Below are positions 1 to 46,356 of a stretch of 46,356 nt of DNA, piece after piece. The stretch spans positions 1 through 46,356 of the forward strand of contig JAIOPP010000052.1 of assembly GCA_021413845.1 (NCBI GenBank), written 5' to 3'. Numbering within the stretch: the stretch's first letter is position 1; each line of letters begins with the position of its first letter. Under the pieces are notes generated by a model that saw only the letters and a program-made list of their open reading frames with translations, had not been told where the DNA came from and did no database searches. A program made the position numbers and the translations under genes. This DNA comes from Planctomycetia bacterium (GTDB taxonomy: Bacteria; Planctomycetota; Planctomycetia; Pirellulales; PNKZ01).

Positions 1-247
1 GAGCCGCTTTGGCGCTCTGCACCTGAGCCCGCATCAATTCGCCGGTCGGGTCCGTCACCGTGTGCATCCGCAACACGCCGTTCGCATCCACGATCACGCC
101 AGCAGCGGCTCGTTGTTGCCCTCCACCACCAGGCGGTGGATCGGGGGGCACTTGTTGGCCGAAGACGCCCGACGAAGAAGCCGCGACGATCGCGAGGCCC
201 GAAAGCAAGAGCGCGAGGCCGTGAACCGGATTGCGTCGTGAAAGCAT
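1..247 (-). CDS. Secreted planctomycete protein, N-terminal part (DUF1598-like)
   Basis: The first 82 codons of a minus-strand gene run off the left edge of the window. The ATG complement is at 245-247. Residues 1-30 form a signal peptide: basic MLSRRNP, a hydrophobic LALLLSGLAIVAA core, then a small-residue region. A Pro/Gly/Gln-rich linker follows, then AGVIVDANGVLRMHTVTDPT, which resembles the start of the DUF1598 proteins of planctomycetes. The export signal is seen directly; the family call is recognition from memory. Function is unknown. The protein continues outside the window, so length and domain content cannot be judged. Confidence 0.6.
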   Translation of the reverse strand, partial: MLSRRNPVHGLALLLSGLAIVAASSSGVFGQQVPPDPPPGGGGQQRAAAGVIVDANGVLRMHTVTDPTGELMRAQVQSAKAA

Positions 248-649
248 GAACAGAATTCTCCGCTACCGTTGATTCCGAGTCGCCCGGCAGCCGCAGTTCG
301 AAGGAACCCACGGCACGCTCGGACGACGATTGACGAACTAGCAATAGGAAATGGGGCCTATGACGGCCGATCGAAACGAGAGTTTGCAATAACGCTCCGC
401 GCAGGGAGGATCGAAGTGCGGCGGCTGCCGTTTTCCGATCACTGCGCGGTATCCCTCATTCTTACCTCTGATTCTAAGTAGGAAAGATAGGTAATTCAAG
501 GAAAAGAGACGGGTTCGACCTTCGCAACCCTGAATCGGCCGGAGAATCGGCGAAAACGGGACGATTTTAAGAGCTATGAAGGTTAAATCGGTTGGAACGG
601 CCTCGTTTCGTGACCATCGCAGCTCTTTAATTCTCTCTGGTCTGCTCCC
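248..649. other. Intergenic region between secreted-protein gene and dnaE
   Basis: A roughly 400-bp spacer between the start of the secreted-protein gene and the 3' end of dnaE. It must hold the promoter of the left-hand gene. It is less G+C rich around 465-520. A 70-codon plus-strand frame at 269-481 has no ribosome-binding site and no recognisable protein character, so I do not call it. I see no RNA gene or strong terminator. Confidence 0.5.
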
Positions 650-2830
650 CTACTCTCGCTGCCCGCCCCCTTTGGCTCCCGCCCACTGTGGTCGCTGCTG
701 TGGGGTCGGTTTGAATTCGGCGGTCATGACCCGCAGGCTTCCTTCGCCGAGAAAGTCGACCACGCGCCGCTGCATCTCGGGAACGAAGGCGACGCGCACG
801 CCGTCGCTACCGCACACGACGCGCGAACGGTCGGCCAGCGTCAACACGAGTTGCACTTCGCAGTTGCCCGGGTAGCCGCGCAGGATCTCGAAGAGCCCCT
901 GTAAGCCTTTCTCGCCGTGCTTCGTTTCGTCGACTTTGACGATCACTCCTTTCGTGAACCGCGAGGCGAGCGCATCGAGCGGGATCACTTCATTCACGAT
1001 GAAGTTCGCTTCTTCGCTGCCGGGCCGTTTGTCGATCACGCCGCGCAGCGCCACGATGCGATCCGCTTCCACATGCTGACCATGCTTGGCATAGTCTTCC
1101 GGCCACAGGATGCAACGCATGATCCCTTGCATGTCTTCCAAGTCCCACATCGCGTACTTGGTGTTTACCTGGCCGGGGCGAGGGTTCTTCGTATGCGACA
1201 TCTTAATCGCCGCGATCATGCCGCCGAGCAGCACTTCGGTGCGGTGCGGCAAGGCGGTCGCTTCGATATTGGTGTGCGTGCAATAGGTCTTGAGCGTCGC
1301 TTCGTGTTCGGCCAAGGGATGGCTGGTGAGATAGAAGCCGAGCGTTTCTTTCTCGGCCGCCATCTCTTGGCGCTGGTCCCAATCGGGAACGATCGGCAAG
1401 TTCGTATGCGCTGCGCCGCCGGCCGTCGGGGTCGGTTCGTCGTCGTCGTCGAAAAGGCCTTTCTGCCCGCGCTTCTTGTCGGCCAAGACCGAAGCGGCCG
1501 ATTGCAAGGCCTTGTCGAGCACCGCGGTCCACTGGGCGCGCGTACCGCCGAGCTTGTCGAACGCACCGGCTTTAATGAGCGATTCGATCGCCGTGCGGTT
1601 CACGGTCGAAGAATCGAGTCGGGCACAGAAGTCGAAAAGATCGCGATACGGGCCGTTGAGCTTTCGTTCTTCGGCGAGCGAGGTGGCCGCGCTGCCGCCG
1701 CAACCGCGAATGGCCGAGAGCCCGAAGATGATCTTCCCTTCGCGCACGGTGAAGTCGGCCGCCCCTTCGTTCACATCCGGAGGGACGACGGTGATGTTCA
1801 TGCGGCGGCAATCTTCCAGATGCTCGACGAGCGAGTCTTTCTTCTTGAAGTTGCGTCCCTCGATGTCGCCGCAGAGCAGGGCGGCCATAAACTCGACCGG
1901 GTAGTGGGCCTTGAGGTAGGCCGTCATGTAGGCGATCAGCGCGTAGGCGGTCGAATGGCTTTTGTTGAAGCCGTAGCCGGCGAACTTCTCGATCATGCCG
2001 AACAGGTTTTCCGCCTGCGCTTTGGTCAGTCCTTTGTCGGTCGCTCCGGCGATGAACTCGTTGCGGAACTTCGCGATCATCTCCAACTTTTTCTTGCTGA
2101 TCGCTTTAATGCAGGTGTACGCGCTGGAGAGCTCGATGTTCCCCAAGCGGTTCAAAATCCGCATCACCTGCTCTTGATAGACCATCACGCCGTGCGTTTC
2201 TTCGAGCACTTCCTTCATCACGGGATGCAGGTATTCGGCCGGCTTGCGACCGTGCTTCACCTCGATGTAGTCGTCGACCATGCCCCCTTCCAGCGGACCG
2301 GGACGATAGAGCGCATTCGTCGCGATGATGTCGCGGAAATGGTCCGGCTTCATCCGCTGCAAGAGATCGCGAATGCCGCCGCTTTCGAGTTGAAACACCC
2401 CTTTGGTTTCGCCGCGGCACAGCAAGTCGTACGACGGTTGGTCGTCGAGCGGAAACTTATAAGGGTCGATCCGCACACCGGTCGATTGCTCGATCAGGTC
2501 GACTGCCCGCGCTAGCACCGTGAGGTTGCGCAGACCCAAGAAGTCCATCTTCAACAGACCGGCTTTTTCGACGTCGCCCATGGCCCATTGCGTGATGATT
2601 TCGTCTTTCCCTTGCACGTGCTGCAAAGGAACGTATTCAATCAGCGGCGAGTCGGCGATCACGACCGCCGCGGCATGCGTGCCGACGTTGCGCGCCAGAC
2701 CCTCGATCTTCATGGCGAAGTCGTAGAGCTCGCGCGTGCGCGGATTCTGATCGTAATTGCGCTTCAGATCGTCGCTCTTCTGCAGAGCTTCTTCGAGCGA
2801 GATCCCGAGCTCTTCGGGCACCATCGCCAC
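650..2830 (-). CDS. dnaE: DNA polymerase III alpha subunit, C-terminal part (split by frameshift)
   Basis: This frame carries the rest of the replicative polymerase. In-frame sequence homologous to DnaE continues upstream of the first ATG (2830) to about 2935, reading NVAQIGTFGTLAARAAIRDVG, so the ATG is not a true start. It holds the third palm aspartate in GDVEKAGLLKMDFLGLRNLT, the fingers and little-finger region (GVFQLESGGIRDLLQRMKPD), the helix-hairpin-helix-like region (GFNKSHSTAYALIAYMTAYL) and the C-terminal OB fold. With the upstream half (2859-4229) the total is near 1,190 residues, normal for DnaE. The break is a missing stretch of about 14 nt near 2935-2940. It is either a real lesion or an assembly error; for an essential gene the latter is likelier unless a second dnaE exists. 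Confidence 0.93.
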   Translation of the reverse strand: MAMVPEELGISLEEALQKSDDLKRNYDQNPRTRELYDFAMKIEGLARNVGTHAAAVVIADSPLIEYVPLQHVQGKDEIITQWAMGDVEKAGLLKMDFLGLRNLTVLARAVDLIEQSTGVRIDPYKFPLDDQPSYDLLCRGETKGVFQLESGGIRDLLQRMKPDHFRDIIATNALYRPGPLEGGMVDDYIEVKHGRKPAEYLHPVMKEVLEETHGVMVYQEQVMRILNRLGNIELSSAYTCIKAISKKKLEMIAKFRNEFIAGATDKGLTKAQAENLFGMIEKFAGYGFNKSHSTAYALIAYMTAYLKAHYPVEFMAALLCGDIEGRNFKKKDSLVEHLEDCRRMNITVVPPDVNEGAADFTVREGKIIFGLSAIRGCGGSAATSLAEERKLNGPYRDLFDFCARLDSSTVNRTAIESLIKAGAFDKLGGTRAQWTAVLDKALQSAASVLADKKRGQKGLFDDDDEPTPTAGGAAHTNLPIVPDWDQRQEMAAEKETLGFYLTSHPLAEHEATLKTYCTHTNIEATALPHRTEVLLGGMIAAIKMSHTKNPRPGQVNTKYAMWDLEDMQGIMRCILWPEDYAKHGQHVEADRIVALRGVIDKRPGSEEANFIVNEVIPLDALASRFTKGVIVKVDETKHGEKGLQGLFEILRGYPGNCEVQLVLTLADRSRVVCGSDGVRVAFVPEMQRRVVDFLGEGSLRVMTAEFKPTPQQRPQWAGAKGGGQRE

Positions 2831-2858
2831 TAAGGCGTCGACTTCCGGAATCGTCCAA

Positions 2859-4229
2859 CTAAGCGTGCGGCCGACGTCGCGAATCGCGGCCCGAGCGGCC
2901 AGCGTGCCGAAGGTGCCGATCTGAGCGACGTTCGCCGAGCACGTAGTTGATGACGTCGACGCGGCGATCTTTGCAGAAGTCGATGTCGATATCGGGCGCT
3001 TCTTTGCGATTCTCGTCGAGAAAGCGCTCGAAGAGCAGATCGTACTTCAATGGACAGACGTGGCTCAGCTTCAGCGCAAACGCCACGATCGACCCGACGC
3101 CGGAACCGCGCGCCGAGCACGGAATGTTGTTCTCGACGGCGAAGAGCACGAAGTCCCACACGACGAGGAAGTAGTTCGCGAAGCCGAGCTTATTGATGCA
3201 ATGCAGCTCGCGATCGAGTCGGTCTAAGACGACTTGCGCGAGCGTGCCGTCTGCGGCCCACATTTCGGGCACGTCGGCATAGCGTTCCTTCAAGCCGTCG
3301 ATGCACAGCTTGTATAAGAAGTCGGGAGCCGTCGTCTCGGCCGGGATCGGCAGAGTCGGGAAGTATCGCTTGCCGAGATCGAGATTGATATCGCAGGTGT
3401 TCGCGATCTCTTGGCTGCGAGCAACGGCGTCTTCCAGGCCCGGAAACGCGGCGTACATCTCATCGGGAGCGCGCAGGTAGAACTCGTTCCCTTCCATCTT
3501 CATGCGCTTCGTGTCGGTGCGGAACTTCCCCATGTTGATGCAGAGCAGCACGTCTTGCGCTTCGGCATCTTCACGGTCGACGTAGTGTGCATCGCTGGTG
3601 GCGACGAGCGGAATGCCGGTGCGCTTCGCGACTTCGACCGTAGCTTCCAGCGCCCAACGTTGGATATCGACGCTGTTGTTTTGAATCTCCAGAAAGTAGC
3701 GATCGCCGAAGATATCGCTGAACCACGTCGCGATGTTGCGCGCGGCTTCCCAATCGGGCTCACCGCCGCCGGTCCTGAGGAGCGTCTTGCTGAGCTCTCC
3801 CGAGACGCAGCCGGAAAGGCAGATGATCCCTTCGCTATGATCTTTGAGCAGTTCCTTGTCGATGCGCGGCTTGCGATAAAAGCCTTCGAGATAGGCGTGC
3901 GACGCCATCTTGATGAGGTTCTTGAAGCCGGTCCGATTCTGCGCGAGGAGCGTGAGATGGTAGCTCGCCTCTTGATCGCCGGTGGGAGCTTCTTTGTGAT
4001 GTCGGCTTCCCGGCGCGATGTAGGCTTCGTAGCCGATGATCGGGTTGATCCCTTCGGCCTTCGCCTTCTGATAGAACTCGAGCGCGCCGTAGAGGTTGCC
4101 GTGGTCGGTGAGCGCGAGCGAGTTCATGCCCGTCCGCTTCGCCTTGGCGATGAGTCCTTCGATCGAGCTGGCACCGTCGAGCAAGCTGAAGTGGCTATGA
4201 CAGTGCAAGTGCGTGAACGGACGGCTCAT
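2859..4229 (-). CDS. dnaE: DNA polymerase III alpha subunit, N-terminal part (split by frameshift)
   Basis: N-terminal half of the replicative DNA polymerase. It begins with the PHP domain (HLHCHSHFSLLDG, then LALTDHGNLYGALEF). The palm follows with ARGSGVGSIVAFAL and the catalytic pair in EAPDIDIDFCKDRR near residues 415-425. DnaE homology ends at VINYV. The next 30 or so residues (GERRSDRHLRHAGR...) are out of frame and run to a stop at 2859. The correct frame resumes about 7 nt after VINYV, where the family normally has about seven residues, so roughly 14 nt are missing. No intein motifs flank the break. The upstream spacer 4230-4372 separates it from the FHA gene. Confidence 0.94.
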   Translation of the reverse strand: MSRPFTHLHCHSHFSLLDGASSIEGLIAKAKRTGMNSLALTDHGNLYGALEFYQKAKAEGINPIIGYEAYIAPGSRHHKEAPTGDQEASYHLTLLAQNRTGFKNLIKMASHAYLEGFYRKPRIDKELLKDHSEGIICLSGCVSGELSKTLLRTGGGEPDWEAARNIATWFSDIFGDRYFLEIQNNSVDIQRWALEATVEVAKRTGIPLVATSDAHYVDREDAEAQDVLLCINMGKFRTDTKRMKMEGNEFYLRAPDEMYAAFPGLEDAVARSQEIANTCDINLDLGKRYFPTLPIPAETTAPDFLYKLCIDGLKERYADVPEMWAADGTLAQVVLDRLDRELHCINKLGFANYFLVVWDFVLFAVENNIPCSARGSGVGSIVAFALKLSHVCPLKYDLLFERFLDENRKEAPDIDIDFCKDRRVDVINYVLGERRSDRHLRHAGRSGRDSRRRPHA

Positions 4230-4372
4230 GCGAATCCTCTCGCTTATTCAGGCCCATCCCGGGGAAGTGTCGCGAGGGGATGAGAGCAACGAATTTTATC
4301 GTTACGGGCCGATAAAACCAACCAGTCGATTTCCGCCGTGCGAACGACTTGCGCGAAAAAACACGCGACGCT

Positions 4373-5071
4373 TTACGACGGTTCTTTCGGCTCGGCGACG
4401 GTGCGCACGTATTCCGCGAGCCGCCATTGCAGATCGACTAGGTTCTGCCAATTCGGCTCGTCGACGATCACGCGCTTCTGCTGCGGTTCGGCTTTCATGC
4501 CGGCCAGCACTTCGCGGAGTCGGACGTGGCAGAACTCGAGCACTTCGCAAAGCTGTGCCGCTTGCAACGGCGAGAGCTTGCCCGGCAGCGCCGGCGGGAT
4601 CTTGATCTTGCGTTCGGCCGCTTCGTGCAGTCGGTCGGCCCAATTGCTTTCGAAGTCGGCGCTCGCTTCGGCGGCGTGGCGTCGGAGTTCTTCCGGCACC
4701 AGCGTCGGGCTGTTCGGATTGTCGCCGACTTGCATCCCGATCAACCGCTCGGCGATTTCCTCACGCGAACCGAACAACAGCACCGAACGTCCGACCGAGA
4801 TGATGTCGCCGAAGCGCAGGATGCGGAGCGAGGCGTCTTCGCCGTTGACCTTCGTGCCGTTGGTGCTGTCTAGGTCGGTCAGCACGTGCTGCTGCTGGTC
4901 TTCTTGGATCTTCAAGTGGTAGCGGCTGATCCGCTCGTCGTTGAGCTGAACGACGTTCCCCTCTTCCCGGCCGATGGTCACGGGAGTCGGAATGCCCTGG
5001 AAGATACGGCCGCGATCCGCGCCGTCGAGCACTCGCAGTGTGATCATCGCCATCGAAGGTTTAGCAGGCAA
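4373..5071 (-). CDS. FHA-domain protein
   Basis: A 232-aa (or shorter) cytoplasmic protein with an N-terminal forkhead-associated phosphothreonine-binding domain. Hallmarks appear in order: TIGREEGN, ISRYHLKI and DLDSTNGTKVNG, spanning about residues 10-105. The C-terminal half is predicted helical (LQAAQLCEVLEFCHVRLREVL) and has no family I recognise. ATGs at 5071, 5053 and 5047 are all possible; the FHA strand starts at MITLRVLDG, so the 5053 or 5047 start is as plausible as 5071. It probably reads threonine phosphorylation by Ser/Thr kinases, which are abundant in planctomycetes. It lies directly upstream of dnaE with a 143-bp gap, in the same orientation. Confidence 0.85.
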   Translation of the reverse strand: MPAKPSMAMITLRVLDGADRGRIFQGIPTPVTIGREEGNVVQLNDERISRYHLKIQEDQQQHVLTDLDSTNGTKVNGEDASLRILRFGDIISVGRSVLLFGSREEIAERLIGMQVGDNPNSPTLVPEELRRHAAEASADFESNWADRLHEAAERKIKIPPALPGKLSPLQAAQLCEVLEFCHVRLREVLAGMKAEPQQKRVIVDEPNWQNLVDLQWRLAEYVRTVAEPKEPS

Positions 5072-5259
5072 TGCACACCGGAAAGTCGTAGATGATCCGC
5101 AGTTCCAACCTAACTGCGCTTATAACATGCGACGGAAACCCGGGTCAAGCAGCGGTTTAAGTCGCGGCTTTCTTTTCGCTGCCGAGTTGCTCCGCGACAG
5201 GCTTGAAGCCCTCGCCTCGCTTGCGGGACATTCCGGAAAACCTTATCCTCACGAGGCAT

Positions 5260-5333
5260 GCACCCGTGGCGCAATTGGATAGCGCATCGGTCTTCGGAAC
5301 CGAGGGTTGGGGGTTCAAATCCCTCCGGGTGTA
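5260..5333 (+). tRNA. tRNA-Arg (anticodon TCG), prophage attachment gene
   Basis: A 74-nt cloverleaf. Acceptor GCACCCG pairs with CGGGTGT (G1-T72 wobble); the D arm is GCGC-aattggata-GCGC; the anticodon stem TCGGT/ACCGA has loop CTTCGGA, so the anticodon is TCG (codon CGA). The T stem GGGGG/CCCTC has loop TTCAAAT; discriminator is A and no CCA is encoded. After integration the 3' part from the anticodon arm onward comes from the phage. The displaced host 3' part at 41571-41617 has a different T stem (ACAGG/CCTGT), so the phage carries a functional but diverged substitute. Confidence 0.93.
5287..5308. other. attL core
   Basis: 22 bp identical to 41571-41592, covering the anticodon stem-loop and the start of the variable loop of tRNA-Arg. 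Left of it is host DNA, right of it phage DNA. Anticodon-arm cores are typical of tyrosine integrases. Confidence 0.88.
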
Positions 5334-5389
5334 TTTCGCGGCGAGGCTTTCGGCGTCGGAACTTACGACGTTCGGCCGTTTCGTCGCTC

Positions 5390-5408
5390 TCGGTCCGCTG
5401 GACCGAGG
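5390..5408. repeat. Hairpin with the same stem as the att core
   Basis: TCGGTCCGCTGGACCGAGG is a 19-bp hairpin with the same stem and spacing as the first 19 bp of the att core, but a different loop. It lies 82 bp beyond attL inside the prophage. It could be an integrase or excisionase arm site, or a transcription-stopping hairpin. Confidence 0.45.
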
Positions 5409-5551
5409 CACCTTTGACGGGATGGGGACGGGTCGTGCGACGGCGAGTCGGTTAGCCCGACATTCTTTGCAAGAACGCCTTGTGAATACTTAGCAGCGCC
5501 TTCGCACGGCCCTTCTCCGTCTCGTCGACCTAGAGCGACGGAGTTCTGTGC

Positions 5552-5734
5552 GTGGCAAAGAAAAAAAAGAAGAAGGCGGCGCCTTTGAATCAGGATCCAA
5601 TTTTGCAGCTCAAGCGAGACGTCAAACTACACAAGAAGATCCTGATCAACCTCACCTCCGCAATAAACTCCATCTCTAGCAAAGTTGGAATGAAGATGAA
5701 GCTCAGCGACGGATTCAAGAACCGAAACGCTTAA
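5552..5734 (+). CDS. Small lysine-rich phage protein
   Basis: A 60-aa protein starting at GTG 5552, with GACGGAG about 8 nt upstream. The N terminus is strongly basic (six consecutive lysines at residues 3-8) and the rest is probably helical (LKRDVKLHKKILINLTSAINS). I do not recognise a family. Its charge suggests nucleic-acid binding. It is the first gene inside attL, where many phages place excisionase-type proteins; that is only a positional hint. The hairpin at 5742-5764 follows its stop directly. Confidence 0.55.
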   Translation: MAKKKKKKAAPLNQDPILQLKRDVKLHKKILINLTSAINSISSKVGMKMKLSDGFKNRNA

Positions 5735-5741
5735 TCGACCT

Positions 5742-5764
5742 TCGGTCTCCGTGACCGAGGGTTA
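5742..5764. repeat. Degenerate copy of att core / hairpin
   Basis: This differs from the attR core and its next base at only three positions, all in the loop. It again forms the TCGGT/ACCGA stem, with loop CTCCGTG, which would be an Arg CCG anticodon loop. It starts 8 nt after the stop of the 60-aa gene, so it may also act as a terminator, though no T tract follows. Confidence 0.5.
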
Positions 5765-5802
5765 GTGCTTGAGTTAACTAGGCAAGCAGGGAAGGGCTTT
5801 CG

Positions 5803-6141
5803 ATGAGCGCTGCGTTTGACGATTACGTTTCGGCGGTTGAACGGTTTGAGCGAGTTCAACTCCGAATCGCTGAACTCGACAAAGTGCTGCAACGCGCTCA
5901 GACCGTGCTGAAGCGTCCGGGTGACTCGCTGGTCTCGAACATCGACGGCTATTCGTTCGGCGAAGCCCCGCTGCTGCCAAACTCGCCCGCTCTCGACGCT
6001 CGCGCTTGGCCGAAGATCGAAGACCTCGCCGCGGCTGTCTCCGGCTATCACACGACCAAGGCAGACGCGAGTCGCGCTTATGACCGGCTCTCCGAAACGG
6101 AACGTTCGCGCGTCAACGTTCCGAATGGGCTCTTCCGTTAG
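5803..6141 (+). CDS. Hypothetical phage protein, 112 aa
   Basis: ATG 5803 is preceded by GGAAGG. The N-terminal half is helical and acidic, coiled-coil-like (VSAVERFERVQLRIAELDKVLQRAQTVL). The C-terminal half contains AWPKIEDLAAAVSGYH. There is no signal peptide or membrane segment and I recognise no family. It ends convergently with the minus-strand gene 6138-6386, overlapping it by 4 bp. Confidence 0.6.
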   Translation: MSAAFDDYVSAVERFERVQLRIAELDKVLQRAQTVLKRPGDSLVSNIDGYSFGEAPLLPNSPALDARAWPKIEDLAAAVSGYHTTKADASRAYDRLSETERSRVNVPNGLFR

Positions 6142-6386
6142 GTTGCTTCGATCGATTGCGGCTTAACGGAAGATTCGTCGGCGAACTTCTTCAGGAGCGC
6201 ATCCGAGGGAAACAACGTGATGTGCTGAACGAGCGGCGATGCATCGAATTTGCAAGTCGCTCGGACGTCTTCGTTGTGCAGCAGGATCGGAGGCGATCGG
6301 CCCGCTGCCTCTCTTGATGTCATCGCGGCTTTCACGAATTCCGCCAACGGCGTGGCGTCAACTTCAAAGCGAATTTCTTTCGGCAT
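6138..6386 (-). CDS. Hypothetical phage protein, 82 aa
   Basis: Minus-strand gene with a good Shine-Dalgarno (CGGAG) about 12 nt upstream of its ATG. The sequence (MPKEIRFEVDATPLAEFVKA...) looks like a small soluble domain and I do not recognise it. With the 48-aa gene at 6531-6677 it forms a short minus-strand pair inside the plus-strand early region. That is the place and orientation in which a lysogeny gene might be expressed, but neither protein has an obvious DNA-binding motif. Confidence 0.6.
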   Translation of the reverse strand: MPKEIRFEVDATPLAEFVKAAMTSREAAGRSPPILLHNEDVRATCKFDASPLVQHITLFPSDALLKKFADESSVKPQSIEAT

Positions 6387-6462
6387 CTTCTAAACTCCGT
6401 TGTCGCTTCATCTCGAGCGCATTCTTTCGCGCACGCTCGCGCACGTCAACGCGAGTAACAAC

Positions 6463-6519
6463 GGGCCGTCGCGAGTCTCACGGTGTAGAACGCCTTGTGT
6501 GTCAGCAGCGCGACGGCCC
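6463..6519. repeat. 11-bp perfect inverted repeat, structured spacer
   Basis: GGGCCGTCGCG (6463-6473) pairs perfectly with CGCGACGGCCC (6509-6519) across a 35-nt loop. It lies between two small minus-strand genes, downstream of 6531-6677 and upstream of 6138-6386. No T tract follows on either strand. It may be a processed or attenuator hairpin, or the core of a small RNA. Confidence 0.5.
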
Positions 6520-6530
6520 GCCGATGGTAT

Positions 6531-6677
6531 CTACGTCGCACGTGGAAACACGCAAGCGCGTTTAATTCTTTTGCAGCGTTCGTAGGCCAGTTGCTCCCCG
6601 AGCGTGCCGGTATGAATCGCTACAGCCGCGCCGCTGTCGCGAAAGAAATGCTTGACAGAATCAAATTCGCGCGGCAT
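6531..6677 (-). CDS. Small phage protein, 48 aa
   Basis: A short minus-strand gene starting at ATG 6677 and ending at TAG 6531. Support comes from a strong ribosome-binding site (GGGGGTGA) 5-12 nt before the ATG and a protein-like sequence (MPREFDSVKHFFRDSGAAVA...) with a basic C-terminal tail containing two cysteines (CKRIKRAC). I recognise no family. It is probably transcribed with 6138-6386, with a structured spacer between them. Confidence 0.45.
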   Translation of the reverse strand: MPREFDSVKHFFRDSGAAVAIHTGTLGEQLAYERCKRIKRACVFPRAT

Positions 6678-6759
6678 AGTCACCCCCGCTAAGTATTCGA
6701 TTCAAGGTGTTCTTCACGGACCTCGGTCCTTTCTGCGGCTCCAATCTTGGGGCCTGGAA

Positions 6760-6816
6760 GGTCGTGGCCGGTGGAAACACCGGCCGGCCTTAACGCCTTG
6801 GGGCTTTTAGCCGACC
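6760..6816. ncRNA. Possible structured RNA with GAAA-capped hairpin
   Basis: In a gene-free stretch (6678-6915), GGCCGGTG-GAAA-CACCGGCC (6766-6785) is a perfect 8-bp stem with a GNRA tetraloop. GGTCG (6760-6764) can pair with CGACC (6812-6816) to close a larger domain. A run of eight T follows at about 6830-6838. A small RNA or a leader of the next gene are both possible; no known RNA family is recognised. Confidence 0.3.
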
Positions 6817-6915
6817 TCACCAGTCCAAGTTTTTTTTGCGCTTGCATCGGCGCGGCCACATCGAGTTACGGCTCGATGTGGTCCGCGTTCGCTGCTGCGC
6901 GGAAAGCGAGCCGCG

Positions 6916-7188
6916 ATGTTGTCCACGAGCGCCGAGTCCGTCGCCGCGCTGCCGAGCGCCCCAGTTCCAACCCAGTTCACCGAGCCCTCGAACGTCGACC
7001 GCGTTCGCAGGGCTCTGGCGTTGGTCGAGGAAGCGCAATCGCTTCTCCGCTACGCCGCTTCCGAGCTTTCGAGCGTGCCGTGGTTCGTCGACGAATACGG
7101 CCACATCTGCCGCCTCGAAGAGAACGTTCACAAGCATTGGAACGATCTCTCGTCTTCGCTCTCTCGTAAGCGGAGCAAGCTCGTATGA
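6916..7188 (+). CDS. Hypothetical phage protein, 90 aa
   Basis: ATG 6916 to TGA 7188, overlapping the next gene by 4 bp (ATGA), so the two are translationally coupled. After a disordered N terminus the sequence is helical (VDRVRRALALVEEAQSLLRY). No membrane segment and no recognised family. Coupling to an XRE-type regulator suggests a role in early regulation, by position only. Confidence 0.6.
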   Translation: MLSTSAESVAALPSAPVPTQFTEPSNVDRVRRALALVEEAQSLLRYAASELSSVPWFVDEYGHICRLEENVHKHWNDLSSSLSRKRSKLV

Positions 7189-7517
7189 AGACGTTCGCCG
7201 ATCGCCTCACCGCCGCGATCGAAGCCACGCGCGAGACGCACAAGGAGCTCGCCCGCGAGACCGATTTGCCGCTCGCGCTCGTCGTCGAATTTTGCAACGG
7301 CACGTCGGAGCCGTCGCCGATTCGTGCCCACCGCATCGCGGATGTGCTGGGCTGCAACCACAACTGGCTGCTGAACGGCTTCGTTTCCGAGGGACGTGAT
7401 TCGACCTTGGTTCGCGAATTGGAACTGGCGTCGTTAAACGCCGCCAACGGCGTCGTCACGCTAGACCGCGACGACTTCCGCCGCATCTACACGCTCGCCT
7501 GCATGAGTATCCGGTAA
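7185..7517 (+). CDS. XRE-family helix-turn-helix regulator (Cro/CI-like)
   Basis: A 110-aa protein. Residues 5-65 match a Cro/CI-type HTH: FADRLTAAIEATRETHKELA, then the turn ETDLPLALVVEFCNG as recognition region, then HRIADVLGCNHNWLLNG, the usual ending of this fold. The C-terminal 45 residues could serve in dimerisation. It lies upstream of the integrase and directly before a pair of CGACGTCG palindromes (7572-7611), a plausible operator. It is the best candidate here for the lysogeny regulator. The start overlaps the previous stop. Confidence 0.75.
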   Translation: MKTFADRLTAAIEATRETHKELARETDLPLALVVEFCNGTSEPSPIRAHRIADVLGCNHNWLLNGFVSEGRDSTLVRELELASLNAANGVVTLDRDDFRRIYTLACMSIR

Positions 7518-7571
7518 CCGATTTGTTTTCGTTCGCGCGACCGGAGGGCCGCGCGGTTTCGCACGGTTCAA

Positions 7572-7611
7572 CGACGTCGATCGGAGGAGTAAAGGAGCGA
7601 CATCGACGTCG
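7572..7611. promoter_or_regulatory. Paired CGACGTCG palindromes, candidate operator
   Basis: CGACGTCGAT (7572-7581) and ATCGACGTCG (7602-7611) form a perfect 10-bp inverted repeat, and each contains the palindrome CGACGTCG, 20 bp apart. They lie in the 114-bp gap between the XRE regulator and the integrase. Two spaced palindromes in such a gap suggest dimer binding. The spacer also holds GGAGGAG and AAGGAG, too far from the integrase ATG at 7632 to be its ribosome-binding site. Confidence 0.4.
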
Positions 7612-7631
7612 GCAAAGTTCGATCTTTCACC

Positions 7632-8738
7632 ATGAACTTTTCATCTTCCACATTACGCATCTGGAGCGCCGACGCCGCCGAGCCGTCGGCCGTGGTCCCG
7701 GTCGGTCCCAACTTTTCGGCCGGCATGCGCCTGAGCGATTTTTATCGGGAGTGGTACGTGCCGATCGTGCTCAAGCTCGACGACGAAGAAGCGGCCGTCG
7801 ATCCGAACGCGATCAACTATCTCAAGTCGATCGACTGGTGGCGCACGCTCACCGGCGACAAGCCGCTGCATCAGATCGACGAGGTTATGCTGGTCGGCTT
7901 CGAGAAGGCGCTCCGCAAAGCGACCTACAAACGAGGCCTCGCCGGCCAAGAGCGGACGCTCGGCGACTTCACGGTCGCGAAACACTTGAAGAACATTCGC
8001 GCCGTGCTGTTCCGCACCGGGCCGAAGAGCGCCGATCCGAAGCGGCCGGCGAAAGGCTTGCTCACCGAGACGCCGCACATCAGCGTCTCCGCGCCGACGC
8101 TCCTCTTGCCGAAGACGCGCTTCAGCGTGCAGCAAGCTCGGCAAGCCTACGCGGCCTGCGACGAGATGGCCGAGTTCAGCAACCTCGGCCGCGGGCGACC
8201 GAGCGACGGCGGTCCCCTCGCGCCGCTCCGTTGGCGAGCCCGCATCGCCACGATGTACTACACCGGTCTCCGCATCGGCACCGTCCTCCGGCTCGAACGT
8301 TCGATGATCGTCGAAGACGACGACGGCTTCTGGTTCATGGTGCCGGGCCGCATCGTCCACAAGACCAAGAAGTTTTCCGTGAAGGCGATTCGTCCCGAGC
8401 TGCTCGAACTCATTCGAGCTTTGCCCGAGGACGGCAACCTGCTTTTCCCCTGGGACCATTCGCTGACGCATTTGCGCGATCGGCACGAGCGGCTGCAACG
8501 GATCGCGGGGCTCACCGAGCCGCGCGACATGCACGCCTGGAAACGGACGCACGTCCGCGAAGTCGGGCGCCTCGGGCTCGACGATGCGATGCGCGTCGCG
8601 CAACGAGCAGGGGACCACGCCGATCGGAAGACGACCGAGGACAGCTATTGCAACCTCGGCCAAGAGACCGCCCGGGCCTTGCCCGCGCTCGTCGAGAAGA
8701 AGCCGCACGTCGACCCGAACCAACGTCACTTGTTTTAA
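7632..8738 (+). CDS. int: Tyrosine recombinase / prophage integrase
   Basis: A 368-aa site-specific recombinase that should integrate the phage at the tRNA-Arg anticodon arm. An N-terminal SAM-like core-binding region lies at about residues 30-170. The catalytic domain shows R214 in YYTGLRIGTVLRL, box II HAWKRTH with H301, H329 in AGDHADRK and the nucleophile Y339 in TTEDSY. Box II is unusual: the residue three after H301 is Lys304, where Arg is normal, with Arg305 next. Start at ATG 7632 is the first in frame but lacks a close Shine-Dalgarno. It lies 2.3 kb from attL. Confidence 0.92.
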   Translation: MNFSSSTLRIWSADAAEPSAVVPVGPNFSAGMRLSDFYREWYVPIVLKLDDEEAAVDPNAINYLKSIDWWRTLTGDKPLHQIDEVMLVGFEKALRKATYKRGLAGQERTLGDFTVAKHLKNIRAVLFRTGPKSADPKRPAKGLLTETPHISVSAPTLLLPKTRFSVQQARQAYAACDEMAEFSNLGRGRPSDGGPLAPLRWRARIATMYYTGLRIGTVLRLERSMIVEDDDGFWFMVPGRIVHKTKKFSVKAIRPELLELIRALPEDGNLLFPWDHSLTHLRDRHERLQRIAGLTEPRDMHAWKRTHVREVGRLGLDDAMRVAQRAGDHADRKTTEDSYCNLGQETARALPALVEKKPHVDPNQRHLF

Positions 8739-8767
8739 CGATCTGTTTTTTAGGAAGGAGCCGAACG

Positions 8768-8914
8768 ATGTGGAAGAAACGAGGACTCTGCCTGCCCGCG
8801 CCGCGACCGCTCTCGCTGAGCATCCGCCGCAACGATCCCAAGCGCCGACGTCGCAACCAGCGCCGCCGCACGCCTTGGGCCCGCGATCGCCGGAGGAGGC
8901 TGCTCGCGCCGTAA
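8768..8914 (+). CDS. Small arginine-rich phage protein, 48 aa
   Basis: ATG 8768 follows a strong ribosome-binding site (AGGAAGGAG, 7 nt upstream). The product is very basic, with many arginines (SIRRNDPKRRRRNQRRRTPW) and a final RDRRRRLLAP. It probably binds nucleic acid. It sits between the integrase and the palindromic site at 8925, where excisionase-like or small accessory proteins may occur, but it has no recognisable fold. Confidence 0.55.
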   Translation: MWKKRGLCLPAPRPLSLSIRRNDPKRRRRNQRRRTPWARDRRRRLLAP

Positions 8915-8924
8915 GCGGCCGGGG

Positions 8925-8940
8925 CGTTTCCCCGGAAACG
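8925..8940. promoter_or_regulatory. parS/NBS-like palindrome, copy 1
   Basis: CGTTTCCCCGGAAACG, extended to GC...GC on both sides. It is intergenic, 17 bp upstream of the tRNA-Met gene. Exact match to GTTTCC-SS-GGAAAC. Confidence 0.75.
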
Positions 8941-8957
8941 CTCATCAGGAAAAACGC

Positions 8958-9031
8958 CGCGGGGTAGAGCAGTCCGGCAGCTCGCCAGGCTCATAACCTG
9001 GAGGTCGTGGGTTCAAATCCCGCCCCCGCCA
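8958..9031 (+). tRNA. Phage-encoded initiator-like tRNA-Met (CAT)
   Basis: A 74-nt cloverleaf. Acceptor CGCGGGG/CCCCGCC has an unpaired C1-C72, the initiator hallmark that blocks EF-Tu. The D stem GAGC/GCTC has the initiator-type A11-T24 pair. Anticodon stem CCAGG/CCTGG with loop CTCATAA gives anticodon CAT. The T arm is GTGGG-TTCAAAT-CCCGC. Of the three G:C pairs that normally lead initiator tRNA into the P site, the 29-41 pair is A:T here. No CCA is encoded. It lies inside the prophage, between the integrase region and the 91-aa gene. Confidence 0.9.
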
Positions 9032-9074
9032 ATGCAGCGAAGTTGGAAGTCATCACGTTTAAGGAGAAACCGAA

Positions 9075-9350
9075 ATGGTCAGAGCGAAGTTCAAAGTCGT
9101 CGACATCCTGCCGAGCGGCGAGCTGAAGACGATCCTGCTCACGCCGGTCTACGGCGACGGCAACCCCGAACACGAAAACACGAAGTTCTGGAACTACACG
9201 CCGAGCGGTCGCATCGAGCTCGGCACCGTCAACCCGCAAGCGTCGGATCAGTTCGAGCTCGGCAAAGAGTATTACGTCGACTTCACGCCGGCCGAAGCGC
9301 CGGCGAGCAACGAGACAACGGAGCCAGCGGGGTCGACGCAACCCCAGTGA
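9075..9350 (+). CDS. Small conserved phage protein, 91 aa
   Basis: ATG 9075 with AAGGAG upstream. The pattern MVRAKFKVVDI...TPVYGDGNPEHENTKFW, then YTPSGRIELGTVNPQA and FELGKEYYVDFTPAE, matches a small beta-rich protein found in many phages, known to me only as hypothetical. The last 20 residues are low-complexity. No membrane segment. Function unknown. Confidence 0.75.
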   Translation: MVRAKFKVVDILPSGELKTILLTPVYGDGNPEHENTKFWNYTPSGRIELGTVNPQASDQFELGKEYYVDFTPAEAPASNETTEPAGSTQPQ

Positions 9351-9436
9351 TTGAAGCCTACAGGTGGCGCAATGTCGCGGGGCGAAACTATAGCTCCGAA
9401 CCGCGATAGCGAAAATCACGAAGCCTTGCGTTGGTC

Positions 9437-9569
9437 GATGTAGGGGCGTGCATGGCGACACGCGGAGATTCGGAAGTGGGTGAGGCGAGGCTCAAAAGGC
9501 AAAGCCTGTGACCGGTTCAACTCCGGTACCGAATCCGAAGGCCAGCCGGTTCGACTCCGGCCTACATCG
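9437..9569 (+). ncRNA. Nested tRNA-like element
   Basis: The outer frame has acceptor GATGTAG (9437-9443) pairing with CTACATC (9562-9568), a D-like arm GCGTG-CATGGCGA-CACGC (9446-9463) and a perfect T arm GCCGG-TTCGACT-CCGGC (9545-9561) followed by G and a T run. Where the anticodon arm should be lies a second tRNA-like unit: GATTCGG (9467-9473) pairs with CCGAATC (9529-9535), enclosing stem AGGCT/AGCCT (9489-9506) with a 10-nt loop and T arm ACCGG-TTCAACT-CCGGT (9511-9527). Neither unit has a normal 7-nt anticodon loop or T8, so neither looks like an ordinary tRNA. Confidence 0.55.
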
Positions 9570-9604
9570 TTTTTAGAAAATCGAAACCCAGGGAGGGCCG
9601 AGCG

Positions 9605-9811
9605 ATGGGAAAGTTGGTGTTGGATCGGAAAGACGGCGAGGGAGTTCGCTGCCTGCTCGAAGACGGCCGCGAGATCCACGTCGCGCTGCACTTCGCGAAC
9701 GGTCGCCCGAAGCTCGTCTTCGAGGCTCCGTCGTCGATTCGGATTCTCCGCGACGAGCTCGCGCCGCGCGACCGCTCGTACGACGCCCCGCGGCGGGGAG
9801 CGGTGGCATGA
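9605..9811 (+). CDS. CsrA/RsmA-like RNA-binding regulator
   Basis: A 68-aa protein whose layout matches CsrA: a first strand LVLDRKDGEGV (CsrA: LILTRRVGE), a middle strand EIHVALHFANGRPKLVFEAP (CsrA: V-x-V...G-x-x-V-R-I-G-x-x-AP) and SIRILRDEL (CsrA: V-x-V-H-R-E-E-I). CsrA dimers bind GGA motifs in mRNA leaders and control translation and stability. Here it could act on phage or host mRNAs. An acidic and basic tail of 15 residues follows. It overlaps the next gene by 4 bp. The call is from pattern recognition; identity is modest. Confidence 0.65.
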   Translation: MGKLVLDRKDGEGVRCLLEDGREIHVALHFANGRPKLVFEAPSSIRILRDELAPRDRSYDAPRRGAVA

Positions 9812-10056
9812 GCACCGCCAAGATCGCGGCGATGACTTGCTTCGTGGAGTTGGGCCGACGCCGCTTCACGGTTTCCACGCGGCGCGAGAACGGCCGGCGC
9901 CGCATCTCGATCGCCGAAGCGAAGAAGATCACGACCTACGTGCTGCCGATCGACGACGACATGGCGCGGCGCTTCTCCAGCGGCTTCGTCAATCGCATGG
10001 TCGAGCGGCATGTTCTCCAAGAGATCAAACCCATTCAGGAGTTCACGCTCGAATGA
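9808..10056 (+). CDS. Hypothetical phage protein, 82 aa
   Basis: The start ATG overlaps the CsrA-like gene's stop (ATGA), so the two are coupled. The protein begins MSTAKIAAMTCFVELGRRRF and has a basic central region (STRRENGRRRISIAEAKKI). It is not a family I recognise. It overlaps the next gene by 4 bp, placing it in one operon with its neighbours. Confidence 0.6.
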   Translation: MSTAKIAAMTCFVELGRRRFTVSTRRENGRRRISIAEAKKITTYVLPIDDDMARRFSSGFVNRMVERHVLQEIKPIQEFTLE

Positions 10057-10478
10057 GCACGCAAGCACAATTCCGCATCGTGTTTCAGCTGGGCTACGGC
10101 CCGGTGATGACGCGGCAACAATCGTTCGTCGAAGCGGTCGCCGCTGCGGCCCTGCTCCGACCGTACCTGCCGAAGCTCGTCATCGACACGAAGGAGCTTC
10201 GCACCTTGTGGGAGCAGCGAACCTGGGTCATCGCCTGCTTGCCCACGGCCTGCGCCTGTCAGCCGATGGTCAACGTCCGGTTCGTCAAGCTCGAACCGCA
10301 GCCGGAGCGAGCTCCGGCGACCGTCGCCCAGGCGACCGTCGAGCAGACGAACGTGAAGCATTGCCGCAAGGGATGGCGCGACGACGCTCTGCTCGTCGGC
10401 TGGACGCTCCTCTTCGTGCATTTGATTCGGATCCTCACCCGCAAACTCGGCCGCACGCCGAACCCTTCACCTTGTTAG
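10053..10478 (+). CDS. Hypothetical phage protein with C-terminal membrane segment
   Basis: Start chosen at ATG 10053, which overlaps the preceding stop by 4 bp; the longer in-frame extension is not protein-like. The 141 aa product begins MSTQAQFRIVFQLGYGPVMT. It has a cysteine cluster (ACLPTACACQ) around residue 65 and a hydrophobic stretch near the C terminus (LLVGWTLLFVHLIRIL) that could span the membrane. Family unknown. Confidence 0.55.
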   Translation: MSTQAQFRIVFQLGYGPVMTRQQSFVEAVAAAALLRPYLPKLVIDTKELRTLWEQRTWVIACLPTACACQPMVNVRFVKLEPQPERAPATVAQATVEQTNVKHCRKGWRDDALLVGWTLLFVHLIRILTRKLGRTPNPSPC

Positions 10479-10502
10479 CCACGGACGAAAGCCGCCCCCG
10501 TC

Positions 10503-11618
10503 ATGGAAAGACACTTAAACGATACCGAAGTCCGACTCCGCTACGGCCTAGCGCAGTTCGACGTCGTGCTGGCTCGCGAAGACATCGGCCAAGCAACGAA
10601 GGCCGCTTGGTACGTCGTCCTGAAGTTGAGCGAGTTCCGGTTCCGACAACGACTGAGCCTCGCCCCGGCGAACGTGGCCTCGCCCCTCGGGTTATCCTCG
10701 AAGCGCGGCCTCGACTACATCAAAGAATTGAAGCTCTCGGGCCTGCTGCATGTGTTCGATGAGCCCGACGGCAAGAGCCGCCTCCCCGGCGCAAACCGGT
10801 GGGACTGTTGCTTGCTCGACCCGACCCTCGACCGCGACGAACAGTTGCAGCTGATCGCGGCCGATCCACAAACCACTTTGCCATTCGCCGGCGACGAAGA
10901 TCACGTCGCCGACGACGCAGCGGGCCGGAATGGAAACCGGCAAGCCTGCACGACATCGAACGTCGTGTTGTTCACTCGTCCGGGGCAAGAAGCCCAACCT
11001 CTCGTTGAGGCGCAGCGCGGTCGCCGGGACGCCATGCCTAGCGGTCCTCCGGAACCTGCGGCGGAGTTGGCCCCAACTTCGCCGCAGGTCATCCCGGAAC
11101 CGCCGCACGTCTCACTTAATACTTCCTCTAGATTGAATCAATCTAGTACTTCTTACTTCTCCGGTACTTCAGCCCCTCCAACCAAGCTGCAAGTAAATAC
11201 ACGCGAGGGGAGTTGCGGCGGAAATGGAGCCAACTCCGCCGGACCTCGGCAACGTGAGCCGACGGCGATCGGCGGCGTCGAAGTCGGCACGGGCCTGCTC
11301 GCCCGAGCGCTCGCGGTCGATCCGATCGAGCGGCTCGCGAAGATCGGCAAGCTGGCCGACTGGCTGCGCAACAAGACGCTCGACATCGTCCGCGACCCGG
11401 TGAACCGCTTGGATCCCGAGCTCGCCCACCGCGTCGCGGCGGCGATCGTCGACGGCGACCTGCCGCTGAAGAAGGTCGAAGCGATTTTTCACAACGCCGA
11501 TCGTCGCGCGAAGAACAACGACCTGAAGTCGCGGCTCGGATTTTCGATCGGCGGTTTCCGCGAAGTGTTCCGCCACGCCCGGCTCGATTGGCGAACCGGG
11601 CATAAGCATCCCGACTAA
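10503..11618 (+). CDS. Winged-helix phage replication protein candidate
   Basis: A 371-aa protein. Residues 30-85 look like a winged helix (TKAAWYVVLKLSEFRFRQRL, then ANVASPLGLSSKRGLDYIKE, then LSGLLHVFDEP), as in phage O- and DnaD-like replication initiators. The middle (110-250) is low-complexity and rich in Pro, Ser and Gln. A C-terminal domain (300-371) contains DRRAKNNDLKSRLGFSIGG. There is no polymerase, helicase or primase in the window, so this is the most likely replisome-loading protein. That role is inferred from domain layout and position after the integrase. Confidence 0.55.
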   Translation: MERHLNDTEVRLRYGLAQFDVVLAREDIGQATKAAWYVVLKLSEFRFRQRLSLAPANVASPLGLSSKRGLDYIKELKLSGLLHVFDEPDGKSRLPGANRWDCCLLDPTLDRDEQLQLIAADPQTTLPFAGDEDHVADDAAGRNGNRQACTTSNVVLFTRPGQEAQPLVEAQRGRRDAMPSGPPEPAAELAPTSPQVIPEPPHVSLNTSSRLNQSSTSYFSGTSAPPTKLQVNTREGSCGGNGANSAGPRQREPTAIGGVEVGTGLLARALAVDPIERLAKIGKLADWLRNKTLDIVRDPVNRLDPELAHRVAAAIVDGDLPLKKVEAIFHNADRRAKNNDLKSRLGFSIGGFREVFRHARLDWRTGHKHPD

Positions 11619-11644
11619 CGCGAACGGAGGCCCGCGATGACGGC

Positions 11645-11718
11645 AGAGACCAAGAGACCAAGAGACCAAAATGCGGACGGCCAATCAGGTGTTTCGCGCG
11701 GCGCGGCGCGGCGCGGCG
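11645..11718. repeat. Two adjacent short tandem repeats at a gene start
   Basis: AGAGACCA occurs three times in tandem at 11645-11668. GCGCG occurs four times at 11696-11715, plus a partial copy. Two candidate ATGs (11637 with an upstream GGAGG, and 11671) precede or lie within this block but read out of frame with the ORF at 11750. Losing one octamer or one pentamer would put ATG 11637 in frame with it; gaining one pentamer would do the same for ATG 11671. Confidence 0.6.
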
Positions 11719-11749
11719 GATCGAAACTCCGCTCGGTGCGCTGGTGAAG

Positions 11750-11899
11750 ATGACGGCGACGGAGGGCTTCGGCAACGCTTGGTATTTTTGCCCGCCCGGT
11801 GATTGGCTGCGGTCGTTCCGCACGAAGAAGGAAGCGGTCGCGTATCTCTATCCGCGACTCAAAAACGAATGCCCCGAATTTCTCCTCGAACCTCAGTAA
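11750..11899 (+). CDS. Small phage protein, 49 aa, with possibly phase-variable start
   Basis: The convincing part is MTATEGFGNAWYFCPPGDWL then SFRTKKEAVAYLYPRLKNEC, a compact protein-like sequence ending before the next gene. It lacks a clear ribosome-binding site at ATG 11750 or GTG 11744. Upstream in-frame codons (RIETPLGALVK) also look like protein, so the true start may lie before the tandem repeats and be out of frame in this sequence. Family unknown. Confidence 0.4.
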   Translation: MTATEGFGNAWYFCPPGDWLRSFRTKKEAVAYLYPRLKNECPEFLLEPQ

Positions 11900-11914
11900 C
11901 GAAAGGGATGCGTG

Positions 11915-12535
11915 ATGCGAAAAGCCCCGTCCGACTTAGGAAAGTTTCGGCTCGACGACGCCGAGTTCGATGCGCTCGCCGAAAATTGCCGCGAGTTCAT
12001 CGATCGCGGGCTCGACGGCGCGAACGAAAGCTTGTGCCCGCAAACGCTGATCAAGGTCGCCTCGTTCAACAACCCGGCAGAGAAGCCGGTCGTCGAGGTC
12101 AGTGTCTTGTACGGACCGTTCAACACACCGGACGAGAAGCGGCTTGCGATGTCCATCGTCGGCGGCAACCTCGCCTGTGGCGAGCGCGTGCCGCTGGCGG
12201 TGTTCTTGCTCTCCGAAGCCTGGCACGCCGTGGAGAGCGCCGACGGGTCGCGCAAGTATGCCGACCTCGGCGATGATCCGAATCGGATCGAGGTCGTCAC
12301 CTACCAAGGACTCACGAACGACGGCCGCAAGCGGCATGGCTCTCGGGCCGTCCGCCGCGACGCCGCGAACAAGATGCACGCCGGCGGCGCATGGGAGATC
12401 ACACCGAACGAGAACGTGCTCGATCTGCGGTTGCCGAAGATGGTGTATTTGAGCCTCGCCGCAAAAGTCCTGATCGGCAACGCGCTCGCACGAGGCGACA
12501 ACATGGAAAAGGCTCGTGAGGAGTTTTGCCGATGA
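11915..12535 (+). CDS. Hypothetical phage protein, 206 aa
   Basis: Start chosen at ATG 11915 (a GTG lies directly before it), with AAAGGG upstream. Soluble, mixed alpha/beta. It opens MRKAPSDLGKFRLDDAEFDA; the centre has VEVSVLYGPFNTPDEKRL and the end is helical (MVYLSLAAKVLIGNALARGD). No nucleotide-binding or metal motif is visible. It begins a tight cluster with the next two genes (4-bp overlaps), suggesting co-translation. Family not recognised. Confidence 0.65.
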   Translation: MRKAPSDLGKFRLDDAEFDALAENCREFIDRGLDGANESLCPQTLIKVASFNNPAEKPVVEVSVLYGPFNTPDEKRLAMSIVGGNLACGERVPLAVFLLSEAWHAVESADGSRKYADLGDDPNRIEVVTYQGLTNDGRKRHGSRAVRRDAANKMHAGGAWEITPNENVLDLRLPKMVYLSLAAKVLIGNALARGDNMEKAREEFCR

Positions 12536-12909
12536 GCCTTACGACGCCGCTGCAGTTCACGGTTCAAGACGCGCTCCGGCACGCTCGGGAGTTCTGTCGG
12601 TTGAATCCGACCTGGACGCCGATCTGTGATCTGACGAACGAAGCCGACTATGCGCCGATCCCTTGGAAGGAGTTGCCCGAATGGGAGCGACGGCCGTGGC
12701 GGGGTCGTTATCGAGGTTATGCGAAGGCTGCCTGGGAAGAGTTCAAGACGAACCCGCTCTACCGCTTTCGCTACGGGCACGTCAGCGGCGCGGGTGAGTT
12801 TCACTTCGACTCTGCCAAGATCCCGTTCGGCCACAACTCGATGATGGTCTTCGAGGTCGGCGGCAGGCCCGGCCTCTACCGGCGCGGCGGCGTCGAGGTG
12901 AAACGATGA
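12532..12909 (+). CDS. Hypothetical phage protein, 125 aa
   Basis: ATG 12532 overlaps the previous stop (ATGA), preferred over an in-frame TTG two codons earlier. The sequence is rich in Trp and Arg (WERRPWRGRYRGYAKAAWEE) and ends GRPGLYRRGGVEVKR. Probably a small soluble protein. No recognised family. Confidence 0.6.
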   Translation: MSLTTPLQFTVQDALRHAREFCRLNPTWTPICDLTNEADYAPIPWKELPEWERRPWRGRYRGYAKAAWEEFKTNPLYRFRYGHVSGAGEFHFDSAKIPFGHNSMMVFEVGGRPGLYRRGGVEVKR

Positions 12910-13283
12910 TCGATTGCAGCCGTAGCATCACGATCGCGGAAAACGAGCATTGGTGGTTCAACGTCGGCCCGATTACCGGCACGGAGCCGCCGCGTTGGGT
13001 CGGCTATGCGCTCGGCAAGCAACGGGTGGAGGGCAGTCTCGCGCTGATGTTGTTTCCTGAAGTGAGCGACGGTTGCGAACTAGGGCTGTTGAATAAATGG
13101 CGGGCCGTGCTCCTCACCGGCGCGATCGCGCAAGACCCGGCGAGCTGCTACGGCGGCGTCGCGAACTGGTTCGTCGACGAGCAAGACCGGGGCAGCCCGG
13201 AAGATTTTCGTTGTCAGCGATGCGGCGACGTCGGTTGTACCGGCGACTGTCGCGAGGATGTGTATCTGGATCACGAAGAATAA
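12906..13283 (+). CDS. Hypothetical phage protein with C-terminal Cys cluster
   Basis: 125 aa, coupled to the previous gene by a 4-bp overlap. It opens MIDCSRSITIAENEHWWFNV; near the C terminus is CQRCGDVGCTGDC (four cysteines), a likely zinc-binding knuckle, followed by an acidic tail. Function unknown. Confidence 0.6.
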   Translation: MIDCSRSITIAENEHWWFNVGPITGTEPPRWVGYALGKQRVEGSLALMLFPEVSDGCELGLLNKWRAVLLTGAIAQDPASCYGGVANWFVDEQDRGSPEDFRCQRCGDVGCTGDCREDVYLDHEE

Positions 13284-13317
13284 ACCACACCGGGCCGACG
13301 GCCCTCGAGGGAGAGTT

Positions 13318-15678
13318 ATGAGCACGATCGAAAAGATAGCCCGGAGAAGCGGCGACCTCGGGCCCGAACGGAAGGTCGTCGTGTTGCCGGCGAAGAACGA
13401 GTCGCCGAAACCGTTGCCCGGGCAGATGACGATGTGCGCGCTGCACGGCGAAGGCGCGCCGAAGCGGATCCGCACGAAGCGCCGCTGCGAAGGGATCACG
13501 GGGCTCGTCGTCCAGGCCGGCGTCGAGATGGACGCCGTCGGCGAGGCCCCGGGCCGCAACGGCCTGATCGTCGCGTTCGACGACGAAGAACAAATGATTT
13601 TGAAGCCCGACGACTTCGAGGTAATCGAACGCCACGAGCTCAAGCCTGACGGCCTCGCCGCGAATTGGCCGAGCGAGTACGCCGGCCGCACGCCGAAGGT
13701 CGTCCGCTTGGTGCGAAAGATGTGGTTCGGGAGAACCGACGCGGTACCGCCGGGCGAATACGAATACGTCGGTCCGGCCGGAGAAGATCACTTTCAGAAA
13801 CGCCTACTGGAGATCAGACTTGCCGACGGTACGACGCGCACCGTGTACGAGAGCGATGTCGAAGTCGTCGAGTGGGCGACGGAGCCTGCGAGCAAACCGC
13901 TCGCCGCTGCGGCCCGGGCCGTGAAGGAGCCGCCGGCGAAGAGTAAGAAGCCGACGAAGGCCGCAGCGCCGGGCCCGACGTCGGCCGGTGCGGTTGCCGC
14001 TGCCCAGCGGTTCGACGACTTGCCGATCCAACGCCTGCCGATTCTCACGCTGCAGCGGCATCCGAAGAACCGCGTGCCGAAGCCGGCCAAGGTCGCGAAG
14101 CTCGCCGAGAGCCTGAAAGAGCGCGGCCAGATCGACCCGCTGCTCGTGCGCAACATCCCGCACGAGCATTTCTATCAGATCATTTCCGGGGAAACGCGCT
14201 GGCTCGCGGCCAAGAAGAACGACTCCGCCGACGACATCAACTGCCGCGTGATCGTCTGCAGCGACGCCGAGGCCCTGGAGCTGCTCGCCATTTGCAACGC
14301 CGAGCGGACCGACCTCGACCCGATCGAGAAAGCCGAGATGATCGTCGAGCTCTGCAAGCCGATCGTCGAAGGGGGTGCAGGTTATACGCGCGAGCAGGCC
14401 GCGAAAGTCTACGGCCTGGAAACGGGAGCCGCGGCGAGCAACTTGGTCCGGCTGCTCGAGCTGCCGAAGAATTGGCAAGACCGCGTCATCACCGGAGAAT
14501 TGCCCCAGTCGTTCGCGCGGTTCCTGACGCCGTATTGCGCAGCGCCGAACGTGATGAAAGCGATCGACGAAGACTACGTTCACCGGCATCGACCGAAAGC
14601 GAAGGACTACGAGCGCGAGCCGTGGGAGAACCGCTCCGACGTCGAGGGCCATATCGACGGCTTGGTCGACGAGGTGACGCGGCCGATCGACGCGAAGAAC
14701 GTGCATCGCTACAGCGGCAAAGACCTCGGCGATTGGCAATACGCCGGCAATTACAAATGCTTGTTCGAGCTCACCGACGAAGTGCGGCGGACGCTCGACG
14801 TCGTCCCGTTGCCGTACGGCGAGAATGGGAAGCTGATCGACGTCGCAACGAACGTGAAGGCTTACGACAAATTGCAGGTTCCACGGATCAAAGCGCAGGT
14901 CGACGCCGAAGCGAAGCGGAGCGCCGGGAAGGCCGGCCGAGATCCGAAGCCGAAGAAGCCGCGGACGATGACCGTCGTCCAGATGCGCATAGCGGAAGCC
15001 GAAGCGGCGAAACAACTCGCGGCCCGGATCCAAGGCTGGCGACATGCCTGGCTCAAGAGCCTCATCGGCAATTACCTCGGCTCGTCGAACTTCGTGCCGT
15101 TGAAAATCGTGCTGGCGATCGTGGCGACGAATGAGCATCAGGCCTGCTTCGAGCTCAGCCAGGCGTTGCGTGAAGCGTTGGGTGCGAAGAAGAATCTCAA
15201 CGGCGGCTGGTCCGGAGGTACGTTTGCGAAGAGCTATCGCGCATTGGATCCGTTCGATCAGATTCCTAAGCTCTCGGCTCGCGCGATCGACGCCGTACGC
15301 GGCTTGTTGGCGCGCGAGGATAAAGACCCCCGGCATCCGCTGTTGCCGTTCGACTTCATCGACGCGATCGCCGTCGAGCTCGAAGTCGACGTCGTCGAAG
15401 AGTGGCGCATCTTACAGACGACCGGCGACGGCCGCGCGCGGATCGATACGTTCTTGCGGTTGCATACCAGCAAGCCGCTGCAGCGGCAGGCCTCGGAGTG
15501 GAAGATCCACATCGACGACGGCAAACCGAAGCAAGTGATGCTCGACATCATCCTCGCCAAGGTCACGCCGCTCGGGCTGCCGAAGTCGATCAAGCCGCTC
15601 GCCGCGCGGCAGAAACCCGCCGCGAAGCCGACGAAGAAACCGACCGCGAAGCAGCCGGTGAAGAAGGGGGCGAAGTAA
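13318..15678 (+). CDS. Large ParB-like DNA-binding protein
   Basis: 786 aa from ATG 13318 (GAGGGAGAG upstream). Residues 1-200 contain two small beta domains. A Lys/Ala/Pro linker leads to the ParB N-terminal domain (about 235-330) with the CTP-box-like ISGETRWLAA at 287-296. Then comes the KorB/ParB-type helix-turn-helix (YTREQAAKVYGLETGAAASN, about 355-385). A long helical C-terminal part follows, and the tail is basic and H1-like (KPAAKPTKKPTAKQPVKK). ParB proteins load on parS palindromes and slide as CTP-dependent clamps. No ParA is present in the window. It is the best candidate to bind the nine GTTTCC-SS-GGAAAC sites, one of which lies in its own ISGET codons. Confidence 0.85.
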   Translation: MSTIEKIARRSGDLGPERKVVVLPAKNESPKPLPGQMTMCALHGEGAPKRIRTKRRCEGITGLVVQAGVEMDAVGEAPGRNGLIVAFDDEEQMILKPDDFEVIERHELKPDGLAANWPSEYAGRTPKVVRLVRKMWFGRTDAVPPGEYEYVGPAGEDHFQKRLLEIRLADGTTRTVYESDVEVVEWATEPASKPLAAAARAVKEPPAKSKKPTKAAAPGPTSAGAVAAAQRFDDLPIQRLPILTLQRHPKNRVPKPAKVAKLAESLKERGQIDPLLVRNIPHEHFYQIISGETRWLAAKKNDSADDINCRVIVCSDAEALELLAICNAERTDLDPIEKAEMIVELCKPIVEGGAGYTREQAAKVYGLETGAAASNLVRLLELPKNWQDRVITGELPQSFARFLTPYCAAPNVMKAIDEDYVHRHRPKAKDYEREPWENRSDVEGHIDGLVDEVTRPIDAKNVHRYSGKDLGDWQYAGNYKCLFELTDEVRRTLDVVPLPYGENGKLIDVATNVKAYDKLQVPRIKAQVDAEAKRSAGKAGRDPKPKKPRTMTVVQMRIAEAEAAKQLAARIQGWRHAWLKSLIGNYLGSSNFVPLKIVLAIVATNEHQACFELSQALREALGAKKNLNGGWSGGTFAKSYRALDPFDQIPKLSARAIDAVRGLLAREDKDPRHPLLPFDFIDAIAVELEVDVVEEWRILQTTGDGRARIDTFLRLHTSKPLQRQASEWKIHIDDGKPKQVMLDIILAKVTPLGLPKSIKPLAARQKPAAKPTKKPTAKQPVKKGAK
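14182..14197. promoter_or_regulatory. parS/NBS-like palindrome, copy 2
   Basis: ATTTCCGGGGAAAC (14182-14195), one mismatch from the consensus. It lies inside the ParB-like gene, where it encodes I-S-G-E-T of the CTP-box motif, so this copy could be coincidental with a conserved peptide. Confidence 0.5.
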
Positions 15679-15679
15679 C

Positions 15680-16315
15680 ATGGTCACGCTTCCCGAAATG
15701 CCGCCGTCGATCCGTAAGCTGCCGCGCGATGAGCGGGGTTATCCGATCCCTTGGTTCGTGGCTTGGGTCGACGGCAAGCCGGAGTTTCGTGCGGCCGAAG
15801 CCGGCAAGTTTAAGCGTGCGAGGAAGGAACATCTGTGTTGGGTCTGCGGTGAGCGAGTCACGCACAACCCGACGTTCGTCATCGGGCCGATGTGCGCCGT
15901 GAATCGAACCACGGCCGAGCCGCCGTGCCATTACGCCTGCGCCAAGTTCTCGGCGATCGCCTGCCCGTTCCTGACGAAGCCGCGGGCCCAACGTCGCGAA
16001 GCGAATCTGCCGCCGGGTACTTGCGCCGGCGAGCCCATCCTGCGCAACCCCGGCTGCTGCTGCCTCTGGGTCTGCCGCTCGAATCACGAGGCATATTCGT
16101 TGTTCGGCGACGGTCGCGGCGGCATGTTGTTTCGTTTGCCCGATCCGCTGCGAGCGGAGTATTTCGCCGAGGCCCGAGCGGCGACGCGCGCTGAAGTGCT
16201 GGCCTCGATGGAGTCCGGGTTGCCGATCCTGCAAGCGATGGCTCGAACGCAAGCCGGCGCAATGGCCGAACTCGATCGCCTGTACGAAGCCGCGAAAGCG
16301 TTCCTCCCGGCCTAG
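15680..16315 (+). CDS. Hypothetical Cys-rich phage protein, 211 aa
   Basis: Starts one base after the ParB-like stop. Central motifs CWVCGERV, GPMCAVNRTTAEPPCHYACA and IACPF, then RNPGCCCLWVCRSN, suggest one or two structural zinc sites between residues 53 and 135. The C-terminal part is helical. I recall similar phage proteins with the CWVCG...FVIGPMC pattern but no known function. Probably co-transcribed with the ParB-like gene. Confidence 0.7.
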   Translation: MVTLPEMPPSIRKLPRDERGYPIPWFVAWVDGKPEFRAAEAGKFKRARKEHLCWVCGERVTHNPTFVIGPMCAVNRTTAEPPCHYACAKFSAIACPFLTKPRAQRREANLPPGTCAGEPILRNPGCCCLWVCRSNHEAYSLFGDGRGGMLFRLPDPLRAEYFAEARAATRAEVLASMESGLPILQAMARTQAGAMAELDRLYEAAKAFLPA

Positions 16316-16349
16316 TTCGTTTTACGTACTTGTAGGAGGTGCCCCCGCA

Positions 16350-16823
16350 ATGACCGCTGAAGAACTCCAAGCGTTGGCGACGGAGCTCCGTGCTTCGAGC
16401 GAGCTCGTCCGCCAGATGTCCCGCGTGCGCGAACGGGGCGTGAGCGTCATCCTCATCGTCGTCAACGGCGACCAGGCGGAGTTCGTCGCCCCTGACTTCG
16501 ACGAAGTAACGCTGTTGACGATTCTCTGGAATCTCTCCGGTCGCTTGTCCAAGGCCAATCTGGCCCGCCGCTACGCGATGATGACCGACGACGAGCTGCA
16601 CGAGCGACGAGCGCATCCCGACTTCGAGTATGAGATTCGCGAGTGCGGCCGGAAGCAGAACTTCGACGGCTTCCCGGAGATGTACGCCGCAGGTTGGGAA
16701 GACAACATCTACGGCAACGACCCGCATTCGTGCTGGGACCGAGGCGACTACTCGGAGTCGCACTATTTTCGGCGACGTAAGAAGCCTGCCTCTGAGGATC
16801 GAGGCAATGAACAAGCTCCGTGA
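16350..16823 (+). CDS. Hypothetical phage protein, 157 aa
   Basis: ATG 16350 follows a near-perfect ribosome-binding site (TAGGAGGTG). The first half is a small alpha/beta domain (MTAEELQALATELRASSELV...VSVILIVVNGD); the second half is rich in acidic and aromatic residues. No recognised family. It overlaps the next gene by 17 bp. Confidence 0.6.
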   Translation: MTAEELQALATELRASSELVRQMSRVRERGVSVILIVVNGDQAEFVAPDFDEVTLLTILWNLSGRLSKANLARRYAMMTDDELHERRAHPDFEYEIRECGRKQNFDGFPEMYAAGWEDNIYGNDPHSCWDRGDYSESHYFRRRKKPASEDRGNEQAP

Positions 16824-17243
16824 CTACCAGGTCGAAGCGGCGTTGCCGTTGCTAGAAGCGCTCGGCTTTCGGTTCGGGCTCGACTTCGATGACGCGATCC
16901 AGATCACGCCCCCGAAGCGGCTCACGCCGGCCCACGTCGTGGCGCTGCTCGAAGGGCACTACGGGCCGATCGGCAACGTGCTCCGGCGACGGTCGAAGCT
17001 GCTGAAGCAGCAATACTTCGGCGGTCCGCTGCACGGCCGACGGCATGGCGAATCGGGCTGCTTCTCCCGAGCGCTCACCGTGAAGCTCGGGCCGGCGAAG
17101 TGGGCGGCATACACGCTCGACGACGAAGACCGCGCGATCTTTGCCGGCGAAACGACGTCAAAAAGAAGGCTCGCGACCTGTGCGAAGCGATGTTCGACCA
17201 ACTCGTTCGCCAGGGCCGCATCAAAGCCTACTTCAGCGGCTAG
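16807..17243 (+). CDS. Hypothetical phage protein with a 1-nt frameshift
   Basis: From ATG 16807 the protein reads MNKLRDYQVEAALPLLEALG...YTLDDEDRAIFAGE. At the AAA of GGCGAAACGACG (17150-17152) the frame must shift to continue as DVKKKARDLCEAMFDQLVRQ...KAYFSG and stop at TAG 17241-17243. Restoring one A gives a natural 145-aa protein. Without the shift the frame runs antisense through the next gene, which is not credible. Either a homopolymer sequencing error or a real lesion. It is the last gene of the plus-strand early arm, convergent with the tail genes. Confidence 0.6.
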
Positions 17244-17256
17244 CCGCGGGCCGGAG

Positions 17257-18174
17257 CTACTCGATGAAGTGGCGCGACAAATAGAACTGGTTCGATTGCA
17301 GGATGTTGTAGAGCCCGCTGTGCCGGTTGACCTGCACGTAGCAGACCTGACCCGAAGGAATCGCGTGCTCGACCGAGCCGCCCCACATCTGAAAGTAGAC
17401 CGGGATGACGCGGCCCGTCGAGATGAGGCCCCCGTCGGCGGTCTCGGATTGCACCTCGGCGTCGGCCCCGTACGACGTCGGCGTGACCTCGTCCTGAATG
17501 ATGACGGGAAACGGCTCGTTGTGAAAATGCCCGAGCCGCACGAGCGCGAGCCGCCGGCCGTCTGCGACGGCACCGGGAATCGGCTCGTAATCGGCATACA
17601 GAATCTCCGCGCCGCCGTATTCGCGCACCACGAGCTTTTTGCACTTCGCCGTCTTGCCGGCTTCGTCGTCCCCTAGCTCCGGATCGGAGTCGGCCGGGTT
17701 GACGATGTCGGCGTACGGCCGGCCGTACCACGTATACGTGGCGACGTCGACCCAGGCGAGCGAGACCCCGGAGATGACGGCCGTGCCGAAGCCGTCGACG
17801 GCGAGCGGCTCTTGCAAAATGCAGAACTTGCCGATCTGGATCGGCCAATAGGGGGCGTCGACGTTGAAATACGGCCGCTCGAGGAACGACGCCGTAACCG
17901 TGCCCCCATAGGACGGATTGAAGACCGCTTGCGACCCGGACGGGAGCGAGATCGCCACCGCCATCACGTCGAACCGCTTGCGGGGGAACCCGCTCGCGTT
18001 CTTCACGCGAATGATGTTCTGGTTCGGCAGCTGCCGTCGATCGTCGCGCTGCGGCGGCCGCTTGCCGGCCCGCCGCTCGCGCACCATGTCGATCAGCTCG
18101 TTGAGGAGCGGAGCCGTAAGCACCTCTTCGAGATCCTGCCCCGCTTGCACGCGCTTGAGGTCGTCGCCGGCCAT
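17257..18174 (-). CDS. Distal tail protein, function unknown (305 aa)
   Basis: Last gene of the late minus-strand operon, two bases after the preceding gene. Start ATG 18174. The N terminus is helical (LKRVQAGQDLEEVLTAPLLN), then comes a long beta-rich body (GGTVTASFLERPYFNVDAPY). No known domain recognised. Position after the tape measure suggests a tail-tip or baseplate component. It ends 13 bp from the convergent early arm. Confidence 0.6.
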   Translation of the reverse strand: MAGDDLKRVQAGQDLEEVLTAPLLNELIDMVRERRAGKRPPQRDDRRQLPNQNIIRVKNASGFPRKRFDVMAVAISLPSGSQAVFNPSYGGTVTASFLERPYFNVDAPYWPIQIGKFCILQEPLAVDGFGTAVISGVSLAWVDVATYTWYGRPYADIVNPADSDPELGDDEAGKTAKCKKLVVREYGGAEILYADYEPIPGAVADGRRLALVRLGHFHNEPFPVIIQDEVTPTSYGADAEVQSETADGGLISTGRVIPVYFQMWGGSVEHAIPSGQVCYVQVNRHSGLYNILQSNQFYLSRHFIE

Positions 18175-18175
18175 G

Positions 18176-19018
18176 TTAGTTCCCGATCCCGAGGGCTGCG
18201 AAATCCGCGAAGTAATACACCCGCTCGACGTTCACCTGCAGCGGCCGCGGGACGATCTGCTTGGCGGCGCCATCTTCGAATTTTTCGTACTGCACCCAAA
18301 GATAATCCCAGCCGAGCTTCGCGTCGACGACGATCGGCCCGATCTGGATGTTCGTGAGGTTCGGCGAGCAATCGAAGTTGAACGTGATCTCCCAGCGGCT
18401 CTTCTCCCATTGCGGGCTGCCGCTGCAGCCGACGAACAGCACCTCGCCCGGCGCGAACGTCTTGAACTGCGTCTCGTTGACCTTGCCGACCAGGCCGGCC
18501 AGCGTCTTGAGATAGAGGTCGTTCACGCGGTTGAGCGGGAAGTAGACCGTCTTCGAGAAGCTGAGCTTGCCGGTGACGATGTCGACCCCTTTGACCTCGC
18601 CGTCCTTGTCGACGCCGATCGCTCCCTGGAAATCCGCGGGATCGACGATCGAGTCGCTTGCGCGGAACTTGCCGATCGTCCGCAGCGCCTGCGTGATGTG
18701 CGTCGTTTCCCCGGAAACGTTGAAGCTCATCTGCTCTTGGTTGTCGTCGGGGTCGGGCACGCCGTACTGCACGCTGCCGCGCCATTTACGGCGGCCGTCC
18801 GGGTCGCACGACCAATCCTTGCGCACCAGGTTGTGAAACGCCGTCGGGAAGATCAGCGGCGTCGCTTCGATCAGGAGCGTTTCCGCCAGCGCGTGATCGG
18901 CGGTGCCGAGAATGTTCCAGACGACTTCGGCCGACGGCGTCGCGCCGCCGACGATCCGCCGGCTGGCGACGTCTTCGATCAGTTGCGGCGGACGGATTCT
19001 GGGAACGTTGACGGCCAT
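18176..19018 (-). CDS. Distal tail protein, function unknown (280 aa)
   Basis: Start ATG 19018. Mostly beta-rich: SGETTHITQAL, then FQGAIGVDKDGEVKGVDIVT and QVNVERVYYFADFAALGIGN. It sits between the tape measure and the terminal gene, the position of distal-tail or tail-tip proteins in siphoviruses. The palindrome at 18704-18719 encodes its V-S-G-E-T. No sequence family recognised. Confidence 0.6.
   Translation of the reverse strand: MAVNVPRIRPPQLIEDVASRRIVGGATPSAEVVWNILGTADHALAETLLIEATPLIFPTAFHNLVRKDWSCDPDGRRKWRGSVQYGVPDPDDNQEQMSFNVSGETTHITQALRTIGKFRASDSIVDPADFQGAIGVDKDGEVKGVDIVTGKLSFSKTVYFPLNRVNDLYLKTLAGLVGKVNETQFKTFAPGEVLFVGCSGSPQWEKSRWEITFNFDCSPNLTNIQIGPIVVDAKLGWDYLWVQYEKFEDGAAKQIVPRPLQVNVERVYYFADFAALGIGN
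18704..18719. promoter_or_regulatory. parS/NBS-like palindrome, copy 3
   Basis: CGTTTCCCCGGAAACG, exact match. It lies within the 280-aa distal tail gene and is read there as V-S-G-E-T on the minus strand. Confidence 0.75.
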
Positions 19019-19049
19019 CGGTCACCTCCATGCGATACGACGAAAACGA

Positions 19050-21005
19050 TTACCTGCCGACCTTGGCTTTTTCCGGGGGCGTTTTCTTGCCCGTGTTGTT
19101 CGCGGTCCGGAGCGTGTTGGCCGCGATCTTGTCGAGCTCGCCGGAAGAGTTGAGCGCCTGCGCCGCCGTGGCCCCGTTGAACGTGCCGACGGAAAAGACC
19201 TTCGCTTGGTCGACGGCGGTTTGAACTCCCTTGCCCGCAGCCTGTTGGTATTTCGCGAGCGAGCTCGGCACATGCTTCGCTTCGGTCGCCGCCTCTTTGG
19301 CGTCGGCGACCGACTTCGAGAAGTTCGCCCGCGTCTTCTCCAGTTCCTTCGTGAGCGCTTCGATCTTCGCGTCGTGCGCGCGGTCGACCGAGGCCTTCGC
19401 CGAGTCGCGTGCCGACTGCAGCGCCGAGGCGCGATCGGCCTGCGCTTGCTGCGCTTCGCCGGTCCGCTCTTCGTTGCTCATGCCCATCTGCCGATCGAAC
19501 TCGCGGCTCTTCGCGCCGAGCGTGTCGCTCGTGGTCGCGTCGATCTGCCGGAGCTCTTCGCTGACGTCTTGCCCTTTGATCCAGCCGACGAAGCGGGTCC
19601 AGAGCTTGCTCATGCCGCCGACGAGCGCCGTCCACCCCAGGCCGATGCCGGAGGTAAACGCGATCCAACCCTTGTAGAGGTTCGGAAACGACGCCGAGAA
19701 CCAGGTCTGGAACCCGCCCCAAATGTCGCTGAGCCCTTCGATGGTGCCGAAGAACAGATCGAGGCCGGTCTTTTCGATCCACGCCCAGCCGTCGTGCCAG
19801 AGCCCCTGTACGAACGCCAGGCCGCGGGCGAACTCCAGCTTGATGAATCCCCAGGCGATCGCCGCCGCGCCGCCGAGGTCGCCGGTCGAGAGCGCCGCCG
19901 CCATGCCGCCCCAGGCTTCCTTCGCATCGCCGGCGACGACCGCGAAGCCGCGGCCGAGTGCGGCGAGCCCCCGTTGCCCGATCTCCGTTTGCGAGAGGAG
20001 ATACGTGACCGCGCCGCCGACGGCCAGCACGCCGGCGACGACGAGCCCGATCGGCGACAGAATCGCACCGAGCACCGTCGCCAGGACGGGCAACGCCCCG
20101 GCCACGAAGCCGAGCGTGCCGGCGACGGCCGAGAGCGCGTAGCCGAACGCGATGAGCGCGGCCCCGCCGGCGACGAGGGCGAGGCCGATTTTGAAGATCG
20201 TAACGACGAGCCCGCGGTTGTCCTTCACCCACGCCATGACTTTCACGAGCAGCGACGACACCTCGGTCGCGAAGTCCATCAGCGCCGGGAGGAGCGCGGC
20301 GGCGAGACCGTTCGACGTTCCCTTGAGCTGCGACCAGAGCTTGTCGAGCATGTCGCCGAATTCTTCAGCCCCCGCGGCGTCGGCGGTCGACATCTCGAGG
20401 CCGGCATCCCGCGCCGCTTGCTGCAGCTCGGTGATGCCCGCCGCGCCGTTGTTCATGAGCGGCAACAGGCTCGTCGCGCTCTTCCCCATGACTCCCATGA
20501 CGGCCGCGGCCCGCTCGCCGGGATCGGCGATCGACGCCGCGCCGTCGGCGATCATGCGGAACTGCTCGTCGGGGGTGAGCCCCTTTAGTTTTTGCGCGCT
20601 GACTTTGCAACGCTTGAGCGCCTCGGCCGCGGAGTCGGAGCCGTGGGCTGCGTCGGCGATCGCCTTTTGGGCTTTGCGCATACCCCCTTCCAAATCCTCC
20701 ATCGAAGCGCCCGATTGTTCGGCCGCGTACTTCAACGTCGACAGCTGCTCGACCGAGGCACCGGTCCGTTGGCTCATGTCGACCAGCGCGCTGCCGGCCA
20801 GCGCGAAGCCGGTCACCATGCCGAGGATCGGCGTCGTGAGGGCTGCGCCGGCGGCGAAGATCGTCTTACCGACGCTCCCGATTCCGCTCGCCCATTTCTG
20901 TACGTCGCGCGAAGCCGACTTGAGACCGCGAACGAGCTTCGACTTGTCGGCGAAGAGTTCGAGATAGGCGCGGCCTGCGCGGATCGCTCCGGATTTTCCC
21001 GCCAT
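19050..21005 (-). CDS. Tail tape measure protein
   Basis: 651 aa. Residues 1-110 are the typical tape-measure start (RAYLELFADKSKLVRGLKSA...LVDMSQRTGASVEQLSTLKY). Several hydrophobic segments follow (FALAGSAL; LVVTIFKIGLALVAGGAALI; VAGALPVLATVLGAIL). The C-terminal part is Ala/Lys-rich and coiled-coil (KIEALTKELEKTRANFSKSV). The protein sets tail length; at about 0.15 nm per residue it would fit a tail near 100 nm, which is an inference. It follows the two tail-chaperone ORFs directly, as in lambda (G, GT, H). Confidence 0.92.
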   Translation of the reverse strand: MAGKSGAIRAGRAYLELFADKSKLVRGLKSASRDVQKWASGIGSVGKTIFAAGAALTTPILGMVTGFALAGSALVDMSQRTGASVEQLSTLKYAAEQSGASMEDLEGGMRKAQKAIADAAHGSDSAAEALKRCKVSAQKLKGLTPDEQFRMIADGAASIADPGERAAAVMGVMGKSATSLLPLMNNGAAGITELQQAARDAGLEMSTADAAGAEEFGDMLDKLWSQLKGTSNGLAAALLPALMDFATEVSSLLVKVMAWVKDNRGLVVTIFKIGLALVAGGAALIAFGYALSAVAGTLGFVAGALPVLATVLGAILSPIGLVVAGVLAVGGAVTYLLSQTEIGQRGLAALGRGFAVVAGDAKEAWGGMAAALSTGDLGGAAAIAWGFIKLEFARGLAFVQGLWHDGWAWIEKTGLDLFFGTIEGLSDIWGGFQTWFSASFPNLYKGWIAFTSGIGLGWTALVGGMSKLWTRFVGWIKGQDVSEELRQIDATTSDTLGAKSREFDRQMGMSNEERTGEAQQAQADRASALQSARDSAKASVDRAHDAKIEALTKELEKTRANFSKSVADAKEAATEAKHVPSSLAKYQQAAGKGVQTAVDQAKVFSVGTFNGATAAQALNSSGELDKIAANTLRTANNTGKKTPPEKAKVGR

Positions 21006-21007
21006 GA

Positions 21008-21286
21008 CTATTTCTCCGGCAGACTGTCGAGGTAGCGATCGAGGGCCTTCTCATCCGCGCGGCGATCGCGGCGACGCCGCTTTTTCGGCATGAAGTCGCC
21101 GTGCTGAAACGGTTCCTTCTTCTTCTTTGCGTCGCGGTGGCAGTTGGCGAGCAGCTGCAGAACCTGCGCGACGAAGCCTTGCGCGTGCAGACTCTTGCCG
21201 CGCACCATCGTCAGCAGCTTCCGCAGCGTGTACGGTCCGGGATCTAGCTCGAGGACCCCGGCGGATTCCCAAATGAGCCGATCCAC
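21008..21286 (-). CDS. Tail assembly chaperone, second ORF (GT-like)
   Basis: 92 codons from GTG 21286, in the -1 frame of the upstream chaperone gene and overlapping it by 43 nt. The sequence opens MDRLIWESAGVLELDPGPYT; the C-terminal half is very basic (MPKKRRRRDRRADEKALDRY). Position between gpG-like protein and tape measure matches T of lambda GT, normally made by -1 frameshifting. No canonical slippery heptamer in the right register is visible; GGGGTCC near the G stop is a weak candidate. Independent initiation at GTG is also possible. Confidence 0.6.
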   Translation of the reverse strand: MDRLIWESAGVLELDPGPYTLRKLLTMVRGKSLHAQGFVAQVLQLLANCHRDAKKKKEPFQHGDFMPKKRRRRDRRADEKALDRYLDSLPEK

Positions 21287-21765
21287 TGTTGCGCCAGTTG
21301 CGCGGCATCGATCTTTGCGAGGTCGGCGTTTCCTCTTGCGGCGGCGAGCTGCACCGTCTGATCGATCACCGCCTCCAGCTTCTCGATCACGCCGCGCGCG
21401 GTTTCGCGCACGCGGCGGTCGCGGAAAAAATCGGTGATCGCCAACGCGACGGCCGAGCAGCCGTGCGCCAAAGCGTCGCCCAGCAACCGCTCGGCGAACT
21501 CATCCGCCGGCACCTCTTTCGCGAGGAGCTGCTTTTCGAGAATGACGCAGAGGACCTGGCCGAGCAGCAAGTCGTCGTAATAGAGCCGGCGCAGACCCTC
21601 GAACTCCTGCTCGACGGTGCGACGAATGTCGTATTGGAGCTCGTCGATCAGCCGTTGGACCGTGTTGACGTTGATCGTCACGACCCATTCGTCGCCGCGG
21701 GCATCTTTGAATTTTCGCGCGGGAGGCATGTTCCCCTCGAGCGCCGTGGTAATGACTTCGGACAT
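21244..21765 (-). CDS. Tail assembly chaperone (gpG-like)
   Basis: 173 aa from ATG 21765. It is helical and acidic, with VTINVNTVQRLIDELQYDIR and LLLGQVLCVILEKQLLAKEV, then a C-terminal AQLAQQWIGSFGNPPG. Position upstream of the tape measure and the overlapping -1 ORF support the chaperone role: in siphoviruses these proteins coat the tape measure during tail assembly and are absent from virions. No sequence family is certain. Confidence 0.65.
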   Translation of the reverse strand: MSEVITTALEGNMPPARKFKDARGDEWVVTINVNTVQRLIDELQYDIRRTVEQEFEGLRRLYYDDLLLGQVLCVILEKQLLAKEVPADEFAERLLGDALAHGCSAVALAITDFFRDRRVRETARGVIEKLEAVIDQTVQLAAARGNADLAKIDAAQLAQQWIGSFGNPPGSSS

Positions 21766-21796
21766 CCGTGTCCCCTAAAAAAAGCTGTCTGGATCC

Positions 21797-21825
21797 GACC
21801 CCTGACCTCTGACCCCCGACCTCTG
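21797..21825. repeat. Low-complexity GACCCCTGACCTCT repeat
   Basis: Two 14-nt units (GACCCCTGACCTCT and GACCCCCGACCTCT) fill the spacer between two tail genes. A related block lies at 26070-26140. Such degenerate heptamer strings occur in planctomycete intergenic DNA. Confidence 0.55.
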
Positions 21826-21827
21826 CA

Positions 21828-22337
21828 TTACCCCGCCTTCTCGCGCACGCAAACGTCGGCGAACGCTCCCTTGCCGAGCGTGCCGGTGCCGGCCGAGATC
21901 GCGACGACGACTTCGAGCACGTCGTCGGCGACGCAGTTCTTCGCGGCGATGTCGATCGTGGCGGCGAGCGTCGCCCGTGCGGCGAGCGCACTGGTGATGA
22001 CGAGCGGGGCCGTGAGAACCGTCGTGCCGTTCTTTTTCAAGTCGATCGTGATCGTCGAATCGCCGATGCAGGCGATCACGTTGCCGGCCTCGAAGCCGAT
22101 GATCTCGCCGACGGCCCGACAGCGATGCACGAACCGCGCTTCCGCGACGGCCGTCGCGGCGCTCGCTTGTGCGTAGGGCACTTGATGCTGATGTTGGAGC
22201 TTGGCGGCCGAGATGTCGGCGACGTCGGAAACGTGCGAATCCGCGACGCAGCCGGCGCTCAGCACGAACTCGCCGGCGTAGAGCGTGCCGTCGATGATCA
22301 CGTTGCCGGGAATCCTCGTCGGAAGCGGGCTGGACAT
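21828..22337 (-). CDS. Structural tail protein, function unknown (169 aa)
   Basis: Start ATG 22337. It is beta-rich and begins MSSPLPTRIPGNVIIDGTLY. A middle HxHxQ-type segment (KLQHQHQVPYAQAS) recalls phage fibre-associated proteins. The second half reads like a virion decoration domain (STITIDLKKNGTTVLTAPLV). It lies between the tail tube and the chaperones. A 125-bp spacer (22338-22462) separates it from the upstream tail-tube gene. Confidence 0.6.
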   Translation of the reverse strand: MSSPLPTRIPGNVIIDGTLYAGEFVLSAGCVADSHVSDVADISAAKLQHQHQVPYAQASAATAVAEARFVHRCRAVGEIIGFEAGNVIACIGDSTITIDLKKNGTTVLTAPLVITSALAARATLAATIDIAAKNCVADDVLEVVVAISAGTGTLGKGAFADVCVREKAG

Positions 22338-22462
22338 GGCGAAACCTCACAACGAACTAGAAACTGGAATAAAATCGCACCCGTTCTTAATCAAAAATTC
22401 GCAGCGGCCATCCGCAGCGGAGCGGCGCTGTTCACGCCGCTCCGCGCGGGGGCCACGATCGC

Positions 22463-22912
22463 TTACGCGAGCGCCGTCGTGACGCGGGTCGGCTGGGAGT
22501 CCGGGTCGCTCGGCACGATCTTGAGCGAGAGCTTCCCGGCTTCTCCTTCCGGATACTCTTCCGACCAGCCCATCACGATCCCCTTGAACTTCATCGCCTT
22601 GCCGCTGGCGACGTCCTTGGTCGCGCGGCAGACGACGACGAACAGCTCGGTGCCGTTGTCGTACGAGTCGCGCAACAGAGCGATGTCTTCGCCCGAATCG
22701 TCGGCGTCGAGCAGCTTGTCGAATTCGACGCTGTAGTCCTTCGCCCCTTGGCCGTGAACCTTGTAGGCCAGGTCGCGCGCTTCGGCGACTTGGTCGTCCG
22801 CTTCGTCGTTGGTCGTGATGTCCTTCGTGCGGCGGATCACGACGAGATCGGCGGCGGTGAACGCCTCGTCGGAGATGTAGATGCGAGCCCTGCGGCCCCA
22901 GCGAATTTGCAT
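22463..22912 (-). CDS. Tail tube protein paralog A
   Basis: 149 aa from ATG 22912. It aligns over its whole length with the 174-aa protein at 25101-25625: GRRARIYISDEAF against GRKARLYISDVGF, RRTKDI against RRCKDI, VHGQGAKDY against VHGAGAKEI, IVMGWSEEYPE against YVFGWPEELPE. This is the fold pattern of phage major tail tube proteins. Directly downstream of neck genes and upstream of the chaperones is the usual tail-tube position, so this copy may be the main tube subunit. Confidence 0.7.
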   Translation of the reverse strand: MQIRWGRRARIYISDEAFTAADLVVIRRTKDITTNDEADDQVAEARDLAYKVHGQGAKDYSVEFDKLLDADDSGEDIALLRDSYDNGTELFVVVCRATKDVASGKAMKFKGIVMGWSEEYPEGEAGKLSLKIVPSDPDSQPTRVTTALA

Positions 22913-22943
22913 TGTCCTAGCCTCCTTGCTAAGTGGTGGTGAA

Positions 22944-23330
22944 TCAGTCGGCGTACGGCCGCGCGAGTTTGTCCTTCTCGCGCTCGAGGGCGGGTCGCAT
23001 GAACGGGTTCGTCTCTTCGAGCGTCGTGAGCACGTGGCTGTCGCCGAGCAGCTCGGGCCCGACGATCACGGCTTGCGCGTCGGGTTCGTAGGCGAAGAAC
23101 AGCCGGTCGTAGACCAGCGGACCTTTCGGATGGTCCTTGTCCTTCTTGTGCCGATGCGGCGGTTTCCCCTTCGCGGCGGCCCCGTCCTTGGAGCGCATCG
23201 AACGCCGCGAAGAACGCCGCAACAGCGCGCCGTCGGCGCTGAGCGTGCGCCGCGTGGCCGGATCGAGGGATTGTTCGACGAAGGCCTTGTCGAAGAACGT
23301 GCGCGATTTATCGATCGAGATCCCGATCAT
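22944..23330 (-). CDS. Head-tail joining / tail completion protein (gp10- or Z-like)
   Basis: 128 aa from ATG 23330, overlapping the upstream gene by 4 bp; a longer upstream frame is not protein-like. It begins MIGISIDKSRTFFDKAFVEQ. The segment GKPPHRHKKDKDHPKG followed by LVYDRLFFAYEPDAQAVIVG fits the GxPPHxHxG...VvvGP pattern seen in HK97 gp10-like neck proteins. It lies between terminator-like and tube genes, as lambda Z, U and V. Confidence 0.65.
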   Translation of the reverse strand: MIGISIDKSRTFFDKAFVEQSLDPATRRTLSADGALLRRSSRRSMRSKDGAAAKGKPPHRHKKDKDHPKGPLVYDRLFFAYEPDAQAVIVGPELLGDSHVLTTLEETNPFMRPALEREKDKLARPYAD

Positions 23331-23809
23331 GCGTCGTCGTCCTCCGGCTGGAGGCGATCGACGCGGAACGTGCAGCGGACGATCGCAATGAAATGATTGT
23401 GCTTGTAGAGCCGGTCGTGGTCGTATTGCGGCGTGAGATCCGCATCCGTGAGCTCGAACGCCGCGAGCTGCTCGTCGTCTTCGTCGGCGTCGAGCAGGAA
23501 GTCCCGGACGTTCTCGGCGAGCTCGACCAGATCGTCGACGTCGTCTTCGAGCGTTTCCCGGGAAACGCGTTTGAGGATGCCGATCTCGACCGTGTGCTCG
23601 GTGCCGACCGTGTCCCGCGCGAGCTTGGAGCTTTCCTGCGCGGCGGCGGCGACCCAAACGCGGAGCGTCTCGTCGATCAGCTTGAGATCGAGCAGGATCT
23701 TTCGCTCCGGCTCGAACGTCGTGAGCGCGAACGGGCACGGGTCGAGCGCGAGCCCGGCTTCGAGCTTCGCGACGACGGCCAGCGCCAGTTGTTTCGAGAT
23801 GGAAGCCAT
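23327..23809 (-). CDS. Tail terminator protein candidate (gpU-like)
   Basis: 160 aa from ATG 23809. It opens MASISKQLALAVVAKLEAGL, has a predicted alpha/beta core (TVEIGILKRVSRE, DDVDDLVELAENVRDFLLD) and an acidic end. Size, fold pattern and position before the neck and tube genes fit the tail terminator family. The palindrome at 23552-23567 encodes its V-S-R-E-T. The next gene starts within its stop. Confidence 0.6.
   Translation of the reverse strand: MASISKQLALAVVAKLEAGLALDPCPFALTTFEPERKILLDLKLIDETLRVWVAAAAQESSKLARDTVGTEHTVEIGILKRVSRETLEDDVDDLVELAENVRDFLLDADEDDEQLAAFELTDADLTPQYDHDRLYKHNHFIAIVRCTFRVDRLQPEDDDA
23552..23567. promoter_or_regulatory. parS/NBS-like palindrome, copy 4
   Basis: CGTTTCCCGGGAAACG, a perfect 16-bp palindrome. 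Its core TTTCCCGGGAAA is identical to that of the Noc binding site. Read as V-S-R-E-T in the terminator-like gene. Confidence 0.8.
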
Positions 23810-23815
23810 GGGTAC

Positions 23816-25093
23816 CTAGCTCGCGCCGGTGATTTGCCCGTTGACGATCGTGAAATTCGTGTAAGCGCCGGAGCCGTTGAAGCCGGCCGAGCCGACCAGA
23901 TAGCCCGAGTCGTTGGTGAGCGCCGAAACGACGGTCGGGATCGACGGCTTGCCGGTGAGGTCGCTGTAGTCGCCCGTGGACGCAACGGCCGCGAGCCCGA
24001 GGTTTGCACGTGCCGTGATTGGGGCAGCAATGCCCGATAGATTGTCAGCCTTAAGGAAAACCTCCGACGCTCCCAGCAAAGCAGCGCTGCCGAGTCCAAG
24101 GATGCCCCGAGCCGTCGGTATGTTGCCGAGGTCGGCCAGGTTGGACGATGGGTGCATGACACCGGTGAGCGCCGAGCCATCGGCCGTGATACTCCCGAAC
24201 GTCACGTCGCTGGCGGTTCCAAGCCCGATGTTCGTGCGCGCCGTCGCAATGCTCGCGAGATCATTGAGATTCTCGGCGACCATCAGAACGCCGAGGCCCG
24301 CCGGGATCTTCGCCGTCCCATTGAGCTGCAGCACGTTGTCTGCATCCACGCCGACGTCGAGCAGGGCGGCGGTGCCGAACGCCGGTTTGTCTTCGATGTC
24401 GTCCCACGCGACGTCGCCGCCACCACCCGGCAGGTTCGTGAGCTGCGAACCGTCGACCGCCGGCAGCTTGGCGTCGGCGTCGAGGCGCACGACCTTGAGC
24501 GCCGTCGTGCCGACGTCGAGCGCGGCCGCGGTGCCGAGCGTCGGCTTGTTGGCGACGACCGACCAATCGGGAGTCACGTCGGCGCAGAGAATGTACGAGG
24601 CTTCGAGCGTCTTCGAGCCGGTCCCCTTATAGACCCACCGCTGCCCGTCCGTCGTCGTGACGATCGCCCCGGCCGTGACCGCCGTTTGCTGACCGGCGTC
24701 GAGGTTCGCGATTCCGCCGGTCGAGATGACTTGCACGCCGCTGAACAGCACGCCGATCCGCGCCGGGTCGAGCGTGCCGGTCGTGATCGCCGCGGCGTCG
24801 TGCGTGTGGCTGGAGGCCGCTTTGCCGTTGATCTGCGTTTGCGCATCCGACGACAGGTTCGCGATGTAACCCAAGATCGTCGTCGAAATCGACGAAGCGC
24901 TGACCTTACCGTCGGCGTCGGAGAGCAGCACGCGCGAAGCGGTGAGCCCCGCGATTCCGACCGCCAGCATGAGCTGCAGCTTCGTGACCTTGTAGTCGAC
25001 CCCGGCATGATGGATCAAAAATAGATCGCCGTCGGCGGTCGCCGCTCCGAGGAGCGCCGCGAGATCGGGTAAGGTTTTCGTGTCCGCAGGCAT
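23816..25093 (-). CDS. Tail fibre protein
   Basis: 425 aa from ATG 25093. Repeated short motifs typical of fibres: KLPAVDGSQLTNLPGGGG; NLNDLASIATARTNIGLGTA; NLADLGNIPTARGILGLGSA; NLSGIAAPITARANLGLAAV; DYSDLTGKPSIP. The N-terminal 60 residues may anchor it to the virion, and the C terminus (GSGAYTNFTIVNGQITGAS) is the likely tip. It should bind the host surface. Its place between two tail-tube paralogs is unusual; fibres normally lie after the tape measure. Confidence 0.8.
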   Translation of the reverse strand: MPADTKTLPDLAALLGAATADGDLFLIHHAGVDYKVTKLQLMLAVGIAGLTASRVLLSDADGKVSASSISTTILGYIANLSSDAQTQINGKAASSHTHDAAAITTGTLDPARIGVLFSGVQVISTGGIANLDAGQQTAVTAGAIVTTTDGQRWVYKGTGSKTLEASYILCADVTPDWSVVANKPTLGTAAALDVGTTALKVVRLDADAKLPAVDGSQLTNLPGGGGDVAWDDIEDKPAFGTAALLDVGVDADNVLQLNGTAKIPAGLGVLMVAENLNDLASIATARTNIGLGTASDVTFGSITADGSALTGVMHPSSNLADLGNIPTARGILGLGSAALLGASEVFLKADNLSGIAAPITARANLGLAAVASTGDYSDLTGKPSIPTVVSALTNDSGYLVGSAGFNGSGAYTNFTIVNGQITGAS

Positions 25094-25100
25094 GTGCCAC

Positions 25101-25625
25101 CTAACTAAGCAAAAGAACCGAGCCGTCCGAAAGTCCGAGCGGCGAGCCGTCGAACAGTTCCAACCAGATGTCGTCGACGTAGGGCGTAGCGATCCGCTCC
25201 ACGCTCTCGTCCGCGTCGCTTTGCCGGAGAATCAGCGAGACCTTCGCCGCTTCCGTTTCGGGGAGCTCTTCCGGCCAGCCGAAGACGTACGCCCGAAACC
25301 GCATCCCTTTGCCGCACGCGAGTTCCTTCGCGTTGCGCGTGACGACGACGTAGAGCTCGCTCCCGAGATCGAAGGCGTTGCGGAGCAGCTGCACGTCGTC
25401 ACCGGTGTCGAGCGCTTCGAGCAGCTTCTCGCACTCGATGAAGATCTCTTTCGCTCCCGCGCCGTGAACCGTCCCGCCCCAGTCGCGCGTTTGCGCCTGC
25501 AGCGTGTCGGCCTCGTCCCCCAGCCGGATGTCCTTGCAACGCCGCACCGGCACCAGGCCGGCATCGGCGAAGCCGACGTCGGAGATGTAGAGGCGAGCTT
25601 TGCGGCCGAACGAAATGAGGGACAC
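25101..25625 (-). CDS. Tail tube protein paralog B
   Basis: 174 aa from ATG 25625, homologous to the protein at 22463-22912 along most of its length (see GRKARLYISD, RRCKDI, EELPETEAAKVSL). It has an extra C-terminal segment of about 35 residues (YVDDIWLELFDGSPLGLSDG) missing from the other copy. It may decorate or modify the tube, or serve as the actual tube with paralog A as a tail-tip form. It is immediately upstream of the fibre gene. Confidence 0.7.
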   Translation of the reverse strand: MSLISFGRKARLYISDVGFADAGLVPVRRCKDIRLGDEADTLQAQTRDWGGTVHGAGAKEIFIECEKLLEALDTGDDVQLLRNAFDLGSELYVVVTRNAKELACGKGMRFRAYVFGWPEELPETEAAKVSLILRQSDADESVERIATPYVDDIWLELFDGSPLGLSDGSVLLLS

Positions 25626-25657
25626 GTCTGAATTCCTGAGTTACGACTCCACGCTCT

Positions 25658-26041
25658 TCAAGCAACCGTCTCGCTGACTAACTTCGTGTGGCAGCGCCAC
25701 ACCGTGCGGCCGCGATCCCAAAAACGCTTCGACGGATCCTGGCCGAGCGGCAGCAGCTCGTAGATCGCGACCGTGTCGCCGTTGGTCTCGACGATTTGGT
25801 CGCCGTCGAGCGGCTCGACTGCCTCATCGTCGAACCGATAGTCGGCGCGCTTGATGAGGTAATCGCGGCTCTCTTCTTCGACCACGAACGACTCGGCGGT
25901 TTGGATCTCGACCTTCGAGCTGCCGATCGCCACCGGGACGTCCGACGTCGACAGCTCACCGCGGCGGAGCTCGACCGTGACATTCGTAGCCCGTTGAGCT
26001 GCGGAGATGGCGGCGGCGGCGGCGAGGTTGAACAGCGACAT
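25658..26041 (-). CDS. Neck / head completion protein candidate (127 aa)
   Basis: ATG 26041. It begins MSLFNLAAAAAISAAQRATN and continues beta-rich (VEIQTAESFVVEEESRDYLI, then DGDQIVETNGDTVAIYELLP, then RTVWRCHTKL). It is the size of a head-tail stopper and lies between cement/capsid and tail genes, where lambda has FI, FII and Z. The assignment rests mostly on position. Its leader carries palindrome copy 5. Confidence 0.55.
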   Translation of the reverse strand: MSLFNLAAAAAISAAQRATNVTVELRRGELSTSDVPVAIGSSKVEIQTAESFVVEEESRDYLIKRADYRFDDEAVEPLDGDQIVETNGDTVAIYELLPLGQDPSKRFWDRGRTVWRCHTKLVSETVA

Positions 26042-26045
26042 CGGA

Positions 26046-26061
26046 CGTTTCCCCGGAAATG
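26046..26061. promoter_or_regulatory. parS/NBS-like palindrome, copy 5
   Basis: CGTTTCCCCGGAAATG, one mismatch. It is intergenic, 5 bp upstream of the ATG of 25658-26041, where bound protein could also affect expression. Confidence 0.65.
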
Positions 26062-26084
26062 GATCGAGCAGGGGTCAGGGTTCG

Positions 26085-26117
26085 GGGGTCAGTGGGTCCG
26101 AGGTTTTCACTGACCCC
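26085..26117. terminator. Hairpin within GACCCCTGACC repeat block
   Basis: GGGGTCAGTG (26085-26094) pairs with CACTGACCCC (26108-26117) across 13 nt, in a spacer of degenerate heptamer repeats (26070-26140) downstream of the cement-protein gene. No T tract on the minus strand, so termination is uncertain. Confidence 0.35.
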
Positions 26118-26144
26118 TGACCTCCGACCCCTGACCCCTTCCGC

Positions 26145-26552
26145 TTACAACAGCGCTTCGAGCGTCATGCTCGAGGCGGACGCGTCGCCGGTCGTGCTGC
26201 CGGTCGCCTTGCAACCGATGTAGCGTTTGACGTCGACCGGCAGCCGCACGGTCGCCGAGGCGGTGACGGCTCCGATGCCGCCCGCACCGGTTTGCACGAT
26301 CACGTCGGTCATCAACGTGCTCGGGCTGGAGAGATCCGAGTTGTCCGAATGGACGATGCTGTATTTCATCGTCTTGGCGTCGGCGAGCGGCGTGACGCCG
26401 AGCGCCGGAGCGGTGAGCTTGAATTCGACGGGGGCGACGAAGTCCCCTTTGCTGCTCAGCCCGAGATCGATCGCGTCGGAAGTGGTCGAAGCCGCGCCGT
26501 TCGGCAGCACCTTGGTCACCTTGAGCAAGGCGTCTTTGAGTCCGTAACCCAT
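26145..26552 (-). CDS. Capsid cement protein (Bbp16-like)
   Basis: 135 aa from ATG 26552. MGYGLKDALLKVTKVLPNGA, ...IDLG, EFKLTAPALG, IVHSDNSD and RLPVDVKRYIGCKATGSTTG follow the layout of Bbp16-type cement proteins that decorate HK97-fold capsids. It lies directly after the major capsid gene, whose closest remembered relatives are the Bbp17-type capsids, so the pair is consistent. Family assignment is from memory. Confidence 0.65.
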   Translation of the reverse strand: MGYGLKDALLKVTKVLPNGAASTTSDAIDLGLSSKGDFVAPVEFKLTAPALGVTPLADAKTMKYSIVHSDNSDLSSPSTLMTDVIVQTGAGGIGAVTASATVRLPVDVKRYIGCKATGSTTGDASASSMTLEALL

Positions 26553-26643
26553 GATCGTGTTCCTCGATAAGAGGGAAGTTCGTGTGAGTGAAAACGTCGG
26601 GGACCGGGGAAGGTTTTCGACGTGGTGCGTTACGAATCGACGA

Positions 26644-27612
26644 CTAGAGGTCGATCGATTCGATGTTCGAGATCGCGTCGCTCGGAACGAGCGGGATGCC
26701 GTCGTAGTCTTGCGGCAACGGCGCTTCCTTCCCGGTCTCGGTCGTCGCCGTGCGGCTGCGACGGAGCTGGCCGAGCGAACGGCGCGAAAGGAAGATGACG
26801 TCGGGCTTGATCCGCGTCGGGAATTTTTCGAGCAGCTGCGAGAGCAGCGTGTCGGTCAACATCTTGCCGGTCTGCTCGGTGAGGTTCTTGATCCGCGCGA
26901 CCGACTGCAGGCTGCCGACTTGCAGGCCCGGGTAGGCTTGCATCGTCTGCACGTAGCCGTCGAAGCGCTTCGTGGCGTCGGCCGGATCGGTGAGCGATTC
27001 GACGCGGACCGGGTTGAGCTCGAACTTGCCGTTCTCCCCCATGACCCACTGCACGTTTTGCGGACCGAACTTCACGGCCCAGACGCTCGAAGCGGTGTTG
27101 GCCGTCGAGCCGGTCGCGTCGACGAGCATGTTCGTCGAGTCGTAGGCCTGCAACAAACCGGGGAACGCCTTCGAGTTGCCGAACGTGGCGTTGTAGCCGT
27201 AATAAAACGCGCGGCAGAGAGCTTGCAGCTCCCCTTCGAGCGTTCCTTGCGCTTCGTTCGCTAAGAACGCTTCCGGGCCGTCTTCATCCGAATCGGCGAC
27301 GGCCTTATCGCACTCGAACCGCGGCTCGAGGATATAGGTCTCGACGATACGGTTTTCGTAGGTGTGCTTAACCGAAGTCGAACCTTCGTTGGCGCTGCGG
27401 AACGAGCCGGCCGTGTTGCCGAGCGCGGTCCGGACCAACGTCTTGTAGAGCCGGCCGGCGATCGTGCGCGCTGCGCCGACGTTGGCGAACTTGCGACCGC
27501 TCGAAAGATCCATGCCGGTCATTTCGACGTTGGACTTCGAGGTCTCGTCGATCAAGCCGACGAGCGCATCGCTGCCGTTGCGTTTCGCGATGTCGAGTAA
27601 AGTGGTGAGCAT
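26644..27612 (-). CDS. Major capsid protein (HK97 fold, Bbp17-like)
   Basis: 322 aa from ATG 27612. The pattern LLDIAKRNGSDALVGLIDE; AARTIAGRLYKTLVRTALG; SFRSANEG; YENRIVETYILEPRFECDKA; ALCRAFYYGYNATFGNSKAF matches Bbp17-type major capsid proteins of phage BPP-1 relatives. No N-terminal delta domain is present, which agrees with a separate scaffold fused to the protease gene upstream. It should form the icosahedral shell. Confidence 0.88.
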   Translation of the reverse strand: MLTTLLDIAKRNGSDALVGLIDETSKSNVEMTGMDLSSGRKFANVGAARTIAGRLYKTLVRTALGNTAGSFRSANEGSTSVKHTYENRIVETYILEPRFECDKAVADSDEDGPEAFLANEAQGTLEGELQALCRAFYYGYNATFGNSKAFPGLLQAYDSTNMLVDATGSTANTASSVWAVKFGPQNVQWVMGENGKFELNPVRVESLTDPADATKRFDGYVQTMQAYPGLQVGSLQSVARIKNLTEQTGKMLTDTLLSQLLEKFPTRIKPDVIFLSRRSLGQLRRSRTATTETGKEAPLPQDYDGIPLVPSDAISNIESIDL

Positions 27613-27707
27613 CTGACGTTCTCCGAGTAAAAATCGTGTGGTTCGGGAGAGACGTCGCGGACTGGGGAAAAGCGCCCGAAGGCGCTGGTGAACTCAAAAC
27701 GTGCGGC

Positions 27708-29144
27708 TTACTTCTTCGCCGCGGTGAGGCTCTTCAGGCCGAGGCCGGCCGCGTAGGCCGACATGCCGGTCGAGAGCTTGCCGCTGAAGCGCGCGGCGTC
27801 GTCGCCGGTCTTCTGGCCGGCGTCTTTCGCATCCGAGCCGCCGGTGACCGGAGCCGCTTCGCCGCGCAGCGTCTTGTTGACCTGCGTGAGCGTGGCGACT
27901 TGCGTCTTCAGATCGGTGACCTCGCTCGTCAGGGCGGCGATCCGACGATCCTTCGCCTCCTCGAAGCTGAGCCCCTCGGCGTACCAGACGCCTCCTTGCG
28001 GACCGAACGCCGTGATGAAGCGTTTGCCCGGCGGTTCGACGGCGTTGGCTTCCGCCGCGGGAGTCGTCGGGGTCGCCGCGACGGCCGTCGCCGGCGCGGC
28101 GGCTGCCGCCGTGGTCGTCGTCGGCGCTCCGGCCGTTGCGGCCGCCGCGTCGCTGGTGCTGGTGGTGCTCGAAGCGGCGCTAGCCGGAGCGGTATTGACC
28201 GACATCGGAGTCTCCTTCCCGGTCGCAACGCGACCGCCTGTCGTAGAGTTGGCCCGCTGTTGAATGGCGGACGTTAAAGCGCTCATCGCGGCATCGAACG
28301 ATTCGATGCCGTCGATCAGGCCGAGTTTCAAAGCGTTCTGCGCGACGAACACACCGCCCGTCGCGACCTGCTTGACTTGATCGGGCGACATCTTGCGCCC
28401 GGCACTCACGGCGTCGGCGAAGTGCTGTTGCGTCTGATCGACGATCGACTGGAGATACGCGTCCTGCTCGGGCGTGATCGCCGCGCCGGGGAAACCGGCT
28501 CCCTTGAGCGGACCGGTCGCATAGACCTTCGCCTTCATCCCCTTCATCGCGGCGGCGGCGCTGGCGTCGTAGGTGCCGATGAAGGTGCCGATCGAGCCGA
28601 TCAGCGCGGTGTTGTCGTTCGCCGTGAAGCGTTCCGTCTGACTGGCGACCCAGTAGGCTGCGCTCGCGACGAGATCTTCGCCGAAGGCATGCACCGGTTT
28701 CTTGAGATTGGCGGCGCTGACCGCGGCGGCGAGGTCGGCGGTACCGGCGACGGATCCGCCCGGCGAATCGATCACGAGCATGATGCCGCCGATCGTCGCG
28801 TCGTTCGCCGCTTGGCTGATGTCGCGCTTCAATTGAATCGTCGAGCTCGACGAATCGAGCGACGACTCCTGTTTCATGAGCGTGCCGGCGATCGTGATGA
28901 CGGCGATCTGCAGCGGCGACTGCGCATTCGGGCCGGCGACCGCGAGCGTCTTCATCTTGCTCTGCACCCGCCGCGTCCCTGCGGCGAGCACATGAGCCAA
29001 GAGGTCGGTGTTGGCGCAGCGATCGAACAACGCCAGGCCGCGCGTCGGTTCGATCGACCAGAGGCCGCAATACTCATCGAGCCGCGCGAATTGCACGCCC
29101 GTCAGGTCGGCGATCGGTTCCGCGCTGAGATTAAGCTGGTGCAT
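27708..29144 (-). CDS. S49-type capsid maturation protease with scaffold domain
   Basis: 478 aa from ATG 29144. The protease domain (about 60-300) shows IDSPGGSVAGTADLAAAV and the nucleophile Ser near residue 159 in GEDLVASAAYWVASQ. A conserved Lys region follows at MKAKVYATGPLKGAGFPG (about 205-220), then GGVFVAQNALKLGLIDGIES. The C-terminal third is Ala/Thr-rich low complexity followed by a helical segment (AKDRRIAALTSEVTDLKTQV), as in the scaffold half of lambda C/Nu3. It cleaves scaffold and capsid parts during head maturation. It overlaps the portal gene by 14 bp. Confidence 0.9.
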   Translation of the reverse strand: MHQLNLSAEPIADLTGVQFARLDEYCGLWSIEPTRGLALFDRCANTDLLAHVLAAGTRRVQSKMKTLAVAGPNAQSPLQIAVITIAGTLMKQESSLDSSSSTIQLKRDISQAANDATIGGIMLVIDSPGGSVAGTADLAAAVSAANLKKPVHAFGEDLVASAAYWVASQTERFTANDNTALIGSIGTFIGTYDASAAAAMKGMKAKVYATGPLKGAGFPGAAITPEQDAYLQSIVDQTQQHFADAVSAGRKMSPDQVKQVATGGVFVAQNALKLGLIDGIESFDAAMSALTSAIQQRANSTTGGRVATGKETPMSVNTAPASAASSTTSTSDAAAATAGAPTTTTAAAAAPATAVAATPTTPAAEANAVEPPGKRFITAFGPQGGVWYAEGLSFEEAKDRRIAALTSEVTDLKTQVATLTQVNKTLRGEAAPVTGGSDAKDAGQKTGDDAARFSGKLSTGMSAYAAGLGLKSLTAAKK

Positions 29145-30654
29145 TGCTGAACTCCTGAATGGTGACCGCCCCGGGCTCGACCAAGCTGTGCGGTAGCTTC
29201 AGGTCTTTGCGATAGGCTTGATAATCCGCCTCTTCCTTCGCCAGCGCGTAAGCGTCTTTGCCGGAGACCTTGCAGATGGAAGGCGTCGAATCGAAGCCGC
29301 CGTTGCGGGCCGCGATGCTCGCGTTGATCTCCTTCAACGGGTCGATCCACGGGATGCCCGTCGAGACCCACTCCCATTCGAGCGCGTCGAATTCGACGCC
29401 GGCCGGCAACGTGAGCTCGCCGTCGGCGATCGCCAGCGCCAAGCGCCAGCGAGTGAGCGCGTCGAGCAGCTCGCGGTTGTCGCTCCGCTTCGACTCGGCG
29501 CTGTCTTCGTATTGCAGGAGCGCCTGCCGGCCGCCGCTGTAGTTCGTGAACGACTCGTCGTAAAACGTGTACGGGATGTCGAGCGACTTGAGCGCGACGG
29601 CGATCGACGTGTTGACGAACTGCTGGAACTCGACCGAAGGGGACTTCGATTCGAGGAATTCGGCTCGATCGCGGTCCTGCAGTTCGAGCTTGATCGGACC
29701 GCCGCCGAGATCGACCTTGTATTTCCCTTCGGCGTCGTCGGCCTCTTCCCCTTCTTCGGCCTCCTCCTCGTCGTCGGCGTCCGACGCGCCGGGCAACGTC
29801 ACGCCGATGTCTTCGCTCACGTTCGAGAAGATCGCCAACGCGAACAACTGCGCGACCTTCATCTTCGCCAGCGCCAGCTCGCCGCACTCGTAGACGTCGC
29901 GGAGCGAATTCAAACCGGCCGCGATCGGGCTGATGCCCCGGTATTGATCGAAGCGATCGAAGTAGCCGTGCAGGATCATGTTCTCGATCGGAATGACCCG
30001 CTCGAACTCGAACCCGTCCCCCTTCGGCTTTCGCTTGCCGACGGCGTAGGCGAGCGCTCCGCCGGCCGTGTCGACCTGCACCCCCTGGACCCACGCGTCG
30101 CCCTCGGTCGAGCCGGAGAAGTTGCGGATCCGATCCCCTTCGACGGCCTGCACCTTCTTCGACGCGAGCTTCACGACGCCGACGTCGCCGTCGAGCGTGC
30201 GGCTCGCCTCGGCGATGCGGATCCAACGCTTGAGCGGATGCCGCCGCGCGACGTCGAAGTTTTCCTTCTTGCCCCAGTTCCGCACGAACTTCTCCAGCAC
30301 GTCGTCGAACTCGCCGTTGCCGGTCGACGCTTTGAAGGTGAAGCTCGCGACGTAGTCGAGGTGCTTCCGAATCGCCCAGGCGGCGATCGCCATGTTGCGG
30401 CGGCAGTCGCGGCCGAGCGTGAGGAGCTGCGATCGCTTGTCGGCCGGCAGCTCGTTGTCTTCGCTCTTCGTGGAGACCGGCACCGAACGCCGCTTCTCGG
30501 TCTTCTTGGCGGCGTCGTAGCCCGCTTGCCGCGGGTCGCCGCTCGTATCGTTTCCGGGGAAACTGCCGCCGAAGTACTTCCGCTCGATCGACGCGTTGAA
30601 GCGGTTCGAGTTCTTACGGGCGTCGGCGGCGGCTTGATTCGCGAAGGCGATCAT
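29131..30654 (-). CDS. Portal protein (lambda B type)
   Basis: 507 aa from ATG 30654, preferred to a longer frame because the upstream extension is not protein-like and this ATG overlaps the preceding stop (TAATG). Sequence such as LLTLGRDCRRNMAIAAWAIR, RRHPLKRWIRIAEASRTLDG, FDRFDQYRGISPIAAGLNSL and YTFYDESFTNYSGGRQALLQ is characteristic of the lambda portal family. An acidic Glu/Asp stretch lies at about 320-340. The portal forms the packaging ring. Palindrome copy 6 lies in its N-terminal codons (read S-F-P-G-N-D). Confidence 0.93.
   Translation of the reverse strand: MIAFANQAAADARKNSNRFNASIERKYFGGSFPGNDTSGDPRQAGYDAAKKTEKRRSVPVSTKSEDNELPADKRSQLLTLGRDCRRNMAIAAWAIRKHLDYVASFTFKASTGNGEFDDVLEKFVRNWGKKENFDVARRHPLKRWIRIAEASRTLDGDVGVVKLASKKVQAVEGDRIRNFSGSTEGDAWVQGVQVDTAGGALAYAVGKRKPKGDGFEFERVIPIENMILHGYFDRFDQYRGISPIAAGLNSLRDVYECGELALAKMKVAQLFALAIFSNVSEDIGVTLPGASDADDEEEAEEGEEADDAEGKYKVDLGGGPIKLELQDRDRAEFLESKSPSVEFQQFVNTSIAVALKSLDIPYTFYDESFTNYSGGRQALLQYEDSAESKRSDNRELLDALTRWRLALAIADGELTLPAGVEFDALEWEWVSTGIPWIDPLKEINASIAARNGGFDSTPSICKVSGKDAYALAKEEADYQAYRKDLKLPHSLVEPGAVTIQEFSNAPA
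30549..30564. promoter_or_regulatory. parS/NBS-like palindrome, copy 6
   Basis: CGTTTCCGGGGAAACT, exact core match, in the portal gene. Here the reading frame gives S-F-P-G-N-D, not V-S-x-E-T. Confidence 0.75.
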
Positions 30655-30854
30655 TAGGTGCGCCTCAACGAGATGGTCGAGACGCGCGGTTTGCGGCCGT
30701 TCTCGCGAGCGACCTTCGCCTTCCAAAATTCGTACTTCGCTTCGACGTCGCTGAGCGCTACCGTGACGCCGTCGATCGTCGTCGACGCGAGCCCTGCGCT
30801 TTCGAGCAGGACCGCTTCGAGCTTCGTCACCATATTTTCGGCGAACGTAGCCAT
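30654..30854 (-). CDS. Head-tail joining protein, gpW-like
   Basis: 66 aa from ATG 30854 (a GTG lies four codons upstream). The sequence TTIDGVTVALSDVEAKYEFW then REN(G)RKPRVSTISLRR matches gpW-like proteins of lambda-type phages, and the position between large terminase and portal is the same as W in lambda. It completes the head before tail attachment. Stop overlaps the portal ATG. Confidence 0.78.
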   Translation of the reverse strand: MATFAENMVTKLEAVLLESAGLASTTIDGVTVALSDVEAKYEFWKAKVARENGRKPRVSTISLRRT

Positions 30855-30863
30855 GTAAAACCG

Positions 30864-30897
30864 CACCGGGGCGACGATGTGAAGCGTCGCCCCGGTG
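30864..30897. repeat. 12-bp perfect inverted repeat
   Basis: CACCGGGGCGAC and GTCGCCCCGGTG around a 10-nt loop, just upstream of the gpW-like ATG, in the 159-bp spacer below the zinc-ribbon gene. No T run. A possible attenuator, RNA-processing site or protein-binding site in the late operon. The rest of the spacer is AT-richer (around 30970-30995). Confidence 0.5.
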
Positions 30898-31013
30898 TTC
30901 CCCGGTCCGCGACTAAGCGATCGGCGAACCTAGGTGCGAAGTGGTGCAATGCCGCAGAGCAATTCGCGCGGAATATATTGTCGATGACATTAAAACGGGC
31001 TAACGTCGGACGC

Positions 31014-31277
31014 TTACTCGTCTTCGGTTTTTCGATTTTCGTAGGCTCGATCGAACCGCACCTGGCCGCAGGCGCTGCAGGTGCAGCGGCGGCGCACGAT
31101 GTGGGTGTACTGCGTGCCGTCCGGCCGAACGCCGGAGAACTCCTGCACCTCGGGCGTGCCGAAGTAGGCCGAGCGCTCCGTGCTCTGGCACTTCTTGCAT
31201 TGCGACGGCTGCACGTCGACGGTCGATTTGATGTTGGCGGCTCCGGCCGGGCGACCGGCGTTCTTACGTTGCGACAT
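31014..31277 (-). CDS. Small zinc-ribbon phage protein
   Basis: 87 aa from ATG 31277 (AGGAG upstream); the long upstream frame is antisense-type sequence inside the terminase gene. Two CxxC knuckles: CKKC at about residue 27 and CTCSAC at about 65, with a conserved tyrosine/arginine-rich strand between (YTHIVRRRCTCSACGQVRF). It probably binds nucleic acid or stabilises the terminase. It sits 11 bp after the large terminase gene. Confidence 0.7.
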   Translation of the reverse strand: MSQRKNAGRPAGAANIKSTVDVQPSQCKKCQSTERSAYFGTPEVQEFSGVRPDGTQYTHIVRRRCTCSACGQVRFDRAYENRKTEDE

Positions 31278-31288
31278 GAAACGAACTC

Positions 31289-33658
31289 CTAAATCTTGAG
31301 TGACGAAACGGATCCCTTGCGCCGCTTCTTCTTCGGCGATCGCGGCGCATGTGTTTTCTCTCCGACCGAGCAGCCGCGAATCGACGCGGCGACGCGGCAA
31401 CCGACGATGTTGTCCCAGTGATCGTTGTCGGGACTGCCGGGGTTCTCCTTCCAGACGTCGACGACGCGACCGCTGGCGACCCCTTTCAAACGGGTTCGAT
31501 ATTCGGACGTGCAATGATCGGCCAGCAACCGTTGATCGGTGCCGGGCTTGCCGTGGAACACGAGCGAGCCGGGGTTGCCGGGGACGGCCATCAGCGCGTC
31601 GGCCGTATCGCTCTTCCAATAGTTGGTGTCGATCGTGACGGATTGGATGCTGAGCTTCTTGTTCGGGCCGATGAGCCAGTGATCGCCGATCAGCTCTCCC
31701 TGCTTCTCGGGGAACTTATCCATCGGTGCCTTGTCGGGCCCGATGCCGCGACCGGCTGCCGGGCAAACCAAGCCGACGAACTCGGGCAGCAGGCAGACTT
31801 CCGCGACGACGGCCTGCATCGCGCCGTCGGACCAGTCGACGAGGATGAGCTCGAAGTTCCGCGCGACGCCGTCTTGCCGCTTCCAGAGCCGCGGCTTCGG
31901 CCAGCTCTTCGGCCAGTTCTCCGACGTGCGGCCGAGCAGATGGCGCAGGAGATCGATGAGCCCGGCCTTGACCGCCGCCTTCGGCACGGCGTTCTTGTAG
32001 AGATCGGCGAGCTTCGGGCTGGCGCTGCGCTTCTGATAGTAGGTGCGATTCTGATCCGGCCACGTGCCGTGATCGACGAGCTCGCCGCTGAGCCGGCGAT
32101 CGCAGGCCAGCGCGCCCCAATAGAGAATCGAGTGCATGACGTCGACGTGCGCGACGAACGTCGTCGCCCCGTTGGGAATGACGCCGCGCGGCAGGCCGCT
32201 CGTGCGGAACCGGAGCAGCTTCGCCTGCAGCTCTTCGATGTCGCTGCCGTCCTGACGCTGCGGTTGATTCTGATATTCGGCGTAGAAGACTTCTTCGTTT
32301 TGGAAGAAGAGATTCAGCGCGAACTGCAGGGCCGAGGCGCAGCCCGGTTTGCGATCTTCCCAGGCGACGTGCGCGCCGAGGTCCATCGCTTTACGATTCT
32401 TGAGATAGAACTTCGCCTCGCGATCGTCTTTAGAGTTGGCGAGGAAGCGTTGCTCCTGCAGGCGCCGGTATTCGCGCCAGAGCTCCATGTTCTTCGGGAA
32501 CGCATAGAGCAGCTTGTAGCGTTTCCCTTGCCAGTCCGGGTACTGCTCCGGGTCCAGCAGCCGATCCGCGACGTCGCCCGGATAGATCACGGTCATCGCC
32601 GCGTAGATCTTCATCACGTTGCCGGGCCCGGCGAGACCGCGGACGTCGGCCTCGATCAATTCGAGCCGCTCCTTCACGCGGTCGGGATTGCGCGCCGACT
32701 TCTTCGTTTGCGGATCGTCGAGGAACGCGAAGTCGGGCCGAGCGCCGTCGACGTTCAGGCCGCGGATCGCACCGTCGAGCCCGCTCGCGGCGAGGATCGT
32801 ACCGGAGGCCTTGCTGCCGGGAATGCGCGGCAGGATGATCCGATCTTTGCCCCACTCCATCCCCGTCGGCTCGTCGTTGTACGTCAAGCCGTTGCAACGA
32901 TTGGCGATGTTGCCGACCTTCCGGACCGCGACGCAGACCTCGGGATAATCTTCGAGCAGCTTGTCGTTCGTGAGGAGCTGCGTCTTGACGTCGGCCAGCA
33001 GTCCGACGCCGAGCTTCTTGATCGCTCCGATCAGCACGCCGAACTTGATCGCCCCTTTCAGAATGCCGAACAGCACGCCGGCCTTGCCGATCGTCGACTT
33101 GCCGCCGCCGCGCGGCATGCAACTCGGGAGTTGTCCGCCGCTTTCGAGCACGGTCTGCAGGTCGCGTGCAATGTCTTCGAGGTCGGGGGACCAACCGAAG
33201 CTAAACCAGTGCGCAAGATACGTGTCGCACCAGAGGCGTAAGTTCTCCTCGGCGGCTGCGCGCCGGGCCGGATCTTTCACCGGCGGCAGCGAGCCGATCT
33301 CGCGGCCGCTCTTGCTCTTCTCCTTGTTCCGCTCGTTCTCGCGTTCCTTCTTCGCCTCGTAGCTCTCGACCGACGACCGCGACGCGCGAACCGTTTCCGC
33401 GGAAACCGTCGGGAAGTGCAGCTCGCCGCCGAGCCAGCCGGCGTAGCGTAAGAGATCGATCGTCTTACCGTCGCCGATCCGCGTGCCGGCCCGCATCCGA
33501 TGACGGCGCATGCGGCCGTCGTCGAGCACTTGGCCCGCGGCCGTCGAGTTCAGGATCCGGCAGAGTTCGGCCGGTTTGAGTTTGCGAGGATCGGTTGCCA
33601 CGTCCCGAATAATCGTTACCAGCGCCGCTGCCGCCGCCGCGATCGGATCACGAGCCAT
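31289..33658 (-). CDS. Terminase large subunit with fused N-terminal HTH-like domain
   Basis: 789 aa from ATG 33658. The ATPase has Walker A MPRGGGKST (about residues 180-188) and an acidic Walker B-like FAFLDDPQTKKSARN; the nuclease half includes FVAHVDVMHS and LVDWSDGAM. It cuts and pumps phage DNA. The N-terminal 90 residues are unusual. KPAELCRILNSTAAGQVLDD and IGDGKTIDLLRYAGWLGGEL resemble the adjacent 64-aa small-terminase candidate, so this DNA-recognition domain seems duplicated and fused. A charged linker (EAKKERENERNKEKSKSG) joins it to the ATPase. Palindrome copy 7 lies in this N-terminal part. Confidence 0.9.
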   Translation of the reverse strand: MARDPIAAAAAALVTIIRDVATDPRKLKPAELCRILNSTAAGQVLDDGRMRRHRMRAGTRIGDGKTIDLLRYAGWLGGELHFPTVSAETVRASRSSVESYEAKKERENERNKEKSKSGREIGSLPPVKDPARRAAAEENLRLWCDTYLAHWFSFGWSPDLEDIARDLQTVLESGGQLPSCMPRGGGKSTIGKAGVLFGILKGAIKFGVLIGAIKKLGVGLLADVKTQLLTNDKLLEDYPEVCVAVRKVGNIANRCNGLTYNDEPTGMEWGKDRIILPRIPGSKASGTILAASGLDGAIRGLNVDGARPDFAFLDDPQTKKSARNPDRVKERLELIEADVRGLAGPGNVMKIYAAMTVIYPGDVADRLLDPEQYPDWQGKRYKLLYAFPKNMELWREYRRLQEQRFLANSKDDREAKFYLKNRKAMDLGAHVAWEDRKPGCASALQFALNLFFQNEEVFYAEYQNQPQRQDGSDIEELQAKLLRFRTSGLPRGVIPNGATTFVAHVDVMHSILYWGALACDRRLSGELVDHGTWPDQNRTYYQKRSASPKLADLYKNAVPKAAVKAGLIDLLRHLLGRTSENWPKSWPKPRLWKRQDGVARNFELILVDWSDGAMQAVVAEVCLLPEFVGLVCPAAGRGIGPDKAPMDKFPEKQGELIGDHWLIGPNKKLSIQSVTIDTNYWKSDTADALMAVPGNPGSLVFHGKPGTDQRLLADHCTSEYRTRLKGVASGRVVDVWKENPGSPDNDHWDNIVGCRVAASIRGCSVGEKTHAPRSPKKKRRKGSVSSLKI
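33392..33407. promoter_or_regulatory. parS/NBS-like palindrome, copy 7
   Basis: CGTTTCCGCGGAAACC, with a perfect 14-bp core palindrome. Read as V-S-A-E-T in the terminase N-terminal region. Confidence 0.75.
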
Positions 33659-33788
33659 GCGTCTCGCCCTCCGAATCGCAGCGCGCACGCCGAATGTGAA
33701 CTACGGTTTTCGTAGCCTGCATGCTGTTTGCTCAGCGTGTGGGTTAGAGGACCGTCGCAGCGTCAACTGCGGCGGTCCTCGTCTTTGG

Positions 33789-33983
33789 TTACTCGACCTG
33801 GCCGGCAAGCCAGGCCGTGTAATGAATCAAGTGCATCGTGCCGTCGCCGTTCCGCGGGGCCCCGCGGGCGACGTCGTCGCGGATGTGCTGCTCGGTGATC
33901 AGCTTTCCGCCGGCCTTCGTGAGCAGCTCGGCGAGCTGCTTGGTCGTGAGCGCCGTCGCGGCGGCGGTGTTGGGTTTCGTCAT
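33789..33983 (-). CDS. Small terminase / Nu1-like DNA-binding protein
   Basis: 64 aa from ATG 33983, overlapping the upstream methylase stop by 3 bp (ATGA). LTTKQLAELLTKAGGKLITE then IRDDVARGAPRNGDGTMHLI then HYTAWLAGQVE has the shape of a MerR/Nu1-type winged-helix DNA-recognition domain. The GDGT-x-x-L-x-x-Y-x-x-WLAG end matches the N terminus of the large terminase. It is followed by a 130-bp spacer and then the large subunit, as expected for TerS-TerL. Confidence 0.6.
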   Translation of the reverse strand: MTKPNTAAATALTTKQLAELLTKAGGKLITEQHIRDDVARGAPRNGDGTMHLIHYTAWLAGQVE

Positions 33984-35446
33984 GCCGCCCGCTTCGAATT
34001 TTTCGGTTTCGGTTTCGTCTTAGCCGTCGGCTTCTTCGGCTCGTCGGCCGCGGGCTCGCGCGTCGCCTTCTTGCCCGTGAATTCTTCCCACCGCCGCACG
34101 ATCACGTCGCAATAGAGCGGGTCGAACTCCATCAGGAACGCGTGTCGCCCGAGCTGCTCCGCTCCGATGAGCGTCGAGCCGCTGCCGCCGAACAGGTCGA
34201 GCACGTTCTCACCGGGCTTCGACGAGTATTGCATCGCGCGAGTCGCGAGCTCGACGGGCTTCTCCGTAAGGTGAACCATCTTCTGGCCGGGAACCTTCTT
34301 CACGCGCCAAACGTCGAGCGGCGAGTTGAAGACGTTCACCGCCACGCCGTCGTCGGATTCGAGCTTCACGACGCGCAGCCTTCGATCTTCGCTCGGCGGA
34401 AGCACGTCGACGCGAGCACCGTCTGCGGCTTCGAGCCGCACTCCCTTGCCGATCTGGCACGAGCCTTCGGCCACGCGCGAGAGTTCCCACGTGTCGGTCG
34501 AGGTCATCGCGCCGAAGAAGCGATGGTTCTTCCCGGTCCAGCCGTAGGAGCAGAGCTCGAAGTTGCCGTTGAAATCTTTGCGCGACAGCGCCGGGTGCTC
34601 TTTAATCCACACGATGACTTGCGCGAGATGTACGCCGACGCTACGGAGCGCGCGAGGATAGTTCTCAAGATTGACGTAACCGCCCCACAGGTAGAACGCG
34701 CTGCCGGGTTCCAACGCGTACGCCATATTGCCGAACCACTTCAACAACACCGCGTCGAAATCTTCGGCCGACATCGAGTCGTTGGTGAGCGGCCGATCTT
34801 TGGCGCGTTGCTCGAGACCGCCGCCGTTCTTCACTCGATCGCTGCGCGGTTGGACCGCGACGTTGTACGGCGGATCCATGTGCGCGAGTTGCGCCTTCTT
34901 TCCGCCGAGCAAACGGTCGACGTCGGCCCGCGAGCTGGAGTCGCCGCATAACAAACGATGGTAGCCGAGGACGTAGAGATCGCCGCGCTTCGTCTTCGCC
35001 TTGGAAGGCAGCGGCGGAACGTGATCGGGATCGGTAAGCCCGTCGAGCGGTCCGACGTCGAGCATCGCGGTAAGAAATTCTTCGCTGAAACCGAAGTCGG
35101 CGAGCTCGAACTCCTCCTCGCCGAGGTCGGCCACCTCGAGCGCGAGCTTCTGCCAGTCCCATTCGGCGAGCTCGGCGGTGCGGTTGTCGACAAGCCGAAG
35201 CGCTTTGACCTGCGCTTCGCTGAGATCGGCCGCGACGTGAGTCGGAACCTTCGTCATGCCGAGCTTAATCGCCGCGCGAAAGCAGGTGTGACCGCAGATG
35301 ATGACGCCGTCGGCGTCGACGACGATCGGTTTGCGGAAGCCGAACGCCTTGATCGAAGCGGCGACAGCATCGACGGCGGCGTCGTTGATGCGCGGGTTCT
35401 GTTCGTACGGCTTAATCTCGCTGATTTTTCGATCGACAATCTTCAT
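33980..35446 (-). CDS. ParB-like domain fused to a beta-class DNA methyltransferase
   Basis: 488 aa from ATG 35446 (GGAAAGACGG upstream). Residues 1-110 are a ParB-type N domain (EIKPYEQNPRINDAAVDAVA, KPIVVDADGVIICGHTCFRA). The methyltransferase follows with motif IV MDPPYNV near residue 190 and motif I LDLFGGSGSTLIGAEQLG near 415, the order of beta-class amino-methyltransferases (N6-adenine or N4-cytosine). The C terminus is a basic tail. Phages use such enzymes to resist host restriction. This ParB domain lacks the helix-turn-helix, so it is not the likely palindrome reader. Confidence 0.88.
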   Translation of the reverse strand: MKIVDRKISEIKPYEQNPRINDAAVDAVAASIKAFGFRKPIVVDADGVIICGHTCFRAAIKLGMTKVPTHVAADLSEAQVKALRLVDNRTAELAEWDWQKLALEVADLGEEEFELADFGFSEEFLTAMLDVGPLDGLTDPDHVPPLPSKAKTKRGDLYVLGYHRLLCGDSSSRADVDRLLGGKKAQLAHMDPPYNVAVQPRSDRVKNGGGLEQRAKDRPLTNDSMSAEDFDAVLLKWFGNMAYALEPGSAFYLWGGYVNLENYPRALRSVGVHLAQVIVWIKEHPALSRKDFNGNFELCSYGWTGKNHRFFGAMTSTDTWELSRVAEGSCQIGKGVRLEAADGARVDVLPPSEDRRLRVVKLESDDGVAVNVFNSPLDVWRVKKVPGQKMVHLTEKPVELATRAMQYSSKPGENVLDLFGGSGSTLIGAEQLGRHAFLMEFDPLYCDVIVRRWEEFTGKKATREPAADEPKKPTAKTKPKPKNSKRAA

Positions 35447-35566
35447 CGAACCGTCTTTCCGTTCGGCTATGAGCGCCGGCAGGCCTACCCAGGCCAAACG
35501 GGGCGTACAGCGGACAACCAACTGTGTCTAACTCTCGGACCTCATTGTGTGGCCTTAGGAGCTTTT

Positions 35567-35641
35567 AGGCCCAGGAGGGACCCGTTCGCCCAGCGCCGGC
35601 GGCCATATGCGCCGGCTGTCAGCGCCGGCGAGCCTGGGCCT
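35567..35641. other. Large inverted repeat with GCGCCGGC repeats, candidate cos/pac or RNA
   Basis: AGGCCCAGG (35567-35575) pairs exactly with CCTGGGCCT (35633-35641). Between them, and once more at about 35472, the octamer GCGCCGGC recurs (35593, 35610, 35623). The element fills the spacer between the methylase gene and a small membrane protein, near the terminase genes. It may be a DNA-packaging site, a terminator or a structured RNA. Confidence 0.4.
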
Positions 35642-35664
35642 GGCCGGCGTGTGAGCGGACCAGG

Positions 35665-35859
35665 CTAGCGCAGGAGAAGCGAGAACGTTCCCGCGCCGTA
35701 CCAGATCGCGGCGAACGTGCCCATGACGATCATCGTGCTGATAAAACCTGTGAAGCCGGCCGGTGACTTACCGGGTCGGCCTTGGAAGTCGCTATCGACC
35801 GTGACGAAGAACATCGCGATCAAGATCAACACCGAAAGAATCTGACAAAAGAACTGCAT
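35665..35859 (-). CDS. Small two-TM membrane protein, holin-like
   Basis: 64 aa from ATG 35859 (AAGGAGT upstream). Two hydrophobic segments, FCQILSVLILIAMFFVTV and ISTMIVMGTFAAIWYGAG, are separated by a short charged loop (DSDFQGRPGKS). The size, topology and place among lysis-type genes fit a class II holin. No family is recognised, so the role is inference. Confidence 0.55.
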   Translation of the reverse strand: MQFFCQILSVLILIAMFFVTVDSDFQGRPGKSPAGFTGFISTMIVMGTFAAIWYGAGTFSLLLR

Positions 35860-35940
35860 CGCTCGACTCCTTAAAAGCACCGACCCCGGCCCGCGCATCC
35901 CTGCGCGAGCCGAGGCCATTGGTGGTGTCTTGAAACCGCT

Positions 35941-36146
35941 TCAGACCGGCTCGCGCCATTTGTCGACGACCTTCGGCAGCGGCCCTCCTAACTGCTTCTT
36001 GAGCAGCGCACGAGCATCGCCCGGCGTCGGTGCGATCACGCTGTAGTACATGCCGTCGCTGAACCCCGAGCCGTCGCAAAACACGAAGAAGAACTTGAAC
36101 TGCTTTCGCGGCTTAGCGCGCCTGAGCATTCGAGTTGCAAAACACA
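35941..36146 (-). CDS. Hypothetical phage protein, 68 aa
   Basis: ATG 36146 with GGGGA upstream. It starts basic (MCFATRMLRRAKPRKQ), then KFFFVFCDGSGFSDGMYYSV and GDARALLKKQLGGPLPKVVD, a compact alpha/beta sequence. No family recognised. Confidence 0.5.
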
Positions 36147-36188
36147 TGGCATCGGTCCCCGGTAGGTATGGCAGTTTGGGTAAAGCAG

Positions 36189-36698
36189 TTACCAGCGACC
36201 GCGACGTCGAAACAACCGCGGAGCCGCCGCGGGGCACGGACCATCGCCGCAAGGCCCCGCATTTCGCGTCTGCGGCGTGGGGGCTGGTGCGTACGGCTCC
36301 AACGTCGGAGCCGGGTCGAACCACTGCACGTCGCCCGCGGGCACCGTGTACGCTTCCGCAAACGACGGCAGGGCCGGTGCCGAGGCCCGATAGTTCGGCA
36401 ACGTGTCGAACTGGTACGACGGGCGAGCCCGCTTGATCGCCGTCTCGCCGAGGATGCCGACGGCCGCGCGCTTGGCACGCAGGGCGTTGCTCTGCGGCTC
36501 GGCGCAACCGGCGAACAACACGACCAGCGACACGATCGCGATGACGACGATCATCAGCCACGTTTCGATGAAGCAACCCCGGCGCGGCGGACCGGGATCG
36601 CCGAGCTGCGTCTGCGTGGTGCGAAAGAGCATCGGCTCACGGACGGCCATTGCGTTCGGATCGAACAGGCGGATTTGGCTGGAATATCCCGTGTGCAT
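36189..36698 (-). CDS. Membrane-anchored Pro-rich protein, possible lipoprotein
   Basis: 169 aa from ATG 36698, which overlaps the upstream stop. A transmembrane segment WLMIVVIAIVSLVVLFAGC ends in a good lipobox (FAGC). An internal ATG at 36554 would place this as a classical lipoprotein signal peptide. The remaining 100 residues are Pro/Ala-rich and probably extended (APALPSFAEAYTVPAGD, APAPTPQTRNAG). Short Pro-rich lipoproteins next to membrane proteins are typical of outer spanins. Confidence 0.5.
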   Translation of the reverse strand: MHTGYSSQIRLFDPNAMAVREPMLFRTTQTQLGDPGPPRRGCFIETWLMIVVIAIVSLVVLFAGCAEPQSNALRAKRAAVGILGETAIKRARPSYQFDTLPNYRASAPALPSFAEAYTVPAGDVQWFDPAPTLEPYAPAPTPQTRNAGPCGDGPCPAAAPRLFRRRGRW

Positions 36699-37015
36699 TA
36701 CAGCTCGCTCTCCACCTTGAGCGTCACATGCCCGGTTCCAGCGTCACCCACTGCCGACGAAGCAGCGGGTGGGGGAGCGGCGGCGGGAGCGGGTTGTCCA
36801 ATCGGATTCGCGCCGGCGGGAAACCAGGGACGTCTTTCGTCGCGGCCTCCGTCGTCGGTGCGGCGCTTGCGGAGCTGCTCGAGCTTGTGCTCGATGCGAC
36901 CTTCCGCGTCGGCGACCTTCCGATCGCTCACCTTGCGCTCGCGCTCGGTCGAGCAGCCGTCGATGAGCATCGTCGTGACCAGCGACACGACCAAGTTGAT
37001 GATGAAAGCCTTCAT
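36698..37015 (-). CDS. Membrane-anchored Pro/Ala-rich protein, possible spanin
   Basis: 105 aa from ATG 37015. An N-terminal hydrophobic segment MKAFIINLVVSLVTTMLIDGC ends in a cysteine that could be lipidated, although the -2 Asp is atypical. A charged helical stretch (TERERKVSDRKVADAEGRIE) follows, then a Pro/Ala-rich end. Like its neighbour it could span the periplasm during lysis. Identification is by physical character only. Confidence 0.5.
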   Translation of the reverse strand: MKAFIINLVVSLVTTMLIDGCSTERERKVSDRKVADAEGRIEHKLEQLRKRRTDDGGRDERRPWFPAGANPIGQPAPAAAPPPAASSAVGDAGTGHVTLKVESEL

Positions 37016-37059
37016 GATGATCTCCTTAAACGAACGACGAAAATCGCAACCGCAGCGAA

Positions 37060-37623
37060 CTATCGTTCCGCGAACGGCGACGAAGAATAAACGGAGGGAT
37101 GGCAGTGGAATCGCACGGGTCCCCAGAAGGCCTCACGGTCCTGCCTGCGATCGAACGTCGCCGGCAACGTCGGCTTCGGGCATTCCCGCTCGCGCTCTTC
37201 GAGCTGCTTGCGCAACCGGTCGACACGCTCCTTCACTTCGTCGCGGATTCGCGTGTTCACGGCGTCTTGCCGTTGATGCTCTTCGCTCGCAGCTTGAATC
37301 CTCGAACCGGAATCGCCGAGCTCGACGAGCACGATGTTGCCGCCGACGATCATGAACGGCTTGTTCTCGGGCGGATGCAAATAACGGTCGCCGTGATGGA
37401 GCAACGCGCAGCTGGTGTAATACTTCTCGTTGCTCGCCACGTCGCGAATGACGTCGACGGTTTCCCGGGAAACGACGTATACCCGTCCTTCTTCGCAAGC
37501 GTCGTAGGTGCCGCCGAGATTGCCGTGGCCGGTGAAAGAGGTAAACGCCGCGCCGGCCCCGAAGCCGACCGCGAGCAACGCGATGAAGATGCCTAGGCCG
37601 ACGATTTGATCCTTGAATTTCAT
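37060..37623 (-). CDS. Membrane-anchored coiled-coil protein, 187 aa
   Basis: ATG 37623. N-terminal transmembrane segment IVGLGIFIALLAVGFGAGAA, a middle domain (GTYDACEEGRVYVVSRETVD) and a long charged helix (DAVNTRIRDEVKERVDRLRK) likely to form a coiled coil, as in inner spanins, though longer. Palindrome copy 8 encodes its V-S-R-E-T. It is 5 bp downstream of the papain-like gene. Confidence 0.55.
   Translation of the reverse strand: MKFKDQIVGLGIFIALLAVGFGAGAAFTSFTGHGNLGGTYDACEEGRVYVVSRETVDVIRDVASNEKYYTSCALLHHGDRYLHPPENKPFMIVGGNIVLVELGDSGSRIQAASEEHQRQDAVNTRIRDEVKERVDRLRKQLEERERECPKPTLPATFDRRQDREAFWGPVRFHCHPSVYSSSPFAER
37459..37474. promoter_or_regulatory. parS/NBS-like palindrome, copy 8
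   Basis: GGTTTCCCGGGAAACG, with a perfect 14-bp core palindrome. Read as V-S-R-E-T in the coiled-coil membrane protein. Confidence 0.75.
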
Positions 37624-37627
37624 AGCG

Positions 37628-38797
37628 TTACAAACCTTTGACGATGAGCAGCTCTTGCCGAGGGAAGCCGATGAGCGAGCTCACGGCGTACGAATCACGC
37701 CCCGCGATCATGCGGAGCCAAGTAGCCATCGGGCACCAGAAAGCGCCGCGCGGTTGGTCGGAGGGATAGATGCCGCGGCTTTGGTCGAGCCAATCCGGGC
37801 CCCAGCTGTTGAGGATGAGCACGGCCGGGATATCGAACCGCACGCCGATGGCGCACATGCAATGCGGCCAGCTGCCGCTCGGCCTGGCGATCCCGTTGAC
37901 GTCGGTCCACTCGGTGAAGCCCTGGCCGGAGCAAACCGGAATCGGATAACCGTTGGAAAGTGCGGCGATCGTTTCCGCTTCGGTCGTGACGAGCGCGACC
38001 TGGCGAATCGGATGTTGTCGCGCGATGAAGTCGAGCCGACCGCCGTCGGCTCGCCCGCCGCAACCGAAGGCACCCCAGTTGCGGGCCCGAGCTCCGGAGT
38101 AAACGCGCAGGTCGCATTCGCTCGAAGCGCCGCCCGTGTAGTCGAGCCGAAACAGCACGCCGAACTTCGTGACCCCCGCGGCCATCGCCGCGCCGTACGA
38201 ACCGTCGCCCGAACGGTTGTAGGTCAGGCCGGCCCCTTCGACGCGGCCGAGGCCGTACATCGGTTCGGTGGCGACGATTTGGAAGTCGCCGCTGCGACCT
38301 TCGAGATAATCGATCGCCAGCACGATATCGACGGCGTGCGACCAGCCCCAGCTGGTGCAGTCGCCGATCTCCTGCCGGCCGACGACGAACGGCTTACCGA
38401 ACTTGCGCTGATGCGCCTCGTTCAGGGCGCGATAGAGCAGGATCGGCTTTCCGTCGCTCGCCGAAGTGACTTGCGGGGTCGGCGGGCCCCTGGCTTGGAA
38501 AAAATGCGGTGCCGCCTGCTGCAGCGTCGGTCGCGCCAAGCTCCGGATGTAAAGCTCGCTCCGTTGCGGCTGCGGCGTGTAGCCCATCGGCGGCAGAGCA
38601 TGCGGTCGGACCGGCGCGGCATCGGGCAACGGTGCCGGCCGAGCGACGTCGACGTCGGGATCGGCCGCTTCGTGAATCGGCCGAACGTGCGACGGTTTGG
38701 AAACGGTCGGACGCTGTTCGGCCGCATCCTTGCAGCCGAACAGCGTCGCCGAAGCGGTCAGCCCGAAGGCGACCGCTATACGCGCGAGAGTCTTCAT
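37628..38797 (-). CDS. Papain-like cysteine peptidase lipoprotein, lysis candidate
   Basis: 389 aa from ATG 38797. A lipoprotein signal (MKTLARIAVAFGLTASATLF then GC, Cys22) is followed by a Pro-rich linker to about residue 115. The catalytic domain has the nucleophile in QEIGDCTSWGWSHA (Cys147), a histidine in GSWPHCMCAIGV (about 310) and the asparagine motif LILNSWGPDW (about 329), the C1-papain order Cys-His-Asn. It would act outside the cytoplasmic membrane. No peptidoglycan hydrolase is seen elsewhere in the prophage, and small membrane proteins surround it, so it may be the lysis enzyme. A virion or surface-processing role is also possible. Confidence 0.75.
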   Translation of the reverse strand: MKTLARIAVAFGLTASATLFGCKDAAEQRPTVSKPSHVRPIHEAADPDVDVARPAPLPDAAPVRPHALPPMGYTPQPQRSELYIRSLARPTLQQAAPHFFQARGPPTPQVTSASDGKPILLYRALNEAHQRKFGKPFVVGRQEIGDCTSWGWSHAVDIVLAIDYLEGRSGDFQIVATEPMYGLGRVEGAGLTYNRSGDGSYGAAMAAGVTKFGVLFRLDYTGGASSECDLRVYSGARARNWGAFGCGGRADGGRLDFIARQHPIRQVALVTTEAETIAALSNGYPIPVCSGQGFTEWTDVNGIARPSGSWPHCMCAIGVRFDIPAVLILNSWGPDWLDQSRGIYPSDQPRGAFWCPMATWLRMIAGRDSYAVSSLIGFPRQELLIVKGL

Positions 38798-38813
38798 CGA
38801 TCAGCATCCTTGC

Positions 38814-39293
38814 TTAGATCTGCAGCGCCGAAGCCTGCACTTCTCGGAGCGCCTGAATCCATTCAGAGCGCCGTTCGTCGGTGAGCGTGTCGCCGAGGTC
38901 TTTCCCCAGCCGTGCTTTGAGATATTCGCCGATCGTCTTTCCGAGCGCCGGGTAGCGCTCGGAGAACGTCCAGCGTTGCGTGTAGAACTTCCGAATGACG
39001 ACGATTTGCTCGTCGACCGTGGCACCGGTGTTGTACACCCGCTCGCGGCCTTCGAGCTCGCCGTCGAACTCGACGCCTTCGGCGACGATCGCCATCACTT
39101 CGGCCAAGGCCTGCGCATGCTCACGACGTTCGCCGACGTTCCCGTTCCGCTCGAAGATCGGTCGCAGGTCCAGTTGCGTCGGCGGCAGCGGCTCGTTACT
39201 CGAGTCGACGGTCTGCAACGGCGAAGCGATCGCCAACAGAATCACGAAGCCCACTGCGAGACCGCCGATGAATTGCTTTACCGAGTCGCTCAT
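38814..39293 (-). CDS. Membrane-anchored phage protein, 159 aa
   Basis: ATG 39293. An N-terminal segment FIGGLAVGFVILLAIAS is either a signal anchor or an uncleaved signal. The exported part is helical and acidic (AEVMAIVAEGVEFDGELEGR, then LGKTIGEYLKARLGKDLGDT). It has no recognised family. Located between the papain-like gene and a holin-like gene. Confidence 0.55.
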   Translation of the reverse strand: MSDSVKQFIGGLAVGFVILLAIASPLQTVDSSNEPLPPTQLDLRPIFERNGNVGERREHAQALAEVMAIVAEGVEFDGELEGRERVYNTGATVDEQIVVIRKFYTQRWTFSERYPALGKTIGEYLKARLGKDLGDTLTDERRSEWIQALREVQASALQI

Positions 39294-39343
39294 AAATCGG
39301 ATCCTGCAGCTGCGGTCGTGAGGGAATCAAAAGGGCGACGCGG

Positions 39344-39637
39344 TTACTTCGTCGAAGTGAAGTGCTCGGCGATCGCGGCTTGGATCGCCGGCTCGATCTG
39401 CGCGGGAGGCAGACCCAACACGGCCGCGGCGTCTTGCTTCTTGGTGAGGTCCGCCATCAACGCCTTGAGCTTTTGCTCGACACTCTGCGTGACCGTGACC
39501 CCTAACGCCAGGCCCGGGATGCCCAGCTTCGCGAAGAGCTTCGGTCCGAAGATCCCGCCCGCGACGAACGCGGCCGCGATGATGCCGAGCATCGGCAGGT
39601 TGAGCGACGACGCCAGGTTGAGAAGTTGGAACTGCAC
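39344..39637 (-). CDS. Holin-like membrane protein, 97 aa
   Basis: ATG 39637. A hydrophobic and glycine-rich N-terminal half (LPMLGIIAAAFVAGGIFGPK, then LGIPGLALGVTVT) is followed by an amphipathic helix with many charges (EQKLKALMADLTKKQDAAAV). Topology and size fit a holin or a related small membrane protein. The call is physical, without a family match. Confidence 0.5.
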   Translation of the reverse strand: MQFQLLNLASSLNLPMLGIIAAAFVAGGIFGPKLFAKLGIPGLALGVTVTQSVEQKLKALMADLTKKQDAAAVLGLPPAQIEPAIQAAIAEHFTSTK

Positions 39638-39683
39638 GACCGCACCTCGGGAAGGGATGATGAAGACGCCCGACGCCGAAGCG

Positions 39684-40064
39684 CTACGCCTGGTTCGGTT
39701 GGAACGTAGCGATGACGCTCAGGGCGTCGGACGAATGGAAGAACGCGGCGAACTGGTCGATCAGCTTGTCGGCCGTGACGAGCATCAGCTTCTTGAGCGC
39801 CGGGTCGATCAGGTTGTCCGGGCCTGGCAGATCGATCGGTTCGATGACTTGGTCGTACAGCTCGGCGAGGAACTGCAGCACGACGGCCTTCTTCTCGAGG
39901 CCGGTGGCGGCGAGGTCTTCGGCGATTTGCATCGCCGAGGGTATGGCAGGCAGCACGGCCTGATGCATCGCGGCCATCACGCCGAGCGCTCCGGCTTCGA
40001 CCTTGTCGTGAGCGGTCTTAATGACCGCACGAAGTTCGCCGCGGACGGAATCGTAGAGGCTCAT
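39684..40064 (-). CDS. Hypothetical phage protein, 126 aa
   Basis: Start chosen at ATG 40064, overlapping the HTH gene's stop (ATGA). Mostly helical (LRAVIKTAHDKVEAGALGVM; GLEKKAVVLQFLAELYDQVI). No signal peptide or clear membrane segment. Function unknown; coupled to the small HTH gene. Confidence 0.6.
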   Translation of the reverse strand: MSLYDSVRGELRAVIKTAHDKVEAGALGVMAAMHQAVLPAIPSAMQIAEDLAATGLEKKAVVLQFLAELYDQVIEPIDLPGPDNLIDPALKKLMLVTADKLIDQFAAFFHSSDALSVIATFQPNQA

Positions 40065-40237
40065 GGGGCACCCGCTGTGGATTGTTGCGGGGCCGGATTC
40101 CGATTGCGGATGCGTCGCACGGTCCAACGTGAGATGCCCGCTTCGCGAGCGATCTCGTGCGTCAGTAAGCGTTTGGCCTTCGTCAGCCGAAGCACGGTGG
40201 CTTCGATCGACTTGGGCGTCCGTTTGCGACCCGCCAT
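40061..40237 (-). CDS. Small helix-turn-helix protein, 58 aa
   Basis: ATG 40237 with GGGAGA upstream. The sequence begins MAGRKRTPKSIEATVLRLTK, then LLTHEIAREAGISRWTVRRI, a clear helix-turn-helix (EIAREAGIS-RWTVRRIRN) like that of invertases and resolvases. It is the first gene of the rightmost late-strand unit, transcribed divergently from the 122-aa gene at 40374, so it may control the divergent promoter region 40238-40373. Confidence 0.7.
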   Translation of the reverse strand: MAGRKRTPKSIEATVLRLTKAKRLLTHEIAREAGISRWTVRRIRNRNPAPQQSTAGAP

Positions 40238-40373
40238 GATCCGATCTCCCTGCCCTCAAGTGGGCGGAACGATGCTACGTGCCAGGTGGTGCAAAATAGG
40301 GGTCCAATTTTGCCCCCGCCGCGAAGTAGGTTCTGAGGATCTCCTCCACGCCGCGAACCGAAGGGTGCTAGCT

Positions 40374-40742
40374 ATGGCGAAGAAGATCGCCGAAGAAGAA
40401 GACGTCCTCGCGATTCAAATCAAGCATTACCTTGAACTTGAGGATAATCGCAAAACGCTGAATCGTCTCGCCGGAAGCGTCGAGCGGCAGGGCGACCCGA
40501 TCTACGAAGATTTGTTGGAGCACACGCGTGCCAACGGCGGCGTGGAGAAGGAAGTCGTGCATGCCGGATATCGTTTGACGATCCACACGGTCGAAGGGAC
40601 CGTGAAATGGAAAGACGAGTTCATCAAGCTCGCCGGTGCCGCGATGGCCGAAGATCTGCAGAGCAAAGCGGAGAAGCGCGAGAAGCTGGAGATCGAACCG
40701 CTGGCAGCCGTCGTCGCGTCGAAGTCGCGCAAAGCGGCCTAG
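40374..40742 (+). CDS. Hypothetical phage protein, 122 aa
   Basis: ATG 40374. It is acidic to neutral and helical: MAKKIAEEEDVLAIQIKHYL, GDPIYEDLLEHTRANGGVEK, VKWKDEFIKLAGAAMAEDLQ. One of the few plus-strand genes in the right arm, divergent from the HTH gene, so it may belong to a control or lysogeny module. Palindrome copy 9 starts right after its stop. Family not recognised. Confidence 0.6.
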   Translation: MAKKIAEEEDVLAIQIKHYLELEDNRKTLNRLAGSVERQGDPIYEDLLEHTRANGGVEKEVVHAGYRLTIHTVEGTVKWKDEFIKLAGAAMAEDLQSKAEKREKLEIEPLAAVVASKSRKAA

Positions 40743-40758
40743 CGTTTCCGGGGAAACG
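40743..40758. promoter_or_regulatory. parS/NBS-like palindrome, copy 9
   Basis: CGTTTCCGGGGAAACG, exact match. It is intergenic, abutting the stop codon of 40374-40742, between two convergent genes. It is the last copy before attR. Confidence 0.78.
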
Positions 40759-40768
40759 ATCACGCACG

Positions 40769-41350
40769 CTACGGGCAGCCGGTCCCTCCAGCGAGCTTTT
40801 CGCCGGTAAGAAATTCTTCGGCCCATCCGGGAATTTCGCTTTCAACGAGCAAAGGATGGCTCGACGATAGACCCGCTCGGAACACGTCGTAGAAGTTCAT
40901 TTGCGCCATCTTCACGATCTTCTCCGCTAGCGCTCGTGCGTCGACAACAAATTCCAAGACCTGTCCGATTTCTTTGCATCGCACTCGGTTATCGACTCCT
41001 GTCCCCTTCCTTGTAATGTAGATCTTCACTTTGTGGCTTTGATGATTGAAGGATGCTTGGTGCAAGAGTCCGTCACGGAGGCACTGCCAAAGCTTTTTCG
41101 TTTCATCCAGATGAAGGTTGAATAGACGTTCGCCGATTTGCCGATAAAACGAGTCGCCGAGTTTACTCGACTGTCCGCTATCGCTGGTCTGCCGAAAGTA
41201 GCGCTCGGCCAAGGGAATGCTCAAGATAAGCGCGGCAATCCCTCCATCTTTCTCATTACAGAGTCGAAGGATCGGATCGGCATACCACGCGTTGAATTGT
41301 TCAAGAGTCATCTCCGTTGGATCGGCTGACTCGGTATTAAGATTATTCAT
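40769..41350 (-). CDS. Hypothetical moron-type protein, 193 aa
   Basis: Start chosen at ATG 41350 (MNNLNTESADPTEMTLEQFN); the upstream extension lies in non-coding DNA. It is more AT-rich than its neighbours. Contains FYRQIGERLFNLHLDETKKL then CLRDGLLHQASFNHQSHKVK, a pattern I have seen in uncharacterised bacterial proteins. Position next to attR, different base composition and isolation from the late operon suggest a cargo (moron) gene, for example in host defence or exclusion. Function unknown. Confidence 0.6.
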   Translation of the reverse strand: MNNLNTESADPTEMTLEQFNAWYADPILRLCNEKDGGIAALILSIPLAERYFRQTSDSGQSSKLGDSFYRQIGERLFNLHLDETKKLWQCLRDGLLHQASFNHQSHKVKIYITRKGTGVDNRVRCKEIGQVLEFVVDARALAEKIVKMAQMNFYDVFRAGLSSSHPLLVESEIPGWAEEFLTGEKLAGGTGCP

Positions 41351-41570
41351 CGCGAACCTGTATCTTTGGATGCTCGGGGCAGGGCCATGGTAGGCGGGAT
41401 TCGCGATTATGAACACCGTCGAAGGCAAGCCGTCGCTCGAAGCGTTCCTAAGGATATTCTGCCCTGAAGTGGACGGCATTCGCATCCGAACGACGGGCTG
41501 AAACAGGGCGTGCCGAACGGCGTTCTGGACTGCCGATCCGGTAGCCGCGAACGAGGTATTTCTGACACCC
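41351..41570. other. attR phage-side spacer
   Basis: About 220 bp without a credible gene between the moron-type gene and the att core. An in-frame antisense reading through the tRNA fragment is not a gene. It presumably includes integrase arm sites and the promoter of the moron-type gene. Confidence 0.4.
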
Positions 41571-41592
41571 TCGGTCTTCGGAACCGAGGGTT
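41571..41592. other. attR core
   Basis: 22 bp identical to 5287-5308. The sequence to its right is the original host tRNA 3' part. Confidence 0.88.
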
Positions 41593-41617
41593 ACAGGTTC
41601 GAATCCTGTCGGGTGTA
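41571..41617 (+). pseudogene. Displaced 3' part of tRNA-Arg(TCG)
   Basis: Anticodon arm TCGGT-CTTCGGA-ACCGA, variable loop, T arm ACAGG-TTCGAAT-CCTGT (perfect pairing) and acceptor 3' strand CGGGTGT plus A. No D arm or normal 5' half precedes it. It is the host end left by integration. The six bases before it, ACACCC (41565-41570), can pair with GGGTGT (41611-41616), giving a D-armless tRNA-like fold. Confidence 0.85.
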
Positions 41618-41776
41618 CTCGTTCGCTCTCGCGCCGAGCTTGAATTTAAGCTCAGGGCCCGCTGGCAGAGTACCGCGGTATGATTGCGCATTCTTGCGCC
41701 TGAGGGCCGAATTTAAGGCCTATGCTCGCGATCGGCGGGATGCTTCCCGCTCGATCTACTACCGTATCGAGGCCGC

Positions 41777-42061
41777 CTAGAGGCTGGCGTCGAGCTCGAG
41801 TTCTCGCACTTTCGCAGAGAGGCTCACGATACAGGTCAAATAGCCCTGCAACTCCTCGATCCGCTGCGATTGCAGAACGATCTGCTTATTGGCGAGCCGA
41901 AGTTGTTCGAGCAATTCAGCGGCAGACCGCTTTGAGTTGCCTGCCAAGTCGCTGATGTCCGTGTACTCGAACTCAGGGTGCATCCCGTTCATGGCGTCAG
42001 GGCGAGCATGTTCGCTCTTGTCCGTGCTGCATCCGTTGCACTCGTTGATGACTTTAGGCAT
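41777..42061 (-). CDS. Hypothetical coiled-coil protein, 94 aa
   Basis: ATG 42061 with GGAAG about 10 nt upstream. The second half is a heptad-rich helix (SAAELLEQLRLANKQIVLQS, QRIEELQGYLTCIVSLSAKV). The N terminus has a CNGC pair. It lies outside attR and is therefore host or from an older element. No family recognised. Confidence 0.5.
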   Translation of the reverse strand: MPKVINECNGCSTDKSEHARPDAMNGMHPEFEYTDISDLAGNSKRSAAELLEQLRLANKQIVLQSQRIEELQGYLTCIVSLSAKVRELELDASL

Positions 42062-42807
42062 GTCTGAGCTTCCGACTCTTGATGGTGTTTTTAAGGAGTT
42101 CTCGAAGTGTGTAGAACTCCCTAACTAGTTGGGTATAGCCTCGAATAAACCAATAGGAAGTTGCTGATACTAGAGAATGCGGGATTTCGTAGGCGATCTT
42201 CGTCGAAGACGTGTGTTATTCGTTACGACCGAATTAAAGCTAAGAGATTCGGCGTAGCAAACCCCGCAACCGATGGCTCTTAACGCCTCGACGCTCTGAG
42301 AATATCGCTTCTGCGCGTTGGTTTTGGTGGACGGCAAGCCTCTTTCGGCTTCGTCGGCACCGTTCCGAAGAGCCCGTCGGGTCGGCTCTCCTCGTATCGA
42401 ACGCAAGCGTGTCGAAAGGCATTCGGTCCACGGCACAATGGTCTCTCCAACCGGAAGGCCATCTCTAAACTGCTTATTGATAAGTAGTTAGCAACAAGCA
42501 ATTTTCGCATGCTGCATTCCCTAGAAGCAGAAATAACAAGATAGACGGAATGAATAGGAAAAATAATATGACCAAAAAAGATAAAATAGATTGAATAAAT
42601 AGAATAGGCAGTATAAAACGGTAATTGTCACATGTCGGCCAGTCATCACGACAGGAACGACTGTGCTCGACACGCAAGGAATTTCCGGAGTTCCAAGTGT
42701 GTCGAGGAAGCGGAAACGGCGGAAGCCGGGCCCGATCCGCCTGCCTCGTGTCGAGGGGGCGTGAAAGTTTGTCTCTCACAAAAACCCACGTTTAGAAAGT
42801 CAGAACC
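42062..42807. other. AT-rich intergenic region upstream of pilin genes
   Basis: About 750 bp with no convincing gene. The part at 42480-42620 is strikingly AT-rich, with runs of GAATAGGAAAAATAATATG type. Minus-strand frames across it translate to low-complexity sequence and lack ribosome-binding sites. It probably contains the promoter and leader of the first pilin gene; the leader TTTAGAAAGTCAGAACC before its ATG is repeated before the second. Confidence 0.5.
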
Positions 42808-43149
42808 ATGTTGAAGCGTCTTTGGAGCGAAGAAGTCGGTGCGATCGTTTCGGCCGAAATCATGTTGGTCGCCACGATCCTCGTGATCGGCGTGATCGTT
42901 GGTCTCAAGAGCGTCCGTGATTCGGTCGTGACCGAACTCGCCGACGTCGCTCAAGCGATCGGCAACGTCAACCAAACCTACTCGTACAGCGGCGTCAGCG
43001 GTCACCACACGTTCACCGCCGGTGCTCAATTCACCGACAACGCCGACTTCTGCGATGTCTCGTCTTTGTCCGATGCCGGCAACTCGAAGTGCGTCGTGAT
43101 CTGCACCTCGATCCAGACCCCAGGCGGCAGCAGCGAACCGACGAACTAA
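42808..43149 (+). CDS. Flp-like pilin, copy 1
   Basis: 113 aa. The basic N terminus MLKRLWSEEVGAIVSAE is followed by a hydrophobic helix IMLVATILVIGVIVGLKSV, as in type IVb prepilins, where cleavage would follow the Gly of VGA. The acidic residue is at +6 rather than the usual +5. The C-terminal domain has three cysteines (DFCDV and KCVVIC) suggesting a disulphide. It would assemble at the membrane or be secreted by a Tad-like machine, which is not in the window. Nearly identical to copy 2. Confidence 0.7.
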   Translation: MLKRLWSEEVGAIVSAEIMLVATILVIGVIVGLKSVRDSVVTELADVAQAIGNVNQTYSYSGVSGHHTFTAGAQFTDNADFCDVSSLSDAGNSKCVVICTSIQTPGGSSEPTN

Positions 43150-43211
43150 CGTCGCTGGTCGAACGACTCAAGTGCCAAGCCTGAGTTGATCGGCCTGTCG
43201 GAAACGCGAAT

Positions 43212-43249
43212 GGGGGCCGAGGGTAAGACTCTCTTTTCCCACGGCCCCC
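43212..43249 (+). terminator. Terminator hairpin after pilin copy 1
   Basis: GGGGGCCGAGGG pairs with CCCACGGCCCCC with one A-A mismatch, loop about 14 nt. A second hairpin, AGGTCG...CGACCT, follows at about 43332-43356. Both elements recur after copies 2 and 3. Confidence 0.7.
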
Positions 43250-43435
43250 TCTTCGCGGCTCTCCCATCCCCAACGAATCCCACTGTCTTGTGAATTACCG
43301 TCTTGCGAATGTTCCTTTGTTGCGAGCCTCTAGGTCGCCTTGCTCTTTCGACCTAGCGGCTTGTCGTCCGATCCTGATCCGTACCTGATCCGTAAGTGTC
43401 CGTTTCCAAACCCTGTTTTTTAGAAAGTCAGAACC

Positions 43436-43780
43436 ATGTTGAAGCGTCTTTGGAGTGAAGAAGTCGGTGCCATCGTCTCGGCTGAAATCATGTTGGTCGC
43501 CACGATTCTCGTGATCGGCGTCATCGTAGGCCTGAAGAGCGTCCGCGATTCCGTCGTGACCGAACTCGCCGACGTCGCTCAAGCGATCGGCAACGTCAAC
43601 CAAACGTACTCGTACAGCGGTGTCAGCGGACATCACACGTTCACCGCCGGTGCCCAGTTCACCGACAACGCCGACTTCTGCGACGTCCCGGGCACCCCGA
43701 CCGACATCGGCAACTCGAAGTGCGTCGTAATCTGCACGTCGATCCAAGCCCCAGGCGGCACGACTGAACCTACGAACTAG
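43436..43780 (+). CDS. Flp-like pilin, copy 2
   Basis: 114 aa, identical to copy 1 for the first 80 or so residues and differing in the insert after DFCDV (PGTPTDIGNSKCVVICTSIQ). The 5' leader is also the same as in copy 1, so the duplication includes the translation start region. Synonymous differences show that it is not a very recent copy. Confidence 0.7.
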   Translation: MLKRLWSEEVGAIVSAEIMLVATILVIGVIVGLKSVRDSVVTELADVAQAIGNVNQTYSYSGVSGHHTFTAGAQFTDNADFCDVPGTPTDIGNSKCVVICTSIQAPGGTTEPTN

Positions 43781-43848
43781 TCTCTCTTAAGTCGAACGAA
43801 TCCGGGTGCCCACTAGGATTCGCTCGATAGACCGATGGAAACGTGATC

Positions 43849-43886
43849 GGGGGCCGTGGGTAAGACTCTGTTTTCCCACGGCCCCC
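43849..43886 (+). terminator. Terminator hairpin after pilin copy 2
   Basis: GGGGGCCGTGGG pairs perfectly (12 bp) with CCCACGGCCCCC, loop TAAGACTCTGTTTT. An AGGTCGT...ACGACCT hairpin follows at about 43960-43985. Confidence 0.75.
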
Positions 43887-44045
43887 TACGTCGCGAATGT
43901 TTGCTGTCCGATGTAGAAGCGTAAATGTTGTCGCGCCGTGCGGAACCTTTGCGAGCCTCGAGGTCGTCTCTCTCTCACGACCTAGGGACTAGCGGAACCG
44001 CGAGTTGCGAGTCTCACCAACACCTTTACTAAAAGAAGTCCTCTC

Positions 44046-44393
44046 ATGTTGAAGCGTTTTTGGAAGGAAGAATTCGGTGCGATCGTTTCGGCCGAAGTTA
44101 TGTTGGTCGCCACGATCTTGGTGATCGGAGTTATCGTGGGTCTGAAAAGCGTTCGTGATTCGGTGGCAACCGAATTGGCGGACGTCGCTCAGGCCTTCGG
44201 CAACGTCAACCAAACGTATTCGTACAGTGCCACCAGCGGGCACCACACGTTTACCGCCGGTGGACAGTTCACCGATGCCGCCGACTTCTGTGATCTCCCC
44301 GGGATGGTGATGAACTGCGAGCAACAATCGAAGTGCGTTGCCATCTGCACTTCGATCCAAGCTCCCGGTGGAAGCACCGAACCGTTGAACTAA
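44046..44393 (+). CDS. Flp-like pilin, copy 3
   Basis: 115 aa, more diverged than the other two (MLKRFWKEEFGAIVSAEVML; central SATSGHHTFTAGGQFTDAAD; insert LPGMVMNCEQQSKCVAICTS with an additional cysteine). Leader differs (ACTAAAAGAAGTCCTCTC). Tandem arrangement with individual terminators suggests that each gene is transcribed separately at its own level. Confidence 0.7.
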   Translation: MLKRFWKEEFGAIVSAEVMLVATILVIGVIVGLKSVRDSVATELADVAQAFGNVNQTYSYSATSGHHTFTAGGQFTDAADFCDLPGMVMNCEQQSKCVAICTSIQAPGGSTEPLN

Positions 44394-44461
44394 GGTTTGT
44401 TGCCGTGTCGAACGACTCTTGTGCCAACTAGGAGTTGCTCGATGGGGCGTAAGTCGCGAAT

Positions 44462-44500
44462 GGGGGCCGAGGGGAATCTCTCTCCTTTCCCACGGCCCCC
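44462..44500 (+). terminator. Terminator hairpin after pilin copy 3
   Basis: GGGGGCCGAGGG and CCCACGGCCCCC with an A-A mismatch, the same unit as after copies 1 and 2. Confidence 0.68.
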
Positions 44501-44562
44501 TCTTCGCGGACCCAAGATGCGAAGCTCTCCGAGAAACCTGTGCCTTGCGGAATCGTGCCTTT

Positions 44563-44612
44563 GCGGGGCCCTAGGTCGTCTCTCTCCCGACCTACGGCCC
44601 CGCTTTCTTTTT
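44563..44612 (+). terminator. Strong intrinsic terminator
   Basis: GCGGGGCC-CT-AGGTCG pairs with CGACCT-AC-GGCCCCGC across a 9-nt loop, followed by TTTCTTTTT. It closes the pilin region 40 bp before the HsdM-like gene, which must therefore have a promoter within or after it. Confidence 0.8.
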
Positions 44613-44653
44613 GATCCGCTCGTCGCTTCTCCTCGCAACGAAACGAAATCACG

Positions 44654-46135
44654 ATGGTCGTTAAGAAATCCAAACTCTATTCCTTCCTCTGGTCGAGCTG
44701 CCGGCGACTTCGCGGTTCGATGGATGTCGGTCGATTCAAAGACTACGTGTTGGTGCTGCTCTGCGTGAAATACGCCGGCGACAAATACACGAGCGGCTCG
44801 AGCGCTCCGATCGTGGTTCCGCCAGACGCCGGATTTAAGGATCTCGTAGCCCTCAAAGGTCGTCCCGACATCGGGGCTCGGATCAATCAAGAAATCGTGG
44901 CTCGACTGGCTGCCGACAACCGGCTCTCCGACCTGCCCGACTTCGACGACGCTTGTCTCGGCGTCGGCCCGGAAAAGGTCGACCGCCTTTCCGCCCTGAT
45001 CGCGATCTTCGAGAACGAGGCGCTCGACTTTTCGACGACCCTCCCCGAACACGACGATCTTCTCGGCGGGGCCTACGAATATCTGTTGCGCTACTGCGGC
45101 ATGGAAAACGGCAAGAACTCCGGCCAACCGCACACGCCGGCCGAAGTGAGCCGCGTCATGGCGCAGGTGCTCGGCGTCGGCGAAGGCGCGACCGAAGCCA
45201 CGACGGCCTACGACCCGACCTTCGGCTTCGGCTCGCCGCTGCTCCGACTCGCGATCGACGCCCGGCGCAAGCCGCTGCTCTACGGACAAGCTCGCGATTC
45301 CGCTTCGAGCGGCCTCGCACAACTTCACCTCCGGCTCCAGCACGGCGCGATCGCGAACATCGCCGTCGGCAACACGCTCGCAGATCCGCAGTTCAAAGAC
45401 GGCGACAAGCTCAAGACGTTCGACTTCGTGGTCGCCGACCCGCTTTTGCACGGCGACTGCTGGCGCTGCGGAATCGATCCGGCGCTCGATCCTTATCAAC
45501 GCTTCCGACCCTTCGGCACGCCGCCGGAAAAAGGGGGCGGATACGCTTATTTGCTGCATGTCGTTCACTCGCTCAACGGCACGGGCCGCGGGGCGTGCAT
45601 CATGCCGCAACGCGCCTTGTCGCGCGGAGCGCGCGGCAGCGCCGAGGCCGACATTCGCTGGGCGCTCATTCGCAAAGGCCTGATCTCGGGCATCATCGGG
45701 CTGCCGCCGAATCTCTTCTTCGGCACCGGTATCTCGGCCTGCATCGTGATCGTCGACAAACGCGGTGCGCACGCTCGCAAAGGCGTATTCATGATCGACG
45801 CCGGTGCGAGCTTCGTGAAAGACGGCTTGAAGAACCGACTCCGCGAGCAAGATCTGCAACGAATCGTCGACGTCTTCCACGATCGGCTGGAAATTCCCGG
45901 CTATTCCCGCCTCGTGGCGACCCACGAGATCGCCCGGGCCGACTACAACCTGAGCCTGCAACACCACATCAACGGTCGGCCGACTCGCGGCTTCCGCAAC
46001 GTCGCCGGCTCGCTGCCGCGCGCGGTGCCGGGAGTCGACGTCGACGCCCTGCGACACTATTGGTCCGCCTTCTCTCAACTCGGACAGGCATCGTTGAGCA
46101 ACCGCCTCGACGCCCCTCCCGAGTCGAGCTCCTGA
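44654..46135 (+). CDS. HsdM-like type I methyltransferase subunit, probably inactive
   Basis: 493 aa. The N-terminal helical domain (LWSSCRRLRGSMDVGRFKDY, VLLCVKYAGDKY) and the order of later motifs are those of HsdM. Key catalytic motifs are altered. The SAM motif, normally DPTCGSGS, is DPTFGFGS; NPPF is replaced by DPLL in FDFVVADPLLHGD; LYGQE reads LYGQA. IPLRALFFGTGI-type segments are kept (GLPPNLFFGTGISACIVIVD). No HsdS or HsdR gene follows within 220 bp. It is a likely pseudoenzyme or decaying remnant with an intact reading frame. Confidence 0.85.
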   Translation: MVVKKSKLYSFLWSSCRRLRGSMDVGRFKDYVLVLLCVKYAGDKYTSGSSAPIVVPPDAGFKDLVALKGRPDIGARINQEIVARLAADNRLSDLPDFDDACLGVGPEKVDRLSALIAIFENEALDFSTTLPEHDDLLGGAYEYLLRYCGMENGKNSGQPHTPAEVSRVMAQVLGVGEGATEATTAYDPTFGFGSPLLRLAIDARRKPLLYGQARDSASSGLAQLHLRLQHGAIANIAVGNTLADPQFKDGDKLKTFDFVVADPLLHGDCWRCGIDPALDPYQRFRPFGTPPEKGGGYAYLLHVVHSLNGTGRGACIMPQRALSRGARGSAEADIRWALIRKGLISGIIGLPPNLFFGTGISACIVIVDKRGAHARKGVFMIDAGASFVKDGLKNRLREQDLQRIVDVFHDRLEIPGYSRLVATHEIARADYNLSLQHHINGRPTRGFRNVAGSLPRAVPGVDVDALRHYWSAFSQLGQASLSNRLDAPPESSS

Positions 46136-46228
46136 CCAAGCCATGAAACATCGAAAATCCTATTCCTTTCGGCGCTCCTCGATCCTTAGAAATAACTATC
46201 GCACCGCCGTTAAACACTAGAAGTAGTT

Positions 46229-46356
46229 TCAAAACCGTCTGAGGGTGATGACGAGGCAGGCGAGTTGAACGAATCCGAGGAACAGATTTTCGTGATGTTC
46301 GTAGCGTGTGACCAGTCGCCGGAAGTTCTGCAGCCAGGAGATCGACCGTTCGATCT
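46229..46356 (-). CDS. IS5-type transposase, C-terminal end (partial)
   Basis: Minus-strand reading from the right edge gives IERSISWLQNFRRLVTRYEH then HENLFLGFVQLACLVITLRR-F-stop (TGA at 46229-46231). This is the standard C terminus of IS5-family DDE transposases (IS427-like group). The gene continues beyond the window; the inverted repeat is expected in 46140-46228, but I could not define it without the other end. Confidence 0.85.
   Translation of the reverse strand, partial: IERSISWLQNFRRLVTRYEHHENLFLGFVQLACLVITLRRF

Follow-up and report, generated by a model that had tools for sequence, protein, structure and literature searches.

Dispersed parS-like palindromes in a planctomycetal prophage as candidate loading sites for its orphan ParB

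In the 46,356-nucleotide contig of a Planctomycetia bacterium analysed here (hereafter the window, meaning that whole stretch of DNA), a palindrome resembling the sites of the ParB family recurs throughout an integrated phage that also encodes a ParB-like protein. Which protein would read these sites, and what would a phage use them for? We propose that the nine palindromes are candidate sites at which the orphan ParB of this phage is loaded, and that it would probably coat the phage genome as a clamp.

A palindrome array in an integrated phage

The prophage is delimited by direct repeats of a tRNA-Arg att site (5287-41617), giving a circle of about 36.3 kb. In three congeners the left flank is followed by an uninterrupted tRNA gene, and the segment 41571-41619 has 100% identity with tRNA-Arg from the congener G003 and 87-88% with its counterparts in G002 and G001; as nothing matching the right flank turned up among the stretches fetched, the empty att site is only half shown. 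Within these limits, GTTTCC-SS-GGAAAC is present in seven exact and two one-mismatch copies, all nine inside the prophage as the first-pass annotation had it; the start that it gave for the copy within parB (14182) is right, and those of the other eight were one base too low (Table 1). Beyond these nine, the next best matches in a scan of the window have three mismatches.

An origin of the array by chance is ruled out by shuffles and by a scan of the host genome. Dinucleotide-preserving shuffles predict 0.09 matches with at most one mismatch in the window versus the nine observed, a number reached in 0/100 shuffles; as for the density of the motif in host versus prophage, its seven strict matches in the whole 7.08-Mb host genome (99.6% complete) all lie on the prophage contig. 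In a motif-blind scan (5+5 palindromes, gaps of 0-4) two classes recur most often, with 9 copies each: TTTCC-N2-GGAAA and a CGTCG palindrome with a 4-bp gap; with 6-base arms GTTTCC-N2 comes out on top with 7. On the prophage circle the sites are evenly spaced, with gaps of 2.5-5.3 kb (circular p ~ 4e-5).

Depending on the chosen reading frames, six of the nine sites fall within genes and three are intergenic. Five in-frame V/I-S-x-E-T readings noted earlier are correct, while the sixth site within a gene, that of the portal gene, is read as SFPGN. For the array, a protein-level cause of these readings is ruled out: three sites lie between genes, the portal site uses another frame, and two terminase homologues lack the VSAET residues of site 7 while the DNA motif recurs. 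Such a cause may in part apply to the parB-internal copies of other phages, where the palindrome is encoded by an I-S-x-E-I/M turn, and these copies are therefore excluded from the covariation counts given below. The layout had also been compared to the stoperators of cluster A mycobacteriophages, which likewise comprise many sites across a temperate phage genome. The fit is poor: stoperators, in the part of the literature drawn on here, are asymmetric 13-mers bound by an immunity repressor monomer, oriented with transcription and located in promoters and intergenic gaps (PMC9283540), whereas the window sites are palindromic and 6/9 are within genes.

Table 1. Features of the prophage, with positions in the window
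Feature	Position	Strand	Remarks
attL, left att repeat	5287..5333	+	inside tRNA-Arg (5259-5334); direct repeat D5, ARAGORN, uninterrupted tRNA in relatives
HTH_3 reading frame	7185-7517		Pfam match
Tyrosine integrase	7632..8738	+	PHROG 1, E 3.6e-11; Pfam Phage_integrase slightly below cut-off
Site 1, GTTTCCCCGGAAAC	8926..8939	.	intergenic (integrase to 9075), tRNA-Met downstream
tRNA-Met	8958-9031		follows site 1
Orphan ParB-like protein, 786 aa	13318..15678	+	ParB_N, HTH_ParB
Site 2, ATTTCCGGGGAAAC	14182..14195	.	one mismatch; inside parB, encodes ISGET at CTP-binding box II
Site 3, GTTTCCCCGGAAAC	18705..18718	.	inside 18176-19018 (-), VSGET
Site 4, GTTTCCCGGGAAAC	23553..23566	.	inside 23327-23809 (-), VSRET
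Site 5, GTTTCCCCGGAAAT	26047..26060	.	one mismatch; intergenic
Site 6, GTTTCCGGGGAAAC	30550..30563	.	inside portal gene (-), SFPGN
Site 7, GTTTCCGCGGAAAC	33393..33406	.	inside terminase large subunit gene (-), VSAET
Site 8, GTTTCCCGGGAAAC	37460..37473	.	inside 37060-37623 (-), VSRET
Site 9, GTTTCCGGGGAAAC	40744..40757	.	directly past stop of + strand frame ending 40742
attR, right att repeat	41571..41617	+	direct repeat

The ParB-like protein, ParA and Noc

The phage does encode the 786-aa ParB-like protein with an HTH that had been read from the sequence: its ParB_N and HTH_ParB domains both exceed the Pfam cut-offs, and it scores 60.2 with TIGR00180 against a cut-off of 58.45. These two domains are preceded by an N-terminal extension of about 230 aa and followed by a C-terminal region that can be aligned with those of other phage ParBs. 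The model of the core matches Noc (7ng0: Z 15.5, rmsd 14.4, 193 aligned), KorB (8qa9_B: Z 15.2, rmsd 4.2, 201 aligned) and also ParB structures; the N-terminal 231 residues are modelled with low confidence, and for the model of the C-terminal region (mean pLDDT 70) no PDB hit has an E below 1.2. CTP binding by this protein is uncertain because its box II, GETRWLA, deviates from the GERR present in 21/22 other phage ParBs examined; the alignment of its HTH carries a one-residue insertion. At E 1e-20 the full-length protein matched only its own genome among 294 of the phylum, searches of viral contigs for the whole protein by single-sequence patterns returned nothing useful, and INPHARED phages gave seven weak matches with 25-31% coverage. 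Four phages have a similarly placed gene upstream of parB, but phmmer detects no similarity among the four proteins.

The description of this ParB as lacking a ParA also stands. With PF13614 (AAA_31) as the sole model, neither the window contig nor any of 10 virus records, some of them fragments, yielded a ParA, and the ParA-binding motif [LFI]G[KR]G[LFI] is absent from all 23 phage ParBs. The host genome holds 11 PF13614 matches, all off the prophage contig, and its contig C61 carries a canonical parS; these, together with the ParB family itself, might accommodate partition of the phage in an extrachromosomal stage by means of ParA from the host. We regard this as rather improbable given the missing ParA-binding motif and the integration of the phage into a tRNA gene; nine spread sites also exceed the known need of partition. 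Plasmid prophages with ParABS, of which P1 is one, resemble the window phage in combining a phage-encoded ParB with DNA sites of their own, but they encode a ParA, whereas the window phage has none found, an integrase and genome-wide single palindromes. Mycobacteriophage RedRock, as described in the part of the source used here, lacks an integrase; its two parS loci consist of eight 8-bp direct repeats (PMC7157519). Orphan ParBs are described as common and often prophage-borne, and prophage proteins of the ParB-CTPase fold as almost always devoid of the ParA-binding motif, like the window protein, in the sections we draw on from a recent survey (PMC12704722); these sections cover phylogeny, domain fusions and nucleotide binding, and genome-wide site arrays do not appear in them.

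Bacillus subtilis Noc is comparable in being an orphan ParB-family protein with dispersed palindromes, and in its core fold and HTH. Its binding site (NBS) is ATTTCCCGGGAAAT. About 70 dispersed palindromes are given for Noc in the relevant part of the literature (PMC4331003). A Noc-like role, in which the phage DNA would be attached to the membrane or division would be controlled, is favoured by base C6 of the window site, by the Noc-type dispersion, by the Noc model TIGR04285 as the best NCBIfam match by E-value and by Noc being among the top structures. However, that match reaches 63.4 bits, below the cut-off of 315, and the window has neither the QKKR residues nor the A1/C6 site of Noc. Moreover, FtsZ (Pfam Tubulin) has no match in the 99.6% complete host genome, while 13/14 control genomes are positive. 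The systems also differ in that NBS mark a whole chromosome and the window sites a mobile element, and in that Noc carries a membrane helix at its N terminus and acts on division, whereas the window protein is 786 aa long. A Noc-like role is quite improbable, and Noc-like control of FtsZ is unlikely in this host; membrane attachment independent of FtsZ would still be conceivable.

Arrays and site codes in other phages

Among 28 sequences from phages whose ParB is of the HTH type (profile score at least 150), 13 have at least three TTTC-N4-GAAA sites, nine a single site and four no site, several of the site-poor sequences being stretches of 10-20 kb. Together these 28 hold 74 sites versus 5.1 expected; this number and the preceding site counts are biased upward because nine virus records read whole were picked for having at least two sites, while the base identities are unbiased. 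The other 63 sequences hold 23 sites versus 9.0 expected, 11 of which come from two array phages placed in that group, G688 (HTH expression failed) and G717 (score below 150); G048, the same phage as G712, is excluded from the counts, including its parB copy. The absence of sites from phages with such a ParB, which the first-pass annotation had named as evidence against its proposal, is thus seen in some relatives, while others carry arrays; L071 and L072 have no sites across whole records of 24-25 kb, and their ParBs align including the C-terminal region. Even spacing recurs in G712 (circular p 9e-4), with values of 0.02 to 0.12 in five other phages, and evenness alone is non-significant in 3/7 phages; these tests used five of the seven sites of G686, omitting two of a different type, and four strict plus one one-mismatch site of G025, omitting one strict site. 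Four phages (G399, G613, G054 and G014) have too few sites for arrays, and G651 has three, mostly of the C1 type.

Bases 1 and 6, the positions separating parS from Noc sites, are common within a phage and different between phages: for 68 non-parB sites in 19 phages (the 22 of the Q173 table minus the single-site L076, L096, L088 and L098, plus G688), none of 5000 shuffles gives equally strong sharing. Site base A1 associates with ParB residue Q173 (11/15 versus 0/7 phages, p = 0.004; G688 is not in this test), a link that, on a weakly supported tree, comes down to about three label changes and thus few independent ones. G422 and G014, whose sites outside parB have a base 1 other than A, are counted against it; G014, which has Q173, carries a G1 site within parB. 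The pairing of A1 with Q173 corresponds to a ParB/Noc specificity rule set out in the published portion consulted (PMC7383237). The link between R201 and C6 is not significant (p = 0.18), and the window combines S201 with C6; from the genome-contig control the R173/G1/A6 result is used and residue 201 is excluded. Phage G712 has the specificity residues Q, A, K and R (Q173, K184, R201) and the A1/C6 site ATTTCC-N2-GGAAAT, while the window has G, L, E and S and a G1/C6 site, the earlier reading of which, as combining G1 from parS with C6 from the Noc site, agrees with the published specificity positions. Canonical parS is the majority site type in 0/19 phages compared; L096 and L118 each have one half-site of the canonical type, and the virus locus L134 has one canonical CGTTTCACGTGAAACA, its ParB being cut by the contig end with no HTH motif found.

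The sites might instead belong to another protein, such as a repressor or a replication or packaging factor, with ParB incidental: the phage has an HTH_3 frame, some ParB relatives lack sites and the pairing of ParB with the sites is based on sequence. We consider this highly improbable, since site base 1 varies with ParB residue 173, the parB frame itself contains a site in 14/91 sequences, parS and NBS share the TTTC-N4-GAAA architecture, and divergent phages repeatedly combine an array with an HTH-type ParB. Recognition of the sites by the phage ParB, and with it the phage-wide ParB/Noc-type array originally suggested, is well supported by the comparison of arrays in relatives, phage-specific sites and the agreement of base 1 with residue 173.

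A predicted clamp on the phage genome

We propose that ParB dimers would bind the palindrome through their HTH, whereupon CTP may close them into a clamp sliding off into the next few kilobases, as with ParB, Noc and KorB; it is by analogy with these that we infer the sliding and the role of the window protein. As the sites are evenly spread round the circular genome, clamps from every site could, judging from the spacing, coat the entire phage DNA. Such a coat would set this DNA apart from the chromosome as a single unit, the array site being unlike the host parS and no ParA having been found in the phage. Its likeliest use, which we put forward with some reserve, would be to organise or protect the phage DNA across the whole genome.

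The nearest alternative is that the same coat serves as a KorB-like global regulator, with dispersed clamps sliding to phage promoters and silencing the prophage over kilobases. In the portion of the literature used here, KorB is a ParB-family protein with many dispersed sites per replicon and long-range CTP-clamp silencing (PMC11790492), a CTP-dependent sliding clamp with 12 OB sites on plasmid RK2. Like the window sites, these are dispersed on one mobile replicon, and the core fold is the same, as the match to 8qa9_B attests; parB and the integrase gene, about 4.6 kb apart, also share their orientation. In contrast, KorB has the partners ParA (IncC) and KorA and its OB sites act on promoters at a distance, whereas the window phage has no ParA found and its sites are largely intragenic and evenly spaced instead of grouped. 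Silencing is possible but, on balance, less likely.

More generally, we tentatively suggest a recurrent, self-contained ParA-free ParB clamp in temperate phages, with even, private parS-like sites from which it would coat the entire viral genome, lineage-specific codes mostly unlike chromosomal parS, and a C-terminal effector. The common C-terminal region, in which no known fold was detected, would be this effector, acting in compaction, protection or silencing. With candidate sites and their layout named, the function of a phage orphan ParB becomes open to direct tests, as the site is short, work on ParB and Noc has supplied the specificity rule, and every phage adds a protein-site pair independent of the others. 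Should the coat be real, it would constitute a ParA-free means of handling a whole viral genome as a unit, free of cross-talk with the host ParB, and these phages would offer a natural series of ParB-site pairs with differing codes.

A site array confined to the prophage

The window carries seven copies of the strict palindrome GTTTCC-SS-GGAAAC and nine when up to one mismatch is allowed, beyond which the next-best matches carry three; dinucleotide shuffles gave a mean of 0.09, and none of the 100 reached nine. This upholds the first-pass annotation, which had also placed every site inside the prophage and their spacing at 2.5-5.3 kb: all nine lie between the att repeats, and on the circularised prophage the nine distances between neighbouring sites range from 2.5 to 5.3 kb, with a coefficient of variation of 0.22, an evenness equalled in only 4e-5 of random placements. 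The comparison with the host chromosome that it had proposed gives the same picture, all seven strict matches in the 7.08-Mb genome being on the window contig and none elsewhere. Palindromic patterns show an approximately twofold background excess even in the host genome (101 vs 43 for the reversed control). Six sites fall within genes and three between genes; the V/I-S-x-E-T reading claimed for five of them is borne out, while the sixth in-gene site, in the portal gene, reads SFPGN. Two related phages have terminase homologues in which the residues encoded at the window's terminase site are not kept.

The prophage is bounded by a 47-bp direct repeat with copies 85% identical (Table). In three congeners the left flank is followed by an unbroken tRNA gene; nothing in the stretches compared matches the right flank of the window, so the empty integration site is only half shown. 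The right repeat matches the congener tRNA at 100% in G003 and at 87-88% in the other two. In the flanks, the split DNA polymerase III alpha gene reflects either a frameshift or an assembly error, and immediately right of attR, left of an HsdM-type methylase gene, are three tandem copies, each holding a frame of ~113-115 aa; the one frame compared with Pfam had no match. The prophage also encodes a second ParB-fold protein, a methyltransferase fusion with homologues in the related phages of genomes G025 and G014.

Features of the window and of related phages
Sequence	Feature	Position	Strand	Remark
Window	Host DNA polymerase III alpha gene	650-4229	-	Broken into frames 650-2830 and 2859-4229
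Window	Left att repeat	5287-5333		Inside tRNA-Arg
Window	ParB	13318-15678		ParB_N and HTH_ParB, both above Pfam cut-offs
Window	Site within parB	14182-14195		In CTP box II
Window	ParB_N-type domain fused to DNA methyltransferase	33980-35521	-	phrog_498
Window	Right att repeat (attR)	41571-41617		Direct-repeat partner of 5287-5333
Window	Three tandem copies	42791-44392		~610-630 bp each
G512, contig C1	ParB gene with three strict sites	about 4.15-4.17 Mb		Loci L046, L047
G512, contig C1	Mirror image of the preceding	about 5.08-5.10 Mb		~0.9 Mb apart
G712	CsrA-like small frame near parB	28736-28960		
G688	CsrA-like small frame near parB	10102-10302		
G686	CsrA-like small frame near parB	34799-35035		

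Co-occurrence of sites and ParB in other genomes

In the relatives sample, 56 genomes besides that of the host contain nine strict sites, spread over seven of them; in the order sample, 395 further genomes contain 61, spread over 53, of which 49 have a single copy. The multi-site exceptions are G025, G014 and G512, which led to related phages, and G371, with two sites on different contigs. A ParB-core profile (A2), seeded with the window protein and its counterparts in two related phages, was run over 396 order genomes, and the ten contigs ranked after these three seed phages (in G399, G054, G651, G683, G512, G356, G354, G613, G422 and G048) were read whole or in part. A motif-blind palindrome scan returned TTTC-type families in three of the ten, namely ATTTCC-N2-GGAAAT in five copies (G048), a GTTTCC-N2-GGAAAC family (G512) and TATTTC-N4-GAAATA in three copies (G354); of the related seed phages, G025 yielded such a family and G014 did not. 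The mirror-image loci of G512 resemble two copies of one phage in opposite orientations.

Viral contigs were searched with an alignment of 13 ParBs, and 35 whole records came from the best 80 of at least 261 confirmed loci. TTTC-N4-GAAA occurs in 21 of the 35, with the highest copy numbers in G712 (8), G686 (7), G688 (6) and G717 (5); the reversed pattern reaches 0 to 2 copies in the same records. CsrA-like small frames, judged by eye, lie near parB in three array phages.

Among 91 ParB-bearing sequences, the 28 with the HTH motif and a profile score of at least 150 hold 74 sites against 5.1 expected from base composition, whereas the other 63 hold 23 against 9.0, 11 of the 23 belonging to the array phages G688 and G717. 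At least three sites are present in 13 of the HTH-type sequences, at least two in 15 and at least one in 24. The first-pass annotation had named related phages with the ParB gene and no sites as evidence against its reading: 24 of the 28 do not fit that description, but four, lacking any TTTC-N4-GAAA site, do, as do loci L071 and L072 (records G689 and G690), with none in their whole records though their long ParBs align through the C-terminal region. These two may use another motif or none.

Covariation of site bases with ParB residues

The published ParB/Noc rule holds that R173 reads G1, Q173 reads A1 and R201 reads C6, lysine at 179 or 184 being permissive (PMC7383237). The phage arrays differ at exactly these two bases, 1 and 6, which are shared within a phage to a degree matched in 0 of 5000 shuffles (68 non-parB sites, 19 phages). 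A1 is the majority base in 11 of 15 Q173 phages vs 0 of 7 others (p = 0.004), and in 9 of 11 vs 0 of 4 when at least two sites are present (p = 0.011), a link amounting to about three changes on a weakly supported tree. G712, with Q, A, K, R at positions 173, 179, 184 and 201, has ATTTCC, and G683, with R, M, K, R, has GTTTCC within parB, both as the rule predicts. A further site type, ATTTCG, belongs to G693. The R201-C6 association is not significant (p = 0.18), and the window ParB has S201 yet site base C6, contrary to the rule.

The positive control consisted of 80 loci near ParB relatives on genome contigs, which may include non-chromosomal ones. They contained 189 sites vs 14.4 expected, and most combine R173 with the canonical parS bases G1 and A6. 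G1 with A6 is the majority type in 0 of 19 phages; virus locus L134 has one canonical parS site, and the host's exact parS lies on contig C61, ~240 bases from a ParA match.

The parB frame itself contains a site in 14 of the 91 sequences. Thirteen copies read V/I-S-x-E-I/M/T and the fourteenth, that of L081, is in another frame; nine of the 13 lie at an I-S-x-E-I/M turn in the HTH segment just ahead of residue 201 (e.g., L063, L064, L065 and virus loci). The window's copy lies in CTP box II instead, where GETR stands in place of the usual GERR, an oddity that might either impair CTP binding or be harmless.

The ParB protein and the use of the array

AlphaFold models the core of the window ParB well and residues 1-231 poorly. 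Structural matches to the core include Noc 7ng0 (Z 15.5, rmsd 14.4, 193 aligned), KorB 8qa9_B (Z 15.2, rmsd 4.2, 201 aligned) and ParB structures. The C-terminal ~330 residues are alignable over 11 phage ParBs, with 18-26% of positions identical to the window protein; this region has no Pfam domain above cut-off in nine proteins and, modelled separately (mean pLDDT 70), no PDB match at E < 1.

P1 has a ParABS system; for the present array, probably served by an orphan ParB, ParA-driven partition is disfavoured. We recognised no description of phage-wide parS-like arrays without ParA in the literature searched, chiefly titles and openings of abstracts, with most subscription journals outside its coverage. 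Prophage-borne orphan ParBs have already been described (PMC12704722), and stoperators (PMC9283540), RedRock (PMC7157519) and the about 70 dispersed sites of Noc (PMC4331003) offer comparisons. Noc-type control of FtsZ is unlikely in this host, which has no Tubulin-family match, whereas 13 of 14 control genomes were positive.

The main alternative use of the array would be silencing of the KorB type, with KorB on RK2 as the nearest precedent (PMC11790492), where a cited title gives 12 sites. Judging from its family, the phage ParB would load at the sites as a CTP clamp and slide, and the layout of the array suggests that such clamps would coat the entire phage genome.
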